From assembly GCF_024055725.1 (NCBI RefSeq), contig NZ_JAMXMX010000029.1:1-64000 (forward strand): a stretch of 64,000 nt of DNA, written 5' to 3'. The position numbers and the translations under genes are program-made. Origin of the DNA: Actinoallomurus spadix (GTDB lineage: Bacteria > Actinomycetota > Actinomycetes > Streptosporangiales > Streptosporangiaceae). Below, in pieces: positions 1 through 64,000 of the stretch (its first letter is position 1; every line of letters begins with the position of its first letter). The notes beneath the pieces are model-generated. The model was not told the origin of the DNA. It searched no databases and saw only the letters and a list, made by a program, of their open reading frames with translations.

Positions 1-11
1 TACATAGATCA

Positions 12-46
12 GGAAAGCCCGCCAGGCATTCGCCGGCGGGCTTTCC
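12..46. terminator. Strong hairpin, probable transcription terminator
   Basis: A perfect 12-bp inverted repeat (12-23 and 35-46) encloses an 11-nt loop. The stem is GC-rich and has no T tract on the + strand, as is common for actinobacterial terminators. The gene it serves probably lies to the left of the window. Confidence 0.6.
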
Positions 47-220
47 TGCGTTTACCGGGCTTGTCGGTGCGGCTCTCATGACGCACTGGATTCACCCGTT
101 CAGGCTTGTCCGGAACTGCAAAGAACGGGTTGGATGCAGCGGGTCCTGCTACGTTGAGGGACGTGCCGTTCGACAGGCGGCGCAGCAGCGGTCATCCGAC
201 CGCCCGGGGAACTGAGGTGC

Positions 221-403
221 GTGGTGTCCAACGACGGCCAGGGCGAGCGCGTCATCGCGGTTCGCGACAGCAAAGATCCTGACGGTCCCAAGCTGTTCTT
301 CAGCGTGAGCGCATGGCGAGATTTCCTCAACCGCATCAAGGCCGGCGAATATGAGCTGCCGGAGGACATGCGCGAGGGCCTCGACGAGCGTTTCGCTCGC
401 TGA
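221..403 (+). CDS. DUF397 domain protein (60 aa)
   Basis: Short protein with the DUF397 core (VRDSKDPDGP, then a W-R-x-F-L segment and KAGEYEL). DUF397 proteins are small actinobacterial proteins usually encoded beside an XRE-type helix-turn-helix regulator; no such partner is visible here. The start is the first of two adjacent GTG codons with only a weak upstream GAGG. The codon just before the start is Cys, and Cys-Val is where many family members begin their conserved block, so the gene may have lost its usual N-terminal segment; a stop at 155-157 limits upstream extension. Function is unknown; regulatory partnership is only known for relatives. Confidence 0.7.
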   Translation: MVSNDGQGERVIAVRDSKDPDGPKLFFSVSAWRDFLNRIKAGEYELPEDMREGLDERFAR

Positions 404-554
404 CCGGCGCCCGGGACCGGCCTTGGGCATCGCTCAACGTCCGAGGCACCCCTGACGCGCGGACGGCGTCGGCACGCGTTCCGTTCCGGAGGGCCGGTCG
501 AGCCATCGACCGGCCTCCCGACAAGGTCGCCGCGGCCGCCGACCGAGAGCCGTC

Positions 555-743
555 TCAGCTCCCGATCCGCTTGCGGGCCTGACCGCGCAGTCGCCGTCGC
601 TGAGACGGGTCGAGCATAAGGTACCCGGCGATCGGCGCGGCGATGAGGCCGAGAACGATCAGCAGGGTCACCCATCCGGGCAGCAGCCACCAGGCGATCA
701 GCGCCACGGCCACGCCGCCTACGACATATCCGGTGCGTCCCAC
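555..743 (-). CDS. Small two-helix membrane protein (62 aa)
   Basis: I chose the GTG at 743 because a GGAGG lies six bases upstream on the minus strand; a longer reading from 845 has no comparable ribosome site. The product has two hydrophobic segments (about residues 6-20 and 23-42) separated by a Pro-Gly turn, followed by a basic tail (SQRRRLRGQARKR), suggesting an inner-membrane protein with a cytoplasmic C-terminus. I do not recognise the family and assign no function. It lies downstream of hisN in the same direction, but 307 bases separate them. Confidence 0.6.
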   Translation of the reverse strand: MGRTGYVVGGVAVALIAWWLLPGWVTLLIVLGLIAAPIAGYLMLDPSQRRRLRGQARKRIGS

Positions 744-1050
744 GTCAGCCTCCGTTCCGAGGACTTCGCCTAGAGGAACGAGCAGCACGGTGGCCGGTGT
801 TCCGGGAACCGCGATATATCTTCTTTTCCGTACGGCGTGCGGCATCCCGGACGGCCCGCGCGGGAGTACGAGTCGGCCGTCAGCCGTCGGACCGGTCGGG
901 CGATCCGATCCGGCGGAGCCCGGCCGCGGCCGTCCCCTGACCAGAGGGGCCCGGGAAGACCGCCAGGAGGGCGCACACGGCCGCGTACGCCCGGCAAGGC
1001 GTTCGGGCCTGCCTCAGGGGTGAGGTCTGCCTCAGGGCGTTCGGTCCGCC
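744..1050. other. 307-bp intergenic stretch, no gene seen
   Basis: No convincing coding frame. An A/T-rich patch around 818-831 (containing GATATATC) could hold the promoter of the small membrane protein. At 992-1052 short direct repeats occur: two copies of GGCGTTCGG and several of TGCCTCAG/CGCCTCAG, immediately downstream of the hisN stop. I see no clear terminator hairpin. Confidence 0.5.
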
Positions 1051-1854
1051 TCAGACGCGGAGGGTGAGCGGCCCGCCGCCCAGCTGCTCGAGGAGCTCGG
1101 CGTGGAGCCGGCCGTTGCTGCAGACGACGCTGCCGCCGTCGGGGCTGGGCACACCGGACAGGTCGGTGAAGATCCCGCCTGCCTCCTCGACGATGATCTG
1201 CAGGGCCGCGACGTCCCACAGGGAGACCTCGGGCTCGGCCGAGGCGTCCACGGTGCCCTCGGCGACCATCACATGCGACCAGAAGTCGCCGTACGCCCGG
1301 GTGCGCCAGACCTTGCGGCCCAGGTCGAGGAACTTCTCGAGACGGCCCTGCTCCTCCCAGCCGGTCAGGCTCGAGTAGGAGAAGGAGGCGTCCGCGAGCT
1401 CCGTGACGCCCGAGACCTGGCAGCGCGTGGCCTTGGCGAGGCTGCGACCGGTCCAGGCGCCGCCGCCTCGAGCGGCCCACCAGCGGCGGTTCAGCGCCGG
1501 CGCGGACACGAGCCCCACGACGACCTCGTCGCCCTCCATGAGGGCGATGAGCGTGGCCCAGACGGGAACGCCGCGAACGTAGTTCTTCGTCGCGTCGATC
1601 GGGTCGATGACCCAGCAGCGGGGACCGTAGCCGGTGCGGCCGTACTCCTCGCCGTGAATGGCGTCGCGCGGCCGTGCCCGCTTGAGCGTGTTGCGCAGTG
1701 ACTCCTCGACGAGCCGGTCGGCGTCGCTCACCGGGGTGAGGTCGGGTTTCGTCTCGACGCGCAGGTCGAGGGCCCGGAACCGGCGCGTGGAGACATCGTC
1801 GGCCGCGTCCGCCATGACGTGTGCCAGCCGCAGGTCATCCGAATAGTCCGCCAC
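1051..1854 (-). CDS. hisN: Histidinol-phosphatase, inositol-monophosphatase family
   Basis: A 267-aa IMPase-fold phosphatase; in actinobacteria this type of enzyme removes phosphate from L-histidinol phosphate in histidine biosynthesis. Metal-binding motifs are visible: GEE at residues 68-70, the block WVIDPIDATKNY at 81-92 with the two catalytic Asp, and a C-terminal WDVAALQIIVEEAGG. Start is GTG at 1854; upstream codons of the open frame lack family similarity. From memory, hisN usually follows rsgA directly in related genomes, so the HAD gene and pentapeptide gene between them here look inserted. Substrate specificity within the IMPase family is inferred partly from that context. Confidence 0.85.
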   Translation of the reverse strand: MADYSDDLRLAHVMADAADDVSTRRFRALDLRVETKPDLTPVSDADRLVEESLRNTLKRARPRDAIHGEEYGRTGYGPRCWVIDPIDATKNYVRGVPVWATLIALMEGDEVVVGLVSAPALNRRWWAARGGGAWTGRSLAKATRCQVSGVTELADASFSYSSLTGWEEQGRLEKFLDLGRKVWRTRAYGDFWSHVMVAEGTVDASAEPEVSLWDVAALQIIVEEAGGIFTDLSGVPSPDGGSVVCSNGRLHAELLEQLGGGPLTLRV

Positions 1855-1903
1855 GAAGGGCAACCGTATCGCGACAGGGCCCCTGGCAGACACACTAGAC
1901 GGC

Positions 1904-2620
1904 GTGAACACCTCAATATCTTCCGAATCCCGGCCGATGCCCGAGCCGCCGACGCCGGCGCTGCTGTTCGATCTCGACGGCACGCTGATCGACAGCGTGT
2001 ACCAGCATGTGATCGCCTGGCGTAACGCGCTGACCGTCGTGGGGATCGACCTGTCGGTGTGGCGGATCCACCGGCGCATCGGCATGAGCGGTGGCCTGTT
2101 CGTGTCGGCGCTGCTGCGGGAGACGGGGGTGTCGCTGACCCCGGCGGAGATCGAGGAGCTGCAGAGCCTGCACGCGCGGGCCTACCTCGAACAGGTCGAT
2201 TCCGTACGGGCGCTGCCCGGCGCGGCCGATCTCCTGGGCTTCCTCACCGAGCGGGGCGTGCCGTGGGCCATCGCCACGAGCGGGCGGATGGAGACGGCGC
2301 ATTCGGCGCTGGCGATGCTGGGGCTGCCGGAGGACACCCCGATGATCACCCGGGACATGGTGCGGTTCGCCAAGCCGGATCCGGATTTGTTCCTCGCTGC
2401 GGCGGCCCTGGTCGGGGTGGAACCGCGCCATGCGATGGTCGTCGGCGACAGCGTGTGGGACCTGCTCGCGGCCCGCCGCGCCGGAGCGCTGGGGATCGGC
2501 CTGCAGTCCGGTGGCTACGGCCGCGAGGAGCTTGAGCGGGCGGGCGCCTTCCGGGTCTACACCGACCCCGCCGACATGCTGACCCGAATCGACGAACTCG
2601 GTCTACGTCAGACGATCTGA
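1904..2620 (+). CDS. HAD-family phosphatase (phosphoglycolate-phosphatase-like)
   Basis: A 238-aa haloacid-dehalogenase-type hydrolase. Motif I LFDLDGTLID carries both catalytic Asp (residues 23 and 25), motif II is ATSG, motif III the Lys in AKPDPDLF, and motif IV VVGDSVWDLLAA. A helical cap lies between motifs I and II (subfamily I). The substrate cannot be read from sequence; small sugar or acid phosphates are typical. Two starts are possible: GTG 1904 or ATG 1937; neither has a good Shine-Dalgarno, so a leaderless message from 1904 is plausible. It is transcribed away from hisN across about 50 bases. Confidence 0.85.
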   Translation: MNTSISSESRPMPEPPTPALLFDLDGTLIDSVYQHVIAWRNALTVVGIDLSVWRIHRRIGMSGGLFVSALLRETGVSLTPAEIEELQSLHARAYLEQVDSVRALPGAADLLGFLTERGVPWAIATSGRMETAHSALAMLGLPEDTPMITRDMVRFAKPDPDLFLAAAALVGVEPRHAMVVGDSVWDLLAARRAGALGIGLQSGGYGREELERAGAFRVYTDPADMLTRIDELGLRQTI

Positions 2621-2888
2621 CCACGATCCGGCCGACCCACCGTCTCGGAATCTGGCACAGCGTCTACATCCATCACTCCCACCGCCGAGCCGGAGCCGCC
2701 GGCCCTTGCGGAACCCCCATCACCTCGTCGAGCTGGTGGCGGGGGCGCAGGTGGCGGCGAGAAACAAGGTCGAGCTTTTGCGGCGACTCGTCGGGACTCT
2801 CTGATGGAGGGTCTGCTCGATGTCACCTTCAGGATGGATTTCATGGGTTAGGTAATCGGGGGGGCCGATGGTTCCCGTCTGAAGTGGT
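2621..2888. other. Intergenic stretch with a possible coding remnant
   Basis: No intact gene. On the + strand an open frame ending with the TGA at about 2800-2802 reads as a plausible amphipathic protein end (RNPHHLVELV, then AARNKVELLRRLVGTL), but no start or upstream domain is found. This may be debris from an earlier insertion between rsgA and hisN. Low confidence. Confidence 0.25.
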
Positions 2889-3970
2889 GTGAGCGAGTCG
2901 CATGAGCACGGCGGCCCCGCCCCCGATCCTCTCGTCGGTACGGGCGACCTCCATGAACCGATTTCCCGTGTCGATCCGGGGGCGGGACCCGCCACTCCGA
3001 TTCGCCGCTGGCGACGGCGCCGTCCCCGGGTCACCAGGCCGAGCCAGGAGGAATTAGATGCGCTGACGGTCCGGGACCGGCTAGACCTGCTGGACAAGCA
3101 GCGGGCCAGCCGCCATCAGATGCTCAACAGTGTAGGAATCCTGTTCGGTGCCCTGTTCACTGCGGCGGCCCGATCGCGACCGCACTGACGCTGCGGGCCG
3201 GTCAAAACGAACTGCGCACCGCACAAGAAGGACAGATCACCGGTCGATACATCCAAGCCACCCAGCAACTCGGCGCGGCCGAACGCGATGTGAGGATCAG
3301 CGCCATCTACGCTCTGGAATGCATCACCGGCGATTCCCCCCGTGACCTTGCCGCGATCAGCGATGTCCTGGCCGCATTCATCCGCGAGCACGACCCGGCT
3401 CCAGCCATCTCCGACACCAAGCTTCCCGCGGAGCCCGACACCGACGTCACGGCCGCCCTCGCCGTCATCGGACGCCTCCACCGCAACGCGAATACCAATC
3501 CACCCGACCTGCACGGCATCCGTACCCCGGGCGCCAGTCTGGTCAAGGCCGATCTAGTCGGTGCGGATCTGATCGACCCGCGCCTCAACGGCGCCCATAT
3601 GTATCAAGCGGACCTGCGCGGCGCGAACCTGGCGGGCGTGAACCTCAGCGGCGCGGACCTGACCGGCGCGGACCTGACCGACGCGGTCCTGACCCCCGCT
3701 GACGCCCTGTACGGCACCAAGGTCAGCCTGTACTACGCGAACCTCTACCATGCGAACCTGACCGATGCGGCTCTGATCAACGTGGATCTGCGCGGCGCAA
3801 ACCTAGTGGGTGCGGACCTGCGGTGCGCGAACCTGTTCGGCGCCAGACTGGACGGCGCGGACTTCAGCGCCGCGGATCTGCGGTCGAGTGAAAGGCGCGA
3901 GGTCATCCGTAAGGTAGCGAAGGCGGACGAGATGACCAAGTGGGGATCGGACCCACGCGAGTGCCATTAG
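2889..3970 (+). pseudogene. Pentapeptide-repeat protein, broken by a frameshift
   Basis: Two open frames together make one protein of a recognisable actinobacterial type. The first (2889-3188) gives an acidic and basic N-terminus, the segment VRDRLDLLDKQRASRHQML and the start of a membrane helix (SVGILFGALFTA). It then derails near 3163-3172. In the -1 frame the expected continuation appears at once (PIATALTLRAGQNELRTAQE, then YIQATQQLG), running into the second frame (opens 3290), which carries about 14 A(D/N)LxxADL-type pentapeptide repeats from about 3530 to 3890. One missing G in a GCGGGCGG-like run would explain it. Either a real null allele or a sequencing error; no other damage is seen. 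Confidence 0.8.
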
Positions 3971-4091
3971 CCGGCCGTGGACCTCAGGCCGCTAACTGAA
4001 GATCGGGTGTAGGGGTACCTCCGAGCTTCAGCCCGAGGTAGGGCCAGAACTCGTTCCTCATCGAACACTTTGAGATCAGGCTTGCCCTGGG

Positions 4092-5111
4092 TCAGTCGGT
4101 GTCGTCGCCCTCGCGGGCGGCCAGCAGGCGGCGCAGCGAGTCGAGGCGGGCCGCGTCGGCGTGGCCGGCGGCGGCCCACGCGTCGAGGGCGCAGTCGTCC
4201 TGCAGGTGCGTGCAGTGCGGCGGGCACCCGGCGGCGCCCTCGACCAGGTCGGGGAAGGCCCCCAGGATGTCGTCGGGCGTGACGTGGGCCAGCCCGAAGC
4301 TGCGCACGCCCGGGGTGTCGATGATCCAGCCCTCCACGGAGGGCAGTTCCAGGGCGACCGCCGAGGACGACGTGTGCCGGCCGCGCCCGGTCACCGGGTT
4401 CACCTCGCTCACGGCGCGCTCGGCGTCGGGAACGAGGGCGTTCACCAAGGTCGACTTGCCGACGCCCGAGTGGCCGACGAGCACGCTCAGCCGCCCGGAC
4501 AGGCGCTCGTCGAGGTGGTCGACCGGTTCGTCCTTGCGCGTCACGACGTACGGGATGCCCAGCGGCGCGTACGTCTCCAGCAGCGGGTCCGGGGCCGCGA
4601 GGTCGGCCTTGGTCAGGCACAGCAGCGGCTCCAGGCCCGCGTCGTACGCGGCGACCAGGCACCGGTCGATCATCCCCGGGCGCGGCGGCGGATCCGCGAG
4701 CGCGGTGACGATCACAAGCTGGTCGGCGTTGGCGACGATCACCCGCTCGACCGGGTCCGTGTCGTCGGCGGTCCGGCGGAGCGTGGACGTGCGGGGCTCG
4801 ATGCGGACCACCCGGGCGAGGGTGTCCGCACGGCCCGACACGTCGCCGACCAGGCGTACGCGATCGCCGACGACCACGCTCTTGCGGCCCAGCTCCCGGG
4901 CGCGCATCGCGGTGACCGTACGGGGGCGGTCACCGCTCCGGCCCGCGCCGTCCTCGCCGACCAGGCAGGTGTAGCGACCGCGGTCCACCGCGATCACGAA
5001 CCCGCCGACGGCGTCCTCGTGGGCCGGGCGGCGCCGGGTACGCGGCCGGGAGCCGCGGCCCGGGCGCACCCGAACGTCGTCCTCGTCGAGCCTGCCCCAG
5101 TCGCGCGCCAT
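4092..5111 (-). CDS. rsgA: Ribosome small-subunit-dependent GTPase A
   Basis: A 339-aa circularly permuted GTPase that helps mature the 30S ribosomal subunit. Motif order is the diagnostic G4-G1-G3: TKAD (167-170), GHSGVGKS (213-220), DTPG (265-268). An OB-fold region precedes them and a C-terminal zinc site follows (Cys296, Cys300, His302, Cys307). The first 35 residues are rich in Arg and probably contact rRNA. Its start is three bases after the aroA stop, so the two are one operon, an arrangement I recall as common in actinobacteria. Confidence 0.95.
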   Translation of the reverse strand: MARDWGRLDEDDVRVRPGRGSRPRTRRRPAHEDAVGGFVIAVDRGRYTCLVGEDGAGRSGDRPRTVTAMRARELGRKSVVVGDRVRLVGDVSGRADTLARVVRIEPRTSTLRRTADDTDPVERVIVANADQLVIVTALADPPPRPGMIDRCLVAAYDAGLEPLLCLTKADLAAPDPLLETYAPLGIPYVVTRKDEPVDHLDERLSGRLSVLVGHSGVGKSTLVNALVPDAERAVSEVNPVTGRGRHTSSSAVALELPSVEGWIIDTPGVRSFGLAHVTPDDILGAFPDLVEGAAGCPPHCTHLQDDCALDAWAAAGHADAARLDSLRRLLAAREGDDTD

Positions 5112-5114
5112 CGG

Positions 5115-6371
5115 TTAGCGGAGCATCTCCGTCCAGAGCTCGCCGAATTCGGGGAGCGTCTTGCCGACGGTCGGGAGGTTCTCCACCTCCACGTCGGGCA
5201 CGGCGAGGCCGAGGACCGCCCCGGCCATCACCATCCGGTGGTCGTCGTAGGTGTGGAAGACTCCGCCGCGCAGCGGCTTGGGCCGGATCTCCAGCCCGTC
5301 GGGCAGCTCGCGCACGTCACCGCCCAGTCCGTTGATCTCCGCGGTGAGCGCGGCGAGCCGGTCGGTCTCGTGGCCGCGCATGTGGGCGATGCCGCGCAGC
5401 CGCGAGGGGCCGTCGGCCAGGGCGGCGAGGGCCGCGATCACGCAGGTGAGCTCGTTGACGTCGCCGAGGTCGACATCGATGCCGTGGATCCGGCCGCTGC
5501 CGCGCACGGTCAGGTCGCCCGCGTCGTACGCCGCCGAGCCGCCCATGTCGGTCAGCAGGTGGCGCAGGGCGTCCCCGGGCTGGGTGGTCTCGGCCGGCCA
5601 GCCGTGGACGGTCACCCGGCCGCCGGTCACCAGCGCGGCGGCGAGGAACGGGGCGGCGTTCGACAGGTCCGGCTCGATGTCGATCTCGCCGAGACGCGGA
5701 CCGCCCGGGTGGACCCGCCAGACGTCCGGGCCGCTCTCCACGGAGACGCCCACGTCGGTCAGCATCCGCATGGTCATCGCCAGGTGCGCCGCCGACGGCA
5801 CCGGCGGGCCTTCGTGGCGGACCTCGATCCCCTTGGCGTAGCGCGGGGCGGCCAGCAGCAGGCCGGAGACGAACTGCGACGACCCCGACGCGTCGATGGT
5901 CACCGAACCGCCCGGGACGGCGCCGGTGCCGTGCAGGGTGAAGGGGAGCGCGTCACCGTCGACCTCCACGCCGAGCGCGCGCAGGGCGGCCAGGATGGGG
6001 CCCATCGGCCGCCTCCGGGCGCGCGGGTCGCCGTCGAAGGACACCGCGCCGGTCACCAGCGCCGCGACCGGGGGGACGAACCGCATCACCGTGCCCGCGA
6101 GCCCGACGTCGAGCGTCGCGGAGCCGCGCAGCTCGCCGGGAGTGACGCGCCAGGCGCCCTCCTCGGCCTCGTCGACGGCCACGCCCAGCGACCGCAGGGC
6201 GCCCGCCATGAGGAGCGTGTCGCGGCTGCGCAGCGGCCGCCGGATCAGCGAGGGCTCGTCGGACAGCGCCGCGAGGACCAGCGCGCGGTTGGTCATCGAC
6301 TTGGACCCCGGCAGCGCGATGACGGCGTCGACCGGCCCGTCGGCGGCAGGTGCGGACCACAGAGGATGCAT
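5115..6371 (-). CDS. aroA: 3-phosphoshikimate 1-carboxyvinyltransferase (EPSP synthase)
   Basis: A 418-aa enzyme of the shikimate pathway that joins phosphoenolpyruvate to shikimate 3-phosphate. The N-terminal substrate-binding motif [12 protein letters not shown] (about residues 20-31), a central [15 protein letters not shown] block and the C-terminal [14 protein letters not shown] segment are present; length is normal. ATG 6371 is chosen because it places the protein start just before the first beta strand; the open frame upstream is Arg/Pro-rich and unlike the family. It heads the aroA-rsgA operon and is divergent from the CydC-like gene across 181 bases. Confidence 0.95.
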
Positions 6372-6552
6372 GACTGAAGGGTACCGGGCGCGGCCGCGGC
6401 GAACGGCGCGTAAAGCCCGGGCCCCGAGACTGCCGGGAGAGGGGAATGCGCCGGTAGATCCCCGGGCGGCGGGACCTGACCGGTCGCTACGTTGACGGCA
6501 GCCGGCCGGCCTGACGAACGGCGGCCGGATCGACGCGACAGCAGGGAGGACA

Positions 6553-7278
6553 GTGGACGCATCGCCACGGTCACGCCGGGCCCGGCGTGCGCCGGCCGCT
6601 CCGGACACGCCCGCGGCCGGACGGCGATCGGCGCCGCTGCCCCCGCCGCCGTACGAGCTGCGCCTCGCCGACCTGCGGACCCGCTGGCCGGGCGGAGAGG
6701 TCATCGGCTTCGGTGACGCGGACCTGCTGCTGCCCCAGGGGCGCCGGGTCGCGCTGCTGGGCCGCAGCCGGGTGGGAGCCTCGGCGCTGGCGGCCGTACT
6801 GCTGGGATTCCTGGACTACCAGGGCATCGCCACGCTGAACGACGTGCAACTTCGTGATCTCGCCGACGAGGACGTCCGCGGGGTCATCGGGCTCTGCGCG
6901 CACGACGCCCACCTCTTCGACACCACGATCGCCGAGAACGTCCGGGTGGCCCGGCCGGACGCCACGGACGAGGACGTCGCCCGCGCGCTGCGCGACGCGG
7001 GGGTCGACCTGCCGCCCGACAGCCGCGTGGACGATCAGAGCGTCGTGGTCGGCGCCGGACGCCGGCGCGTCGCCCTGGCCCGCGCCCTCCTGGCCGACCT
7101 GCCGATCCTCATCCTCGACGAGCCGGACACCGGCCCCGGCGATGACGGCGCGGACGCCGCGCTGGCCGAGCTGATCGCCGCGGCCGACGGCCGCACGCTG
7201 TTGCTGATCATGCATCGCGCGGTCCTGCCGGGGGCCGCGCCGATCCTCCGCCACGTCGACGAGGTCCTGGAGATCTGA
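6553..7278 (+). CDS. Solo degenerate ABC ATPase domain, CydC-like
   Basis: A 241-aa protein resembling only the C-terminal nucleotide-binding domain of CydC, the thiol-exporter subunit for cytochrome bd assembly. No membrane domain is encoded. Walker A reads GRSRVGAS (70-77), so the ATP-binding Lys is Ala76; the Q-loop Gln is replaced (CAHDAHLF); the LSGGQ signature is replaced by VVGAGRRR. Walker B ILILDEPD with Glu190 and the H-loop His221 remain. A good GGGAGGA lies before the GTG start. ATP hydrolysis looks impaired, so it may be a regulatory or decaying domain. Assignment to the CydC lineage rests on the TIAEN and RDL-DVR blocks. Confidence 0.75.
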
Positions 7279-7329
7279 CCGTTCGCGAGCGCGGCGGCGG
7301 TACGGCGGCCGGCCCCGGCGTGACCGGTG

Positions 7330-7887
7330 TCAGTGTCCGACCTTCGCGGCCTTCTTACGGGTGCTCGCCATGCGCTTGGCGGCCTTGCGCCGGGCGCGCT
7401 CGGCCTTGCGGCTCGCCTCCGACCGGGCGAGCGCGGCCTGCAGCTTCGCCTCGTGCGCGCCCGCACGGGCCGCCTTCATCGGGCGGTACTTGCTCGGCGC
7501 GGTCGCGGCGACGAGCAGCGCCCCGAACAGCCCGGCGGTCTTGAAGAACTGGGACCGCTCCGCGGCGCGCCGCTCCGGGTCGTCCTCGGCCCAGAACCGG
7601 TGCTCGGCCAGGAGGCTGGGGACGAGCTGGCCGGCGAGCACGAGCGTCGACAGCCGCTGGAACCGGCCCAGCGCCAGCAGGGCGCCGGTGCCGAGGGCCA
7701 ACGCTCCCTGCAGCCGTACGAGCGACTCGGGGTCCTTGGTGGGGAGCCAGGACACACGGTCGGCAAGGGGTTTGATCACGGGGGCGATCTTCTCGGCACG
7801 GGAGCCGGGATCGCGCAGCGTCTCGATGCCCGTCACGACGAACGGCGCCGCCATGAGGGGACGAGCGAGAGTCCTGATGGGTTGCAT
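7330..7887 (-). CDS. DoxX family membrane protein
   Basis: A 185-aa protein with the DoxX layout: MQPIRTLARPLMAAPFVVTG at the start, then three or four hydrophobic segments (to about residue 125) and a long basic, Ala/Lys/Arg-rich cytoplasmic tail of about 50 residues. Relatives are linked to membrane redox and oxidative-stress functions, but no reaction is established for this type. Three in-frame ATG codons lie close together (7905, 7899, 7887); I chose 7887 by similarity of the N-terminus to relatives. The long upstream open frame overlapping the SRAP gene is not coding. It converges with the CydC-like gene. Confidence 0.8.
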   Translation of the reverse strand: MQPIRTLARPLMAAPFVVTGIETLRDPGSRAEKIAPVIKPLADRVSWLPTKDPESLVRLQGALALGTGALLALGRFQRLSTLVLAGQLVPSLLAEHRFWAEDDPERRAAERSQFFKTAGLFGALLVAATAPSKYRPMKAARAGAHEAKLQAALARSEASRKAERARRKAAKRMASTRKKAAKVGH

Positions 7888-7992
7888 GACACCCGTCATG
7901 CCCATCGTACGCGCGGCCAAGCCCACCTCTTTGGCAAGCTTGGCGCGTCCGGCGCGCGGTGCGCCGTACGGACGGAAGGGGACGCGGGAGCC

Positions 7993-8715
7993 ATGTGCGG
8001 GCGGTATTCCACGGCGCGCGGGCGCCAGGAGATCATCGACGCCTTCGACGTCGAGCGCGACACCGCCGACGCGCTCGAACCCGACTACAACGTCGCGCCG
8101 ACCAAGCCGGTGCCGCTGATCCTGACGCGGGACGTCCGCGAGCTCCACGTGGCGCGCTGGGGACTGGTGCCGTCCTGGGCCAAGGACCCGGCGATCGGCT
8201 CTCGGATGATCAACGCGCGGGTCGAGACGGTCCACGAGAAGCCAGCCTTCCGGCGCGCCTTCGCCCGGCGGCGCTGCCTGCTGCCCGCCGACGGCTACTA
8301 CGAGTGGTACACGCGGGAGGAGGGCGGCAAGCAGCCGTTCTTCATCCGGCCCTCTGACGGGAGCATGCTCGCGATGGCCGGCCTGTACGAGCTCTGGCGG
8401 CCCGAGAAAGATGCTCCGGAGGAGGAGTGGCTGCTGACCTGCACCGTCATCACGACGCAGGCGAGCGACGACGTGGGCCGCATCCACGATCGCATGCCGA
8501 TGCTGGTCGAGCCGGAGCGGTTCGGCGCGTGGCTCGACCCGGAGCTGACCGCGCCGGACGAGGTCCGGTCCCTGCTGGTGCCCGCCGCCGCGGGCCGGCT
8601 GGAGGCATATCCCGTTTCGACGGCAGTGAACAAAGTTCGAAATAACGGGCCTGAACTGGTCAAACCACTGTCCGATATGGGTATCTCTACTGGCGAGACC
8701 CCCACGCTGTTCTGA
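7993..8715 (+). CDS. SRAP-domain protein (YedK/HMCES type)
   Basis: A 240-aa protein whose family forms a covalent link to abasic sites in single-stranded DNA, protecting them. Cys2 after the initiator Met, Asn33 in NVAPT, Glu104 in YYEW and His165 in IHDRMP match the conserved active site, so it is predicted functional. Length is typical. Start ATG 7993 is fixed by the need to expose Cys2 after Met removal. It points away from DoxX and is followed 21 bases later by the DksA-like gene, so these two may be co-transcribed. Confidence 0.95.
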   Translation: MCGRYSTARGRQEIIDAFDVERDTADALEPDYNVAPTKPVPLILTRDVRELHVARWGLVPSWAKDPAIGSRMINARVETVHEKPAFRRAFARRRCLLPADGYYEWYTREEGGKQPFFIRPSDGSMLAMAGLYELWRPEKDAPEEEWLLTCTVITTQASDDVGRIHDRMPMLVEPERFGAWLDPELTAPDEVRSLLVPAAAGRLEAYPVSTAVNKVRNNGPELVKPLSDMGISTGETPTLF

Positions 8716-8736
8716 CCGCCTCGCCGGGAGGTACGC

Positions 8737-9069
8737 ATGGTCGTTGACACGGCGCAGAGGCGCCTGGAGGACATGCTCGCCGATCTTGATCAGGCGATCG
8801 CCGTCCTGCGGAGCGAACACCCGGAGGCCGACCAGCACACCGCCGACGCCGGCGCGAGCCTGTCCGCCACCGACCGGGCGGAGGCCGCGCTGGACGCCAT
8901 GCGCCGTGAGCGCGCCGAGGTGCTGGCCGCCCTGGCCCGGACCCGGGCCGGGACGTACGGCAAGTGTGTCGACTGCGGCCGGCCGGTCCCGGAGGGGCGG
9001 CTGGAGGCTCGGCCCGCCGCCGCCCGCTGCGTGACGTGCCAGGCCAAGCACGATCGGTTCCGGCGCTGA
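8737..9069 (+). CDS. TraR/DksA-type zinc-finger protein
   Basis: A 110-aa protein with an N-terminal helical hairpin (about residues 5-70) and a C-terminal four-Cys zinc site: Cys77, Cys80, Cys98 and Cys101. The family binds the secondary channel of RNA polymerase or acts as a small regulator. The usual acidic coiled-coil tip of true DksA is not obvious, so polymerase regulation is only likely. A GGGAGG stands before the ATG. It shares a direction with the SRAP gene and is followed by a strong terminator. Confidence 0.85.
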   Translation: MVVDTAQRRLEDMLADLDQAIAVLRSEHPEADQHTADAGASLSATDRAEAALDAMRRERAEVLAALARTRAGTYGKCVDCGRPVPEGRLEARPAAARCVTCQAKHDRFRR

Positions 9070-9078
9070 CCCGCTCTG

Positions 9079-9137
9079 GGGCCCGTCTCAAAGCCCCGCT
9101 GTCCCACTGCTGCGGACGGGGACTTCGAGACGGGCCC
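9079..9137. terminator. Terminator between convergent genes
   Basis: An 11-bp perfect inverted repeat (9079-9089 and 9127-9137, sequence GGGCCCGTCTC) flanks an inner region that can add a CCCCG/CGGGG stem. It lies between the converging DksA-like and methyltransferase genes and can serve both. Confidence 0.75.
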
Positions 9138-9183
9138 TGATGACCGGGTGCGCCTGACCGTTCGCGCGGCCTGACGGCCGGCC

Positions 9184-9945
9184 TCAGGAGCTCTTGATCG
9201 CGCTCGCGACCAGGTGGATGCCGACCGGCTCGTCGCCGAGCGGCGCCGTCAGCTCCGCGCGGACCAGGCGCGGGAGCGCTTGGGGGCTCATGGTCAGGAC
9301 GTGCTCGACCGTCGAGGGCGACAGGGTCGTCCGCGGTTTGATCCACTCCAGTTCGAGACCGCTGTCGGTGAGCAGTTCCCGCAGCTGCTCCGCGCCGAAG
9401 CAGCGGGTGATCGAGCCGTCCGGCCAGGGCACGAGGACGACCTCGGAACGGGGCACGTCCGACAGGTGCGCCCAGAAGTTCTGCTCGGCGAGGATCGCCA
9501 TCCCGAGCACGAGCGAGTCGACGCACATCAGCACCCGGCCGCCCGGCCGGAGCACCCGCGCGATCTCCGTCACGACGTTCTCGGTGACGAGGTACCGGGA
9601 CAGGACCCGTCCTTCGGCGACCACGGCGTCGAAGGAGCCGTCGGCGAGGAATCCGAGCGAGGCGGGATCGGCCACGACCGGCTGTACCCGCCGTGAGCGC
9701 GGCCCGCTGCGCGGTGTCTCCCGGATCTCGACGACCGTGTGGCCCGCCGCGGCCGCCTGCGGCGCGCACCGTGCCTGCGGACCCGACAGGTCGAGGATGC
9801 GGGACGGCCGGCGCGGGAGCCAGCGGGAGAGCTGGGCTGCGGCCACGGCCCAGTAGAAGGTCCAGTAGCTCGCGAGCGACTCGGACTCGCCGACAGCGGG
9901 ATGCTTCGCCGGAATCGACAGCACGGCGGCTCCTCGGGGATGCAT
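9184..9945 (-). CDS. Class I SAM-dependent methyltransferase-like protein
   Basis: A 253-aa protein with a Rossmann methyltransferase fold: ILDLSGPQ replaces the glycine-rich motif I (about residue 50), followed by an acidic strand end (VVEIRE), a DAVVAEG motif near the middle and the post-motif VLRPGGRVLMCVDS. Motif I lacks the usual GxG, so cofactor binding may be altered or the protein may have another role. Substrate unknown. It is divergent from sigR, with the SigR-type promoter in the space between. From memory, a methyltransferase-like gene next to sigR is seen in relatives. Confidence 0.75.
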   Translation of the reverse strand: MHPRGAAVLSIPAKHPAVGESESLASYWTFYWAVAAAQLSRWLPRRPSRILDLSGPQARCAPQAAAAGHTVVEIRETPRSGPRSRRVQPVVADPASLGFLADGSFDAVVAEGRVLSRYLVTENVVTEIARVLRPGGRVLMCVDSLVLGMAILAEQNFWAHLSDVPRSEVVLVPWPDGSITRCFGAEQLRELLTDSGLELEWIKPRTTLSPSTVEHVLTMSPQALPRLVRAELTAPLGDEPVGIHLVASAIKSS

Positions 9946-10017
9946 TTATCCCAATCCTTCCCTGTCGGCGGCATGGCTTCACCCGTTGTCACTGGTGACC
10001 GAGGATTCCTCTTTCCC

Positions 10018-10044
10018 GGGAATCACGCGGCCATGCGAGGTGTT
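10018..10044 (+). promoter_or_regulatory. SigR-type promoter upstream of sigR
   Basis: GGGAAT (10018-10023) and GTT (10042-10044) are separated by exactly 18 bases, matching the established SigR consensus GGAAT-N18/19-GTT. Transcription would start near 10050-10055, about 30 bases before the upstream GTG start of sigR. This implies positive autoregulation, as known for S. coelicolor sigR. Confidence 0.8.
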
Positions 10045-10084
10045 GCACTGCGTCATAACGGTCAGTGACTTGGATTAGTTCGAG

Positions 10085-10810
10085 GTGATGATGAGCCTTC
10101 TGCTCGCGGACCGTCGGCAGGCCTCTCCGGCGGACCCGCTATCGTCTGGTGCGTACGGTTCTGATGCCGACGCCGACCGGACGGAGGAGGTGGGTCAGGT
10201 TTCCGAGGCAGTGGAGACTCTGGAGGAGCGGACCAGGCGCTTCGAGCGTGACGTGCTGCCGTTCCTCGATCAGCTCTACTCGGCCGCCCTGCGCATGACG
10301 CGGAACCCGGCCGACGCCGAGGACCTGGTTCAAGAGACCTTCGCGAAGGCGTTCGGGTCCTTCCACCAGTTCCAGGAGGGCACGAACCTCAAGGCCTGGC
10401 TCTACCGGATCCTCACCAACACGTTCATCAACTCGTACCGCAAGAAGCAGCGGGAGCCGAAGCAGTCCGCCGCCGAGGAGATCGAGGACTGGCAGCTCGC
10501 GCGGGCCGAGTCCCACACCTCCAGCGGGCTGAAGTCCGCGGAGGCCGAGGCGCTCGATCACCTGCCCGACTCCGACGTCAAGACGGCCCTGCAGGCGCTG
10601 CCCGAGGACTTCCGCATGGCGGTCTACTTCGCCGACGTGGAGGGCTTCTCGTACAAGGAGATCGCCGACATCATGGGCACTCCCATCGGTACGGTGATGT
10701 CCCGGCTGCATCGCGGCAGGCGTCAGCTGCGGTCGATGCTCGAGGACTACGCGCGTGAGCACGGCCTCGCCCGCGCGAACGGCGGCCAGCGTAGGGAGGA
10801 CCAGTCATGA
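10085..10810 (+). CDS. sigR: ECF sigma factor SigR (thiol-oxidative stress)
   Basis: Group IV sigma factor that directs thioredoxin and thiol-homeostasis genes when disulfide stress inactivates RsrA. Region 2 spans about residues 58-130 (with [10 protein letters not shown] and [13 protein letters not shown]) and region 4 about 165-225 ([26 protein letters not shown]). The open frame begins with GTG-ATG-ATG at 10085, giving an N-terminal extension of roughly 40 residues rich in Asp/Ala. S. coelicolor makes a longer unstable SigR' form from an upstream start as well as a shorter one; downstream GTG codons at 10190 and 10211 could give the short form here. The stop overlaps the rsrA start by four bases. 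Confidence 0.95.
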
Positions 10811-11073
10811 GCTGCGGCAAGCCGCACGAGACCCCCTGCTCTGAGGTCCTGGGCCGGATCTACGACTATCTCGACGGTGAGCTGGACCAGGGCGGCTGCT
10901 CCGACATCCGGCAGCACCTCGACGAGTGCGGCCCCTGCCTGAAGGAGTACGGCCTCGAGGAGGCCGTCAAGAAGCTCGTGCACCGGTCGTGCGGGTGCGA
11001 CCCGGTGCCGCAGGACCTACGCGCCAAGGTCATGGGCCGCATCGAGCAGGTCCGCTCCTCACTGACCGAGTAA
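10807..11073 (+). CDS. rsrA: Zinc-binding anti-sigma factor RsrA
   Basis: An 88-aa ZAS-family anti-sigma factor that binds SigR when reduced and releases it on disulfide formation. The metal and redox residues fall at Cys11, His37, Cys41 and Cys44, the same numbers I recall for S. coelicolor RsrA; further Cys lie at 3, 31, 62 and 64. The ATG overlaps the sigR stop (ATGA), implying translational coupling that keeps the pair in balance. Confidence 0.95.
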
Positions 11074-11287
11074 GGCGGATCAGGACCGTAGGTGACGATT
11101 GGTTCACGCTTCGCTCACGTTTCCGCGGGCGTCTGCGTGACCCGGCGCCGGCGGGTTAGGCTTACCCCCGATCATTCGGGCATCGTCGAGTCGTCGTCGG
11201 GGCGTCGCACCGCCAGGTGCTCCGGGCCCGGCAGGGGAGGCAGAAACACATGCGAGTAGGCGTGTCCTGGGCTTAGCCCATTACCTC

Positions 11288-12640
11288 GTGGGGGCGGCAT
11301 TGCGTGGACTACCCCTGGCCGCATGGGCTTACGTCTGTACGGTCGTCGCGCTCGGCACCTCCTGCATCGCTCTCTCGTCGTTCGATCACATGGACTGGAC
11401 GACGCTCGCGGTGCTGGCGGTGCTCTCCGTGATCTGCGAGTCGGTGCCGGCGCTGCTCAGCAGCGCCAGCGCCCGTGTCTCGCTGAGCTACTCGGCCGGA
11501 CTGGCCTCGGTGGTGCTCCTCGGCCCCGTCGGCGCCGCCCTGGTGGGCGCGTCGGCCGTCGTCACCGGCCGGCGTGACGTCGCCCTCGTCAAAAGAGTGT
11601 TCAACGGCGCGCAGTTCGCGCTCTCCGGATACCTCGCGGGCGTGGTGTACCGCGTGGCGGGAGGCACGGTCGGCCTGCCGAGCAACGGATCGTTCCCCGC
11701 CATCATCCCGCCCTACGTCGCGGCGCTGGTCACCTACGTCGCGGTCAACCTCGGCCTGATCGCCGTCATCCTGGTGCTGGTCGAACAGGCGCCCCTGTGG
11801 GGCTTCCGCTGGGGGCCCGTAGGCCAGCTGGCCAGCGGTCAGCTGGCCTACGGCATGTTCGGCCTGCTGATCGCCGCGCCCTGGGGGGTCGTCGGCCCGT
11901 TCTCCGCGGTGCTGGTGCTGCTGCCGATGTTCATCGCCCGGTGGGCCCTCGAACAGACCCAGGCGCAGCAGGAGGCCCAGGCCGCCACGATCGCGGCGCT
12001 GTGCCAGGCGGTGGAGACGAAGGACTACTACACGCGCGGCCACAGCGAGCGGGTCTCCCGCGGCGCGGCGATGATCGCCCGGGAGATCGGGATGCGGCCC
12101 GACCGGGTCGGCGCGGTCCGGTACGCCGGCATGCTGCACGACGTCGGCAAGCTCGGCGTGCCGACGAAGGTGCTGCAGAAGTCGGGCGCCCTGACCGAGG
12201 AGGAGTTCGCCGCCATCCAGCTGCATCCGATGCGCGGCCTGGAGATCGTCCGCGACATCGGCTTCCTCGACGAGGCCCTGGCGGGGATCATGCACCACCA
12301 CGAGCGGATGGACGGCACCGGATACCCCATGGGCCTGGCCGGCTCGGAGATCCCCGAGTTCGCCCGGGTGATCTCGGTGGCGGACGCGTTCGACTCGATG
12401 ACCTCGACCCGCTCCTACCGTCCGGCCATGTCCCTCGAGGCCGGAATGACCGAGCTGCGGCGGTGCGCGGGCACCCACTTCGATCCCGCGCTGGTCGAGG
12501 CGTTCGTCACCGCGGTGGAGCGCGACGGCTGGACCCGGCCCGATCCCGTCGCTCCCCCCGAGGGCGAGGAGACGGCCCAGCAGGACCACGACGATCCCAG
12601 CGTGCCGCTGCGCGTCGCCGGTGAAGGCGTCCGCTCGTGA
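11288..12640 (+). CDS. Membrane HD-GYP-type phosphohydrolase
   Basis: A 450-aa protein with about six hydrophobic segments in the first 220 residues and a cytoplasmic HD domain after a short linker. Metal-site motifs are GHSERVSR, AGMLHDVGKLGVP and HHHERMDGTGYP, followed by ISVADAFDSMTS and RSYRPA. This is the HD-GYP pattern, associated with cyclic di-GMP or other cyclic dinucleotide turnover; which substrate is used cannot be told. Start GTG 11288 lacks a strong ribosome site. A second HD-domain membrane protein follows at once, so the two may work as a pair. C-terminal 30 residues are acidic and low complexity. Confidence 0.85.
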   Translation: MGAALRGLPLAAWAYVCTVVALGTSCIALSSFDHMDWTTLAVLAVLSVICESVPALLSSASARVSLSYSAGLASVVLLGPVGAALVGASAVVTGRRDVALVKRVFNGAQFALSGYLAGVVYRVAGGTVGLPSNGSFPAIIPPYVAALVTYVAVNLGLIAVILVLVEQAPLWGFRWGPVGQLASGQLAYGMFGLLIAAPWGVVGPFSAVLVLLPMFIARWALEQTQAQQEAQAATIAALCQAVETKDYYTRGHSERVSRGAAMIAREIGMRPDRVGAVRYAGMLHDVGKLGVPTKVLQKSGALTEEEFAAIQLHPMRGLEIVRDIGFLDEALAGIMHHHERMDGTGYPMGLAGSEIPEFARVISVADAFDSMTSTRSYRPAMSLEAGMTELRRCAGTHFDPALVEAFVTAVERDGWTRPDPVAPPEGEETAQQDHDDPSVPLRVAGEGVRS

Positions 12641-12662
12641 CCGCGAGCCGGGAGGACCACAG

Positions 12663-12683
12663 ATGAGGACAAGACGCCCGTGA
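12663..12683 (+). promoter_or_regulatory. Six-codon upstream reading frame coupled to the next gene
   Basis: ATG 12663 preceded by GGGAGGA opens a frame of only MRTRRP; its TGA (12681-12683) overlaps the GTG start of the next gene (12680-12682). This arrangement could deliver ribosomes to a GTG that has no Shine-Dalgarno of its own. Inferred from layout only. Confidence 0.4.
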
Positions 12684-13948
12684 GCGCGCCGGCGCCCGCA
12701 CGGCGGCGCACCATCGGCCAGGCGCTGGACTCCGCGCAGCTCCTCCTGAGCGCGGTCGCCGGGCTGCTCGTCATCGGCTCGGTCACCCAGGTCGCCGCGG
12801 TCGGCGTCGTCGACTCCCGCACCGCCGTGCTGTTCGGCGCGTTGATCGCGGTCGGTGAACTGCTGCGCATGAACGTCCCCGGCAACCGGGAGGTCGCGCC
12901 GATCGCCAGCGCGGGCGCGCTCGGGTACGCGCTCCTGCTGAAGGTCGGCGCCGAGTCCGCCGCCCACTCGGCGTTCCAGGTCGTGACCGTCACCGCCTGC
13001 GGCACCCTCGCCGGCGCGCTGCCGCACATCGCGGTCGGCCGGATCCCCAGGCTCGACGCGCTGGCCCGGCGGATCATCACCCCCGCGGTGGTGGCGTTCA
13101 TCTTCCGGCCGGTCATCGACTCGTCGCTGCGCGCGCACTGGCCGGCGCTCATCACCGTGATGGTGCTGACGGTCATCCTGTCGTGCGTCGTCGACGTCAG
13201 CGTCGCGGCGATGATCCGGGCGGAGGCCGTACGCGCCCGGTTCGGCATCGCGCTCGGCGACGAGATCCAGGCCATGGGGCCGCTGTGCGCGGCCTCGGGC
13301 GCGACGGGCATGCTCCTCGCGGTCAGCACCTTCGTCATGGGCCCGGCCGCGCTGCTCGTCTTCACCGCGCCGATCCTCGTCACCCAGGTCGCGTTCCGGC
13401 GGTTCGCCGGAATCCGGGCGACCTACCTGCAGACCGTCCGCGCCCTGTCCCAGGTCACCGAGGTCGGCGGGTACGTCGAGGCGGGGCACTCCCGGCGCGT
13501 CAGCCGGCTCGCCGTCGCGATGGGCCGGGAGCTCGGCATGACCGAGGAGGAGCTCCTCGAGCTGGAGTACGCCGCGCTCATGCACGACATCGGGCAGCTC
13601 TCGCTGCGCGACCCGATCCCCGGCGGCGCGACCGTCCTCGCCTCCCCCCAGGAGCAGCGCCGCATCGCCGAACTCGGCGCGGGCGTGATCACCAAGACCG
13701 GCGTCCTCGACGAGGTCGCCGAGATCGTACGCCGCCAGTCCGACCCGTACCGCGTGAGCGACGGATCGGCGCCACCCCTCGCGAGCCGTGTCATCAAGGT
13801 GGCCAACGCCTACGATGATCTCGTCGGTGACTCGGCCGACCGCGACCGGTCGGCGGCCGTGCTGGAGCGGCTCCGCCTCGACTCGGCGGCGGAGTACGAC
13901 CCCACGGTCATCGAGGCCCTCGGCCACGCTGTCGACCGGATGCGGTGA
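12680..13948 (+). CDS. Membrane HD-domain protein
   Basis: A 422-aa relative of the preceding protein: several hydrophobic segments in the first 235 residues and a C-terminal HD domain with AGHSRRVSRLAVAMG, YAALMHDIGQLSL and VIKVANAYDDL. The GYP extension is missing (no HHERxDGxGYP), so it is a plain HD protein and may differ in substrate or be inactive as a cyclic-dinucleotide phosphodiesterase. GTG 12680 is the likely start. It ends about 95 bases before the biotin carboxylase gene. Confidence 0.75.
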   Translation: MSAPAPARRRTIGQALDSAQLLLSAVAGLLVIGSVTQVAAVGVVDSRTAVLFGALIAVGELLRMNVPGNREVAPIASAGALGYALLLKVGAESAAHSAFQVVTVTACGTLAGALPHIAVGRIPRLDALARRIITPAVVAFIFRPVIDSSLRAHWPALITVMVLTVILSCVVDVSVAAMIRAEAVRARFGIALGDEIQAMGPLCAASGATGMLLAVSTFVMGPAALLVFTAPILVTQVAFRRFAGIRATYLQTVRALSQVTEVGGYVEAGHSRRVSRLAVAMGRELGMTEEELLELEYAALMHDIGQLSLRDPIPGGATVLASPQEQRRIAELGAGVITKTGVLDEVAEIVRRQSDPYRVSDGSAPPLASRVIKVANAYDDLVGDSADRDRSAAVLERLRLDSAAEYDPTVIEALGHAVDRMR

Positions 13949-14043
13949 CAAGTCGACCCCACCGGTTTTTGTCGCCGCGCGCGACGGTACATCGGGCATC
14001 GCATGGTTATTCTCGCTGGGCCGAGTGCGAATGAGGAGGATCG

Positions 14044-15375
14044 GTGTTCGAGTCCGTATTGGTGGCCAACCGCGGAGAGATCGCCCGACGGGTGATCCGC
14101 ACGGTGCGCGCCCTCGGGATCAAGGCCATCGCGGTCCACTCCGAGGCCGACGCCGACCTTCCGTACGTCGACGAGGCGGACGAGGCGATCCTCATCGGCC
14201 CCGCCCAGCCCGCCCAGAGCTACCTCGACATCGACGCGGTGATGGAGGCGGCCAAGCGCACCAACGCGCAGGCCGTCCACCCCGGGTACGGCTTCCTCGC
14301 CGAGAACGCCGCGTTCGCCGAGCGGGTCATCGCCGAAGGACTGGTCTGGATCGGCCCGCCGCCCGAGGCGATCTCCGCGATGGGTGACAAGATCAACGCG
14401 CGGAACCTCATGGAGAAGGCCGGCGTGCCCGTCGCGTCCGGCACCCGCGAGCCCGTCCCCGACGCCGACGCGGCGGTGGCCGCGGGCATCGGCTACCCCG
14501 TCATGGTGAAGGCGGCCGGTGGGGGCGGCGGCATCGGGATGAGCGTCGCCCGCGACGAGGCGGAGCTGCGCAAGGCGTACGACACGGCCCGCACCCGCGC
14601 CGAGCGGTTCTTCGGCAACCCGGACATCCTGCTGGAGCGCTACATCGAGCACGCCCGGCACGTCGAGGTGCAGATCCTCGGCCTGGCCGACGGCACGGTC
14701 GTGGCCCTGGGCGAGCGCGACTGCTCCGTGCAGCGCCGGCACCAGAAGATCGTCGAGGAGACCCCGTCGCCCGGCGTCGGCCTGGAGCTGCGCGCCCGCA
14801 TGCTCGCCGCCGCCGTACGCGCAGGCGAGGCCGTCGGCTACCGCGGCGCCGGTACGGTCGAGTGCCTGGTCGACCCGGTCGCGCAGGACTTCGTGTTCCT
14901 GGAGATGAACACCCGCCTTCAGGTCGAGCACCCGATCACCGAGCTCGTCACCGGCCTGGACCTGGTCGAACAGCAGTTGCTGATCGCCGCCGGCGAGCCG
15001 GTCTCCTTCACGTCCGTCCAGCCGCGGGGCCACGCCATCGAGTTCCGCGTGTACGCCGAGGACCCGAAACGCTTCCTGCCGAGCCCCGGTTCGATCACCG
15101 TCTGGGAGGAGCCGGCCGGCGAGGTCGTCCGCGTCGACTCCGGCTACCGCGCGGGCAACAAGGTCACCCCGTTCTACGACCCGCTGCTGGCCAAGCTGTG
15201 CGTGTACGGCCCGGACCGGGCTCAGGCGCTCGCCGCCGCCCGGAAGGCGGTGGCGGAGTTCCGGATCGAGGGTCTCAAGACCAACCTGCCGTTCTTCACC
15301 GAGCTGCTGGAGGACCCGGGCTTCGCCACCGGTGACTACGACACCGGTCTGGTGGACCGGATGCGAGCCCGGTGA
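14044..15375 (+). CDS. Biotin carboxylase subunit (acetyl/propionyl-CoA carboxylase type)
   Basis: A 443-aa stand-alone biotin carboxylase that carboxylates carrier-bound biotin using ATP and bicarbonate. ATP-grasp features: KAAGGGGGIGM near residue 160, ERDCSVQRRHQKIVEETPS near 230, and EMNTRLQVEHPITE near 290. Ends without a biotinyl domain, unlike the fused alpha subunits common in actinobacteria; the carrier is supplied by the small gene 97 bases downstream. GTG start preceded by GAGGAG. No carboxyltransferase gene is in the window, so the acyl-CoA substrate is not known. Confidence 0.9.
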   Translation: MFESVLVANRGEIARRVIRTVRALGIKAIAVHSEADADLPYVDEADEAILIGPAQPAQSYLDIDAVMEAAKRTNAQAVHPGYGFLAENAAFAERVIAEGLVWIGPPPEAISAMGDKINARNLMEKAGVPVASGTREPVPDADAAVAAGIGYPVMVKAAGGGGGIGMSVARDEAELRKAYDTARTRAERFFGNPDILLERYIEHARHVEVQILGLADGTVVALGERDCSVQRRHQKIVEETPSPGVGLELRARMLAAAVRAGEAVGYRGAGTVECLVDPVAQDFVFLEMNTRLQVEHPITELVTGLDLVEQQLLIAAGEPVSFTSVQPRGHAIEFRVYAEDPKRFLPSPGSITVWEEPAGEVVRVDSGYRAGNKVTPFYDPLLAKLCVYGPDRAQALAAARKAVAEFRIEGLKTNLPFFTELLEDPGFATGDYDTGLVDRMRAR

Positions 15376-15472
15376 TGGACCGTACGGCACACTGCGAAGA
15401 CGCGAACGAGAGCCTTCGTCCGATGGATAACGTGCGTCCGGCGTACGCCGGCGTTTGAGGAGAGGAGCCGCA

Positions 15473-15685
15473 GTGGCTGAGGTCCGCGCGGAAATGGTGG
15501 CGAACGTCTGGAAGGTGCTCGTCAGCGAGGGTGACCAGGTCGAGGACGGCGACACCTTGGTGATCTTGGAGTCGATGAAGATGGAGATCCCGGTGCTCGC
15601 CGAGGACTCCGGCACGATCTCCACCCTGAAGGTCGCCGAGGGCGACGTCATCCAGGAAGGCGACCTGATCGCCGTCATCGAGTAG
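15473..15685 (+). CDS. Biotin carboxyl carrier protein
   Basis: A 70-aa biotinyl domain with the ESMKME motif; Lys36 is the biotinylation site. The GTG at 15473 is fixed by a strong GAGGAGAGGAG upstream and by the start of the beta barrel (AEVRAEMVANVWKV). It pairs with the preceding biotin carboxylase in one direction; biotin itself is made by the bioF/bioD genes 9-12 kb away. Confidence 0.9.
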   Translation: MAEVRAEMVANVWKVLVSEGDQVEDGDTLVILESMKMEIPVLAEDSGTISTLKVAEGDVIQEGDLIAVIE

Positions 15686-15786
15686 CCACGGGGAGAGACA
15701 CCCGGTCACCATGATGAGGGCGAAGACCCCGGACGGCCTCTGCTGCGGCACGCCGCCGGGGTTACTGCTTCTTCGGGTGGCGGTGG

Positions 15787-16338
15787 TCAGAGGGCCAGGG
15801 CGTAGGTCAGGAGCTCGCCGCCGGGGGTGGGGCTCCAGTCGCGGTCGGGCGTGCGGACGAAGCCGAGCCGGCGGTAGATGCGGTGGGCGGCGTGCATGAC
15901 CGGTTCGGTCGACAGGCGTAGCGTCGTGCAGCCGTCCTCGCGGGCGCGGTGGATGCAGTAGCGCACCAGCGCCTCGCCGAGGCCCAGTCCGCGCGCCTTC
16001 GGGTTGACCGCGAGCATGCGGAACTCCGCCTCGTCCGGTCCTGCCAGCTGGGCCCAGGAGCTGTTGTACCGGCAGTAGGTCACGGTCCCGATCGGCTCGT
16101 CGTGCCGGGTGGCCACGATCAGTTCGGCCTCGCGGGCGCGGGCGGCGGCGTCTCGCAGGTGGGGGACGTAGCCGCCGTTCGGGCTGATGTAGCCGGCGGC
16201 GACGTAGACGGTCGCGGTGAGCTCGCCGATCGCGCGTAGTTCCTCCGGGCGGGCGACGCGGATCTCGATGTCGGCCGCCGTCCCGGTCGCGGACGGTTCC
16301 CCCGGTGAACCTGGCGCCGGAGGTTCTTCCTGGCTCAC
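15787..16338 (-). CDS. GNAT-family N-acetyltransferase
   Basis: A 183-aa acetyltransferase. After a disordered Pro/Glu-rich N-terminus of about 23 residues comes the GNAT fold, with the acetyl-CoA loop LAVNPKARGLGLGEALV and the C-terminal AAHRIYRRLGFVRTPDRDW. Substrate unknown. It converges with the biotin carrier gene; a short GC hairpin (CCCCGG/CCGGGG arms around 15733-15764) may terminate transcription between them. Alternative GTG starts exist inside the disordered region. Confidence 0.85.
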   Translation of the reverse strand: MSQEEPPAPGSPGEPSATGTAADIEIRVARPEELRAIGELTATVYVAAGYISPNGGYVPHLRDAAARAREAELIVATRHDEPIGTVTYCRYNSSWAQLAGPDEAEFRMLAVNPKARGLGLGEALVRYCIHRAREDGCTTLRLSTEPVMHAAHRIYRRLGFVRTPDRDWSPTPGGELLTYALAL

Positions 16339-16416
16339 GATGGCAGCTTAGAACACGACATAACCGACCACGTACCTCAGTGGCCTGCGGTGGTCCTGAA
16401 GGACCATCGCAGGAGC

Positions 16417-18036
16417 TCAGCCGGTGGCCGGTTCGGGGAGGTCGCGGACGCGCGGGTCGTCGGCGTCCGCGAGGAAGTCGGACGGCCTGGTCTCGTCCAC
16501 GCCCGCGGAGACCTTCAGGGCCCGCAGCAGGACGGTGAGCACCACCACGACCACCATGTTGAGGACGAACGCGGTCAGCGCGATGTACCCGGTGTGATGG
16601 ATGAGCGGGATGTCGGCGATCGGCTGGCCGAAGTGCTTCTGCGTCGGCGAGGACTGCCGGTACGCCGTGACCGTCCCGTACACCATGGCCACCGCCCAGC
16701 CCGCCAGCAGCGCCCAGCGGTGGAACCACCGCGTGAACAGCCCGAGCGCCAGCGACGGGAAGGTCTGCACGATCCAGATGCCGCCGAGCAGCTGCAGGTT
16801 GATCGCAAGCGACTTGTCGAAGGCCAGGACGAAGACGAGCGCGCCGACCTTCACCAGCAGGGACACGAACTGCGACACCCGCGTCTCCTCGGCCGGGGAC
16901 GCCTCCGGCCGGAAGAAGGCCTTGTAGACGTTGCGGCTGAACAGGTTCGAGGCGGCGATCGACATGATCGCCGCCGGGACGAGCGCGCCGACGCCGATCG
17001 CGGCGAAGGCGACTCCGGCGAACCAGTCGGGGAAGACGTGGTCGAAGAGGGTCGGCACGGCCAGCTGCGGGTTCTTCGCGGCCTTCACGGCCGCCGCCAC
17101 GTCGGGCTTGGCCAGCGCCATGTAACCGAGGAGGGCGAGGAGCCCGAGCAGCAGGGAGTACGCCGGGAGGAGTGCGGCGTTGCGCCTGATCACGTTGCGG
17201 CGGCCGGCGGCGAGCGCCCCCGTGACCGTGTGCGGGTAGATGAACAACGCGAGCGAGGAGCCCAGGGCCAGCGTGCCGTACGCCCAGTGGTTCAGGTCGC
17301 TGGTGACGATCGATCCGCCGGGCTTGCGGGTCGCCGGATTGACCTTGGTGAGGGAGGCCTGGGCGCTGTCGAAGATGTGGCCCCAGCCGCCGAGCCTCGT
17401 CGGGATGTAGATGATCGCCACGATGATCACGAGGTAGATCAGCGCGTCCTTGACGAAGGCGATCAGTGCCGGGGCGCGCAGGCCGGACGTGTAGGTGTAG
17501 GCGGCCAGGAGCGCGAACGCGATGAACAGGGGCAGGTCCCGGGCCAGTCCGGAGCCCTTGACCCCCATGACGGTGAGGACGGCCTGGATGCCGACGAGCT
17601 GCAGCGCGATGTAGGGCATCATCGCCAGGATCCCGGTGACGGCCACGGCCAGGCCCAGGCTCTTGGAGCCGAAGCGGCCCCGGACGAAGTCGGCCGGCGT
17701 GACGTAGCCGTGCACGTGGGACACCGACCACAGGCGGGGGCCGATCAGGAAGACGATCGGGTAGGCGATCGCGGCGTACGGCAGGGACCAGAAGCCCATC
17801 GCGCCGCTGGCGAACACCGCGGCGGGCACCGCGATGAACGTGTAGGCCGTGTAGAGGTCGCCGCCGAGCAGGAACCAGGTGACGAACGTTCCGAAGCTCC
17901 GCCCGCCGAGGCCCCACTCGTCCAGGTGCAGCAGCGTCTGGCCGCGCCGCCAGCGGGCGGCGGCGAACCCGACGACGGTCACCACGGCGAGGAAGAAGAC
18001 GAAGACCGCGAGTTCGACGCCGTTGACGTTGTCCAT
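16417..18036 (-). CDS. Sodium:solute symporter family permease
   Basis: A 539-aa SSS-family transporter with about 13 hydrophobic segments starting near residue 8. Characteristic segments are WFLLGGDLYTAYTFIA and the Gly/Ala-rich helix VGALVPAAIMSIAASNLFSRN. It most resembles monocarboxylate/acetate permeases (MctP type), so uptake of short organic acids is likely but unproven. ATG 18036 is chosen at the start of the first helix. The DUF3311 gene ends seven bases upstream, forming the typical two-gene unit. Confidence 0.85.
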   Translation of the reverse strand: MDNVNGVELAVFVFFLAVVTVVGFAAARWRRGQTLLHLDEWGLGGRSFGTFVTWFLLGGDLYTAYTFIAVPAAVFASGAMGFWSLPYAAIAYPIVFLIGPRLWSVSHVHGYVTPADFVRGRFGSKSLGLAVAVTGILAMMPYIALQLVGIQAVLTVMGVKGSGLARDLPLFIAFALLAAYTYTSGLRAPALIAFVKDALIYLVIIVAIIYIPTRLGGWGHIFDSAQASLTKVNPATRKPGGSIVTSDLNHWAYGTLALGSSLALFIYPHTVTGALAAGRRNVIRRNAALLPAYSLLLGLLALLGYMALAKPDVAAAVKAAKNPQLAVPTLFDHVFPDWFAGVAFAAIGVGALVPAAIMSIAASNLFSRNVYKAFFRPEASPAEETRVSQFVSLLVKVGALVFVLAFDKSLAINLQLLGGIWIVQTFPSLALGLFTRWFHRWALLAGWAVAMVYGTVTAYRQSSPTQKHFGQPIADIPLIHHTGYIALTAFVLNMVVVVVLTVLLRALKVSAGVDETRPSDFLADADDPRVRDLPEPATG

Positions 18037-18043
18037 GGGTACC

Positions 18044-18304
18044 TCACTCGCCCTTCTCGTCGGCCTGGCCGGAGGGAGAGCCGCCGGCTCCACGGCGGGT
18101 GAGGGCGTACGCGAGGCCGATGAAGACCGCTGTGAGGATCACCCAGAGCAGCTGCCACCAGTAGAAGAAGGGGAAGCCCGCGAGACGGGGCTTGATCTTC
18201 GCGTAGCTCGGGACGGCGAGGTAGATGACGAAGGGCGCGAGCAGGAGGACGGCGGTCACGACCCGGACGAGCGGCCGGGTCGGCTGGGCGGCTTTGTTCG
18301 GCAT
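18044..18304 (-). CDS. DUF3311 small membrane protein, symporter partner
   Basis: An 86-aa protein with two hydrophobic helices (about residues 13-33 and 46-69) around the signature PFFYWWQLLWVILTA. DUF3311 proteins are regularly encoded just before SSS permeases and are thought to be accessory subunits. Start ATG 18304 has a GGGGCC-type weak ribosome site; a longer frame from 18376 is not favoured. Confidence 0.8.
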   Translation of the reverse strand: MPNKAAQPTRPLVRVVTAVLLLAPFVIYLAVPSYAKIKPRLAGFPFFYWWQLLWVILTAVFIGLAYALTRRGAGGSPSGQADEKGE

Positions 18305-18413
18305 GTCGGGCCCCTTCGGAACAAAGTTTCGCTCCCGCCACTGTGAAGGCGCCCGGTCACGATCCGATCTCGGCATGCCGCGCGTAGATAACGAACCGGT
18401 AACGTCCCAGCGT

Positions 18414-19025
18414 TCAGTCCGCCGGCTCCGGCGAGAACGTGGGGCCGCGCCCGGACCGGTCGACCTTCTCCGGGGGGATGACCTCCGGCGAAGGCTCCGC
18501 GGGCGAAGACTGGAGCGGCTCGGGGGACGGGGCTCCGGCCGGACCGCCGTCCGCCGGGCACAGGTCCTGGGACATCAGCTTCTTCTCGATGATCGGGTCG
18601 GCGGAGTCCGGGGGCTTCACGAACGGCGCGCCGGGCAGCATGCGCGCCGTGCAGACGACCTGCAGGTAGCCGTCCACCTCCTTACTCGTCATCCGGCGCC
18701 GGAACTCGACGAAGACCGCCCTCGTGCCGATCGCGCGGATCGTCAGACCCGCCGACAGCCGCGTGCGCAGGCCCCGTTCGCGTTCCTGAGGGGTCGGACC
18801 GGCCTGGAGTGCGTCGAACACCGCCTGGATGTCCCACGGCGGCACCGACCGCTCCACGGCCTCCAGGGCGTCATCGCGGAAGAAGTACACCTGCGCCTTG
18901 GGCAGGGAGGTCGCGGTCGCGGTCGGCGCCTCTCCGGCGCTGACGACGCCGGTGGGGCGCACTCCGCATCCCGCGAGCAGGCACATCGCGGCGGCCGCCC
19001 AGACCGCGCGTACGACCCGTGTCAT
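18414..19025 (-). CDS. GerMN-domain lipoprotein of a two-component operon
   Basis: A 203-aa exported lipoprotein: the N-terminus has a short signal peptide ending in LLAGC, so Cys20 would be lipidated. Residues about 45-150 form a GerMN-like domain (VYFFRDDALEAVERSVP, then FDALQAGPTPQE). The last 45 residues are Pro/Ser-rich. It overlaps the kinase stop by four bases, so it is part of the regulator-kinase-lipoprotein operon; by analogy to AfsQ3-type proteins it may modulate kinase sensing at the cell surface. That role is inferred. Confidence 0.8.
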   Translation of the reverse strand: MTRVVRAVWAAAAMCLLAGCGVRPTGVVSAGEAPTATATSLPKAQVYFFRDDALEAVERSVPPWDIQAVFDALQAGPTPQERERGLRTRLSAGLTIRAIGTRAVFVEFRRRMTSKEVDGYLQVVCTARMLPGAPFVKPPDSADPIIEKKLMSQDLCPADGGPAGAPSPEPLQSSPAEPSPEVIPPEKVDRSGRGPTFSPEPAD

Positions 19026-20392
19026 GCCGGGATCCGCACGATGAAGACCGCGCCGCCGCCCGGCGCGTTGCCCGCCTCGATGCTCCCGCCGTGCAGCGCG
19101 GCGTTCGCCTGGGCGATCGACAGCCCGAGCCCGGTGCCCTTGCCCGCCGGGCGCGCCGGATCCGCCTTGAAGAACCGGTCGAACACGTGGGGTAGCACGT
19201 CCTCCGGGATGCCGGGACCATTGTCGATCACACGTACCTCCAGCCCGGGACGTCCGGTGACGCGGACGGGCGGAGCACCGTGCCGCAGCGCGTTGGCCAC
19301 CAGGTTGGCGATGATCACGTCGAAGCGCCGCGGGTCGAGCCGTACGCGCAGGCCGGACGGGATCTCGATGATCACCTGGTCGGCCCAGCCGCGGGTGGTC
19401 ACGCACTCGCGGACGAGGGCGGCGAGCGGCACGTCGTCCATGGTCAGGTCGGCCGTACCGGCGTCCATCCTGCTGATCTCCAGCAGGTCCTCGACCAGGG
19501 CGCCGAGACGCCGGGTCTGCTCGGCGACCAGCCGGGCGGCCGTACCGGTGTCCGCGGGCAGCCGGGCGGCGTCCTCCTCGAGCATGTCCGTGACGGCCGT
19601 CATCGCGGCGATCGGGGTGCGCAGTTCGTGCGACACGTCGGCGGCGAACCGCCGGGCGGTCGCCTCCAGACGGCGCAGCTCACCGACGGTGTACTCGAGG
19701 GACGCGGCGCTCTCGTTGAAGATCCGCGCGACGTCGGCCAGCTCGTCCCGGCCGCGCACGTCGACTCGTGCGGTCAGCTGGCCCCTGCCGAGCGAGCGGG
19801 CGGCCCGGGCGAGGCGGCGCAGCGGCCGTAGCACGCTGCGCCCGAGCAGCGCGGCGAGGACCACGGCCAGGACGACCGTCAGCGCGCCCGCCTGCGTCAG
19901 GGCGCTCTGGATGCGGCGCAGGTCGGCGTTCTCCTTGGCGAGAGAGGCGAACACGGTGACGGTGAGCGGCAGCGGCGCCCCGTCGCGGCCCTGTACGCGC
20001 GTCGCGGCGACCAGCCAGGGCCTCCCGCGGATGACGACCCGCTGGAAGTACAGGCCCCTGGCGGCCTGGGCGGCCAGGCCGGCGGGCACGTCGCCCCGGC
20101 CGAACTCCCCGGTGGCGACCGTCGTGATGCCGTCGGTCACGACCACGTACCGGTCGGGACGGACGAGCGAGGTCGCCACGTCGCTCAGCGTCCGCTCCGG
20201 CACGGGAGCCGTCAGGTCCCCGGGCACGTTGTGCGCGAGCGTCTCGCGGGTGTCGATGAGGACGGCGTCCTGCGCCCGCTGCAGGATGGCCCGGCGGACG
20301 AGGACGTACCCGATGCCTGCGACGAGCGCGGTGGAGGTGAGGCAGGCGGCGACGAACGCGAGGAACAGGCGCCCGCGCAGTCCGCTGATCAC
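19022..20392 (-). CDS. Sensor histidine kinase (AfsQ2-like)
   Basis: A 456-aa membrane kinase: helix at about 10-32, extracytoplasmic sensor to about 165, second helix about 168-186, HAMP about 187-240, HisKA with ADVSHELRTP (phosphoacceptor His255) and an HATPase domain with VANALRHG and DNGPGIPEDVLPHVFDRF. Start GTG 20392 overlaps the regulator stop by four bases. Operon order (regulator, kinase, lipoprotein) and regulator sequence resemble AfsQ1-AfsQ2 of streptomycetes. The signal is unknown. Confidence 0.9.
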   Translation of the reverse strand: MISGLRGRLFLAFVAACLTSTALVAGIGYVLVRRAILQRAQDAVLIDTRETLAHNVPGDLTAPVPERTLSDVATSLVRPDRYVVVTDGITTVATGEFGRGDVPAGLAAQAARGLYFQRVVIRGRPWLVAATRVQGRDGAPLPLTVTVFASLAKENADLRRIQSALTQAGALTVVLAVVLAALLGRSVLRPLRRLARAARSLGRGQLTARVDVRGRDELADVARIFNESAASLEYTVGELRRLEATARRFAADVSHELRTPIAAMTAVTDMLEEDAARLPADTGTAARLVAEQTRRLGALVEDLLEISRMDAGTADLTMDDVPLAALVRECVTTRGWADQVIIEIPSGLRVRLDPRRFDVIIANLVANALRHGAPPVRVTGRPGLEVRVIDNGPGIPEDVLPHVFDRFFKADPARPAGKGTGLGLSIAQANAALHGGSIEAGNAPGGGAVFIVRIPA

Positions 20393-21063
20393 GGAGCCGC
20401 GAACCGGTAGCCGAAGCCGCGTACCGTCTGGATCAGGGTCGGCGCGGCGGCATCCGTCTCGATCTTGGCGCGCAGCCGTTGCACGCAGGCGTCCACGAGA
20501 CGCGAGTCACCGGCGTAGCCGTGGTCCCACACCTCCCGCAGCAGGTGGCCGCGGGGGAGGGCCTGGCCGGGATGGCGGGTCAGCTCCAGGAGCAGCCGCA
20601 ACTCGGTCGGGGTGAGGTGAACGTCCGCGCCGGCCTTCGTGACGCGCAGCGCCGCCCGGTCGATGACCAGGTCGCCGAAGCTCGACCGGCTCATCGGCGT
20701 CTTCTCCGCGCGCCGCAGGACGGCGCGGATCCGCGCGTCCAGCACGGCCGGCTCGACGGGCTTGACCACGTAGTCGTCCGCGCCCGCCTCCAGGCCGACG
20801 ACCACGTCGAGGCTCTCGCCGCGCGCGGTCAGCAAGATGATCGGGATCTCGTCGGACTTACGGAGGCGGCGGCACACCTCGATGCCGTCCAGCCCGGGCA
20901 GCATGACGTCCAGCACGACGATCTCCGGACGGCGCGCTCGCGCGTACTCCAGGCCCTCCTCGCCGGTCGTCCGCGCGGTGACCGAGTGCCCCTGACGGGT
21001 CAGGGCGAGCTCCAGGCCCGTCCGGACCGACGGATCGTCCTCGACGAGCAAGATCGCGACCAT
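20389..21063 (-). CDS. OmpR-family response regulator (AfsQ1-like)
   Basis: A 224-aa regulator with a receiver domain (acidic pair at 9-10, phosphoacceptor Asp52 in LDVMLPG, Thr in LLTARG, Lys in VVKPVE) and a C-terminal winged helix (TPTELRLLLELTRHPGQAL to RLRAKIE). The recognition helix segment GDSRLVDACVQRLRAK is close to AfsQ1. First gene of the operon; the divergent gene is the PBP across about 120 bases. Target genes are unknown. Confidence 0.9.
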   Translation of the reverse strand: MVAILLVEDDPSVRTGLELALTRQGHSVTARTTGEEGLEYARARRPEIVVLDVMLPGLDGIEVCRRLRKSDEIPIILLTARGESLDVVVGLEAGADDYVVKPVEPAVLDARIRAVLRRAEKTPMSRSSFGDLVIDRAALRVTKAGADVHLTPTELRLLLELTRHPGQALPRGHLLREVWDHGYAGDSRLVDACVQRLRAKIETDAAAPTLIQTVRGFGYRFAAP

Positions 21064-21183
21064 GCGCTCATTATCTGGGCGACGGCCCGGTGGCGGGTGT
21101 CTGTCACCAAATCAAGACATTTTCCGGGAAGTGTGACCGGACCCCGACAGTTCAATGACGCTTCGTCGCCAAGGTCGGTTGAC

Positions 21184-23340
21184 ATGGCGGGAAAGCGAAG
21201 ACGCGAACGGAGACGATGGGCCCGGACCGCGATGCGCGGCCTCGGGGCACTCGTACCGCGCAAGGGCCGCAGGCTTCGATACCTCCGCCGGGCGGGCTAC
21301 GTGCTCGGCGGCCTCGTCGTAATCCTCGGAATCTGCCTGTGGGTGGTCTACACGCAGGTCAAGGTGCCACCGGTCAGCGCCGCCGCCCGGGCGGAGGCGA
21401 GCATCCTGTACTACCGAGACGGAACCCCGATCGCCCAGGTCGGGCGGCTCAACCGCGTCGCCGTGCCGCTGCGGGCGATCCCGGCGCACCTGCGCGGCGC
21501 GGTCCTCGCCGCCGAGGACCGCGGCTTCTACCAGGAGCCCGTCGTCTCACCGAAGGGCCTGACCCGTGCGATGTGGGCCGCGGTGTCCGGCGGGCCGCGC
21601 CAGGGCGGCTCCGGCATCGCCCAGCAGTACGTCAAGGTCGCCTACCTCAGCCCCCGCCAGACGCTCGACCGCAAGGTCAAGGAGCTGTTCATCGCGGTGA
21701 AGCTGAACCGGTCCCGATCCAAGGACTGGATCTTCGAGCAGTACCTCAACACCGTCTACTTCGGCCGCGGGGCGTACGGGGTGCAGGCCGCCGCGCAGGC
21801 CTACTTCCACAAGGACGTCGGCGCCCTCACCCCGGCCGAGAGCGCGCTGCTGGCCGGAGTGATCCAGGCGCCGTCGTACCTCGACCCCGCGCTCGGGCAC
21901 ACCGCGCAGACGCAGTCCCGCTGGCGGTACGTCATCGACGGGATGATGAGCACGGGCGTGCTGCCGAAGGGGCCACGGCCGGCGTTCCCGAAGGTCGCAC
22001 CGGCGCACACCGACCCGCTGTACGGCGGGCAGCGCGGCTATCTGATCGAACGGATCACCGCCGAGCTGCACCGGCGGGGCTTCGACGACGACGCGATCTA
22101 CCGGCGCGGCCTGCGGGTCACCACGACCCTCGACCGCGCGACCCAGGAGGAGGCGCCGCGCGCGGTGGCCGGGGCGGTGCACGGGGACAAGGACATCGAG
22201 GCCGGGCTCGCCTCCGTACGGCCGGGTACCGGTGAGATCCTCGCCGAGTACGGCGGACGGGACTATCTCAAGCACCAGTACGACAACGCGTTCCTCGCCG
22301 ACCTGCCCGCCGGGTCATCCTTCGACCCGTTCGTCCTCGGGACGGCGCTGGAGCACGGCATCGGCCTGCGCAGCGTCGTGGACGGCTCTCCCCTGAAGGG
22401 CGTCCGCAACGACAATGACGCGCAGGCCGGGGCGATAAGCCTCCTCGAGGCCACTGGGCGTTCGTTCAACACGGCGTTCGCGCGGCTGCAAGCCGAGACG
22501 GGAGCGTCCGCCGCCGGCCGCGTCGGCCTCCCGACCCGGCCGAGGCCGCGGGTCCACGTCATCGACCAGGCCGCGGCGTACGCGGCCCTGGCCGACGGCC
22601 GGTACGCCGAACCGCACTTCGTCGCCCGCGTCAGGGACTCGTCCGGGAAGACCCTGCTGACCGTACGACCGCGCGTCCGGCGGGCGCTGTCCCCAGGCGC
22701 GGCGGCGGATGTCACCCTCGCCCTCAGGCCGTCCCCGAAGTGGAGTTCGGGGCCCGGCCTCCTCGACAGGCCGATGGCGGGAAAGATCGGTACGACGGAG
22801 TCCAACGCCGCCGCCTGGTATTGCGGCTACACCCCGAGCGTGGCCACCGCCGTCGTCACCTACCGCGCCAGCAACCGGCCGCTGATCAACCGTGGCGACG
22901 CGCCCCTGCGGGAGGCGGCCGGCACGCCGACCGCCATCTGGAAGGGCGTCATGACGACCGCCCTCGCGGGCCGGCCCTTCGAGGACTTCCCGCCGCCCGC
23001 CTGGGTCGGCAAGGCCCGCCTCTTCGCGACACCCACGCCGACCCTCACCACACCGAACCCCTCCACGCCGACGTCACCAGCGGGCACGCCACCGGACGCC
23101 TCGCAGGGGAAGACGGGACTTCCCACGCCGCCGTCGTCCCCCGACCCTGAGGGCCTGCGCCGGAAGAAGGATGCTCTCGCGAGCCGGTCCCCGAAGCCCG
23201 TCAAAGGGGGCAGCGGGGACGCGGGTGACGAAGGGGACGCCGGTGACGGCGCGGACCCCGGTGGGAGCGGAGACAAGCGTGGTTCCGGGAAAACGGATGA
23301 CACCGATGACACGGGGAACGAGCAGGAGGCGACGTCCTGA
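21184..23340 (+). CDS. Class A penicillin-binding protein with damaged transpeptidase motifs
   Basis: A 718-aa bifunctional-type PBP: basic cytoplasmic tail, one membrane helix (about 38-57), GT51 glycosyltransferase and a transpeptidase-like domain, then a Pro/Ser/Gly/Asp-rich tail from about 610. The GT51 catalytic Glu111 (EDRGFY) is intact but the second motif reads QGGSGIAQQ instead of QGGSTITQQ. In the transpeptidase the SxxK motif is S378-S-F-D381 (Lys replaced by Asp), SxN is S427-F-N429, and KTG is K534-I-G536. Acylation chemistry should fail, so it is probably a glycan polymerase or structural protein. ATG 21184 begins the basic tail; the upstream open frame is not coding. Neighbour of an envelope-type two-component system. 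Confidence 0.9.
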   Translation: MAGKRRRERRRWARTAMRGLGALVPRKGRRLRYLRRAGYVLGGLVVILGICLWVVYTQVKVPPVSAAARAEASILYYRDGTPIAQVGRLNRVAVPLRAIPAHLRGAVLAAEDRGFYQEPVVSPKGLTRAMWAAVSGGPRQGGSGIAQQYVKVAYLSPRQTLDRKVKELFIAVKLNRSRSKDWIFEQYLNTVYFGRGAYGVQAAAQAYFHKDVGALTPAESALLAGVIQAPSYLDPALGHTAQTQSRWRYVIDGMMSTGVLPKGPRPAFPKVAPAHTDPLYGGQRGYLIERITAELHRRGFDDDAIYRRGLRVTTTLDRATQEEAPRAVAGAVHGDKDIEAGLASVRPGTGEILAEYGGRDYLKHQYDNAFLADLPAGSSFDPFVLGTALEHGIGLRSVVDGSPLKGVRNDNDAQAGAISLLEATGRSFNTAFARLQAETGASAAGRVGLPTRPRPRVHVIDQAAAYAALADGRYAEPHFVARVRDSSGKTLLTVRPRVRRALSPGAAADVTLALRPSPKWSSGPGLLDRPMAGKIGTTESNAAAWYCGYTPSVATAVVTYRASNRPLINRGDAPLREAAGTPTAIWKGVMTTALAGRPFEDFPPPAWVGKARLFATPTPTLTTPNPSTPTSPAGTPPDASQGKTGLPTPPSSPDPEGLRRKKDALASRSPKPVKGGSGDAGDEGDAGDGADPGGSGDKRGSGKTDDTDDTGNEQEATS

Positions 23341-23344
23341 CCGG

Positions 23345-24106
23345 TCAGGCGAGCGACGCGCAGTCCGCCTCGTCGGGCAGCAGCGGGCGGAGCATCACCC
23401 GGTAGGACCGGCCGTGATCCGTCCATTCGCTCCACCGGCCGGCCGGTGCCCTCCGGGCGTCCGCGCCGGTCAGGACGGTGCAGGTCCGGGTGCCCACTCG
23501 CGTTCCCGAGCCGAGCGGCTTCGCGAACGGCCACCGCGGCGCGCCCGTCGCGGACCCGGGCAGCGCCAGCGCCGCGACCTTGGCCGGCCGGTACGGACGC
23601 GGCGCGGCCGCGAGGTCGCCGCGCGGCCAGGCCGACGGATTCAGTCTGCCGAGCAACGCCGCCGCCCTGCCGTCGCTCACCGGCTCGACGAGCCGCGTCG
23701 TGCGCGGCCGCCCGTCGACGACGAACGTCACGACGGCGTACATCGCGTCCGCCATGTTCGGGCTCTCCACGGTCCGCGGCGTCGCCAACCCGGCGTCCTG
23801 AGCCGCCGACACGATGCTCCGCACCGCCCGCGGCGTCAGGTGGTACTCGGTCAGCGTGCCGGACGACCCGGCGATGGCGCGGCCGTCGCCGTACAGCGAG
23901 AAGTCCGGCAGGCTCCCCGGGCCGCCCAGCCCGGCGATGCCGCCACTCGTGCTCGTTCGCAGCACCAGCCGCCCCGCGCCCGGCGGCGCGGACGCCGTCG
24001 AGTGCGCAGGCGATGGCGCCGGGGCGGGATCGAGCCCGGCGTCCGAACGTCCGGAACAGCCCACCGCCGCCACCAGCGCGGCGGCCACCACGACCATGGC
24101 CTTCAT
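23345..24106 (-). CDS. Putative exported lipoprotein
   Basis: A 253-aa protein starting with a lipoprotein signal peptide (lipobox AAVGC, Cys17) and a Pro/Ala/Ser-rich spacer to about residue 45. The rest is a beta-rich domain with LPDFSLYGDGRAI and a C-terminal part with two further Cys. No family recognised. It converges with the PBP gene only five bases from its stop; an envelope role is a guess from context. Confidence 0.75.
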   Translation of the reverse strand: MKAMVVVAAALVAAVGCSGRSDAGLDPAPAPSPAHSTASAPPGAGRLVLRTSTSGGIAGLGGPGSLPDFSLYGDGRAIAGSSGTLTEYHLTPRAVRSIVSAAQDAGLATPRTVESPNMADAMYAVVTFVVDGRPRTTRLVEPVSDGRAAALLGRLNPSAWPRGDLAAAPRPYRPAKVAALALPGSATGAPRWPFAKPLGSGTRVGTRTCTVLTGADARRAPAGRWSEWTDHGRSYRVMLRPLLPDEADCASLA

Positions 24107-24209
24107 AGGTTCGCTCCTCAGCGCGTGGCGCGTCCCCGCAAGTCAGACGTCATCCGGGGTCGCGCGGTTCCCTGACAGGTCGGGGGGAGCGGGTCGTACG
24201 GGGAGGGGA

Positions 24210-24947
24210 TCAGGGGATGAGGTTCCAGCTACCGGCGCGTGCGGCGCAGTCCGCGCGGAAGGCCGCGGCGTCGAAGACGCCCCCGAGGTGCGGGGCCAGG
24301 CCGTCGCGGGCGGCGAGCAGGAACTCCGGGCCGGACAGTCTCCCGGACCGCTCGGGCAGGGCGCCGGACAGCGGGCGGGCGGCGATGGTCTCCAGGTCGC
24401 GGACGTTGCACAGGTCGTCCAGGCCGGGCCGGCGCGGCCAGGAGCCGATGACGACCCCGGCCGGCTCGAGCCCGTGGTTCGCCATCGCCTCCAGCGTCAG
24501 CGCCGTGTGGTTCAGCGTGCCCAGCCCCGGGCGTACGGCGAGCAGCACGGGGGCCCGCAGGTGATGCGCGAGGTCGGCCAGCGTGGCGCCGTCCTCGTCG
24601 TAGCGCACCAGGAGGCCGCCGGCCCCTTCGACGATGACGAGGTCACGGTCGAGCGCGCGGATCCGCTCGGCGGCGGTGATCAGGTCGAGCGGCGGCAGCT
24701 CGGCCCGCCGGGCGGCCGCCGCCGGGGACAGCGCGTCGCCGTAGCGCGCGAACTCGTGCAGGTCGCCGACGCCCGCGAGCCGCCTGACCTCCTCCAGGTC
24801 CCCGGCCTGGTCGGGCCGGACTCCGGTCTGCGCGGGCTTGACCACCGCGACCGAGGCACCCCGCGCCCGCGCCAACGCCGCGACGGCCGCCGTCACGACC
24901 GTCTTGCCGACCCCGGTATCCGTTCCGCTGACCACGAGCACGCTCAC
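24210..24947 (-). CDS. bioD: Dethiobiotin synthetase
   Basis: A 245-aa ATP-dependent enzyme that closes the ureido ring of dethiobiotin. The P-loop GTDTGVGKT lies at residues 8-16, the substrate Lys in VVKPAQTG near 40, and the EGAGGLLV motif near 110. The GTG at 24947 gives the standard N-terminus (SVLVVSGTDTG). It lies in the same direction as bioF but two unrelated genes intervene. bioA and bioB are not in the window. Confidence 0.95.
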   Translation of the reverse strand: MSVLVVSGTDTGVGKTVVTAAVAALARARGASVAVVKPAQTGVRPDQAGDLEEVRRLAGVGDLHEFARYGDALSPAAAARRAELPPLDLITAAERIRALDRDLVIVEGAGGLLVRYDEDGATLADLAHHLRAPVLLAVRPGLGTLNHTALTLEAMANHGLEPAGVVIGSWPRRPGLDDLCNVRDLETIAARPLSGALPERSGRLSGPEFLLAARDGLAPHLGGVFDAAAFRADCAARAGSWNLIP

Positions 24948-25041
24948 CTGAGTGAGGGTAACGAGGAGCGGAGCCGAGCGAGACCCTCGGCACCGAGGAT
25001 TTCCGTGCCCCTGGCAACCCCTATCCTCGGCGCGGACGTTC

Positions 25042-25695
25042 TCAGTCGTCCCAGGGCTCCCACTTGTCGGTTTTGATCTCGAAGCCGAACGGATCCGGCA
25101 GACGGATCGTCTCACCGAACTCCCATGACAGCAGGTGCCGGTACGTCCCGCTGCTTCGATCCGGGTGAGAGAAGAACAGGGTCTGCGCGGCGCGCGGGTC
25201 CCGATCGACGAGGATGTAGTTGGGGATTCCGGTCTGGGCGTAGCCGCTCCACTTGGTCGCGGCACCGCGTCTCGGACCCGGCCGGCGGTCGCACGCGGCA
25301 TTCGACCGGGAGGTGACCTCGACGACCAGACTCACCTGGCCGGGGAGGAGATGCCGGGCATCGGACTTGCGGGCCTCGTCCTGCACATCGACGTCCAGGA
25401 CGATGAGATCCGGGATGTAGCCGTCCCGGATGTCGCTGAGGTTGAGGTCGGTCACCTGAATGCACCGCCAGGGGAAGGTCGGATCGGCGATCCGTGCCTC
25501 GACCAGGCTGTCGGCGATGTCCTGGACTATGCCGTTATGGCCGACCGTCGGACCCGGTGACACGACGATTTCCCCTCCGATGACCTCGACCCTCGTGCCG
25601 TCGTCAGGGAGGTGGAGGAAGTCGGCCAGCTCGCCGCGGACCCACAGGTCGTACGGGGTGTCCGGGAGCGTGTAGTAATGGGCCACCGCGCTCAC
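25042..25695 (-). CDS. Uma2 family (DUF820) PD-(D/E)XK nuclease-like protein
   Basis: A 217-aa protein of the Uma2 family, restriction-endonuclease-fold proteins abundant in actinobacteria and cyanobacteria. Visible motifs: RVEVIGGEIVVSPGP near residue 35, PDLIVLDVDV near 95, and LVVEVTSRS near 125, the last two giving the acidic catalytic positions. Biological role is not established. I prefer GTG 25695, which has GGGAGGAG upstream, over the earlier GTG at 25716. It separates dasR from bioD. Confidence 0.8.
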   Translation of the reverse strand: MSAVAHYYTLPDTPYDLWVRGELADFLHLPDDGTRVEVIGGEIVVSPGPTVGHNGIVQDIADSLVEARIADPTFPWRCIQVTDLNLSDIRDGYIPDLIVLDVDVQDEARKSDARHLLPGQVSLVVEVTSRSNAACDRRPGPRRGAATKWSGYAQTGIPNYILVDRDPRAAQTLFFSHPDRSSGTYRHLLSWEFGETIRLPDPFGFEIKTDKWEPWDD

Positions 25696-25787
25696 GTTGC
25701 GTGACTCCTCCCTCACGATCAGCTCCGGTCATCGTAGGGAACCCGCTTGCCGTCCGTACCTGGAACCGTACATTCCAGCGGACCTGA

Positions 25788-26540
25788 TCAGGGCGTCTCG
25801 CCCTGGCGGCGGAGGCGGGTGATGAACTTGTAGCGGTCGCCGCGGTAGAAGGACTGGGCCCACTCGACGGGGTGGCCGTCGAGGTCGAAGGCGTGCCGGG
25901 ACAGCAGGAGCAGCGGCAGGCCGACGTCGACGCCGAGGAGCTGGGCGTCGTCGGGGGTGGCCAGCACGGTCTCGATCGTCTCCTCCGCCTCGGCGAGGTG
26001 CACGTCGTACGCGGTGGCGAGGGTCTCGTACAGCGAACCGTGGCGCGGCAGCTCCTTGCGGAGCCCCGGAAAGCGGCGGGCCGGCAGCAGGGACGTGTCG
26101 ATCGACATCGGCTCGCCGTCGGCCAGGCGGAGCCGGTGGATGCGCAGGGCGCGGCCGCCGGGACGGATGCCGAGCAGACCGGCGACCCGCTCGTCGGCGG
26201 TGACGTAGTCGATGTCGAGGATGCGGGTCTCGGGGTTGAGGCCGTGGTGCCGCATGTCCTCGGTGTAGCTGACCAGCTGCAGCTCCTGCGCGACCTTCGG
26301 CTTGGCGACGAAGGTGCCCTTGCCCTGGATCCGCTGCAGGCGGCCTTCGATCACCAGCTCCGCGAGGGCCTGCCGGACGGTCGTGCGGGAGGTTCCGTAC
26401 TTCTCCGCGAGCGTGCGTTCCGGCGGAAGGGGACTACCCGGGGTCAGCGCCTCGGTCAGTTCGACGAGGCGCTTCTTCAGCCGGTAGTACTTCGGGACCC
26501 GTGGCTCGATTCCGAGTTCCGGTGCCTGCTCAGCCGTCAC
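25788..26540 (-). CDS. dasR: GntR-family regulator DasR
   Basis: A 250-aa HutC-subfamily regulator. The N-terminal winged helix has [20 protein letters not shown] and [17 protein letters not shown]; the C-terminal UTRA effector domain contains [24 protein letters not shown] and YRGDRYKF. These blocks match the S. coelicolor DasR sequence as I recall it; DasR represses amino-sugar and chitin uptake and links N-acetylglucosamine to antibiotic production. GTG 26540 has GAGGA six bases upstream. The gene starts 15 bases after the bioF stop, so it may be read through from bioF, which is unusual. No perfect dre box is seen nearby. Confidence 0.85.
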
Positions 26541-26555
26541 GCGCACTCCTCACGT

Positions 26556-27722
26556 TCACCGCCGCGTCGCTCCGGCGTTAGGAGCAGGGTACGGTCTGGT
26601 CCGCTTCTTGACAGTAGCCAGCGCTCGCGTGACGACTGTGAAATCCGCCTCGCCCAGGTCGGCGCGGGCGGCGAGCCGCAGGCAGGCGCGTCCCACCGGT
26701 ACGGAGGGTGGCCGGAAACAGCCGACCCGGATCCCGTGGTCCGCGCACAGGTCCGCCGCGCGGACGGCCTCGTGGGGGTCCCCGATGATGACCGGGACGA
26801 CGGCGGCGGCCGGGGACGTGGTCGTGAGCCCGAGCTCGCGGGCGGCGCCGGCCAGGCGGAGGGCGCCGGCGCGGGCACGCTCCGGCAGGCCCGGGTCGGC
26901 GCCCAGCACGTCGAGCGCGGCGAGGGCCGCCCCGGCGCACGCCGGCGCCAGACCGGTGTCGAACACGAACGACCGTGCCGTGTCGATCAGCGTCTCGATG
27001 ACCTCGGGTGCGCCGAGGACCGCGCCGCCCTGCGCGCCGAGCGCCTTGGACAGGGTGACGGTGCGGACGACGTCGGGCTCGCCGGCGATCCCCGCGGCGA
27101 ACGCCGCGCCCCGGCCGCCCGGTCCCACGACGCCGAGCGCGTGCGCCTCGTCGATCACCAGGATCGCGCCGTGGCGCCGGACGACCCGGTGCAGCTCACG
27201 GAGGGGGGCCAGGTCACCGTCCACCGAGAACACCGCGTCGGTCACGACGATCGCGTCCGCCGAACCCGTCAGGGCGGCGTCCACGGCCGCGACGTCCCCG
27301 TGCGGGGTGACGGTGACCGCCGCACACGAGAGCCGGCACCCGTCGATCAGTGAGGCGTGGTTGGCCTGGTCGGAGACGATCAGCCGGGGCCGTAGCGCGG
27401 TGAGGGTCCCCAGGTTGGCCAGGTAGCCGGAGGAGAACACCAGGGCGGACGGTGCCCCGGTGAACTCCGCCAGGCGGTGCTCCAGCTCGGCGTGCAGCTC
27501 CGTCGTCCCGGTGACGAGTCGTGAACCGGTGGAGCCGGCCCCCCACTTGCGCACGGCCTCGACCGCCCCCTCGGCCAGCCGGGCGTCGCGGGACAGGCCG
27601 AGATAGTCGTTGGAGGCCAGATCAAGGAGCGACGGGACGGGCGTGCGGGGGCGCAACGTCCGGTGCAGGCCGGCGGCCGTACGCTCGCGGGTCGCGGCCC
27701 TCAGCCGCTGAAGTGGGTCCAC
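26556..27722 (-). CDS. bioF: 8-amino-7-oxononanoate synthase
   Basis: A 388-aa PLP enzyme that condenses pimeloyl thioester with alanine in biotin synthesis. Landmarks: NDYLGLSRD near residue 38, VFSSGYLANLG near 95, VIDEAHALGVVG near 195, and the PLP-lysine block VTLSKALGAQGG near 225. GTG start at 27722. Only 38 bases separate it from the divergent pdtaS gene, so their promoters must overlap. Confidence 0.93.
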   Translation of the reverse strand: MDPLQRLRAATRERTAAGLHRTLRPRTPVPSLLDLASNDYLGLSRDARLAEGAVEAVRKWGAGSTGSRLVTGTTELHAELEHRLAEFTGAPSALVFSSGYLANLGTLTALRPRLIVSDQANHASLIDGCRLSCAAVTVTPHGDVAAVDAALTGSADAIVVTDAVFSVDGDLAPLRELHRVVRRHGAILVIDEAHALGVVGPGGRGAAFAAGIAGEPDVVRTVTLSKALGAQGGAVLGAPEVIETLIDTARSFVFDTGLAPACAGAALAALDVLGADPGLPERARAGALRLAGAARELGLTTTSPAAAVVPVIIGDPHEAVRAADLCADHGIRVGCFRPPSVPVGRACLRLAARADLGEADFTVVTRALATVKKRTRPYPAPNAGATRR

Positions 27723-27760
27723 CCGGAAATCATTCCAGCCCCGCCTGCGATTATGCAGAC

Positions 27761-29272
27761 GTGCCCACGTTGACCGACCTCACCAGGCAGCACACCGATC
27801 TGGACGCGGCGGATCTCGAATGGATCCACGCCCTCGTGTCGGACTGGCAGCTGCTCGCCGACCTGTCGTTCGCGGACCTGGTGCTCTGGGTCCCCCTGAC
27901 CGGGCGCCGCCCACGCCAGGGCGGCGGCCCGCCCGGCGTCGGCGGCTGGGTGGCCGTCGCCCAGATCCGGCCCACGACCGGCCCCACCGCGTACACCGAC
28001 GACCTCGTCGGCATGGTCGTCGAGCCGGGCAGGCGAGGCCTGATCGACGTGGCCTGGACGGAGCAGCGCATCTGCCGGGAGGGGGACCCGGAGTGGGGGA
28101 GCGGCATCCCGGTCCGGGAGGAGGCGATCCCGGTCCGCCGGGACGGCCGGATCCTCGGCATCATCCAGCGCAGCACGAACCTCAGCTCGGCGCGTACGCC
28201 CAGCCACCTGGAGCTGACGTACCTGCAGAGCGCCAGCGACCTGGCGAAGATGATCGACGAGGGGCGGTTCCCCTTCCGCGAGGTGGAGCCGAACCTCGCC
28301 CGGTCCCCGCGGGTCGGTGACGGCCTGATCCGGGTCGACCGGGACGGGCGCGTGCTCTACGCGAGTCCGAACGCGCAGTCGGCGTACCGCAGGCTCGGGC
28401 TGGCCACCGATCTGGTCGGCACGCCCCTGGGGGACACCACCGCCCGGCTCATGAACACCGCGGTGGACGACTCACTGGCGGTGGTCGCCGGCGGGCGCGC
28501 TCCGAGCGAGACCGAGATCGAGAGCAACGGCGCGATCGTGCAGTTGCGGGCGATCCCGCTGATCGTGGACGGGAACCGTACGGGCGCGCTCGTGCTGCTG
28601 CGGGACGTCACCGAGCTGCGCTGGCGCGACCGGGCGCTGATGAGCAAGGACGCCACCATCCGGGAGATCCACCACCGGGTGAAGAACAACCTGCAGACCG
28701 TCGCGGCGCTCCTGCGCCTGCAGGCCCGGCGGCTCCGGGTGCCGGAGGGGCGGGCGGCCCTGGAGGAAGCGGTGCGCCGGGTCGGCTCGATCGCGATCGT
28801 CCACGAGACGCTCTCCCACACGCCCGAGGAGCTCGTCGACTTCGACGACATCGCGGACCGGGTGGTGGCCATGGCCGGCGAGGTCTCGGCGCCGGAGACG
28901 CGGGTCCGCCCGAAGAGGGTCGGGAGCTTCGGCGTGCTGCCCGCGGTGATCGCCACCCCGCTCGCCATGGTCCTCGCCGAGCTGCTGCAGAACGCCCTGG
29001 AGCATGGCCTGGCCAACCGCGCCGGCTCCCTCGAAGTGGTGGTGACGCGCGGCGACGAACGGCTGAAGGTCCTGGTGGCCGACAACGGGAGCGGGCTGCC
29101 CGACGACTTCGACGTCGAGTCGACCGCGAGCCTGGGCCTGCAGATCGTCCGCACCTTGATCGTGGGGGAGCTGGGCGGGGTCATCGACCTGCGGCCGCGT
29201 CAGGGCGGGGGCACGGAGGTGGTCCTGGACATTCCCCTGGACCAGGGGCCGCGCACGGTTCCGACCGCCTGA
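27761..29272 (+). CDS. pdtaS: Cytosolic sensor histidine kinase PdtaS
   Basis: A 503-aa soluble kinase: N-terminal GAF-like sensor (WQLLADLSFADLVLWVPL), PAS domain (DGLIRVDRDGRVLYASPNAQSAY), then HisKA_2/HATPase with IREIHHRVKNNLQTVAALL (His304/305) and ELLQNALEH. This architecture and sequence match mycobacterial PdtaS, which phosphorylates the RNA-binding antiterminator PdtaR; no PdtaR gene is in the window. Adjacent whiB1 and the kinase-like lipid gene repeat the order I recall around Rv3218-Rv3220c. GTG start. Confidence 0.93.
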   Translation: MPTLTDLTRQHTDLDAADLEWIHALVSDWQLLADLSFADLVLWVPLTGRRPRQGGGPPGVGGWVAVAQIRPTTGPTAYTDDLVGMVVEPGRRGLIDVAWTEQRICREGDPEWGSGIPVREEAIPVRRDGRILGIIQRSTNLSSARTPSHLELTYLQSASDLAKMIDEGRFPFREVEPNLARSPRVGDGLIRVDRDGRVLYASPNAQSAYRRLGLATDLVGTPLGDTTARLMNTAVDDSLAVVAGGRAPSETEIESNGAIVQLRAIPLIVDGNRTGALVLLRDVTELRWRDRALMSKDATIREIHHRVKNNLQTVAALLRLQARRLRVPEGRAALEEAVRRVGSIAIVHETLSHTPEELVDFDDIADRVVAMAGEVSAPETRVRPKRVGSFGVLPAVIATPLAMVLAELLQNALEHGLANRAGSLEVVVTRGDERLKVLVADNGSGLPDDFDVESTASLGLQIVRTLIVGELGGVIDLRPRQGGGTEVVLDIPLDQGPRTVPTA

Positions 29273-29332
29273 GACGGCCGGCGGCGCGATCTTCTGAGGA
29301 CATCTCCGGTAACAGGGACGTCTGGAAACACG

Positions 29333-29361
29333 GACGCCCGTGACCTGGGGTCACGGGCGTC
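29333..29361. terminator. Bidirectional terminator between pdtaS and whiB1
   Basis: A perfect 13-bp stem (29333-29345 and 29349-29361, GACGCCCGTGACC) with a 3-nt loop, placed between convergent genes. Confidence 0.85.
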
Positions 29362-29431
29362 GATCCGGCGCGAGGTCGTGGGCCGATCCGCGAGCCACGA
29401 TGCGGCGAATGTCGTCTCTCAGGGTGGTCTC

Positions 29432-29686
29432 TCACGCGTGGGCGCGAGCGCGGGCGCGGGCGTTCCGCCGCTTTAGGGCGCGTCGCTCGTCTTCGCTCAT
29501 GGCACCCCAGACCCCGGCGTCCTGGCCGGAGGTCAGCGCCCAGTTGAGGCAGGCGTCGGTCACCGGGCAGCGGCGGCATACCTGCTTGGCCTCTTCGATC
29601 TGTACCAGCGCGGGGCCGGTGTTCCCGATCGGGAAGAACAGCTCGGGGTCCTCGTCACGGCAGGCAGCGCGGTGGCGCCAGTCCAT
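29432..29686 (-). CDS. whiB1: WhiB1/WblE-type iron-sulfur regulator
   Basis: An 84-aa WhiB protein with four cluster ligands: Cys9, Cys37, Cys40 and Cys46. The MDWRHRAACRDEDPELFFP start, GVWGAM turn and basic tail (ERRALKRRNARARA) match WhiB1/WblE, an essential nitric-oxide-sensitive transcription factor in mycobacteria that works with the primary sigma factor. The region 42-57 bases upstream contains a CRP-like palindrome. Longer upstream frames are not used because MDWRH is the family start. Confidence 0.95.
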   Translation of the reverse strand: MDWRHRAACRDEDPELFFPIGNTGPALVQIEEAKQVCRRCPVTDACLNWALTSGQDAGVWGAMSEDERRALKRRNARARARAHA

Positions 29687-29727
29687 GCGGTCCACTCCTT
29701 CGTAGCGCGTGAAGTGTCGACTCCACT

Positions 29728-29743
29728 TGTGAACGGTTTCACG
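29728..29743. promoter_or_regulatory. CRP-like site upstream of whiB1
   Basis: TGTGA-N6-TCACG, one base from the symmetric cAMP-receptor-protein consensus TGTGA-N6-TCACA, lies 42 bases before the whiB1 start. Mycobacterial whiB1 is known to be CRP/cAMP-controlled, so conservation is plausible. Confidence 0.5.
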
Positions 29744-29870
29744 ATGTCGCGAACAGTCCAAGGACCGTGGGTAAGGTCCGGGAAGTGTTCATGGCGGTCT
29801 CGACCAGGGGTGATACCCGTATGCCGCGCGCCACTTAGAGATTCCCAGGGCGCCAGAGAGGGCGCAAGAG

Positions 29871-29892
29871 CTTTGAGAAACTTTTCTCAAAG
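29871..29892. promoter_or_regulatory. Perfect A/T-rich inverted repeat
   Basis: CTTTGAGAAA and its exact complement are separated by two bases. It is notably A/T-rich for this genome and sits between the lipid-kinase-like gene (ending 29944) and whiB1. It could be an operator or the terminator of the lipid-kinase-like gene. Confidence 0.5.
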
Positions 29893-29937
29893 TATGGCTG
29901 TCGCGTGTGTCACATGGTTGAAACATGAACGTGACTT

Positions 29938-29953
29938 CGTGACTCAGATCACG
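29938..29953. promoter_or_regulatory. Second CRP-like palindrome
   Basis: CGTGA-N6-TCACG, fully symmetric, overlapping the stop codon of the lipid-kinase-like gene about 250 bases upstream of whiB1. Weaker case than the proximal site because it is in coding sequence. Confidence 0.3.
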
Positions 29954-30870
29954 ATCCGCACCGCCTTGGGAACGGACCGGAAGGTCACCGCCTCGCGTTG
30001 CCCGAGGTAGTCCCCGTCGACCTGGAAGGCGATGGGCCGGTGGGAGCGCAGCGTGAACTCCGTCAGGTCGTGCAGACCGAGGACGTGGGCGCCGCGCGGC
30101 TGCCGCTGAAACGGCGGCAGGATCTGCGACAGCACGCTCAGCGTCGACACCAGGTCGAGCCGCCGCAGCCCGAACAGGTCCAGGCCGGTCGCGAACGCCG
30201 CCCGCGGGCTCGGGTCGACCGGCCACGGACCCGCGTACGTCCAGGGCGAGGTGTTCGACACGATGCCCAGGAAGATGTGCCCGAGCGGCGGTTTCCCGGG
30301 CACCTCCAGGGTGAGCGCCGGGCGGCGCCGGTCCGTCAGCACGAAGAACTGGCGCAGCGCCGTGCGGATGTACAGCGTGGAGTACGCGCGGGACCCGGCG
30401 GCCCGGCGCTGCTCGACGGCGTGAACGACCTCGGCGTCCAGCCCGAGACCCGCGCAGAAGGTGAAGTAACGGTCGTCCGCCATGCCCAGGCCGACCGTAC
30501 GGTGCCGCCCGGCCCGAAGCGCCTCCAGGACCTGCCCGGCCGCGTCGAGGGCGTTGTTCGGCAGCCCGAGGGAGCGGGCGAAGACGTTCGCGCTGCCGGA
30601 GGGGACCACGGCCAGCGCCGGCAGGTCCGGCGACGGACCCGCGGCGAGCAGCCCGTTGACGGCCTCGTTCACGGTGCCGTCCCCGCCCAGCGCGATGATC
30701 ACGTCGTAGCCCTCGCCGACCGCCTGCTCGGCCAGCTCGGTCGCGTGCCCGCGCCGCTGGGTCTCGGCCAGCTCCAGCCGTACCTCGCCGGCGAACGCGC
30801 GCATCAGCACGTCCCGGGCTCGCCGTGACGTTGTCGTCGCCTTCGGGTTGGCGATCAAGAGAGCGCGCAC
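29944..30870 (-). CDS. Diacylglycerol/lipid kinase family protein (DagK-like)
   Basis: A 308-aa DAGK-catalytic-domain protein: NPKATTTSRRA at the start, the nucleotide motif IIALGGDGTVNEAVNGL near residue 60, VPSGSANVFARSLGLP near 92, and the C-terminal FQVDGDYLG. It should phosphorylate a lipid alcohol such as diacylglycerol or a sphingoid base; the substrate is not determined by sequence. Typical length. From memory the equivalent gene stands beside whiB1 and pdtaS in mycobacteria. Confidence 0.88.
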   Translation of the reverse strand: MRALLIANPKATTTSRRARDVLMRAFAGEVRLELAETQRRGHATELAEQAVGEGYDVIIALGGDGTVNEAVNGLLAAGPSPDLPALAVVPSGSANVFARSLGLPNNALDAAGQVLEALRAGRHRTVGLGMADDRYFTFCAGLGLDAEVVHAVEQRRAAGSRAYSTLYIRTALRQFFVLTDRRRPALTLEVPGKPPLGHIFLGIVSNTSPWTYAGPWPVDPSPRAAFATGLDLFGLRRLDLVSTLSVLSQILPPFQRQPRGAHVLGLHDLTEFTLRSHRPIAFQVDGDYLGQREAVTFRSVPKAVRIVI

Positions 30871-30953
30871 GCCAAAAGGGTAGCTTCACCGCAGACCAGC
30901 GGATGGCGCGGCCTGGCCATCACGGCGCCGCGCACCCGGCTACTGTTCCGGGT

Positions 30954-31331
30954 GTGCCCACACGTCCAGCCACTCTGAGCGCCGCAGCCGTCGTCGAGGC
31001 CCTGGAAGGGGTCGCCGTGCTGGCCGTCGGCCTGTACGTCGGCGTCGAGGCCGTCATCGGCCGTCCCCACGACCTCGCCAGCGCCGTCGCCCTCGCCTTC
31101 ATGGCCGTCCTGGGCGGCGCCGGCATCATCGCGGTCGGCTGGGGGCTGTGGCAGGTACGCCGCTGGGGACGCGCCCCCGCGCTCCTCACCCAGATCTTCA
31201 CGCTGATCATCGCCGTGTCGATGTTCCAGAGCCATCGGCAGGTCCTGGGGGCCGTCCTCGTCGTGGTCGCCGTCGTCGGCGCCGCCGCCCTCCTCAGCCC
31301 TCCGACGACCCGCGCCCTCGTCGACGAGTAG
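30954..31331 (+). CDS. Four-helix integral membrane protein (125 aa)
   Basis: Four hydrophobic segments (about residues 8-28, 38-60, 70-88, 93-112) in a small protein with the conserved-looking pair WGLWQVRRWGRAPALLTQ between helices two and three. Actinobacterial proteins of this shape are common next to whiB1/dagK-like genes; function unknown. GTG 30954 is chosen; the frame upstream overlaps the divergent gene. A strong terminator follows. Confidence 0.75.
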   Translation: MPTRPATLSAAAVVEALEGVAVLAVGLYVGVEAVIGRPHDLASAVALAFMAVLGGAGIIAVGWGLWQVRRWGRAPALLTQIFTLIIAVSMFQSHRQVLGAVLVVVAVVGAAALLSPPTTRALVDE

Positions 31332-31371
31332 ACCCGCACCGCACCCGCACGAGGAGCGGCCGGAAACGACG

Positions 31372-31407
31372 CGCCCGCCGGAACGAGGACGTTCCGGCGG
31401 GCGTTTT
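31372..31407. terminator. Rho-independent terminator
   Basis: A 14-bp perfect stem (31372-31385 and 31390-31403) with a 4-nt loop, followed by TTTT on the + strand. It ends the membrane-protein gene and may also serve the convergent sigma-factor gene. Confidence 0.9.
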
Positions 31408-31423
31408 CGATCGTCGTACGGGC

Positions 31424-32221
31424 TCAGTCGTCGGCGGTGAGGCCGTCCCGTAGCTGGGCGAGCGTGCGGGCCAGCAGCCGGGACACGTGCATCTGCGAGA
31501 TGCCGAGCTCGGCGGCGATCTGCGACTGGGTCATGTTGCCGAAGAACCGCAGCAGCAGAATGCGCTTCTCCCGGGCCGGGAGCTTCTCCAGCAGCGGCTT
31601 GAGCGACTCGCGGTACTCGACGCCCTCGAGGGCGTCGTCGACGATGCCGAGGGAGTCGGCGACCGCCGGAGCGTCCTCGTCGCCGGAGTCGGGCGCGTCG
31701 AGGGAGACGGTGGAGTAGGCGTTGGCGGACTCCAGGCCCTCCAGCACCTCCTCCTCGCTCATCTGCAGGTGCTCGGCCAGCTCGCTGACGGTCGGCGCCC
31801 GGCCCTCGCGCTGGGCGAGGTCGCTGATGGCCTTGGTCAGCGAGAGCTTCAGCTCCTGGAGCCGGCGCGGCACGCGGACCGCCCAGCCCTTGTCGCGGAA
31901 GTGCCGCTTGATCTCACCGACGATCGTCGGCGTGGCGTACGTGGAGAACTCCACGCCACGCTCCAGATCGAACCGGTCGATCGACTTGATCAGCCCGATC
32001 GTCGCGACCTGGACGAGATCGTCGAGCCACTCGCCGCGGTTGCGGAACCGGCGGGCGAGGTACTCGACGAGCGGCAGATGCAGCTCCACCAGCTCGTCCC
32101 GGATGCGCTGGCGCTCCGGGTCGCCCTCGGGCAGGGTGGCGAGCCGCTCGAACAGCTGACGCGCTCGAGCGCGGTCGGGCACTCCGTGCTCGTTGCCGGC
32201 CACCGTGGTCTTCTCGGTCAC
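31424..32221 (-). CDS. SigB/SigF-family alternative sigma factor
   Basis: A 265-aa group III sigma factor for general or osmotic stress and development. Region 2: VEYLARRFRNRG to DRFDLERGVEFSTYATPTIVGEIKRHFRDKGW; region 3 VSELAEHLQMSEEEVLEGLE; region 4: LPAREKRILLLRFFGNMTQSQIAAELGISQMHVSRLLAR. By position it may correspond to S. coelicolor sigH (recalled). Its anti-sigma partner is the next gene upstream, 67 bases away. Confidence 0.92.
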   Translation of the reverse strand: MTEKTTVAGNEHGVPDRARARQLFERLATLPEGDPERQRIRDELVELHLPLVEYLARRFRNRGEWLDDLVQVATIGLIKSIDRFDLERGVEFSTYATPTIVGEIKRHFRDKGWAVRVPRRLQELKLSLTKAISDLAQREGRAPTVSELAEHLQMSEEEVLEGLESANAYSTVSLDAPDSGDEDAPAVADSLGIVDDALEGVEYRESLKPLLEKLPAREKRILLLRFFGNMTQSQIAAELGISQMHVSRLLARTLAQLRDGLTADD

Positions 32222-32288
32222 GCGTCCACCTCGCTCAGCGGCCCGAAGCCGCGTGGGCGGTGGTCGAGTGCCGTGGGGGTCGGGGCGT

Positions 32289-32708
32289 TCATGACGTCTT
32301 CCCGCGCCGCTTGTTCATGACGATGGTCACCCGGTCGTCGACGCCGACCTCGGCGTCGACGTCACCGGCGAGCGAGCTCAGGACGGTCCAGGCGAACGTG
32401 TCGCGGCTGGGCTCCAGGCCGTCGACGGTCAGGACCGAGACCGAAATGCTCATCGCGTCGTCGGTCAGCTCGAATTCACAGGTCAGATCCGTGCCCGGCA
32501 CCGCCTGGGCCAGGAGCATCGCGCACGCCTCGTCGATCGCGATCCGCAAGTCCTCGATCTCGTCGAGGTTGAAGTCGAGGCGTGCCGCCAGCCCGGCCGT
32601 GGCCGTGCGCAGCACGGAAAGGTAGGCGCTGTCGGCCGGCAGCCGTACGGTCACGACGTCGCGCACGTCGGACACACTCGCCGGCCTGGCCGCGGTTTCC
32701 TCGGTCAC
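32289..32708 (-). CDS. rsbW: RsbW-type anti-sigma factor (GHKL kinase fold)
   Basis: A 139-aa serine-kinase-like anti-sigma factor. The N-box LRIAIDEACAMLLAQA (about residues 55-70) holds the Mg-ATP Glu/Asn region. Such proteins bind SigB/SigF-family sigma factors and phosphorylate an STAS anti-anti-sigma protein; none is encoded nearby. ATG 32708; co-directional with the sigma gene, so the pair is probably one operon. Confidence 0.85.
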   Translation of the reverse strand: MTEETAARPASVSDVRDVVTVRLPADSAYLSVLRTATAGLAARLDFNLDEIEDLRIAIDEACAMLLAQAVPGTDLTCEFELTDDAMSISVSVLTVDGLEPSRDTFAWTVLSSLAGDVDAEVGVDDRVTIVMNKRRGKTS

Positions 32709-32963
32709 GTCACTCCCTCGTTGGGGCTACCCGCTGATGTCGAAACTACCGCCTCGACGCACCCGCGCGCGCATCCGCCGCGCTCCGGGTTCGAAGTGAT
32801 GATCGTAGAGGCCGGGCGGGGTCTCCCCCGCCGAGGGGGCCGTCCGTACGGCCCGCGCTCGCGCGCCCCGTCGGGAAAGGCGTGTGGCGGGCCGGCCGGC
32901 CCCCGGCTGGGGGCGCGGCCGACCCGCCACCGATCCGATCCCGAACCGCGAACGGGCCGGAGA

Positions 32964-33365
32964 TCAGGCGTTCTTGGTCTCCCAGAAGATCTTCGCGATC
33001 TCGTCGATCTTGGCGAGGAGCTCATCCGCCTTGGCCACGTCGAGGGTGCCCTTCGTGCCGGCCGCGCCGGCGAGCTTGGTGGCCTCGTTGAACAGCTGGT
33101 GCAGCTGCGGGTACTTCTCGAAGTGCGGCGGCTTGAAGTAGTCCGTCCACAGCACCCACAGGTGGTGCTTGACCAGCTGAGAGCGCTCCTCCTTGATGAT
33201 CAGAGCCCGAGCGCGGAACACCGGGTCGTCGTTGGCCTGGTACTTCTCGATGATCGCCTTGATCGACTCGGCCTCGATCCGGGCCTGCGCCGGGTCGTAC
33301 ACACCACAGGGCAGGTCGCAGTGGGCCGACACCGTGGTCCTGGGGCGCAGAAGTCGTGCAAGCAC
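32964..33365 (-). CDS. sodN: Nickel superoxide dismutase precursor
   Basis: A 133-aa Ni-SOD precursor that converts superoxide to oxygen and hydrogen peroxide. A 14-residue propeptide ends at VSA, followed by the mature N-terminus HCDLPCGVYDP, the nickel hook with His1, Cys2 and Cys6. The C-terminal half keeps HHLWVLWTDYFKPPHFEKYP. GTG 33365 is chosen because GGAAGG precedes it and it gives the usual propeptide length. Divergent from its maturation protease sodX. Expression is normally nickel-dependent through Nur; I found no convincing Nur box. Confidence 0.97.
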   Translation of the reverse strand: MLARLLRPRTTVSAHCDLPCGVYDPAQARIEAESIKAIIEKYQANDDPVFRARALIIKEERSQLVKHHLWVLWTDYFKPPHFEKYPQLHQLFNEATKLAGAAGTKGTLDVAKADELLAKIDEIAKIFWETKNA

Positions 33366-33452
33366 CTGCGTGTCCCTTCCGTTGTTTCGGATCATGCTCC
33401 GCTGACAGACACTACTCCTGGTACCCTTCCCGCGCGCAGAGAGGTAACCCAC

Positions 33453-33800
33453 GTGCAGACGGTCGAGGTCACGGGCGAGTCGATGCTGCCGGTCCTGCGG
33501 CCGGGCGACTGGCTTCTCGTACGCCGCGGCGCCCGCCTCGCCCCGGGTCAGATCGTGGTCGCGCGTCATCCCCGCGAGGCCCGGCTGATCGTCAAGCGGG
33601 TGGCCTGGCGCGACCGCGACGGATGGTGGCTGGAGAGCGACAACCAGCGCGCCCCCGGCCGGCAGGACAGCTGGAACTTCGGCGCCGTACCGGACGATCT
33701 GATCCTCGGACGGGTCATCGCGCGGTACTGGCCACGCCCCTCCCTACGGCTCCGCGCGCCCCGGCGGAACCGGAGCGCGCGGACGCGGAACGCCTCGTAG
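33453..33800 (+). CDS. sodX: Ni-SOD maturation protease (signal-peptidase-like)
   Basis: A 115-aa S26-family peptidase that removes the SodN propeptide to expose the nickel hook. The Ser/Lys dyad is Ser10 in TGESMLPVL and Lys48 in LIVKRVAW. No membrane helix, so cytoplasmic, as expected for SodX. GTG 33453 sits 87 bases from the divergent sodN start. Confidence 0.93.
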   Translation: MQTVEVTGESMLPVLRPGDWLLVRRGARLAPGQIVVARHPREARLIVKRVAWRDRDGWWLESDNQRAPGRQDSWNFGAVPDDLILGRVIARYWPRPSLRLRAPRRNRSARTRNAS

Positions 33801-33804
33801 AGCC

Positions 33805-34587
33805 TCAGAGCACCTTGGACAGGAAGTCCCGGGTGCGCTGGTGCTGCGGGTCGGTGAGCACCTCGCGGGGGTCGCCCTCCTCCACGACGACGCCGCCGTC
33901 CATGAAGACCAGGGAGTCGCCCACCTCGCGGGCGAAGCCCATCTCGTGGGTGACCACGACCATCGTCATGCCGTCCTGCGCGAGCCGCCGCATGACGTCG
34001 AGGACGTCACCGACCAGCTCGGGGTCGAGCGCGCTCGTCGGCTCGTCGAACAGCATGAGCTTCGGCTCCATCGCCAGCGCCCGCGCGATCGCGACGCGCT
34101 GCTGCTGTCCGCCGGACAGCTGCGACGGGTAGCTGTCCACCTTCTCGGACAGCCCCACCTGATCGAGGAGCCGGAGCGCCCGCTCGCGTACGACCTGACG
34201 AGGCTCGCCCTTGACCCGGATCGGCGCCTCCATGATGTTCTGCAGGGCCGTCATGTGCGGGAACAGGTTGAACCGCTGGAACACCATGCCGATGTCCCGG
34301 CGCTGCGCGGCGACCTCGCTCTCCCGCATCTCGTGCAGCTTGTCGCCACGCTGCCGGTAGCCGACGAGGTGGCCGTCCACCCAGAGCCGCCCCGAGTCGA
34401 TCTTCTCGAGGTGGTTGATGCAGCGCAGGAACGTCGACTTGCCGGAACCGGACGGGCCGATGACGCACATCACCTGACCACTGCGGACCTCCAGGTCGAT
34501 GCCGCGCAGGATGTGCAGGCGGCCGAAGAACTTGTGGATGCCCTCGGCCTTGACCATCACGTCGGTCGCCGGTGCGTTCTCCGTCAT
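33805..34587 (-). CDS. Polar amino-acid ABC transporter ATPase
   Basis: A 260-aa ATPase with Walker A GPSGSGKS, signature LSGGQQQR, Walker [13 protein letters not shown] and H-loop THEMGF, all intact. Typical of polar amino-acid (Glu/Gln-type) uptake systems. ATG 34587 overlaps the permease stop by four bases. Last gene of the transporter operon; it converges with sodX across only four bases. Confidence 0.93.
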
Positions 34588-35546
34588 GCGGACCCCTCTC
34601 GTACGGCCGGGGGCTTGACGTGGAAGGTCGTCAGGTTCCGCCGCAGCCGTTGCAGCGGGGTCGGCGGCAGTTCCCGCGCGGAGCCGCGGCCGAAGTGACG
34701 CTCCAGGTAGTACTGCCCGACCGAGAGGATCGAGGTGACGATGATGTACCAGACGCTCACCACGATCAGCAGCGGGATCGTCTTGTAGTTGGCGTTGAAG
34801 ATGTCCTCGCCGGCCTTCAGCAGCTCGGTGAAGGCCACGGTGGAGGCGAGTGAGGTCGTCTTCAGCATCGAGATGGTCTCGTTGCCGGTCGGCGGGATGA
34901 TCACGCGCATCGCCTGGGGGAGCACGATGCGCCGCATGATCTGCAGCCGCCGCATGCCGAGCGCCTGCGCCGCCTCGGTCTGGCCCTCGTCCACCGACAG
35001 GATGCCCGCCCGGACGATCTCCGACATGTACGCGGCCTCGTTCAGGCCGAGGCCCAGGATCGCCGCGACGAAGGTCGTGACCAGGCTGTTGACGTCCCAG
35101 GTGATGAAGACCGGCCCGAACGGGATCCCGAGCGAGATGTCGCCCATCAGGGACTTGATGTTGAACCAGAAGATCAGCTGGACCAGGACGGGCGTCCCGC
35201 GGAAGAACCAGATGTACAGCCAGGCCGCCGACGACATCAGCGGGTTCGCCGAAAGCCGCATCAGCGCCAGGAGGATGCCGCCCACGATGCCGATGGCCAT
35301 CGCGATGACCGTCAGCTCCAGCGTCGCGACGAGGCCCTTGAGGATGCCGCCGTCGAAGAAGAACTTCTGGAAGGTCGTCCAGTCCAGGTTCTTGTTGGTG
35401 AACAGCATGTGGACGAACATCGCGGCCAGCACGAGGATGACCGCGCCGCTCACCCACCGGCCGGGGTGCCGGACCGGCACGGCCCTGATGCTCTCAGGCC
35501 GTGCCGATCCGGTGTTGTCGATCTCGGTCACGTTCGCCTCAGCCAC
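34584..35546 (-). CDS. Amino-acid ABC transporter permease
   Basis: A 320-aa HisM/GlnP-type permease with about five or six membrane helices. The EAA loop for ATPase contact reads [25 protein letters not shown]-terminal 30 residues are cytoplasmic. It overlaps the binding-protein stop by eight bases. A single permease suggests a homodimeric channel. Confidence 0.92.
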
Positions 35547-36435
35547 TCGCCCCGTTGACCTTCGGGTCGGTCAGGGCGCCCGAGGAGATGCCCCACTTCT
35601 CGGTCAGCTGCTTGTAGGTGCCGTCCGCGATGAGATCCTTGACGGCCTTCAGGATCCCGTCGCGCAGGTCGTTCTCGTTCTTCGGGACCGCGACGCCGTA
35701 CGGGGCCGTGTCGTAGGCGTTGCCGGCGATGACGAACTTGCCTCCGGACTCCTTGGCGGCGTACGCGGCGACCGGCGAGTCGGCCAGCACGGCGTCGGCG
35801 CGGCCGTTGCCGAGGGCCAGGTTGGCGGCGTTCTGGTCGTCCAGTGAGATCTTCGTCGGCGCCGGCTTGCCGCCCTGCTTGCACTTGTCGAGGCGCGCGC
35901 CGGCGTCGGGCTTGGCCGCGGACTTCGGCGTGAGCTCGTCCTCCTGCGTCGTGCCCTTCTCGACGGCGATCTTCTTGCCGCAGAGCGACAGGTCGTCCGG
36001 GCTGAGCTTCTCGGGGTTGCCGGCCTTGACCATCAGGCCGGTGCCCGCCGTGAAGTACGTGACGAAGTCGAAGCTGGCCTCGCGCTGCTTGTTGTCGGTG
36101 AAGGACGACATGCCGATGTCGTACTTCTTGCTCTGCAGCGCGGGGAGGATGTTGTCGAACTTGACGTCCTGGAACTCCGCCTTGACGCCGAGCTTCTTGG
36201 CGATCGCGGTGCCGAGGTCGACGTCGAACCCGACGATCTGGCCGTTCTGCTTGAACTCGTTCGGGGCGTAGGACGCGTCGGTGGCGATGACGATCTTGCC
36301 GTTCTTCTTGATCGTATCGAGTGCGCTCTTGCTGCCCCGTGAGGTCGTCTTGGCGTTACAGGCGGACAGGGCGACGGCGGCCGCCAGGACCGAGATGCCC
36401 GCCCCGATGGCGTGACGGCGAAGACCGCTGTGCAC
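35539..36435 (-). CDS. Amino-acid ABC transporter binding lipoprotein
   Basis: A 298-aa family-3 solute-binding protein. Lipobox ALSAC places the lipidated Cys at 26. Domain motifs: IVIATDASYAPNEFKQNGQIVGFDVDLGTAIAKKLG and a hinge segment GTTQEDELTP with a pair of Cys flanking (in LSLCGKK and LDKCKQGG). GTG start with GGAGGA upstream. First gene of the binding protein-permease-ATPase operon. The ligand cannot be read; relatives bind glutamate or glutamine. Confidence 0.92.
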   Translation of the reverse strand: MHSGLRRHAIGAGISVLAAAVALSACNAKTTSRGSKSALDTIKKNGKIVIATDASYAPNEFKQNGQIVGFDVDLGTAIAKKLGVKAEFQDVKFDNILPALQSKKYDIGMSSFTDNKQREASFDFVTYFTAGTGLMVKAGNPEKLSPDDLSLCGKKIAVEKGTTQEDELTPKSAAKPDAGARLDKCKQGGKPAPTKISLDDQNAANLALGNGRADAVLADSPVAAYAAKESGGKFVIAGNAYDTAPYGVAVPKNENDLRDGILKAVKDLIADGTYKQLTEKWGISSGALTDPKVNGASG

Positions 36436-36456
36436 GGCGTCCTCCTCCAGGCTTAC

Positions 36457-36471
36457 GGGGCGTCACGCCCC
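36457..36471. promoter_or_regulatory. Small hairpin in the transporter leader
   Basis: GGGGCG and CGCCCC separated by three bases, 21 bases upstream of the binding-protein start codon. It could affect the leader RNA, or be part of an attenuator between the two binding-protein genes. Confidence 0.35.
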
Positions 36472-36578
36472 GGTTGATTGCACGGTGGTTGTGCGACATC
36501 TTGGCGCAACCCCGTCCGAAGTGCGATTACTGCCTTGAAACAATCCCACAACGGCCGGATGATCTCCGTGGCAGGTCG

Positions 36579-37520
36579 TCAGCCCGTCGCGGCGTTGATC
36601 TTGGGCTCACGGACGGCTCCCGCGGAGATGCCCCACTTGTCGGTGAGCCGCCGGTAGGTGCCGTCGTTGATCAGGTCCTTGACCGCCGTGAAGACCGCGT
36701 CCCGCAGGTTGTCGTGGTGCTTGGGGATCGCGATGCCGTAGAGCGCGGTGCCGTACGGCTGCCCCGAGGGTTCAAAGCGGTCAGCGGACTGCCTGGCGCC
36801 GTAGACCACGGAGGGGGCGTCGGCGAGGACACCGTCGGCGCGTCCCTTGGCGAGGGCGGCGTTGGCGGCGGCCTGGTCGTCGAAGGAGAGCCGGACGGGC
36901 GCGGGCCTACCGGCGTCCTTGCACGCCCTCAGGCGTGCGCCGGCGTTCGGCTCGGCCGCGCTCGCGGGAGTGAGTTCGTCCTCCTGCGTCGTGCCCCTCT
37001 CCACGGCGATCCGCCGGCCGCACAGGGACAGGTCGCCGGGCTGCAGCCGTTTGGGATTGCCCTTTCGGACCAGCAGCATCGTGCCCGCCGAGAGGTATGT
37101 CACGAAATCGAGCCGCGTCTCCCTTTCGCGGGTATCAGTGAACGAGGAGAGGCTGAGGTCGTACTTGCCCTCGGCGAGCGCGGGCATGATCGATTCGAAT
37201 TTCACGTCCTGAAACTGCGGTTCGACGCCCAGTTCCCGGGCGATGGCGGTGCCCAGGTCGACGTCGAAGCCCACGATCTGCCCGCCCTGCTTGAACTCGT
37301 TCGGCGGGTACAGGGCGTCGGTCGCGATGACGATCTTGTTGGCCTTCTTCACGCGGCCCAGGGCGCTCGCCGGGTCGGCGTCCCGGCAGGCCGAGAGGGC
37401 GGACGTCATCGTGAGAGCGGTAAGGCCCCCCGCGATCAGGCGGCGGGCGAAGGGACGGGGACGCAGTGCTCCTCCTCGGGGGGCGGAGGCGGGGGGACGT
37501 ACGGGGGAGTCAGACGACAT
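36579..37520 (-). CDS. Second amino-acid binding lipoprotein (paralogue)
   Basis: A 313-aa paralogue of the neighbouring binding protein with the same landmarks (IVIATDALYPPNEFKQGGQ, ERGTTQEDELTP, FDVDLGTAIARELG) and lipobox LSAC (Cys45). Its N-terminus is longer and Arg/Pro-rich before the signal helix, with twin Arg just ahead of it. No separate permease or ATPase accompanies it, so it probably delivers a related substrate to the same transporter. Substitutions around the binding cleft suggest a different ligand preference, but this needs comparison. Confidence 0.88.
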   Translation of the reverse strand: MSSDSPVRPPASAPRGGALRPRPFARRLIAGGLTALTMTSALSACRDADPASALGRVKKANKIVIATDALYPPNEFKQGGQIVGFDVDLGTAIARELGVEPQFQDVKFESIMPALAEGKYDLSLSSFTDTRERETRLDFVTYLSAGTMLLVRKGNPKRLQPGDLSLCGRRIAVERGTTQEDELTPASAAEPNAGARLRACKDAGRPAPVRLSFDDQAAANAALAKGRADGVLADAPSVVYGARQSADRFEPSGQPYGTALYGIAIPKHHDNLRDAVFTAVKDLINDGTYRRLTDKWGISAGAVREPKINAATG

Positions 37521-37568
37521 CTTGGCCTACTCCAGCCCGGATCGTGATCAACAATGACACGAATGGAT

Positions 37569-37595
37569 AACGGGTGATGTCGTGACTCACCCGTT
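37569..37595. promoter_or_regulatory. Inverted repeat in a divergent promoter region
   Basis: AACGGGTGA and TCACCCGTT, 9-bp perfect arms with a 9-base spacer, lie between the divergent second binding protein and malic enzyme genes. No gene ends here, so a regulator-binding site is more likely than a terminator. Confidence 0.5.
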
Positions 37596-37744
37596 GCGTC
37601 CCCCTGACTGAGCGGCACCGTGGAGTGTGGGACGATTGGGCGACGGGTGACCCCCGTACACATCGAGAGACGGCCGCGCTGTCCATTGACCCGGAGGCAA
37701 ACTGCGGTCGTCTGCCCGTATTTCCACTAGTAGCAGGGGTCGCT

Positions 37745-38929
<1,185 letters not shown>

Positions 38930-38944
38930 CCCACCCGCCGACGA

Positions 38945-38982
38945 CCGCGGCCCGCGCACCTCACCAGGCGCGCGGGCCGCGG
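38945..38982. terminator. Terminator after malic enzyme
   Basis: A 13-bp perfect GC stem (38945-38957 and 38970-38982) with a 12-nt loop, 15 bases after the stop codon. Confidence 0.85.
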
Positions 38983-39038
38983 CACGTTTCAGTCGAACGA
39001 GAGCTCAGGGTAATCATCTCGAAACTGGTTGTGATCAT

Positions 39039-39054
39039 TGACATCTTTATGTCA
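39039..39054. promoter_or_regulatory. Probable VapB operator
   Basis: TGACAT-N4-ATGTCA, a perfect palindrome 19 bases upstream of the antitoxin ATG and overlapping a TTGACA-like element. Ribbon-helix-helix antitoxins typically autoregulate through such sites. Confidence 0.55.
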
Positions 39055-39073
39055 CGCTGCCGACACTGAAGGC

Positions 39074-39358
39074 ATGCGGAGGACGACGGTGCGGATCGAC
39101 GATCAGCTACTCGCGGACGCCAAGGCGTTCGCGGCTCAGCAGCATCGCAGCCTGAACTCGGTGATCGAGGATGCGTTGCGTCAGCTGCTGCGGCGCGCCG
39201 ACGTTCCCTCTCGAGAGCCCGCCGCGTTCCCTGCCTACGGCGGCACCGGACCGGCCAGGCCCGATATCGACCTGAACGATCCTCGGGTACTCAAGAGCCT
39301 GATGTACGAAGAGGAAGACGAGGATTACAGGATGCGAGCCCGTGATGCGGCTGGTTGA
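39074..39358 (+). CDS. vapB: VapB-type ribbon-helix-helix antitoxin
   Basis: A 94-aa antitoxin: residues 1-42 form a ribbon-helix-helix DNA-binding domain (TTVRIDDQLLADAKAFAAQQ) and the acidic C-terminus (SLMYEEEDEDYRMRARD) is the likely toxin-neutralising tail. It overlaps the toxin gene by 14 bases, so the pair is translationally coupled. ATG 39074. Confidence 0.85.
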   Translation: MRRTTVRIDDQLLADAKAFAAQQHRSLNSVIEDALRQLLRRADVPSREPAAFPAYGGTGPARPDIDLNDPRVLKSLMYEEEDEDYRMRARDAAG

Positions 39359-39773
39359 TGTCAATGTCCTCGTATACGCCCATCGCCCGGACATGGCCGA
39401 TCACGAGCGGTATCGGGGCTGGCTCTTCGAGATGATGGACGGGCCGGAGCCCTTCGCGGTGTCAGATCTCGTGCTGAGTGGGTTCGTTCGGGTGGTGACG
39501 AATCGCCGCATCTACAAAGATCCAACCCCACTCACTACCGCGTTGGCCGCCGTGTCCGCTCTGCGCAACCGGTCGAACTGTGTCCCTCTCGTACCGGGTC
39601 CGCGTAACTGGGCCATCTTCACCGAGCTCTGCGAGAAGACCGGGGCCAACGGCAACGACGTGGCGGACGCCTATCACGCCGCCCTCGCCATCGAGCATGG
39701 ATGCGAGTTCATCACCACGGACAAAGGCTTCAGCCGCTTCCCTGGGCTGCGGTGGCGGCGGCCCCTCGACTGA
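39345..39773 (+). CDS. vapC: VapC-type PIN-domain toxin ribonuclease
   Basis: A 142-aa PIN-domain protein, predicted Mg-dependent RNase. Acidic site residues appear in VDVNVLVYAHRPD (start), ANGNDVADAYHAALA (centre) and TTDKGFSRFPGL (end). A GTG three bases earlier (39342) is an alternative start. The RNA target is unknown. Confidence 0.88.
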   Translation: MRLVDVNVLVYAHRPDMADHERYRGWLFEMMDGPEPFAVSDLVLSGFVRVVTNRRIYKDPTPLTTALAAVSALRNRSNCVPLVPGPRNWAIFTELCEKTGANGNDVADAYHAALAIEHGCEFITTDKGFSRFPGLRWRRPLD

Positions 39774-39805
39774 TCTTCCCCGGGAGGCCGGGTTAGGCTG
39801 CGGGC

Positions 39806-40774
39806 ATGTTCGCCGTCACTGCCGCACGCATCGATGCCGACGACCCGCTGAACGGGCTTGAGCTGGGAGATCGTCCCGAGCCGACGGTTCCGGAGGGCTG
39901 GACGACCGTCACGGTCAAGGCGACCGCGCTCAACCACCACGACGTCTGGACGCTGCGCGGCGTCGGGATCCGGGAGGACCGACTGCCGATCATCCTGGGC
40001 TGTGACGCGGCCGGGATCGACGCGGACGGCAACGAGGTCATCGTGCACTCCGTCATCGGCGATCCGGAGCGGGGCGGAGGCGACGAGACGCTCGATCCGA
40101 AGCGCTCACTGCTGTCGGAGTCCTATGACGGCACGTTCGCGGAGAAGGTCGCGGTGCCGCGCCGCAATCTCGTGCCCAAACCGGCGTCGATCTCGTTCGA
40201 GGAGGCGGCCTGCCTGCCGACGGCGTGGCTGACGGCGTACCGCATGCTGTTCGACAAGGCGGGCCTGCAGCCCGGATCGACCATCCTGGTGCAGGGCGCG
40301 GGCGGGGGAGCCGCCACCGCGCTGATCGCGCTCGGCGCGGCGGCCGGGTACCGCGTCTGGGCGACCAGCCGTTCCGAGGACAAGCGCGAGCGCGCCCTCG
40401 CGCTGGGCGCCGACGAGGTCTTCGAGTCCGGGGCGCGGTTGCCCGAGCGGGTCGACGCGGTGATGGAGACGGTCGGCCAGGCCACCTGGTCGCACTCGCT
40501 GAAGTCCCTGCGCCCCGGCGGCCGGATCGTCGTGTCCGGCGCGACCAGCGGCCAGGTGCCGCCGGCCGAGCTGAACCGCGTGTTCTTCCTCCAGTTGTCG
40601 GTGGTGGGCTCGACGATGGGCACCCGTGACCAGCTCGTACGGCTCGCGCGCTTCCTCGACAAGACCGGGGTGCGCCCGCGGATCGACCGCGCGCTTCCGC
40701 TGGGCGAGGCGCGCGACGGGTTCGCCGCGATGATCGAGGGTGACGTCTTCGGGAAGATCGTTTTCACCGTGTGA
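39806..40774 (+). CDS. Zinc-free MDR oxidoreductase (quinone-oxidoreductase-like)
   Basis: A 322-aa medium-chain dehydrogenase. Catalytic-domain start KATALNHHDVWTLRG, then the Rossmann motif VQGAGGGAATALIALG near residue 160 and the C-terminal RALPLGEARDGFAAM. The zinc-ligand pattern of alcohol dehydrogenases is absent, so it is likely an NADPH-dependent quinone or enone reductase. It is the last gene of the conserved stretch before the RiPP cluster, converging with its first gene across 24 bases. Confidence 0.88.
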   Translation: MFAVTAARIDADDPLNGLELGDRPEPTVPEGWTTVTVKATALNHHDVWTLRGVGIREDRLPIILGCDAAGIDADGNEVIVHSVIGDPERGGGDETLDPKRSLLSESYDGTFAEKVAVPRRNLVPKPASISFEEAACLPTAWLTAYRMLFDKAGLQPGSTILVQGAGGGAATALIALGAAAGYRVWATSRSEDKRERALALGADEVFESGARLPERVDAVMETVGQATWSHSLKSLRPGGRIVVSGATSGQVPPAELNRVFFLQLSVVGSTMGTRDQLVRLARFLDKTGVRPRIDRALPLGEARDGFAAMIEGDVFGKIVFTV

Positions 40775-40798
40775 CGTTGGTCTTAGGACCACTCCCGG

Positions 40799-42754
40799 CT
40801 ACCAGCCGGGGTTCTCCGGCAGTGCCAGCGAGAGGTACTTGCCGTCCTCGGAGATCATCACGCCCAGCCCGCAGCAGTCGTCGAGGAAGCCGGTGACCTC
40901 GCCGAGTGACAGGTCGAATCCCCGGTCGAGCAGCGACTGGTGGACGCGCTTGCCGGCCCGCGCGGTGTCGCCGCACGCCTCGTACGCCTCGGCCTGCCAG
41001 CCGTGCAGCACCGCCTTCCGCGGCCGGCCCGAACGGGTGTCGAGGATCTTCAGCCTGCCGGGGAGGCGCTCGTAGAAGAGCACCGGCCGGTCGCCGCTCG
41101 CCCATCTGCGCTTCCACTCCAGGGCCGCGGACGTCAGGAGTTCGTGGCTGTCCGCGGAGGCGACGTCCGGGGCTTCGAAGTCGAAGAAGTAGGCGATCCG
41201 CGAATGGTCCAGCTCGGGCGGGTAGACGTACGCGTAGCTCGCCTGCGGGCGGACGCCGGAGATCGCGAATGACGGGTCCGTGAAGTAGGGGCTGAAGCGT
41301 TCGAGCCAGATGCCGAGCTGGCCCGTGGGCGGTTGCAGGTGGTGCAGCAGCGGGACCAGCGCGGCCTGCTCGATGTAGTCCTGGTCGGTCTCGCCAGGGA
41401 AGCCGCGCAAGATGTGCCATTCGGTGGAGATGCCGTAGTAGCACGCCCATTTCAGCAGCCGGACGTTGATGAGCCTGCTGGAGCCCTTGCGCATCAGCCC
41501 GAGAACGTGGGTGCTCAGGTTCTCGATGCCGGGCTGGATCCGCCGGATGCCGGCCCGTCGCATGAGCGCGAGCTGCTCGCGCGTCAGGTTCGCCTTGACC
41601 TCGAAGAACAGGTCGAGGTCCCAGCGCCGCTCCGCCAGCTCGGCGCAGAACGAGGACAGGTACGCCATGTCGAGGATGTTGTCGACCGCGTCGACGCGGC
41701 GGACCGGATGGGATCGGAGGAGTCCCTCCAGGTCGGCGAGCGCCCGCCCGCCGGCCCTGCTGCGGTAGTTCATGCCGAGGGCGTTCAGGCCGCAGAAGGT
41801 GCAATGGTGCTTCTGCCCCCACCAGCAGCCCCGGGAGAACTCGACGAGCAGCCGCACCTCGTCCTCGCCCAGGACGCGTGACCGGTCGTGCCGCTCCAGG
41901 GTGCGGAAATAGTCGTCGTAGTCGGGTGCCGGAAGGGTGTTCAGGTCGTACGTGCGCGCGGTCTCGCCGACGTCGTCGTGATCCGCTCCCTGGCGGCGCA
42001 CGCCGGGGATCGGGCGGGACACGCCGGCGGCGAGGTCGTGCAGCAGCGCGGGCAGGGCGATGTCGCCCTCCCCGGACACCACGTAGTCCAGCCACGGCAG
42101 TTCCTCGGCGTAGGCGATGCCCATCCCGCCGTCGAAGTTCGCGCCGCCGTAGATCAGCGGCAGGTCCGGGAAGCGGTCCTTCAGCCGGCGTCCCAGCGCG
42201 AGGGAGGCGGTGTTCTGCAGGAACGTCGAGGAGAATCCCACGGCGTCGTAGGAGGACCAGTCCACCGAGTCGAGGCAGCCTTCGATCCAGGCGGGCAGGA
42301 CCTCCCGGCGGAAAGTGATCAACTGGTCGGGGCCGTTCTCCAGGACCTTCGACCAGAACGCCGGCACCTCCGGGTACTCGGCGAAGTAGTCGGCCTCCGG
42401 CCGGATCTCCCCGAAGGCGGCGTAGGAGAACAGCCACTCGCCCAGCTGGTGGAACCGGTCGTCGTTCATCCGCGCGATCCGGTCGTAGATCCCGTTGCCC
42501 AGCAGTGCGCTCAGCTCGAGGTTGAGATAGAGCACGTCACAGTGGTGGCCGGCCCTCTTGACGATCGCCTGCAGCAGACCGCACTGGATGGAGGGCGCGT
42601 CGACCCAGCACCACGGCATGTTGACCAGGGCCACCCGGAGGGGCCGTGGCGGGGGCCCGGGAACCGGTGCGGACTTATCCTTCGGCGCCAGTGGCAGCAT
42701 TCTGGTCCTCGCCCCGGTTCCCGCCGGGTCACCGGCGCCGGCCCTTGGGTGCAA
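40799..42754 (-). CDS. B12-binding radical SAM RiPP maturase 1
   Basis: A 651-aa enzyme with an N-terminal cobalamin-binding region (about 38-245, including GFSSTFLQNTASLALGRR and IYGGANFDGGMG) and a radical SAM domain whose cluster motif is Cys310-x7-Cys318-x2-Cys321 in RGCWWGQKHHCTFCG. The long CX7CX2C spacing and RGCWWG context match the family I know as RiPP maturation radical SAM protein 1 (TIGR03975), found beside TOMM/bacteriocin genes and expected to C-methylate or otherwise alter peptides. TTG 42754 is preferred because AGGAGG lies five bases upstream. Downstream of the second radical SAM gene in the same direction, 34 bases apart. Confidence 0.85.
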   Translation of the reverse strand: MHPRAGAGDPAGTGARTRMLPLAPKDKSAPVPGPPPRPLRVALVNMPWCWVDAPSIQCGLLQAIVKRAGHHCDVLYLNLELSALLGNGIYDRIARMNDDRFHQLGEWLFSYAAFGEIRPEADYFAEYPEVPAFWSKVLENGPDQLITFRREVLPAWIEGCLDSVDWSSYDAVGFSSTFLQNTASLALGRRLKDRFPDLPLIYGGANFDGGMGIAYAEELPWLDYVVSGEGDIALPALLHDLAAGVSRPIPGVRRQGADHDDVGETARTYDLNTLPAPDYDDYFRTLERHDRSRVLGEDEVRLLVEFSRGCWWGQKHHCTFCGLNALGMNYRSRAGGRALADLEGLLRSHPVRRVDAVDNILDMAYLSSFCAELAERRWDLDLFFEVKANLTREQLALMRRAGIRRIQPGIENLSTHVLGLMRKGSSRLINVRLLKWACYYGISTEWHILRGFPGETDQDYIEQAALVPLLHHLQPPTGQLGIWLERFSPYFTDPSFAISGVRPQASYAYVYPPELDHSRIAYFFDFEAPDVASADSHELLTSAALEWKRRWASGDRPVLFYERLPGRLKILDTRSGRPRKAVLHGWQAEAYEACGDTARAGKRVHQSLLDRGFDLSLGEVTGFLDDCCGLGVMISEDGKYLSLALPENPGW

Positions 42755-42788
42755 TTTCTCCTCCTCTGCGAAAGAGCGCCGTGCGCGC

Positions 42789-44936
42789 TCAGATGTCGCC
42801 GTTGAGCCGCGCGGTGAGCTTGATGAGCGCCCGCAGGCGGTCGCGGGTCAGCCCCTGTCCGGCGACCGGGATGGTGAACGTCGTGCCGGAGGGCAGGATC
42901 GCCACCGAGCTGTCGCCTCGGCGCGCGGTGCCCCGTCCGCCGAGCCAGGGAGCGATCGACGTACTGCTCGCGCCCCCGTTGCGCTTGAGGAGGAAGAACT
43001 GGTCCCGTACGTCTTCGAAGTCGGCGAACGCCTCGATGTTGGCGAACGGGATCGTCGGGTCGGCGATCGGCAGGAGGTCGACCTGAGGGTCGTCCTGCGG
43101 CAGGCCCGGCCAGAGCCGGCGCCCGAACGCCGCGAAGTACAGCAGGGTGTGGGCCGTGTCGATTCCGCCGACGAACGGCCGGTCGTCCGACGTGCGCCGG
43201 ATGAGGCTCATGCGCTCGTCGTCGACCCGCCGGTCGATCTCCCCGGGCCACCGGTTCGCTCCCTGGGTCGTGTCCCGCCAGGGCAGGTAGCGTGCGACGT
43301 CCTCGCTCGGCGGGAGCGGGAGGATCTCGACGGCGAACGCGTCGGGATTCTTGGCGACCATGGAGCCCGGCGTCAGGGAGAACGTCCCGATTCCGGCGAG
43401 CGACCACAGGTCGTCGTGTTCGAGTAGGAAGTCGTACGTGCGGGCCGCCTCGTCGTCGCGCTCACTGGGGAACCCGGTGAATCCCATCATCTGGGCGCCG
43501 ATGTCGTTCTTGACCAGGTCGCGGAGGATGTCCGGCACGTCCGTGAGCCGCACGCCCTTGTCGATCAGGTCGAGCACGCGCTGCGACCCCGACTCGTAGC
43601 CGAAGGAGATGGCGACGCAGCCGGCGTCCTTGAGCCGCTTGGCCATGTCCCGCTTGGGAAAGGTCCGTTCCAGGCGGAGTTCGGCGCTCCAGCGGACCGG
43701 ATCGCGTAGTTCCTTCATGGCGTCGCAGAGCAGGCGGAGGTACCGCGGGGACATGGCGTCGACGGCGAAGTACACGGTCCGGCCGAACCCGGTGATCTCC
43801 TCCAGGTCCTTGATCACCGCTTCGACGGGACGCTCCCTCGACGGTGAGGTCGGGCGGTCGGAGTTCAGGCCGTAGTCGCAGAAGGTGCACTTGTTCCAGT
43901 AGCAGCCCCGCGTGGGGCTGTACAGGATCACCGGCTCCGGCGACCAGTAGGCATCCCAGTCCCAGACGTCATAGGCGGGCGTCGGCAGTTCCGCGACGTT
44001 CTCGTAGTTGATCGACGGGGCCGGCGACGTGTCCTCGCGCGTCAGCACGCCCGGGATGCCGGCGAGATCGCGCCCGTCCCGTACGGCGGTGAGGATCTCG
44101 CAGAACGGCGTCTCTCCCTCGCCGGGCACGATGAGGTCGGCGTCGGAGAAGATCCGCCAGTAGTCCCCGGGGACCCGTGCGAAACGGACGTGATCGCAGA
44201 CCTCGGTGCCGCCGAACACGATGACGGTCTCCGGGCGCCGCGCGCGGATCTCCCGCGCGAGGCGCAGCGCCATCGGAAGCTGCCCGGTGTAGGCGACCGA
44301 CAGCCCGACCACCCGCCACTCGCGTTCCCCGATCAGGTCGAGGAACGGCCCGCGGACGTAGGGGTCGAACGGCCCGGTCAGCCGGTCGATCACGGCGGGC
44401 TCGCACAGGTCCGCGTAGCAGGAGAGGTTCACCACCGGGCCCGGCAGGATCTGGAAGTCGGCGATGCTCTTGGGGACCCCGTCGAGACCGAGCAGTTCCT
44501 GCCAGCGCTTCATCGCCAGGACGGCCTGCCGGTACGTCGGATGGTGGTAGAAGGACCGGCCGTCACGGAAGATGTCGATGGCCCTGCTGACGAAGTCCGG
44601 GCTGAGCCCCTCCGCACCGAGCGCGGCGCGGTAGTCGAGCTCGTCCGCCCTGGTGAGATCGGCGGACGCCTCGATGCGTCTCCTGACCGCGGCCGCCCGC
44701 TCCAGCAGCCGGCCGACGTTCTCCGGGCGCGCCAGGTGGTTCAGCGCGTCGATGTTGGCGTCGACGCACCGGCCGCCGGAGAATCCCGCGCGCCGTGCCG
44801 CCGCCACGAGATACGGAATCGAATGATAGGGCTGAGTCGGATCGGTCAGCGGCGGATTGATCAACAGATACGGCAGGTCGCTTTCCCGGCGCCGCCGGCT
44901 GCGTATCGCAGGTCTTTCGGTCAGGAATGTGGACAC
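42789..44936 (-). CDS. B12-binding radical SAM enzyme 2
   Basis: A 715-aa protein with a cobalamin-binding-type N-terminal half (LINPPLTDPTQPYHSIPYL, then GLSVAYTGQLPMALRLA and FGGTEVCDHV) and a radical SAM domain. The cluster motif is CX4CX2C in RGCYWNKCTFCDYG (Cys345, Cys350, Cys353), one residue longer than the classical CX3CX2C. The downstream barrel has YESGSQRVLDLIDKG and GFTGFPSERDDEA. Likely a peptide or small-molecule C-methyltransferase-type enzyme of the cluster. GTG 44936 has GGAGGA four bases upstream; an ATG at 44969 lacks one. It is divergent from the precursor genes. Confidence 0.8.
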   Translation of the reverse strand: MSTFLTERPAIRSRRRRESDLPYLLINPPLTDPTQPYHSIPYLVAAARRAGFSGGRCVDANIDALNHLARPENVGRLLERAAAVRRRIEASADLTRADELDYRAALGAEGLSPDFVSRAIDIFRDGRSFYHHPTYRQAVLAMKRWQELLGLDGVPKSIADFQILPGPVVNLSCYADLCEPAVIDRLTGPFDPYVRGPFLDLIGEREWRVVGLSVAYTGQLPMALRLAREIRARRPETVIVFGGTEVCDHVRFARVPGDYWRIFSDADLIVPGEGETPFCEILTAVRDGRDLAGIPGVLTREDTSPAPSINYENVAELPTPAYDVWDWDAYWSPEPVILYSPTRGCYWNKCTFCDYGLNSDRPTSPSRERPVEAVIKDLEEITGFGRTVYFAVDAMSPRYLRLLCDAMKELRDPVRWSAELRLERTFPKRDMAKRLKDAGCVAISFGYESGSQRVLDLIDKGVRLTDVPDILRDLVKNDIGAQMMGFTGFPSERDDEAARTYDFLLEHDDLWSLAGIGTFSLTPGSMVAKNPDAFAVEILPLPPSEDVARYLPWRDTTQGANRWPGEIDRRVDDERMSLIRRTSDDRPFVGGIDTAHTLLYFAAFGRRLWPGLPQDDPQVDLLPIADPTIPFANIEAFADFEDVRDQFFLLKRNGGASSTSIAPWLGGRGTARRGDSSVAILPSGTTFTIPVAGQGLTRDRLRALIKLTARLNGDI

Positions 44937-45032
44937 CTGTTCCTCCGCGATCGCGCTGGAGCCGCCCATCGGATTAATGATCGCGAGTTTGGCATGGTGT
45001 CCAGGTAATGGGAAGTCGCGGTCATCGTGCTG

Positions 45033-45086
45033 TTCTTAAGACCACCGGCGAGTGGTTCTAGAACGCCGTGAGATGTGTCTTAAGAA
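45033..45086. promoter_or_regulatory. Three palindromic boxes spaced exactly 22 bp apart
   Basis: Box 1 TTCTTAAGAC (45033-45042), box 2 GTTCTAGAAC (45055-45064) and box 3 GTCTTAAGAA (45077-45086). Centres are 22 bp apart, about two helical turns, so all face the same side of DNA. They lie between the divergent radical SAM and precursor genes and look like an operator array for a cluster regulator (candidates: the ParB-like or NarL-type proteins). Seen in sequence; the binder is unknown. Confidence 0.65.
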
Positions 45087-45163
45087 TCCGGTCGTCACGG
45101 GGGTGGACGGCGGCCTGGGCGCGACATATGTTCGCGGCAGTCCCCGATCACCAGGAGGTTTGC

Positions 45164-45352
45164 GTGTCCAAGGACCCACTCGCCCCGCTCAACGCGGCCG
45201 GTCTGCAGCGGCTCCCCGAGCCGATGAAGGCCGTGTTCGAGAACCTCAGCCCGGAAGAGCTGCGGGTCGCCAGCGCCATTCAGGAAAGGCTCAACGCCGT
45301 GGCGCCGGACGTCGAAGGCCAGCAGAACGACAACAACAACTGTCTCTGCTAG
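45164..45352 (+). CDS. RiPP precursor peptide A (ends in NNNCLC)
   Basis: A 62-aa peptide with GGAGG upstream of its GTG. The leader (residues 1-53) has two predicted helices, the second with LSPEELRVASAIQERLNAV, ending in APDVEGQ. The rest, QNDNNNCLC, is the likely core: Asn-rich with a C-terminal Cys-Leu-Cys. It has no Ser or Thr after the leader, so lanthionine chemistry is impossible; Cys can serve the YcaO enzyme, the flavoprotein or the radical SAM/SPASM enzyme. Paralogue of the next gene, with three leader differences. Leader/core boundary is inferred. Confidence 0.88.
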   Translation: MSKDPLAPLNAAGLQRLPEPMKAVFENLSPEELRVASAIQERLNAVAPDVEGQQNDNNNCLC

Positions 45353-45426
45353 CGGCAATTACGGCTCGCCATTACAGGCGGATCGGCCACTGATCCGGCA
45401 GATCCTTCAATCCTCAGGAGGTACGC

Positions 45427-45633
45427 ATGTCCAAGGACCCGCTCGCCCCGCTCAACGCGGCCGGTCTGCAGCGGCTCCCCGAGCCGATGAGGGCCGTCTT
45501 CGAAGACCTCAGCCCGGAAGAGCTGCGGGTCGCCGGCGCCATCCAGGAACGGCTCAACGCCGTGGCGCCGGACGTCGAGGGCCAGACCACCGACCCCGGC
45601 AGCGGCGGCAACAACAACAACTGTCTCTGCTAG
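45427..45633 (+). CDS. RiPP precursor peptide B (ends in NNNNCLC)
   Basis: A 68-aa peptide nearly identical to precursor A in the leader (differences at residues 22, 27 and 37) with AGGAGG before its ATG. After APDVEGQ the core reads TTDPGSGGNNNNCLC: longer, with a Gly/Ser spacer and one more Asn. The shared C-terminal NNNCLC is therefore the conserved modified unit. The Asn run is encoded by AAC repeats. Duplication includes the ribosome site, so the pair arose by tandem copy. Confidence 0.88.
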   Translation: MSKDPLAPLNAAGLQRLPEPMRAVFEDLSPEELRVAGAIQERLNAVAPDVEGQTTDPGSGGNNNNCLC

Positions 45634-45637
45634 CGGA

Positions 45638-45692
45638 TCTCCCGAACCGCGCTGGCGGAATTCCCGGCCCGCCACTCCGGCGGGTCGGGAGA
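45638..45692 (+). terminator. Attenuator-like hairpin after the precursors
   Basis: Outer arms TCTCCCGA/TCGGGAGA (45638-45645, 45685-45692) enclose an inner CCCGCC/GGCGGG hairpin. Lying between precursor B and the SPASM enzyme, it could cause partial termination so that precursor RNA exceeds enzyme RNA, a frequent RiPP strategy. Confidence 0.5.
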
Positions 45693-45715
45693 ACAAACGC
45701 TGTGAGGTGGAGGGC

Positions 45716-47083
45716 ATGAGGGAGAAGGTCAGCCGATATGTGGTCGTCAGCGACCATGTCTACGGTGACGACGACGGGCTCCGGGTTTCGATCCTCTACG
45801 CGACGCGGACCGCGCAGGCGCTGTTCGTCGTGCCACGGATCGCCGACGCCGTACGGGCCGGGGATCTGGACGCCATCCCGCCGGCCACGCTCGCCCAGCT
45901 GAGACAGGCGCAGGCCGTGGTGCCGGACGGGGAGGACGAGCTCGAGGCGATCCTGGAGCGCAACCGGACCGCCGCCCTCGACACCTCGACGGCGAGCTTC
46001 ATCCTGCTGCCCACGTCGTACTGCAACATGGGGTGCACGTACTGCGGGCAGGAACACGTGCGCGGACGGCTGACCGCCGACCACCGCGACCGGATCCGCG
46101 CGCGGGTGCTGCGCGCCCTGCGGCTGCCGGCGACCCGGCACTTGAACGTCGACTGGTTCGGCGCCGAGCCGATGATGGGATACGCCGTCATCCGCGATCT
46201 CGCCCCCGACTTCGTGCGCGCCGCCGCCGAGAAGGGCGTCGACTACACGTCCGCCATGGTGACCAACGGCTCCCTGCTGAACGCCAGGAACCTGGACGTC
46301 CTCATCAGGGAGTGCGGCATAGCGAAGTTCTTCCTCACGGTCGACGGCCCGCCTGAGGTGCACGACGTCCACCGGCCGATGAAGAGCGGACGCGGATCGT
46401 TCTGGAAGATCATCCGCACCGTTCGCGCGGCGCTCGACAACGCCGACTACAAGCACGTGACGTTCGACTTCCGGACCAACGTCGACGTGCACAACCAGGA
46501 CGTGATCCACCGGTACATCGAGTTGATGGCCGAGCTGGGGTTCGCCTCCCCGAACGTGAACTTCACCCTCGCGCGGGTGCGCCCCTGGGGGAACGACGTC
46601 TCGGCCATCGAGCTGGCCGGTAAGGACTACGCCGAACGCGAGCTCTCCTGGCTGGCGGCCATGCAGGAGCACGGCCTGCCGTTCTCGCGCCTGCCCGCGC
46701 TCGCCAAGAGGATCACCTGCCCGGCGGTGAAGCGGACCGCGGAGCTGATCGGCGGCAACGGGAACATCTTCTCCTGCACCGACCACCCGCTCGTGCCCGA
46801 GGCGGAACGGACCAGCGTGCTCGCCCACATCGCCCAGGCCGACCTGCCGGACATCCGCCCCAAGGGCGAGTTCGACGACTGGCACGACGAGGTCGCGGAG
46901 GGCAGATCCTGGTGCAGGGACTGTGTCTTCCTGCCCACCTGCGGAGGCTCGTGCCCCAAGGCCTGGCACGAGGGCAATCCGCCGTGCCCCAGCTACCGGC
47001 ACAACGCCCAGGGACGGCTGGACCTCATGGCCGGGCGGCTCGGCCTGCGGCCGGTCCCGGCGGATGGCCTGATGCCGCTGTGA
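45716..47083 (+). CDS. Radical SAM/SPASM peptide maturase
   Basis: A 455-aa enzyme. Radical SAM cluster ligands Cys103, Cys107 and Cys110 form CX3CX2C in SYCNMGCTYC. The C-terminal SPASM region has many Cys (ITCPAVK, IFSCTDHP, WCRDCVFLPTCGGSCPKAW, PPCPSY), enough for auxiliary iron-sulfur clusters. SPASM peptide enzymes make thioether, C-C or C-O cross-links; with the NNNCLC core a Cys-to-Asn thioether is one possibility (inference). Start ATG 45716; an earlier GTG at 45707 is possible. It overlaps the flavoprotein gene by four bases. Confidence 0.88.
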   Translation: MREKVSRYVVVSDHVYGDDDGLRVSILYATRTAQALFVVPRIADAVRAGDLDAIPPATLAQLRQAQAVVPDGEDELEAILERNRTAALDTSTASFILLPTSYCNMGCTYCGQEHVRGRLTADHRDRIRARVLRALRLPATRHLNVDWFGAEPMMGYAVIRDLAPDFVRAAAEKGVDYTSAMVTNGSLLNARNLDVLIRECGIAKFFLTVDGPPEVHDVHRPMKSGRGSFWKIIRTVRAALDNADYKHVTFDFRTNVDVHNQDVIHRYIELMAELGFASPNVNFTLARVRPWGNDVSAIELAGKDYAERELSWLAAMQEHGLPFSRLPALAKRITCPAVKRTAELIGGNGNIFSCTDHPLVPEAERTSVLAHIAQADLPDIRPKGEFDDWHDEVAEGRSWCRDCVFLPTCGGSCPKAWHEGNPPCPSYRHNAQGRLDLMAGRLGLRPVPADGLMPL

Positions 47084-47661
47084 AGAGCCACTTCAACCTG
47101 CTCGTAGGCGCCAGCGGCGCGGCCAACGTGATCAATCTGCCCGGATACCTGATCGCGCTGCGGCGGCTGCCGCGGGTCCGGGTGCACGTCGTCATGACGG
47201 GCACCGCGGCCCGGCTGCTGCCGATCGAGACCGTACGGCTGGTGAGCGACGCGGCGTACGGCGAAGGGGACGGCAATCTCGATCCCGGCCACGCGCGGCT
47301 GGCGGCCTGGGCGGACCGGTTCATCGTGCTGCCGGCGACCGCGCACACGCTGGCGCAGGTGGCGCATGGTCTCGCCGGGAACCTGCTGACCGCGACCCTG
47401 CTGGCGCACGAGGGCGCGGCGATCTTCTTCCCGAGCATGAACGCGGCGATGTGGCGCAAGCCGAGCGTGCAGCGGAACGTCGCCCGGCTGCGGGCGGACG
47501 GATATCACGTCGCCGACCCGGTGATGGCGCCGGCCTGGGAGATCGCGAGCGAGGCCGTCCGTACCGGGCCGGGGCTGCCGTCGCCGGCGCAGGTCGCCGG
47601 GATCGTCGAAGAGATCATCACGCCGCACCTGACCGCCGTGCCGGACGAGGAGGCGCGGTGA
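47080..47661 (+). CDS. HFCD-family flavoprotein (peptidyl-Cys decarboxylase-like)
   Basis: A 193-aa flavin enzyme of the EpiD/PPC-decarboxylase family. Features: flavin-loop VGASGAANVINLPGY, active-site-type His71 in GHARLAAWADRFIVLPAT, the PATAHT motif (85-90) and PSMNAAMW (118-125). In RiPP clusters such enzymes oxidatively decarboxylate a C-terminal Cys to a thioenol; both precursors end in Cys, which fits well. GTG start overlaps the SPASM stop. No Ser/Thr dehydratase is present to supply the usual AviCys partner. Confidence 0.85.
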   Translation: MKSHFNLLVGASGAANVINLPGYLIALRRLPRVRVHVVMTGTAARLLPIETVRLVSDAAYGEGDGNLDPGHARLAAWADRFIVLPATAHTLAQVAHGLAGNLLTATLLAHEGAAIFFPSMNAAMWRKPSVQRNVARLRADGYHVADPVMAPAWEIASEAVRTGPGLPSPAQVAGIVEEIITPHLTAVPDEEAR

Positions 47662-48944
47662 TCCGGACACTGATCGCCGCGATCAAGTCGCCGCTGACCA
47701 CGGGCCCCATGGCCGTACGGGGGTTCCCCCGGCTGGTCGCCGGGCAGTTCACCTCCAGCATCGGGGACATGTGCACGGCGATCGCGCTGCCGTGGCTGAT
47801 CCTGTCCGTCTCCGGCGGGCCCGTCCTGCTCGGCTCCGTGCTGGCCTGCTACGGGATCAGCCGGGCCGTGACGATACCCCTCGGTGGCATCCTCACCGAC
47901 CGGTACGGCGCGCGCCCGATCATGTTGTCGACGGACCTGGTCCGGTGCGCGCTGACCGCGCTGCTCGGCGTGCTGGCCTACGCCGTCACCCCGTCGTTCG
48001 CGTGGCTGGCCCCCATCGCGCTCGTTCTCGGCGCCTGCGGCGGGCTCTTCGTGCCGGCCTCCTTCGCGCTGTTGCCGTCGGTCCTGTCGGACGCGGACCT
48101 GACCGCCGGGAACTCGATGTCCTCGACCGCCACCCGGCTCGGCAGCCTGCTCGGGCCGGCCCTCGGCGGCATCCTGATCTCCGCGTTCGGTCCCGGCCCC
48201 GCGCTGTTCGTCGACGCCGCGACCTACCTGGTCTCCGCGGCCACCCTGTACGCGCTCGCGGTGCCGAAGGCGAGCGCCGATCAGGACCGGGACGCGGAGC
48301 AGGCGGTGACGTTCCGCGCCGTCCTGTTCCGCGGCCGGTTCCTGCAGATCGTGCTCGTCACGGCGGCCATCGGGAACCTCGTGTACACCGGGGTCTCGGA
48401 GGTGGCGCTGCCCGCGCTCGCGCACCGCGACTACGGCGCCGGCGGGTACGGCACGATGCTCGCCGGGCTCAGCGCCGGCCTCATCGCCGGGTCGCTGCTG
48501 GCCCGCCTGGAGTGGCAGGGGCTGCGGTCGGCGTACCTCCTGGCGATCCTGGGGCTCGTCATGGGCCTGTCCGTCGCGCTGGTGCCGTTCACCGGCGGGC
48601 TCGCCGGAGCGACCGTGTGCATCACCGCCTTCTCCGTCGCCAACGGCTGGTCGGGGATCGTCCTCATGACGATGTTGCAGCTCTGGGCCCCGCGGCACCT
48701 GCTGGCCCGCGTGATGAGCGTCATGCTGCTGGCGATGTCCGGCACGTTCCCGATCTCGGCCGCGCTGTCCGGCTGGGCCGTGGACCGGCTAGGGGTGAGC
48801 GTGCTGTTCCCCGTCGCGGGCTGCGCCATCGCCGTCGCGATCCTGTGGGCCGTCACCCACTCCACCTTCCGGAACGTCAACCCCGGCGACCGGTACACCG
48901 AAGAGCTGGAACCGGTGGCCGGCACCGCCGGGCCGGCCGGTTGA
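47658..48944 (+). CDS. MFS exporter of the RiPP cluster
   Basis: A 428-aa major facilitator with about 12 hydrophobic segments. The loop between helices two and three has GGILTDRYGARPIML, the usual MFS signature. GTG start overlaps the flavoprotein stop by four bases. Probably exports the mature peptide or gives self-protection; the substrate is inferred from position only. Closest general type is drug/macrolide efflux permeases. Confidence 0.85.
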   Translation: MIRTLIAAIKSPLTTGPMAVRGFPRLVAGQFTSSIGDMCTAIALPWLILSVSGGPVLLGSVLACYGISRAVTIPLGGILTDRYGARPIMLSTDLVRCALTALLGVLAYAVTPSFAWLAPIALVLGACGGLFVPASFALLPSVLSDADLTAGNSMSSTATRLGSLLGPALGGILISAFGPGPALFVDAATYLVSAATLYALAVPKASADQDRDAEQAVTFRAVLFRGRFLQIVLVTAAIGNLVYTGVSEVALPALAHRDYGAGGYGTMLAGLSAGLIAGSLLARLEWQGLRSAYLLAILGLVMGLSVALVPFTGGLAGATVCITAFSVANGWSGIVLMTMLQLWAPRHLLARVMSVMLLAMSGTFPISAALSGWAVDRLGVSVLFPVAGCAIAVAILWAVTHSTFRNVNPGDRYTEELEPVAGTAGPAG

Positions 48945-48969
48945 AGCGATCAGAGAGGGGGAGAGGCGA

Positions 48970-49152
48970 ATGGCGTTCGACGCGCTGTCGGCCCTGCGGG
49001 AGAGCGGTCACTGGGTGGACCTGCTCTCGGCGGACCAGAGACGGGTCCTGGCCGAGCTCACCGAGGACGAGGTGAGGCTGCTCAACCGGATCAAACACCG
49101 GCTCGACGAAGCGGCCCCGGACGTCCAGGGCCAGGAACTCAAATTGCTGTGA
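48970..49152 (+). CDS. Third leader-like peptide without Cys
   Basis: A 60-aa peptide with GGGGGAGAGG upstream. Residues 25-55 align with the precursor leaders: LTEDEVRLLNRIKHRLDEAAPDVQGQ against LSPEELRVA-IQERLN-APDVEGQ. After GQ only ELKLL remains, with no Cys, Ser or Thr. It precedes the cyclase-protease-YcaO half of the operon. It might be a precursor whose Lys or C-terminus is modified, a leader decoy controlling the enzymes, or a degenerate copy. Confidence 0.75.
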   Translation: MAFDALSALRESGHWVDLLSADQRRVLAELTEDEVRLLNRIKHRLDEAAPDVQGQELKLL

Positions 49153-49167
49153 CGAAAGCGAGCCTCG

Positions 49168-52100
49168 GTGTCCGACCACACGGCGTGCCGCGCCTGCGGC
49201 GCAAGATTGTCCGAAGGCCATCGGTTCTGTCCGTTCTGCGGCGCCGTGGTGGAGGTGACGGAACCGGGCCCCGACGTCCGCAAGAGCGTCGCCGTGCTGT
49301 TCATCGACCTCGTGGACTCCACGGTCCTGGGTGAGCGGTTCGACCCGGAGCTGTTGCACGGCGTCCTCCGGCGCTACTACGGCGTGTGCGGCGACGCCGT
49401 CACCGCGCACGGCGGCGTGATCGAGAAGTTCATCGGCGACGCGGTCATGGCCGTGTTCGGCCTGCCGGTCACCCATGAGGACGACGCCCTCCGGGCGGCG
49501 CAGGCCGCGATGTCGATCGTCGAGGCGGTTCCCCGCCTCGCCGCGGAGTGGCGGCTCCCCGGCCTCCGGCTGAGCGTCCACTGCGGCGTCGCCTCCGGAG
49601 AGGTCGCGGTGATCAGCGGTCCGGGCGTCGACCTGCGAATCGTGGGCGACACCGTCAACACCGCCGCCCGGCTGCAGAGCGCGGCGCCCCCGGGCGAGAT
49701 CCTGATCAACGCGGAGGCCGCGCACCTCGTACGCGGCCGCGTCGGCCTGGAGGAGCTGGGGCCGCTGTCCCTGAAGGGCAAGGCCGAACCGGCGCGGGTG
49801 TGGCAGGTCACGCCCGCGCCCCCCGAACAGGCGCTGGTCCGGGCCCCGCTGATCGGACGCTCGGCGGAGCTGGCGAGCCTGACCGCCTGCTACCGGCAGG
49901 TGGTGGCCGAACGGGAGTGCCGCCATGTCCTGGTGGCCGGCGAGCCCGGGATCGGCAAGACACGGCTCGTCCAGGAGTTCCTCGCGCGGATCCCGCCCGG
50001 CGAGGCCGTCGTCCTGACCGGCTCCTGCCAGCCATACGGCCGGGACATCACGTTCCACCCGCTGCAGTCGATGCTGCGCGACTCGATGCCCGGCGGCCTG
50101 CCGTCCGTCGAACGGCTGCTGGGCGACGACGCACAGGCCCGGCGGACGCTGTCGGCCGTCACGGGCGGCGATGACCCGGGACGGCTCCCCGCCGGCGTCG
50201 AGGAGATCCGCTGGGCCGCCGTCCGGCTGTTCACCGCGCTCGCGGAGCACCGGCCGCTGATCCTCGTCTGGGAGGAACTGCAGTGGGCCCAGCCCATGCT
50301 CGCCGCCCTCATCGAGAACCTCACCGGCGAACTGGCCGGCCTGCCCATCCTGGTCGTCCGCGTGACCCGGGACGAGCCACCGCCGAGCACCGGGCGGACG
50401 ATCCGGCTGCGGCCCCTCGGCCCGGCCGACACGTCCACGCTGGTGGGCGCGCTGTCGTCCGGCCTCGCCGAGGTGACCGCACAGCAGGAGCGGCCCGCGA
50501 TGGCCGGGATCGCCGAGCGCAGCGGGGGGAACCCGCTGTTCGCCACGATGCTGATCGGCGCCCTCGCGGACGGTGACCCGGCGATGGCCGCATGCGGTGA
50601 CCCGGTCACGCCTGCGGACGGCGAACCGGCCGTGCCGGAGCTCCCGCCCACGATCGCGGCGCTGCTGCGCGCGCGGATCGACGCCCTCCCCGCCGACGAG
50701 AAACGCACGCTGCAGTGGGCCGCCGCCTGCGGCCGCGACTTCGACCTCGACCAGCTCCGCGCGCTCGGCGGTGAGGGCGGGGCACCCAGCGGCGACGTGG
50801 CACGCCCGCTCGCCGGCCTGACGCGGCGCGGCCTCGTCCACCGGCTCCCGTCGGGCCGGCTGCAGTGCGCGCAGCAGCTGATCCGCGACACGTGTTACGG
50901 GATGACGGCGAAGACGCTGCGGGCACGGTGGCACGCGCTGTTGTCGGACCGGGCGGGGCCGCCCGGCGAGGCGATGTACCACGCGGAGCGGAGCGCGCTG
51001 CTCTACCGCGACGTCGGCCCGGACGACCCGCGCCTGGCCGTGCTCTCCGACCGCGCGGTACGGCTGCTCGTCGAGGAGGGGACGACGGCGCTGCACCGGC
51101 GCGACACCGGGGCCTCCCGGTCGCTGTTCGAACGGGCGCTGCGCCTGCTGACCGAGCGCGGTCGCCGGTACGCGGACGTGACCATCCGCCTGAGCGAGGC
51201 GATCCTGGCGCGCGGCGACGGCGACGGAACGCTGCGCGTCCTGGACGAAGGCGTCCGGCGCGCCGACGCGGCGCATCGGATCACGGTGGGCCTGCAACGC
51301 GACATCGTCGGCTTCCGCCTGGGACGTACCGGCTTCGACGCCGCACGGGCGAGCCTGGACCGCTACGAGGCGGAACTGCGCGACCGGCCGGACGACCACC
51401 TGAACTGGTGCCTGCTCCACCAGTTCCACGGGTTCGTCGAGCTCAGCGCGGACCGGGTGGGCCGGGCCGAGTCGGCGTTCCGCGACGCCCTCGACCGGGC
51501 GCGGCGGCTGGACGAGCCCTGGATCGCGGACCGTCTGTCCAGCGCCCTGTGCGAGCTGGTCCAGTGGTCCCCGACCACGGTCGGCGAGGGACTGGAGCTG
51601 TGCGACGAGCTGTGCCGGCGGTTCACCGCCGACCGGCTCCTTCTCATCCCCATCCTGACCACGCGCGCCCGCCTGCTGGCCCTCTCCGGGGACGTCGCCG
51701 GTGCGCGCGCGACGCTGGCGTCCGCGCGGGAGGACGCCTCGGCGATGCACGCGGCCCTGCCGGAGATCGCGATCAACCAGTCGGAGGCCGTGCTGCTGTC
51801 GCTGCTCGGCGAGCACACCGCCGCCGGCGGCCGGTTCGCCGAGGCCGCCGGGATGCTGCGCGGCCAGGGCCATCTCCAGCCCGCGCTGACGCTCGAGGTG
51901 TACGCGGCGCGGGAGATGCTGCGCGCCGGCCGCGAGGAGGCGGCCGCCCGCGCCATCTCCGACCTGGACGAGAACGAGCTGGTCGCCCGCGCGCGGGTCT
52001 GGCTGCGGCTGCTGCGCGCCCGGCTGGCCTGCGCGGCAGGCCGCCCCGGTGAGGGGTTCCACCGGGCCCGCTGGGCGCTCGACGCGCTGGAGACCGACGA

Positions 52101-52281
52101 TCCCTGCCTGCGCGGTGACGCCTGGTTCGAGTACGCCGTCATCTCGCGTGCGGCGGGCCGGGCGGACGAGGCGGCGTGGGCCGTCGCCGAGGCCGAGACC
52201 TGCTACACCGCGAAGGGCGCGGACCTCCCCGCGGGCGCGGCGCGTCGGTGGGCCGCGGCGGAGACGGGCGGCGCGGCATGA
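49168..52281 (+). CDS. Class III adenylate cyclase with AAA ATPase and TPR-like repeats
   Basis: A 1037-aa multidomain protein: zinc ribbon (Cys7, Cys10, Cys21, Cys24), class III cyclase domain (about 39-215) with both metal Asp (47, 91), Lys87 and VGDTVNTAARL, then an ATPase with Walker A GEPGIGKT (258-265) and a helical-repeat tail from about 590. The cyclase residues look complete, so cAMP synthesis is plausible. Such cyclase-ATPase-repeat proteins are usually signal-responsive regulators. GTG 49168 is 15 bases after the third peptide; the stop overlaps the protease start. A Gly-Asp-Pro-rich repeat (about 468-490) interrupts the ATPase part. Confidence 0.85.
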   Translation: MSDHTACRACGARLSEGHRFCPFCGAVVEVTEPGPDVRKSVAVLFIDLVDSTVLGERFDPELLHGVLRRYYGVCGDAVTAHGGVIEKFIGDAVMAVFGLPVTHEDDALRAAQAAMSIVEAVPRLAAEWRLPGLRLSVHCGVASGEVAVISGPGVDLRIVGDTVNTAARLQSAAPPGEILINAEAAHLVRGRVGLEELGPLSLKGKAEPARVWQVTPAPPEQALVRAPLIGRSAELASLTACYRQVVAERECRHVLVAGEPGIGKTRLVQEFLARIPPGEAVVLTGSCQPYGRDITFHPLQSMLRDSMPGGLPSVERLLGDDAQARRTLSAVTGGDDPGRLPAGVEEIRWAAVRLFTALAEHRPLILVWEELQWAQPMLAALIENLTGELAGLPILVVRVTRDEPPPSTGRTIRLRPLGPADTSTLVGALSSGLAEVTAQQERPAMAGIAERSGGNPLFATMLIGALADGDPAMAACGDPVTPADGEPAVPELPPTIAALLRARIDALPADEKRTLQWAAACGRDFDLDQLRALGGEGGAPSGDVARPLAGLTRRGLVHRLPSGRLQCAQQLIRDTCYGMTAKTLRARWHALLSDRAGPPGEAMYHAERSALLYRDVGPDDPRLAVLSDRAVRLLVEEGTTALHRRDTGASRSLFERALRLLTERGRRYADVTIRLSEAILARGDGDGTLRVLDEGVRRADAAHRITVGLQRDIVGFRLGRTGFDAARASLDRYEAELRDRPDDHLNWCLLHQFHGFVELSADRVGRAESAFRDALDRARRLDEPWIADRLSSALCELVQWSPTTVGEGLELCDELCRRFTADRLLLIPILTTRARLLALSGDVAGARATLASAREDASAMHAALPEIAINQSEAVLLSLLGEHTAAGGRFAEAAGMLRGQGHLQPALTLEVYAAREMLRAGREEAAARAISDLDENELVARARVWLRLLRARLACAAGRPGEGFHRARWALDALETDDPCLRGDAWFEYAVISRAAGRADEAAWAVAEAETCYTAKGADLPAGAARRWAAAETGGAA

Positions 52282-53189
52282 CGCTTCCCTGGCATCGGCC
52301 GGCCACCGAGCACTTCCCCGGCGTCCCCGCCTTCGGAGTGCCGACGTCACAGGTGCCGCTCCAGACCCTGCCCGTCGTCCACCTGGAGGATGTCACCCCC
52401 GACTGGGCGTGGGGCGGCGCCGACGGCGGCGGCATCCGGGTCTGCGTCGTCGACAGCGGGGTCGACGGCACCCACCCGCAGGTGGCGCCCGTGGACGAGG
52501 CGATGACCGTCGTCTTCGGCGAGGACGGCGACCCGAGCGTCGTGCCGACCGAGCCCATGGACACGGCCGGGCACGGCACCGCGTGCGCGGGCATCGTCCG
52601 GTCGATGGCGCCCGCGGTGTCACTGTCGTCGATGCGGGTGCTGACGGACTCGATCGCCGGAACCGGCCGGGCGCTGCTCGCGGGCCTGGAGTGGGCGATC
52701 GACGCCGGGTTCGACGTCATCAACCTGAGCCTGGCGACGCGGAAACCGGAGTTCGTCCCGGCTCTGCACGAGCTGGCCGACCGGGCGTACTTCCGGCGCT
52801 CGGTGCTGGTGGTCTCCGCGCACAACATGCCGGTCCCCAGCTACCCCTGGCCGTTCGCCTCGGTCATCTCGGTGGCCAGCCACGACCAGGGCGACCCCTT
52901 CCTGCACTACTACAACCCGTCGCCGCCCGTGGAGTTCTACGCCAACGGGGTCGGCGTCCCGGTGGCGTGGCCGGGCGGCGGGCGGACCCGGAGCTCCGGC
53001 AACAGCTTCGCCGCCCCCCACATCACCGGGCTGTGCGCGCTGATCCTGAGCAAGCACCGCTGGCTCACGCCGTTCCAGCTCAGGGCCGTGCTCTACCAGA
53101 CCGCCAAGAACGTCATCGGAGTCGACCATGCCGCTGCAGAACTACTCGCTCCCGGACACCCGCACGGACCCGACCGTGTCGCTCACTGA
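52278..53189 (+). CDS. Subtilisin-like (S8) protease, probable leader peptidase
   Basis: A 303-aa subtilase with the triad Asp59 (VCVVDSGVDGTHP), His99 (AGHGTACAG) and Ser243 (SSGNSFAAPH), plus oxyanion Asn183. No signal peptide or propeptide, so it acts in the cytoplasm. PatA/PatG-like proteases in peptide clusters cut leaders or macrocyclise; leader removal after APDVEGQ is the likely job. The ATG overlaps the cyclase stop; its end overlaps the GAF gene by 62 bases. Confidence 0.88.
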   Translation: MTLPWHRPATEHFPGVPAFGVPTSQVPLQTLPVVHLEDVTPDWAWGGADGGGIRVCVVDSGVDGTHPQVAPVDEAMTVVFGEDGDPSVVPTEPMDTAGHGTACAGIVRSMAPAVSLSSMRVLTDSIAGTGRALLAGLEWAIDAGFDVINLSLATRKPEFVPALHELADRAYFRRSVLVVSAHNMPVPSYPWPFASVISVASHDQGDPFLHYYNPSPPVEFYANGVGVPVAWPGGGRTRSSGNSFAAPHITGLCALILSKHRWLTPFQLRAVLYQTAKNVIGVDHAAAELLAPGHPHGPDRVAH

Positions 53190-53802
53190 ACGCCAGCTCC
53201 TGCACTCGGTGGTGGAGATCGCCCGCAACGTCTTCGGCGCGGCGGCGTCCTCGATCTTCCTGATCGACGATGACAGCGGAGAGCTCGTCTTCGAGGCGGT
53301 CGCGGGGGAGGGCGACGCGCACCTGCCGGGGACCCGGTTTCCCGCGGGCACCGGCATCGCCGGGTGGGTGGCGACGAGCGGCCAGCCGATGTACGTCGAC
53401 GACCTGTCCGGCAGCACGCGGTTCGCCCGAGACGCGGCGGCCTCCACCGGCTACGTGCCGGACAGTCTGATGGCCGCCCCGCTGATCCGCGGCGAGGACT
53501 GCCTCGGGGTGCTGGAGGTCCTCGACGCCTCGCAGACCTCCCGCAGCGAGCTGACCGACCTGGACCTGCTCGGGCTCCTCGCCGTCCAGGCCGCCATCAG
53601 CCTGGAGATCTTCATCCGCGCGCGCCGGCGCCCGGCCGTCCCCCGGCAGGCCGGCCCCCGCCCGGCCGCCGACGACCCGTACCTGCTGGTGGACCGCATC
53701 GGGGAGGGGCTGAGCACGGCCGACCCGGCCGCGGTGACGCTGGCGACCACCCTGCTGAAGGCCGCCGCCGACGTCGTCACCGGTGGGCGGCCGAACGCGT
53801 GA
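53128..53802 (+). CDS. GAF-domain protein
   Basis: A 224-aa protein with one GAF domain (about residues 20-170): ASSIFLIDDDSGELVFEAVAGE, PAGTGIAGWVATSGQPMYVDD and LMAAPLIRGEDCLGVLEVLD. No output domain, so it may sense a small molecule (cyclic nucleotides are typical GAF ligands) and act on a partner, perhaps the neighbouring cyclase protein. The ATG lies inside the protease gene. The C-terminal 50 residues are Pro/Ala-rich then helical. Confidence 0.8.
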   Translation: MPLQNYSLPDTRTDPTVSLTERQLLHSVVEIARNVFGAAASSIFLIDDDSGELVFEAVAGEGDAHLPGTRFPAGTGIAGWVATSGQPMYVDDLSGSTRFARDAAASTGYVPDSLMAAPLIRGEDCLGVLEVLDASQTSRSELTDLDLLGLLAVQAAISLEIFIRARRRPAVPRQAGPRPAADDPYLLVDRIGEGLSTADPAAVTLATTLLKAAADVVTGGRPNA

Positions 53803-54770
53803 CACCGGACGAGGGAAGCGTGGTCTTCTTCACGCGGGCGGCGGACGCGGAGGTGTCGGAGCTGGAACGGCTCCTCACCCTGCTCGGCGTCCCGGCCCTG
53901 CGGATCGACGCCGACGACCTCGGCTCGATCCAGGTCGAGCCGACCGTCCCGGCGACCATCCGGATCGGCGGCCGGTCCGTACGCCCCACGGCGAGCTGGA
54001 CGCGCCGGTTCTGGCCCTCCGCCATGGCGCCCGCGCGCACCCCGGTCGACGTGCTGCACCGCGACAGCTGGCTCGCCCTCGCCGCCCAGCTCGCCAGGTC
54101 GGCCCCCGCGGCGCTGCCCGGCCCGCGCCTCGGACTCCTGGAACAGCTCACGTGGGCCGCCGCGAGCGGAGTCGGAGTCCCGGCGACCATCGTCGGCACC
54201 GACGTGGCCGGCGCCGCCGACCGGCTGCCCGGCGACCGGCTCGTCGTCAAGGTGCTGGACGCGCACTTCGTCGAGTCGGCGCCGGGAACGCTGCACGGCT
54301 TCCTCCCCTGCGTCCTGCCGCGCGCCGAGATCGCCGGGCTCGCCGCGACCTCGAGGATCCCGCTCGTCGTCCAGGAGTACGTGCGGCACACGGCCGAGTA
54401 CCGCGTCTACGCCATGCGCGGCGAGCTGATCACCTTCGAGGTGCGCAAGCCCACGCCGGACGCGATCTGGCGGGATCCGGACACCGTCGCCGTCCGTGCC
54501 GTGGCCGCTCCCGCGGACGTGGCCGCGGCCGTCACCGGGCTCGCCGAACGCTGGCGCCTCGGCTACGGCGCGTTCGACGTGCTCGCGACCGACGGCGGCG
54601 CGGTGTTCCTGGAGGTGAACGCCGACGGCGACTGGCGATGGTACGAGGCCAAGGCCGGTGTCCGCACGGTCAGCCGGGCGCTCGCGCTGATGCTCCGCGA
54701 CCTGCACACCGCCTGCGGCGGAACGGTCAGGCGGGCCGGGTTCGACCTGCTGACGGTGATGGCCGGGTGA
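53799..54770 (+). CDS. ATP-grasp peptide ligase-like enzyme
   Basis: A 323-aa ATP-grasp protein. The N-terminal ASWTRRFWP resembles the VWYRR motif of MvdC/MvdD-type RiPP ligases; ATP-binding segments are RLVVKVLDAHF near 147 and IPLVVQEYVRHTAEYRVYAMRG, and the metal site is AVFLEVNADGDWRWYE near 270. Such enzymes form ester or amide cross-links with Asp/Glu or add amino acids. GTG overlaps the GAF stop, and its own stop overlaps the YcaO start. Its reaction here is unknown. Confidence 0.8.
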   Translation: MTPDEGSVVFFTRAADAEVSELERLLTLLGVPALRIDADDLGSIQVEPTVPATIRIGGRSVRPTASWTRRFWPSAMAPARTPVDVLHRDSWLALAAQLARSAPAALPGPRLGLLEQLTWAAASGVGVPATIVGTDVAGAADRLPGDRLVVKVLDAHFVESAPGTLHGFLPCVLPRAEIAGLAATSRIPLVVQEYVRHTAEYRVYAMRGELITFEVRKPTPDAIWRDPDTVAVRAVAAPADVAAAVTGLAERWRLGYGAFDVLATDGGAVFLEVNADGDWRWYEAKAGVRTVSRALALMLRDLHTACGGTVRRAGFDLLTVMAG

Positions 54771-56104
54771 TCACGACCGGAGAGGAGACACGCGTGGAGG
54801 GTGCGTCCGCGCTGCTGGACCTGGCCGGGCCGTACGGCGCGGTCGGCCGGCCCCGGCGGGTCAACACCTACGGCTGGATGCCCAACGAATGCGTGCTGTA
54901 CACCGCGTCCACCGGCAACCCGTCGGCCGTGACCAGGCCGTTCCGCGCCGACGCGCGCGCCGGTCACGGAACCGGCAGGGCGTACGGCGACCCAGACCGG
55001 GCGCGGCTGCTCGCGGTGGCCGAGGCACTGGAGCGCTACGCGGGTCTCGTCGCCCCCGAACGCGGCGTGATCCTGGCCTCGGCGGCCGAGCTGGGCGGCG
55101 ACGCGCTGGACCTGGACCTCATCGCGCGCTGCTCACCCCGGGAACTGCGCCGTCCGGGGTGCCCGGTCCACGCCATCGACCGGACCCGGCCGATCCGCTG
55201 GACCACGGCCACGGACCTGCGCACGGGCCGGCCGGTGCTCGTCCCGGCCGTACTGGTGTTCCTCACGTTCCCCGAGCTGGACGCCGAGAACTTCTGGATC
55301 CCCATCTCCACCGGCTGCGCCGTCCACCGCACCGTCGAGGCGGCCGCGGTGAACGCGCTGTGCGAGCTGATCGAACGCGACGCCCTCGCGTTGACCTGGT
55401 TGCTGCGGCGGCCCCTTCCGCGGCTGGCGGAGGACCGCCTGCCGGAACCGGCGCGGTCCATCGTCGCCTGGTGCGCCGACCACGGCATCGCGTCGTTCCT
55501 GTACGACGCCACCACCGACGTCGGGGTGCCGGTCGTGTACTGCCTGCAGACGGCCGAGCACGCCCCCCGCACCGGTCAGCTCGTGGGCGCGGCCTGCGGG
55601 TTCGACGGCGCCTCGCTGGCCGAGCACGCCCTGATGGAGGCCATGGGACTGCGGCTGGGGATGGAGAGCCGGCCCGCGCCGCCCCGCCGGTACGCCGACC
55701 ACCGGGTGGTGGACGACGGAGCGGCCGTGATGGCCGCGCGGGCCCGCCGCGACGCGTTCGGGTTCCTGCTCGGCGACCTCCCGGCACCTCACCGGCCCGG
55801 TGACCTCCCGGCGTCCCGTCCGCCCGGCGGTGACCCGGGCTCGGACCGCGCGCGCCTGGAGTTCCTGCTGCGGCGGCTGGCGGAGCTGGACATGACGGTG
55901 CTCCTGGTCGACCTGACGACGCGCGAACTGCGGGACAGCGGCCACGTCGCCGTCCGGGTGATCGTGCCCGAGCTGCAGCCCATGTCGGCTCGCCCGCTGG
56001 TGCAGTACCGCGCCCACCCCAGGCTCCGCACGGCCGCCGAGCGGCTGGGCCTGCCGCCCCTGCCCGAGCGGCGCCTCAACCCCTACCCGCAACCGATGGC
56101 GTGA
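54767..56104 (+). CDS. YcaO-domain cyclodehydratase
   Basis: A 445-aa YcaO protein that uses ATP to activate peptide backbone amides, forming azolines from Cys/Ser/Thr or other amide changes. ATP-site motifs: RLLAVAEALERYAG near residue 85 and NALCELIERDALALTW near 205. Near the C-terminus is PYPQP, matching the PxPxP tail of azoline-forming YcaOs, then MA. An unusual Gly-Asp-Leu-Pro repeat segment (about 340-365) is inserted. The GTG overlaps the ATP-grasp stop. Partner proteins follow. Confidence 0.9.
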   Translation: MITTGEETRVEGASALLDLAGPYGAVGRPRRVNTYGWMPNECVLYTASTGNPSAVTRPFRADARAGHGTGRAYGDPDRARLLAVAEALERYAGLVAPERGVILASAAELGGDALDLDLIARCSPRELRRPGCPVHAIDRTRPIRWTTATDLRTGRPVLVPAVLVFLTFPELDAENFWIPISTGCAVHRTVEAAAVNALCELIERDALALTWLLRRPLPRLAEDRLPEPARSIVAWCADHGIASFLYDATTDVGVPVVYCLQTAEHAPRTGQLVGAACGFDGASLAEHALMEAMGLRLGMESRPAPPRRYADHRVVDDGAAVMAARARRDAFGFLLGDLPAPHRPGDLPASRPPGGDPGSDRARLEFLLRRLAELDMTVLLVDLTTRELRDSGHVAVRVIVPELQPMSARPLVQYRAHPRLRTAAERLGLPPLPERRLNPYPQPMA

Positions 56105-56706
56105 GGCCCATGGACGATGACACCGCCACGGCCGTACGAGCCGCCACGGCCGCACGCGTCGAGATCGAAGTACGAGTCGAGACCGACATACGCGTCGCCG
56201 CCGACGGCGACTTCGGCGCCGCCGTCGCCGAGGACCTGCGCCACCTTGTCGCCTCGGCCACGGAACCGGTGCGCGCGGCGTGGCCGCGGGTCGACGTCCG
56301 GGCGTCCTGGCGGGACGTCCCCGACGAGTTCGCGGCGTTCGGGGCCGCGGCGCGTCCCGCGCCCTGGCTGCCGGTCGCCGTGGCGCACCCGTACATCCGC
56401 GTCGGCCCGCTGTTCGTGCCCGGCCGTGCCCCCTGCCACAACTGCTTCCGCGCCCGGGCACGGCAGCACGAGGACCCCGTGGAGGAGGAGATCAGGCGGC
56501 GGCTCGCCGCGGACCCCGCACTCGGGGTGCGCGGATTCCCGCCGCACCAGTCCATGCTCGCCGCCGGGCTGGCGCTGGCGCTGCTGCGCGGCGAGGAGAG
56601 GGGAACGGTCGCCGTGATCGACTGCCGTACCGACGAGGTGGCCACCTGGCGCGTGGTGCCGGCGGAACAGTGCCCCGGCTGCGACGACGACGGGCCGGGA
56701 CGATGA
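56101..56706 (+). CDS. Cyclodehydratase partner with zinc tetra-Cys (E1-like fragment)
   Basis: A 201-aa protein with GPLFVPGRAPCHNCFRAR (Cys112, Cys115) and QCPGC (Cys191, Cys194), the two CxxC pairs that hold zinc in E1-like TOMM cyclodehydratase partners (the bacteriocin cyclodehydratase domain family). The Rossmann part is missing or reduced, so the usual C-protein seems split across this gene and the next. GTG 56101 overlaps the YcaO stop, matching the operon pattern; ATG 56110 is an alternative. Confidence 0.78.
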   Translation: MRPMDDDTATAVRAATAARVEIEVRVETDIRVAADGDFGAAVAEDLRHLVASATEPVRAAWPRVDVRASWRDVPDEFAAFGAAARPAPWLPVAVAHPYIRVGPLFVPGRAPCHNCFRARARQHEDPVEEEIRRRLAADPALGVRGFPPHQSMLAAGLALALLRGEERGTVAVIDCRTDEVATWRVVPAEQCPGCDDDGPGR

Positions 56707-58409
56707 GCCGTCACCCGCGCCGCAGGGAGGGACTGGCGTTCGTCCCGACCGCCGACGGTTACATCGTGGACGGCGGGCCGCGGCGGGAGCACCTGACCGG
56801 CCGGCTGGCCCGTGAGGCACTGCCCGTGCTGTTCGAGCTGATGGACGGCACCAGGACCGTCGAGCAGATCGGGCAGGCGCTCGGCGTGCCCGTCCACCAA
56901 ATCGTGGACCTGCTGGCGCGACGGGACCTCGTGCGGTTCGTGGAAGAACCGGACCCCCATCCGTCGTGGATCTTCCTCCAGCGGTCCCTGCCCGCCTCCC
57001 AGGCGGACGGGATGTGGCGGCGGCTGCGGGCCGCGCGGGTCACCGTCACCGGCGATCGCCCGGTGGCCGACCTGCTGGCCGGGGTGCTCCGCCGGTCCGG
57101 CGTCGGGACGGTCGACCGTTCCGGAGGCCCCGCGGATCTGACCGTCGCGGTGCTGAGCGGTGCCGAGGTGCCCGCCGTCCCGACATCCGGGGCCCTCCTG
57201 CCGGTACGGACGGACACGGCCGCCGTCCCGATCGGGGGAACCGACCGTGATCCGGCTCGTGCGGGCGTCACGGCCGGGATCGCCGCCGGCATCGCCCTGC
57301 GCCATCTCGCCGGGTACCGGCCGGCCGGGGACCCGGTGGCGCCGGGAGTCATCGCGGAGCCGGGGACCGTCGAGGAGGAGGCCGTCGCGGGGAGGGGCGC
57401 TCTCGCGGGGGCGGAGGCCGTCGCGGGGAAGGGCACTGCGGCAGGGCCGGGGATCGTCGCGGGGGTGGGGACCCTGACGGGGACGGGGGCCGCGGTGGGC
57501 TGGGGGGCGGCCGAGCTCCCGGCGCCCTCCGTCAAGCGGTACCTGACCGAGCGCCGCCTTCCCCTGCGGCGAAGCCCGCATCCGCTCGTGCGCACGATGG
57601 CCTGGATCCTGGCCGGCCGGCGGCTCGCGCCCGCGGCGGCGCCCGGTGGCGTCGTCCGGGCGTACCTGGTGGGCGACCTTACCGGTGGCGGCCACCGGGC
57701 CTACGCCGTCGACCTGGCCGCGGGTGCCTTGGTCGAACTGCCCGGGACGGTCAAGCCGGGCGGCGAGGGCGTCACCATGGTGCTGACCGGCGACCGCGCG
57801 TGGGTGCAGGACGCGCCCGGCGAGCGCCTGCTCTCCGGTGACACCGGTCTGCTGATCGCGCAGCTCGCCGACGACGCCAGGTCCGCGGGCTGGAGCGCCC
57901 GGACGTGCGACGCCGACGGCCGCGCGGACGTGCTCGATCTCGATCCGGACCGGGAGCGCGTGACCGCGGTCCTCGAGCTCGGCCCGGTACGGCGGGTGGC
58001 GCGCCCGTCTCGGCGCCGGCGGCGTCCACCGAGCTGGCGCTTCGGCGATCCGGCTCGGGATGTGAGCCGCCTGATGAGGCTCGCCGGCCTCGGTCTCGCC
58101 CGCGCCGACGAGATCCACCCCGCAGGGCGGGTGCGGTACGCCTGCCGCCCGCGCGGCGCGCTCGGGTGGATCGACGACTACGTGGCGGACCGGGCGCCGG
58201 AGGCCGCGGCGGTCCTGCTGTTCACCGGCGAACCGGATCTCCGTCTCGTGGTCAAGGCCGCGGTGGCGGCGGGGACGTTCCGCCTCCTGGCGGCGGGCGC
58301 GGGCATCGAGTCCGGGCTCATCGCCGGTCTCGGCGACCACGACCCGCGCGTGCTCTACGGCTGCGTGCTGGGAGACCCAGGGCGGGTTCCCGCCGCCGTC
58401 CTCCGGTGA
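56703..58409 (+). CDS. Leader-binding/E1-remnant fused to SagB-like dehydrogenase
   Basis: A 568-aa protein. Residues about 10-80 form a winged-helix leader-recognition domain (REHLTGRLAREALPVLFELM, then TVEQIGQALGVPVHQIVDLL). Residues 100-200 look like a shortened Rossmann piece (RVTVTGDRPVADLLAGVLRR). A Gly/Ala/Val linker from G-rich DNA spans about 215-273. The rest resembles SagB-type FMN dehydrogenases (AYLVGDLTGGGHRAYAVDL, later RLMRLAGLGLARADEIHP) that oxidise azolines to azoles, but its FMN contacts look poorly conserved. ATG overlaps the previous stop. Last gene of the operon. Confidence 0.7.
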   Translation: MSRHPRRREGLAFVPTADGYIVDGGPRREHLTGRLAREALPVLFELMDGTRTVEQIGQALGVPVHQIVDLLARRDLVRFVEEPDPHPSWIFLQRSLPASQADGMWRRLRAARVTVTGDRPVADLLAGVLRRSGVGTVDRSGGPADLTVAVLSGAEVPAVPTSGALLPVRTDTAAVPIGGTDRDPARAGVTAGIAAGIALRHLAGYRPAGDPVAPGVIAEPGTVEEEAVAGRGALAGAEAVAGKGTAAGPGIVAGVGTLTGTGAAVGWGAAELPAPSVKRYLTERRLPLRRSPHPLVRTMAWILAGRRLAPAAAPGGVVRAYLVGDLTGGGHRAYAVDLAAGALVELPGTVKPGGEGVTMVLTGDRAWVQDAPGERLLSGDTGLLIAQLADDARSAGWSARTCDADGRADVLDLDPDRERVTAVLELGPVRRVARPSRRRRRPPSWRFGDPARDVSRLMRLAGLGLARADEIHPAGRVRYACRPRGALGWIDDYVADRAPEAAAVLLFTGEPDLRLVVKAAVAAGTFRLLAAGAGIESGLIAGLGDHDPRVLYGCVLGDPGRVPAAVLR

Positions 58410-58445
58410 GAAGGGCGGCGGCACCGCGAGGCGCGGGAACTCCGC

Positions 58446-59333
58446 TCAGCGCCCGGCGGAAGGCGCGGCCGGAAGACGGGCGCCGCCACCGGCTTCACGG
58501 TAGAGGGCGTTCGGCATCGCCATCGCCTGCTGCAGGAAGGCGGAGATGATGCGTGCGCCCGCGCGGTCCTGGGTGAGGTTCTTGGAACGCGCCCACGCTC
58601 GCAGCAGCTCCAGGTCGGCGATGCTCAGGGTGACGATGATCTGTTTCACCGAGCCCGGCCGATGCCCGCTGCCGGTGGGGTCCTCATCGCCGGTGGAGGT
58701 CATGACCTCGGCCGCGCGCGCCTTGAAATAGTCCGCCTGCTGCGCGTTCGACATCGTGGCCACCGCGGAGGCGATCCGGCGCAGTTGCGCGTCGTCGACC
58801 GCTCTGGGTCCGTAGTGGTCCTCGATCCGGAGGGCCGCCCGAAGGTCGATCTCGCCGCTCCGGACGAGCTCCTTCAGCGCCGGCCTGAGGCGGTCGAACT
58901 TGACGTATCGCCGCACCCTTCCGTAGGGCAGGCCGAACCTCTCCGCGACCGCCTTGATGGAGCCGTACTTGTGGTAGAGCCTGGTGCAGGCGTCGATCAG
59001 GTCCAGGGTGTTGAGGTCGCGGCGGATGAGGTTCTCGCTGATCGACAGGGCACTGGCGACGTCCTTGTCGGGTCTCTCCTCGATGATCGCCGCCGCGATC
59101 CTCGTGGCGCCGAGTCTGCGCATCGCCAGCCAGCGTCTCTGGCCGGCCAGGATCTCGTAGTACCCCTCTTTGTCCTCCGTCGGAGCGACGATGATGGGCT
59201 CCAGTTGACCATGCACGCGAATGCTTTCCACCAGTTCGTCGATGTCCTGCTCGACATCGCGTGTCCGTGCCTGTTGTGCGCCGATGACAAGTCTGTCCAG
59301 ATTTACCTTTTCAACCCTGTTGAAAAGCACCAC
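58446..59333 (-). CDS. ParB/Noc-like DNA-binding protein
   Basis: A 295-aa protein with a ParB N-terminal domain (IRVHGQLEPIIV, GQRRWLAMRRLG, SENLIRRDLNTLDLIDA), a central helix-turn-helix (GSIKAVAERFGLPYGRVRRYV) and a C-terminal helical part (IVTLSIADLELLRAWARSK). No ParA gene is nearby, so a regulator is more likely than a partition protein. It converges with the RiPP operon across 36 bases. GTG start; codons 3-9 form a perfect inverted repeat. The 5' end is richer in A/T than its neighbours. Confidence 0.8.
   Translation of the reverse strand: MVLFNRVEKVNLDRLVIGAQQARTRDVEQDIDELVESIRVHGQLEPIIVAPTEDKEGYYEILAGQRRWLAMRRLGATRIAAAIIEERPDKDVASALSISENLIRRDLNTLDLIDACTRLYHKYGSIKAVAERFGLPYGRVRRYVKFDRLRPALKELVRSGEIDLRAALRIEDHYGPRAVDDAQLRRIASAVATMSNAQQADYFKARAAEVMTSTGDEDPTGSGHRPGSVKQIIVTLSIADLELLRAWARSKNLTQDRAGARIISAFLQQAMAMPNALYREAGGGARLPAAPSAGR
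59307..59327. promoter_or_regulatory. Inverted repeat at the start of the ParB-like gene
   Basis: CTTTTCAAC and GTTGAAAAG, perfect 9-bp arms around three bases, six bases inside the coding start. ParB proteins bind palindromes, so autoregulation is possible. Confidence 0.5.
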
Positions 59334-59432
59334 GTCGGCCCCTCCGCTTGCCCACCCTGACCGGAATTATGCGTGCCGGGGAGCCAACGACGGTAGGTCA
59401 TATAAACACCTCAGCGGCATCCCCGTGGTGCT

Positions 59433-59468
59433 CCACACGGCCGTGGTGCCCGAGCCACGGCCGTGTGG
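59433..59468. terminator. Terminator of the response-regulator gene
   Basis: A 14-bp perfect stem (59433-59446 and 59455-59468, CCACACGGCCGTGG arms) with an 8-nt loop, ten bases downstream of the minus-strand stop at 59479. Confidence 0.85.
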
Positions 59469-59478
59469 GGCGCCGGGC

Positions 59479-60114
59479 TCACCACGCCGCCATGCGCGGC
59501 GACATCTCGCGCTCGATCGCCGCGCGGGCGAGTTCGGCCTTGTTGCCGACGCCGAGCTTGGCGCGGATCCGTTCGACGTAGGTGTCGACGGTCGACTTGC
59601 GGACGCCGAGCTGGGTGGCGATCTGGCTGTGGGTGAGGCCGCGCGCGAGCATCCGCAAGGTCTGGTCCTCGCGGGGGGACAGGCGCGGCCGGCTCGTGTC
59701 CGAGGCGGCGATCAGGGCGTGGGCTACGTCGGAGAGCTCGTCGCAGAGCAGGAATCCGCCGCCCGCGACGATGCGCAGGCCGGCGATGAGCACCGAGGTG
59801 TCACAGCGCTTGGTGAGGTAACCGTTCGCGCCGGCGCGTACCGCCGCCAGCACGTCCGGGGGCCTCGCCGACGTGGACATGATGAGCACACGGGTCGCGG
59901 CGAGCCCGGCCACCGCGTCGATCGCGGGAGTGCCGCCGCCGGGGTAGAGGTCGAGGACCGCGACGTCGACCTCGAGCCCTCCGGCGAGCAGCCGTTGCAG
60001 CTCGGCCACCTCGGCCACCGACGCCACGACGGTCATGTCGGCGACCGTTTCTAAGGCGTGTTCGACCCCGCAACGCGCGATCGGGTGATCATCAATGACC
60101 GCTACATGAATCAA
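59479..60114 (-). CDS. NarL/LuxR-family response regulator
   Basis: A 211-aa regulator beginning MIHVAVIDDHPIA with a receiver (acidic pair, phospho-Asp in VAVLDLYPGG, Ser/Thr in LIMSTSA, Lys in GYLTKRCD) and a LuxR-type helix-turn-helix (LSPREDQTLRMLARGLTHSQIATQLGVRKSTVDTYVERI). I prefer the TTG at 60114 because it gives the standard family start; GTG 60153 is an alternative. No kinase gene is adjacent. It may control the RiPP cluster or be part of the flanking backbone. Confidence 0.85.
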   Translation of the reverse strand: MIHVAVIDDHPIARCGVEHALETVADMTVVASVAEVAELQRLLAGGLEVDVAVLDLYPGGGTPAIDAVAGLAATRVLIMSTSARPPDVLAAVRAGANGYLTKRCDTSVLIAGLRIVAGGGFLLCDELSDVAHALIAASDTSRPRLSPREDQTLRMLARGLTHSQIATQLGVRKSTVDTYVERIRAKLGVGNKAELARAAIEREMSPRMAAW

Positions 60115-60152
60115 AGTGGCCCCCGGCGGAGGTCGGCCGATGGTTTGCACCA

Positions 60153-60185
60153 CACAATTGTGGTGTTATCGGTGCATCAACACCG
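60153..60185. promoter_or_regulatory. Clustered palindromes upstream of the response regulator
   Basis: CACAATTGTG (60153-60162), GGTGTT/AACACC (60162-60167, 60179-60184) and CGGTG/CACCG (60170-60174, 60181-60185) overlap in an A/T-rich stretch 40-70 bases before the TTG start. Likely promoter/operator region for this gene. Confidence 0.45.
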
Positions 60186-60249
60186 TATCTGGAAAAATTG
60201 CGCTAATCCAGAACCATTCGGACAAACTCGGGCCGGGGTGACGTTCCGT

Positions 60250-60966
60250 TCAGTCCTTGCCGAGTATCTCCGTGCGCAGCCGCGCGGACGTCTCCGCCAG
60301 GATCGTGCGGACCGCGGCCACCTGCTCTTCGTCCAGGCCGTCACGGCTCGCGGAGCGGACCTCGTCGACGAACTTGCGCAGCGCCCGGTCGAGCTTCACT
60401 CGGGCCGCGTCCTCGCTCGTGCCGGTCGCGGTGGCCCAGGCTTCATCCCAGGTGAACCGCCACTCCTCCTGCAGGGCGCGCTTGTGCTCCTTCCACTGCG
60501 CCTTCTGCCGCTGCCACTCGTCCTTCTGCCGCCGGGTCGTCTCCTTCAGGTTCTGCGCCGCGCCGGCCGGACCCTGCCGGCGCATCTCACGGGCGGCCTG
60601 GGTGAGCTCCTCGCGCAGCGAGCGTACGGTGTCGCGCACGTCCTCCTGAACCTCGCGGGCGATGTCGCGTACGGACTCGGTGAGCTCCTCCTCCAACTCC
60701 GCGAGCTCGTCCATGCGGCGTTCCAGCTCGTCACGGCCCGCGTCGGTCAGGCGGTAGACCTTCTTGCCCTGCACCACCTCGTGGGTGACCAGGCCCTCCT
60801 CCTCCAGCCGCGCCAGCCGCGGATAGATGGTGCCGGGAGAGGGGGAGTAGACGCCGAGGAAGCGGTCCTGGAGCAGCCGGATGACCTCATAGCCGTGCCG
60901 CGGGCTCTCCTCGAGCAGCTTCAGCAGGTACAACCGGAGCCGGCCGTGCCCGAAAACGGGGCTCAT
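60250..60966 (-). CDS. PadR-family transcriptional regulator
   Basis: A 238-aa regulator: N-terminal PadR winged helix (LLKLLEESPRHGYEVIRLLQ, SPSPGTIYPRLARLEEEGLV, YRLTDAGRDEL) followed by a long helical, Glu/Arg/Gln-rich middle (about 85-190) likely to form a coiled coil. PadR genes paired with DUF4097 genes are common in actinobacteria, where the regulator often represses the pair. ATG 60966 lies inside a 20-bp sequence repeated 89 bases upstream. Confidence 0.88.
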   Translation of the reverse strand: MSPVFGHGRLRLYLLKLLEESPRHGYEVIRLLQDRFLGVYSPSPGTIYPRLARLEEEGLVTHEVVQGKKVYRLTDAGRDELERRMDELAELEEELTESVRDIAREVQEDVRDTVRSLREELTQAAREMRRQGPAGAAQNLKETTRRQKDEWQRQKAQWKEHKRALQEEWRFTWDEAWATATGTSEDAARVKLDRALRKFVDEVRSASRDGLDEEQVAAVRTILAETSARLRTEILGKD

Positions 60967-61067
60967 CGCTCGCTCGCCCTCCTCACTCGCTGCGCGAGTG
61001 GTCTCGTCCCTCGACCACTCACTTCGCTCGCTGCGTCGGGTTCGCTCGGGCTCATCGCTCGCTCGCC
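60959..61067. repeat. Duplicated start-region repeat between PadR and DUF4097 genes
   Basis: GGGCTCATCGCTCGCTCGCC occurs at 60959-60978 and 61048-61067. The first copy contains the PadR start codon (minus strand). The second opens a 30-codon frame whose TGA overlaps the PadR ATG. A CACTCGC/GCGAGTG hairpin lies between. Same style of repeat also at 61994-62115. Confidence 0.6.
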
Positions 61068-61071
61068 TCTC

Positions 61072-61893
61072 TCATTCGCTCGCCGATCGCGTCAGTTCCT
61101 CTGGACCCGGTCGGCTGAGCAGGGTGACGGCACCGGAGACCGAGTTCACCGCGAGGACCGCATCGCCGTCGCCGAGCGTACCGCTGACGTACCGGCCCAC
61201 CGGACGCTCCTGCCGCGTCAGCTCGGGGAACGCCGCGTCGACGCGGCCGGTCATGGAGTTCAGTGTCACCTTGGCGGAGGTCGAGTCGGGCAGCCGCAGC
61301 GTGACCTCGCCGGAGACGGTGCTCACCTGGGCGTGGCCGCCCGCGCGCAGGTCGACGTCGGTGGTGACCTTCCCGGCGACCGAGTGGGCGGTCAGCCGGT
61401 CGAGGCTGCCGCCGGCGAGCGCGAGATTCCCGGAGACGGACTTGAAGGCCACCGAGCCCGCGAGCCCCTGTGCCTCGATGTCCCCCGCCGCGGTGTTCGC
61501 GTCGATCGTCCCGGTCACCCCGTCGAGCGTGACGTCGCCCGAGGCGGCCTTGACGGACACCCTTCCGGTCAGCCCGGTGACGATCGCGTTAGCGGTGACG
61601 ACGTTGAGGGTGACCGGGCAGTCGGACGGAACCGTGATCGTCACGTTGACCCTGCCACGGGTGTTCTGCAGCCATTTGAGGACGCCGTCCCAGCCGGCGC
61701 TCTTGTGGTTGACGGACAGCATCCCGGCCTCGTGAACGATCTCGAGGGGCTGCCCGGAGATCTCGGCGACCTGGATCGTGGGCCGTTCGTCGCTCGGCAG
61801 GATCGAGATCGTGCCGGCCACGATGGTGGCCTTGAGCGCCACCACGCCGTCGAAGTCGAGTTCGGTCGGCTCGTTCACCATCCAGCGCGCCAT
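61072..61893 (-). CDS. DUF4097 beta-strand-repeat protein
   Basis: A 273-aa protein built of repeated short beta strands with a G(D/E)V-T/L pattern (ASGDVTLDGVTG, SGNLALAGGSL, VSGEVTLRLPD, VSGAVTLL), i.e. a right-handed beta-helix-like DUF4097 domain. No signal peptide, so cytoplasmic. Function is not established. Upstream of PadR in the same direction; its last residues (TRSASE) derive from the repeat that fills the junction. Confidence 0.85.
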   Translation of the reverse strand: MARWMVNEPTELDFDGVVALKATIVAGTISILPSDERPTIQVAEISGQPLEIVHEAGMLSVNHKSAGWDGVLKWLQNTRGRVNVTITVPSDCPVTLNVVTANAIVTGLTGRVSVKAASGDVTLDGVTGTIDANTAAGDIEAQGLAGSVAFKSVSGNLALAGGSLDRLTAHSVAGKVTTDVDLRAGGHAQVSTVSGEVTLRLPDSTSAKVTLNSMTGRVDAAFPELTRQERPVGRYVSGTLGDGDAVLAVNSVSGAVTLLSRPGPEELTRSASE

Positions 61894-61993
61894 GGCACGA
61901 TCCCCTTCCGTCGGGAGGCTTCGCTGAACACGATATGTCGCGTCTGTGCAAAGTCAAGATGTATCGCGTCACACGTGCGGATGAGCCGCCGTC

Positions 61994-62115
61994 ACCGGAC
62001 GCCGAGTTCCTGCCACGCTCGGCTCCTCACTCGCTCCGCGGCCGACTCGTACCTCACCGGCCACTCCGCTCGCTCGTCGGCTCGCCGCAGTGCTCACTGC
62101 CGCGCTCGCCTCGGG
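61994..62115. repeat. CTCACTCGCT-type repeat-rich spacer
   Basis: A spacer composed of short related units (CTCACTCGCTC, GCTCGCTCGTCGGCTCGC, GCTCGCC), following the DUF6104-type gene on the minus strand. No coding frame fits. It resembles the junction repeats at 60959-61067. Confidence 0.5.
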
Positions 62116-62295
62116 TCAGTCGTCGTCTTCGTCGCCCAGCCGGGCCAGCCAGGTCGCGAGCCGCTCGACCGGCGTCTCGAACTCGGGATTGAGATCGACG
62201 AACTCCCGCAGCCGATCGGCCAGCCAGACGAAAGAGACCTCCTCCTCGCCGCGGCGGTCGGCCAGTTCCTCGATTCCCCGATCAGTGAAGTACAT
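62116..62295 (-). CDS. DUF6104-type small acidic protein (59 aa)
   Basis: A short protein beginning MYFTDRGIEELADRRG and ending RLATWLARLGDEDDD. It matches a small conserved actinobacterial protein I know as DUF6104, found near kgd. Strongly acidic C-terminus, no membrane segment. Function unknown. The same start and length are conserved in relatives as I recall, which supports it as real despite its size. Confidence 0.8.
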   Translation of the reverse strand: MYFTDRGIEELADRRGEEEVSFVWLADRLREFVDLNPEFETPVERLATWLARLGDEDDD

Positions 62296-62336
62296 GGCGA
62301 TCGTTCTCTCTCACTGTCACTTCGCGCCGGAGCGGA

Positions 62337-62370
62337 ACGGCGCTCCACACGTGACCGTGCGGAGCGCCGT
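62337..62370. terminator. Terminator downstream of kgd
   Basis: ACGGCGCTCC (62337-62346) pairs with GGAGCGCCGT (62361-62370), loop 14 nt with an inner CAC/GTG. It is about 18 bases past the kgd stop on the minus strand. Confidence 0.75.
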
Positions 62371-62387
62371 ACGCCGGAGTGCGGCCG

Positions 62388-64000
62388 TTACTCGCTGAAG
62401 ACCGCGGCCACCAGGCCCTGCTGCTCCAGAGCGTGCATCTTGGCGGACCCGACGGCGGGCGAGGAACTCGCCCGGCGGGACACCCGCTTAAGCTCCCGGC
62501 CCTCCAGGAGCGGCGGCAGCTTCAGCGCCATGAAGGGCCACGCCCCCATGTTGGCGGGCTCGTCCTGGGCCCACACCAGCTCCGCGTCGGCCGGGTACTT
62601 CGCCAGCTCGGCCTTGATCTCTTCCCAGGGCAGCGGGTAGAGCCGCTCGACCCGGACCAGCGCGACCGAGGTGTCACCGGACTTCTCCCGTGCCGCGGCC
62701 AGGTCGTAGTACAGCTTGCCGCTCGTGAGCACGACGCGGCGGACCTGCCCGAGCTGCTTCGAGTCCGGGATCACCGGCTGGAAGGACCCGGAGGTGAAGT
62801 CGGCCGTGGCCGACGTCGCGGCCTTCAGCCGGAGCATCGACTTCGGCGTGAAGACGATCAGCGGCTTCTCCCGCGGCGACAGGGCCTGCCAGCGCAGCAG
62901 GTGGAAGTAGTTCGCCGGGGTGCTCGGCTGCGCGACCGTCATGTTGTCCTCGGCGCACAGCTGCAGGTAACGCTCGATGCGCGCCGACGAGTGGTCCGGC
63001 CCCTGGCCTTCGTAGCCGTGCGGCAGCAGCAGGACGACGCTGGAGCGCTGGCCCCACTTCTGCTCACCGGAGGAGATGTACTCGTCGAGGATCGTCTGCG
63101 CGCCGTTGGCGAAGTCGCCGAACTGCGCCTCCCAGCAGACCAGCGCGTCCGGGCGGGTCATGGAGTAGCCGTACTCGAAGCCCATCGCGGCGTACTCGCT
63201 GAGCAGCGAGTCGTGCACGTAGAACTTCGAGGTGCCCTTGCCGAACTGCTTGAGCGGGGTGTGCTCCTCGCCCGTCTTGCGGTCGAACAGCACGGCGTGC
63301 CGCTGGCCGAACGTGCCGCGCCGGCTGTCCTGGCCGACGAGGCGGACCGGACGGCCGTCGATCAGCAGCGAGCCGAACGCGAACATCTCACCGGTCGCCC
63401 AGTCGATCGCGTCCTCTTCCACCATCTGCGCCCGCTTGGCCAGCAGCGGCTGGACGCGCGGGTGCGGGGTGAAGCCCTCCGGCAGGTTGAGCTGCGTGTC
63501 GATGATCCGCTTGATCGTCTCGTCGGAGACGGCCGTGGCGACGCCCACATGGTCGAGCGGAATGCGCTCGACGTCGGGCTTGGTGAAGCCCGCGGGCGGC
63601 TGCTGCTTGGTGGCCTCGCGGGTCTCGCTGAACGCCCGCTCCAGCTGCTGCTGGTAGTCCCGCAGCGCTTGCTCGGCCTCCTCGACGGTGATGTCGCCGC
63701 GGCCGATCAGCGCCTCGGTGTAGAGCTTGCGGACCGACCGCTTGGCGTCGATGAGGTCGTACATCAGCGGCTGCGTGAACGACGGGTTGTCACTCTCGTT
63801 GTGACCCCGCCGCCGGTAGCAGATCATGTCGATGACGACGTCCTTGTTGAACGCCTGGCGGTACTCGAACGCGAGCCGGGCCACGCGCGCGCACTGCTCG
63901 GGGTCGTCCCCGTTGACGTGGAAGATCGGCGCCTGGATCATCCGGGCCACGTCGGTGGCGTACACGCTGGAGCGGGAGTACTCCGGCGCGGTCGTGAAGC
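62388..64000 (-). CDS. kgd: 2-oxoglutarate dehydrogenase/decarboxylase, C-terminal part (cut by window)
   Basis: C-terminal ~537 residues of the large thiamine-diphosphate enzyme of the TCA cycle (Kgd/SucA type; in actinobacteria often a multifunctional protein). Seen motifs: [60 protein letters not shown] and [26 protein letters not shown]. The reading frame is open to the right edge, so the start and any N-terminal E2-like domain lie outside. Stop at 62388. Confidence 0.95.

Follow-up and report, generated by a model that had tools for sequence, protein, structure and literature searches.

The window, a 64,000-nucleotide stretch of Actinoallomurus spadix DNA, carries a RiPP gene cluster at 40.8 to 58.4 kb. 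Profile searches (NCBIfam and Pfam), comparison with PDB structures, and reading of the open reading frames recovered the whole gene set named for this interval, with the following features.

40799 to 42700, minus strand: B12a, B12-type radical SAM enzyme (TIGR03975, 600.7 bits; cut-off, 281.85)
42789 to 44969, minus strand: B12b, B12-type radical SAM enzyme (Pfam B12-binding, 32.8 bits; cut-off, 32.1; Radical_SAM, 53.6 bits)
45164 to 45352, plus strand: preA1, precursor of peptide A, GTG start, core ...QQNDNNNCLC (NF045560, 51.7 bits)
45427 to 45633, plus strand: preA2, precursor of peptide A, core ...TTDPGSGGNNNNCLC (NF045560, 52.8 bits)
45661 to 45691, plus strand: 13-bp hairpin separating precursor from maturase genes (z, -3.23 for 45634 to 45706)
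45707 to 47083, plus strand: SPASM radical SAM enzyme, proposed to form the N-x-x-C thioether (best PDB matches, 5wgg and ChlB)
47080 to 47661, plus strand: HFCD flavoprotein, proposed peptidyl-Cys decarboxylase (MrsD in PDB, 8.6e-33)
47658 to 48944, plus strand: MFS transporter, proposed exporter (PF07690, 104 bits)
48970 to 49152, plus strand: preB, second peptide sharing the leader, tail ...VQGQELKLL (NF045560, 81.5 bits)
49168 to 52281, plus strand: CycTPR, zinc ribbon/class III cyclase/AAA ATPase/TPR protein (PF00211, PF13191), proposed sensor or regulator
52278 to 53189, plus strand: S8 subtilase, proposed leader peptidase (PF00082, 101 bits)
53176 to 53802, plus strand: GAF-domain protein, partner of S8 (PF01590, 61.6 bits; start taken from the sequence)
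53799 to 54770, plus strand: GRASP, ATP-grasp ligase with preB as proposed substrate (best PDB matches include CdnC and AMdnB)
54767 to 56104, plus strand: YcaO cyclodehydratase, SagD type, optional (TIGR03604, 263.2 bits; cut-off, 219.25)
56101 to 56706, plus strand: LPBP, TOMM leader-peptide-binding partner, optional, with YcaO (TIGR03882, 54.7 bits; cut-off, 36.9)
56703 to 58409, plus strand: E1like, 568 aa, second cyclodehydratase partner with a PbtF-like N-terminal stretch, optional, with YcaO
58446 to 59333, minus strand: ParB-like gene adjoining the cluster (TIGR00180, 83 bits)

The enzyme classes that the initial annotation had named (two B12-type radical SAM enzymes, a SPASM radical SAM enzyme, an HFCD flavoprotein, an MFS transporter, an ATP-grasp ligase, a YcaO protein, and a subtilase) are all present by profile matches, and the three small peptides to which it had ascribed a common leader signature all exceed the 30-bit cut-off of the leader domain model NF045560. 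The third of these, preB, has the leader domain in common with the others but not the tail, which ends in ELKLL and holds no Cys. The same leader domain occurs in the StsA/StsB actinomycete sactipeptides (NF045559, NF045574); we rejected an ordinary StsA sactipeptide because the window peptides score only 15.2, 16.0, and 34.1 bits against NF045559 (cut-off, 75). StsB is absent from the best 25 models listed for the window SPASM enzyme.

The genes had further been described as one operon joined mostly by 4-base overlaps. Such overlaps are found at 7 of the 12 plus-strand junctions (that between S8 and GAF spans 14 bases), but B12a and B12b sit on the opposite strand, and the single operon falls accordingly; the gene list itself had to be extended by CycTPR and the GAF gene, which belong to the cluster too. 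Among noncoding features, the position of the 13-bp hairpin was folded in eight other loci as well, with z values of -1.94 to -4.36 in seven and -1.06 in the eighth, L108. The stretch ahead of preB is no more stably folded than its shuffled versions, promoter and terminator scans gave results near chance, and a guess at a DNA motif yielded nothing.

Conservation of the gene set

We found the cluster core in 20 further loci, defined by a SPASM enzyme at least 57% identical to that of the window, which makes 21 loci with the window; loci of lower identity lie outside this set. The SPASM, HFCD, MFS, and B12b genes are present in 21 of 21, and a peptide A precursor is in view in 20, the set on which core counts are based (the precursor of L096 falls outside the view). 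The SPASM alignment and tree leave aside L109, which has a stop within its frame. Peptides A and B adjoin in 19 of the 20 loci having both sides in view, and they form divergent operons in all 14 Streptomycetaceae loci in which both peptides are in view. Co-occurrence of these genes elsewhere had been suggested as a check: other genera carry the gene set too, arranged alike or divergently, so the grouping is more than chance, and the comparison supports the enzymes of the cluster as a conserved unit of soil actinomycetes. The ParB-like gene stands beside the cluster in 6/6 Streptosporangiales-type loci and 0/15 Streptomycetaceae loci.

Peptide A and its proposed ring

The two copies of peptide A in the window end in ...NNNCLC and ...NNNNCLC. 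Asn(-4) and Cys(-1) are invariant in 13/13 distinct A cores from 20 loci, a count with one preA copy each for the window and A. soli (their second copies both end in NNNNCLC), and positions -5 to -7 vary. Residue -3 is Val in 13 of the 20 loci and S, T, or C in 7. Cores with V(-3) hold the C-terminal Cys as their sole Cys; a SPASM enzyme that links sulfur and a decarboxylase that acts on the C-terminal Cys must therefore share that one residue.

Both enzymes keep their characteristic residues: the CX3CX2C and SPASM cysteines in 20/20 loci, and the HFCD His and FPxMNxxMW stretch likewise in 20/20. The nearest PDB structure of the HFCD protein is MrsD; the SPASM enzyme matches 5wgg (1.3e-11), which we take to be the thioether former CteB, and ChlB, and its best NCBIfam model, TIGR04463, is matched at 177.4 bits, below the cut-off of 525. 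HFCD chemistry needs a free thiol, and the order of the steps is thus constrained. We propose that the SPASM enzyme would attach the Cys(-1) sulfur to Asn(-4), with the beta-carbon as the probable site, and that the HFCD protein would oxidatively decarboxylate the same Cys. The predicted product has a ring of four residues whose closure is an aminovinyl thioether on asparagine, AviCys-like yet formed with no dehydration.

B12b has the stretch CYWNKCTFC, identical in 20/20 loci, and may C-methylate some core position. With 600.7 bits for TIGR03975 (96.7 only for B12b), B12a is likely, by its sequence, a RiPP C-methyltransferase and could act as an optional second methylase; it is present in 4/21 loci, and an apparent 18/20 was rejected as cross-matching with B12b. 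A pairing of B12a with Asn(-6) is weak: that residue occurs in 4/4 B12a loci and also in some loci lacking B12a. The D, H, and S stretches of S8 are kept in all 16 loci whose view includes the gene; S8 would cut off the leader, and the MFS protein would export the product.

The nearest precedent for the predicted thioether is the ranthipeptide NxxcA of Streptococcus orisratti, for which the excerpted text of PMC8326336 gives a beta-thioether from Cys23 to Asn20. As far as that excerpt goes, the two systems have in common a SPASM enzyme, an N-x-x-C motif, and a Cys-Asn spacing of three, and they differ in that the Cys of peptide A is the C terminus and that an HFCD decarboxylase and B12 radical SAM enzymes accompany it. 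Two traits of NxxC-type ranthipeptides, a SPASM maturase with its cluster cysteines (20/20 loci) and N-x-x-C (13/13 cores), are found here; the third, a thioether to a non-alpha carbon, is predicted. The motif extends to more distant relatives: it is present in 7/7 precursors assigned to SPASM enzymes of 33 to 43% identity, with 12 occurrences versus 2.5 expected (0 of 20,000 shuffles reach that), in a set chosen by eye as short Cys-bearing open reading frames near the SPASM gene, which includes two close kin, two neighbors in one locus, and one precursor >11 kb from its SPASM gene, and in which spacing 4 is also common (8). No such Cys-bearing peptide was found in two of the eight loci at this identity. 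At 28 to 33% identity the upstream peptides are mixed, some ending in DFGC and one with NCNC, and the search for an upstream peptide found none in many of these loci.

That the SPASM enzyme does something else (epimerization, C-C or C-N linkage, or bonding to a different residue), with the HFCD protein leaving a free enethiol and the Asn/Cys-rich tail perhaps binding metal, is an alternative that we consider unlikely, if of appreciable weight. It draws on the scores of the SPASM enzyme, which are below the cut-off of every NCBIfam model among the matches listed, the generic SPASM domain excepted, but the fixed N-x-x-C spacing, the enrichment of the motif near distant SPASM relatives, and the NxxcA precedent as excerpted (PMC8326336) speak for the thioether, and the single Cys of V(-3) cores argues against a two-thiol metal site.

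AviCys-type rings, according to the portions of PMC4979651 and PMC9415263 consulted, need a dehydrated Ser, Thr, or Cys. Peptides given such rings by LanD-type HFCD enzymes (mersacidin, epidermin, and cypemycin in the same portions of PMC4979651 and PMC9415263) share with peptide A an MrsD-like HFCD enzyme and an invariant C-terminal Cys; the acceptor here is Asn, which is not dehydratable, and no dehydratase is recognized in the cluster. An ordinary AviCys peptide with a dehydratase gene located outside the cluster would account for both shared traits and for the 7/20 loci with S, T, or C as residue -3. We nevertheless rejected it as very improbable because the acceptor, three residues before the Cys, is Asn in 13/13 cores; Val stands at -3 in 13/20 loci, and no cluster gene scanned against NCBIfam and Pfam profiles matched a dehydratase. 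The chemistry of the proposed asparagine-linked ring seems to combine known steps in a new way. If true, AviCys-type rings could also be reached from Asn by radical SAM chemistry, a second route that would widen engineering options at peptide C termini.

The optional YcaO trio

YcaO, LPBP, and E1like occur together in 5/21 loci. The YcaO protein is nearest to MusD/LynD/TruD in the PDB and ends in LNPYPQPMA in 5/5. Of the two cyclodehydratase-type partners claimed for it, LPBP is borne out by a score above the TIGR03882 cut-off; E1like offers only the PbtF-like stretch (E, 0.001; profile positions 29 to 79), with no NCBIfam match and no above-cut-off Pfam match, and an E1 nature is assumed for its remainder. 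A match of E1like to 8vd6 was discarded as a repeat artifact in which no single stretch passes alone.

Residue -3 of peptide A is C, C, C, C, and T in the five YcaO loci, a cyclizable residue in each, and V in 13 of the 15 YcaO-less loci, the other two having T or S. We do not take this covariation as proof, because its Fisher p of 0.0014 ignores kinship: the tree holds two YcaO changes, one change of -3 class, and one to two independent pairs, so the pattern amounts to about one event. Peptide A is a likelier substrate of the trio than peptide B because none of the 19 B tails of this set contains Cys, Ser, or Thr. In the lineage of the window, the trio would convert Cys or Thr(-3), within the ring, to an azoline. 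B12a and the trio, gained and lost naturally over the 21 loci, provide a test set for assigning enzymes to residues.

On the preB side of the window cluster, the YcaO and ATP-grasp genes are neighbors, and peptides A and B are encoded in divergent operons in Streptomycetaceae, as they would be if two unrelated clusters abutted here, with the SPASM, HFCD, and B12 enzymes acting on preA and the YcaO and ATP-grasp enzymes on preB. We regard this as quite improbable: A and B adjoin across genera, the B tails have the composition given above, and the S. melleum locus keeps the trio without preB, CycTPR, or ATP-grasp (the preB module of that genome is on another contig).

Two known classes invite comparison. 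The traits of linear azol(in)e peptides (TOMMs) are present insofar as YcaO and the leader-binding partner exceed their cut-offs and the core has a cyclizable residue, but in only the five loci. Thioviridamide-type thioamitide clusters carry YcaO, as the window cluster does; they differ in that no TfuA or kinase-type partner appears among the genes scanned here, the YcaO is of SagD type with a PYPQP end, and a SPASM enzyme is present. They also have an HFCD gene in the cluster, according to the part of PMC9415263 consulted. A wider survey of YcaO (46 of 341 family genomes) returned, besides the five close ones, a common family at 36 to 44% identity.

Peptide B and the relation of the two pathways

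The ATP-grasp gene is present in 28/28 loci whose B peptide has a Lys tail versus 0/9 with other tails, in counts that are uncorrected for kinship and exclude L100 and L107, which are cut by contig ends. Lys(-3) is found in 28/28 Lys-tail loci and Asp/Glu(-5) in 25, being missing in 3. GRASP resembles microviridin-type graspetide enzymes in that its nearest PDB structures are ATP-grasp ligases (CdnC, AMdnB, and others), and the B tail has a Lys and a nearby acid; it differs in scoring 67.7 bits for TIGR04187, below the cut-off of 350, and the B tail is very short and its leader of the NF045560 family. In the ELKLL tail, the ligase may act on Lys(-3); the simplest product would be a side-chain amide with Glu/Asp(-5).

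These associations bear on the hybrid cluster of the initial annotation. The conserved unit stands, and no description of this gene set was found in the open-licence literature searched, but action of all the enzymes on one peptide is not supported. That annotation had named action of the two halves on different peptides as what would count against it, and this is partly what we see: the ATP-grasp gene tracks the Lys tail of peptide B (28/28 versus 0/9), the SPASM, HFCD, MFS, and B12b genes go with peptide A, and A and B are divergent in 14/14 Streptomycetaceae loci. For a true hybrid, with every modifying enzyme including ATP-grasp acting on preA and preB a regulatory or decoy peptide, one can cite the single plus-strand gene run with its 4-base overlaps, the leader domain common to preA and preB, and their adjacency in 19/20 loci. 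However, ATP-grasp accompanies Lys-tail peptides even in cases in which peptide A is missing or lies at another place (G035, G164, G425, and others), and in G554, G590, and G553, which have an ATP-grasp gene at the locus, the preA core lacks Asp/Glu. We therefore rejected a single hybrid peptide as the best reading and hold it improbable. The best explanation, whose chances we judge to be evenly balanced, is two linked RiPP pathways with one leader family, in which peptide A would be processed via SPASM and HFCD and peptide B via ATP-grasp, each by the steps proposed above.

CycTPR (TIGR03903, 157.5 bits; cut-off, 705.75) and the GAF protein probably sense or regulate. A fuller proposal, which we advance tentatively and with confidence well short of even, is that the cluster represents a new RiPP class: an Asn-based aminovinyl-thioether macrocycle, for which radical SAM and HFCD enzymes act on one C-terminal Cys with no dehydratase, bearing an azoline in the ring in Streptosporangiales, and coupled to a second peptide with the same leader, whose ATP-grasp lactam signals to the cyclase/TPR protein.

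Peptide B, which goes with ATP-grasp and the cyclase/TPR protein, is also found next to several other RiPP gene sets, and it may serve actinomycete RiPPs as a common control module. Two loci, G425 and G590, have a Lys-tail B module with an StsB-like set, or its relative, alongside.

Gene content and conservation of the cluster

The cluster at 40799..58409 of the window, which lies in an 8.0-Mb genome, is real, conserved and unusual. Sequence and family-profile matches recovered every part that the initial annotation had listed. On the minus strand lie two B12-type radical SAM genes, B12a and B12b, which look like putative C-methylases. The plus-strand series opens with the similar precursor genes preA1 and preA2 (cores ending in QQNDNNNCLC and TTDPGSGGNNNNCLC), followed in order by a SPASM radical SAM gene, an HFCD flavoprotein gene, an MFS transporter gene, the precursor gene preB (tail VQGQELKLL), a zinc-ribbon/cyclase/AAA/TPR gene (CycTPR), a subtilase gene (S8), a GAF protein gene, an ATP-grasp gene (GRASP) and the YcaO trio: YcaO itself, the TIGR03882 partner and, at the end, a cyclodehydratase-type partner (E1like) with a PbtF-like N-terminal stretch. 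All three precursors (peptide A from preA1 and preA2, peptide B from preB) passed the aroma-sacti leader domain NF045560. Four-base overlaps occur at 7 of the 12 plus-strand junctions; the cluster is not the single operon first proposed, because B12a and B12b lie on the opposite strand.

The SPASM protein had matches at E 1e-30 or better in 22 of 341 genomes of the family, with at least 71% identity in six of the 22 (window counted). A GTDB contig scan with SPASM returned 26 loci, 20 at ≥57% identity and 6 at 33 to 45%. The former, with the window, form a close set of 21 loci: Streptomyces (13), Actinoallomurus, Sphaerisporangium and Streptacidiphilus (2 each), and Nonomuraea and Thermoactinospora (1 each). 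SPASM, HFCD, MFS and B12b were present in all 20 compared loci and the window (21/21). Peptides A and B were adjacent in 19 of the 20 loci where both sides are visible. Streptomycetaceae loci have two divergent operons, preA-SPASM-HFCD-MFS-B12b versus preB-CycTPR-S8-GAF-GRASP; both peptides were visible in 14 of 15, with L096, L100 and L107 truncated by contig ends and the B operon of L099 present only as fragments. The L099 locus (Streptomyces sp. SM11) looks degraded, with only fragments of ATP-grasp and cyclase, and with the matches to MFS and to B12b each split in two.

The YcaO trio (5/21 loci) and B12a (4/21) were confined to the Streptosporangiales set. The Nonomuraea sediminis locus (L080) lacks only B12a. 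The Sphaerisporangium melleum locus (L079) retains the YcaO trio, S8 and GAF without preB, CycTPR and ATP-grasp, and a preB module is located on a different contig. The Thermoactinospora rubra locus (L082) has preB and ATP-grasp but lacks B12a and the YcaO trio; YcaO matches elsewhere in that genome were weak (best E, 1.1e-12).

A ParB-like gene (58446-59333, minus strand) adjoins the cluster in all six Streptosporangiales-type loci (window, L037, L079, L080, L081 and L082) and was not found in any of the 15 Streptomycetaceae loci. It seems to travel with the cluster, since it adjoins it in every one of the six yet at three different sites (beyond E1like, beside B12b or beside B12a). Just past the ADH gene adjoining B12a, an apparent antitoxin-like/PIN-like gene pair (39038-39773, judged by eye) is present in Actinoallomurus soli too.

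Peptide A and a predicted C-terminal ring

Peptide A cores were taken from 20 loci, one copy per locus, giving 13 distinct sequences. Counting back from the C terminus, Cys(-1) and Asn(-4) were invariant, a spacing of N-x-x-C; position -2 was Leu or Val, position -3 was Val in 6, Cys in 4, Thr in 2 and Ser in 1, and positions -5 to -7 were variable. In cores with Val(-3) the last residue is the sole Cys, so an enzyme using a Cys sulfur and a decarboxylase of C-terminal Cys must both act at that residue.

HFCD is closest to the mersacidin decarboxylase MrsD (8.6e-33), followed by EpiD (8.9e-18) and CoaBC (4.1e-12), and its His and FPxMNxxMW stretches were kept in 20 of 20 loci. SPASM is closest to ChlB and to 5wgg, which we take to be the thioether former CteB. 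HFCD chemistry requires a free thiol. As described in PMC8326336, a beta-thioether joins Cys23 to Asn20 of NxxcA, within the same N-x-x-C motif as in the A cores, and PMC11002830 also describes an S-Cbeta link between Cys and Asn. AviCys, as presented in PMC4979651 and PMC9415263, forms when a decarboxylated Cys adds to a Ser or Thr that has been dehydrated (in cypemycin, to a dehydrated residue derived from Cys), whereas the acceptor position here is Asn; none of the cluster genes was recognised as encoding a dehydratase. Judged from sequence, the joint action of SPASM and HFCD would most simply produce an aminovinyl thioether on Asn, and the best-supported new idea is that together they make a dehydratase-free, AviCys-like ring at the N-x-x-C terminus. 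Given the need for a free thiol, decarboxylation before ring closure seems likelier: HFCD would decarboxylate Cys first, and the product would then be captured by either dehydro-Asn or an Asn radical.

Seven more distant precursors, short ORFs near SPASM that were chosen by eye for a Cys-bearing end, were assigned to SPASM proteins of 33 to 43% identity from Amycolatopsis, Actinophytocola, two Actinomadura, a cyanobacterium and genome G519. N-x-x-C occurred in all seven (12 occurrences versus 2.5 expected; 0 of 20,000 shuffles reached 12), in a set where the Actinomadura pair is closely related, two peptides share one locus and the G519 peptide lies >11 kb from SPASM. Among spacings 1 to 7, spacing 3 was the commonest and spacing 4 second (8 occurrences). 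No such Cys-ended ORF was found at L084 or L109, two of eight distant loci. Near SPASM proteins of 28 to 33% identity the peptides were mixed, some tails ending in DFGC and one peptide containing NCNC, and many loci yielded no candidate peptide. At L072 and L075 (SPASM relatives of ~30% identity), a short upstream ORF ends in DFGC, that is, D-x-x-C with the Cys C-terminal. The G519 locus (L083; SPASM 43% identical) also carries YcaO, S8, GAF and cyclase genes, together with an ORF resembling DUF692/MNIO by eye and peptides ending in GGGFCW and NSGCFCCA.

YcaO is SagD-type, closest to MusD, LynD and TruD, with the C terminus LNPYPQPMA in 5/5. Residue -3 was C, C, C, C and T in the YcaO loci and V (13), S (1) and T (1) in the 15 YcaO-less loci with a visible core (Fisher p 0.0014); on the tree this amounts to about one event, so the pattern is consistent but not independent proof. 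Cys, Ser and Thr were absent from 19 of 19 B tails of the close set. From the residues at -3 and the composition of the B tails, YcaO probably acts on peptide A at -3.

Peptide B and the ATP-grasp

NF045560 peptides near a cyclase/TPR protein, mostly with S8 and GAF too, are widespread alongside other RiPP genes. Their tails are of two types, those with Lys at -3 (LKLL, LKLV, IKLL, LKVL, VKVM, FKVL, VKVV and IKIA) and those such as GALF, GLLF and GLW. An ATP-grasp closely related to that of the window lay within 15 kb of all 28 Lys-tail loci with examinable surroundings (one, L099, a fragment) and at none of nine GALF/GLLF/GLW-type loci, counts uncorrected for kinship. The 28 comprise 17 from the close set (tblastn) and 11 others at ≥332 bits (G035, G164, G116, G182, G060, G585 contig 42, G590 contig 262, G425, G275, G377 contig 8 and G003); the nine are G008, G016, G020, G010, G350, G077, G128, G261 and G377 contig 24. 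In eight of these nine genomes the best ATP-grasp match, if there was any, did not exceed about 90 bits; in G377 a strong match adjoins the genome's own Lys-tail locus on contig 8, with none at the contig 24 locus.

The ATP-grasp has as its closest matches CdnC, AMdnB, and 5ig8 and 5ig9 (both titled ATP grasp ligase and presumably microviridin ligases), and its Lys and LExN-type residues were kept across 11 aligned rows. Asp or Glu occupies -5 in 25 of the 28 Lys-tail loci. The simplest product on peptide B would be an amide between the Lys side chain and Asp/Glu(-5); with the exceptions G275, G377 and G003, this acid is a candidate partner of Lys.

The initial annotation had read the cluster as one hybrid of an unrecognised class. 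The conserved gene unit with its shared leader family agrees with this in part, but the ATP-grasp tracks the Lys tails of B, and the cluster is best read as a pair of linked pathways that share a leader family. As to class, searches of an open-licence PMC library turned up no paper describing this gene set or joining SPASM and HFCD on one peptide, and novelty is claimed against that literature only. Because the enzyme families all have precedents, as does the N-x-x-C thioether, it is the combination that is new, and the cluster is a variant of known chemistry.

A hairpin follows preA (z -3.2 in the window, -1.9 to -4.4 in seven of eight other loci folded and -1.1 in L108), and the 15-base gap between preB and the cyclase/TPR gene is too short for one of this type. 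This arrangement would suit peptide A being made in bulk and peptide B in small amounts, perhaps as a signal.

At L055, L050, L042 and L052, where the B modules have GALF- or GLLF-type tails, class III LanKC-like genes lie nearby (NF038151, 730 bits, in L055; sequence clustering in the others), and L055, L050 and L042 also have short radical SAM genes. L048, L131 and L130 encode CxC sactipeptide-like precursors (CLCGAW, CMCGAW and CACGLW) together with an FAD enzyme, a PqqD-like small protein and an StsB-like maturase, which scored 889 bits in L048. At two of these loci, L048 and L131, this set is divergent to a Lys-tail B module.
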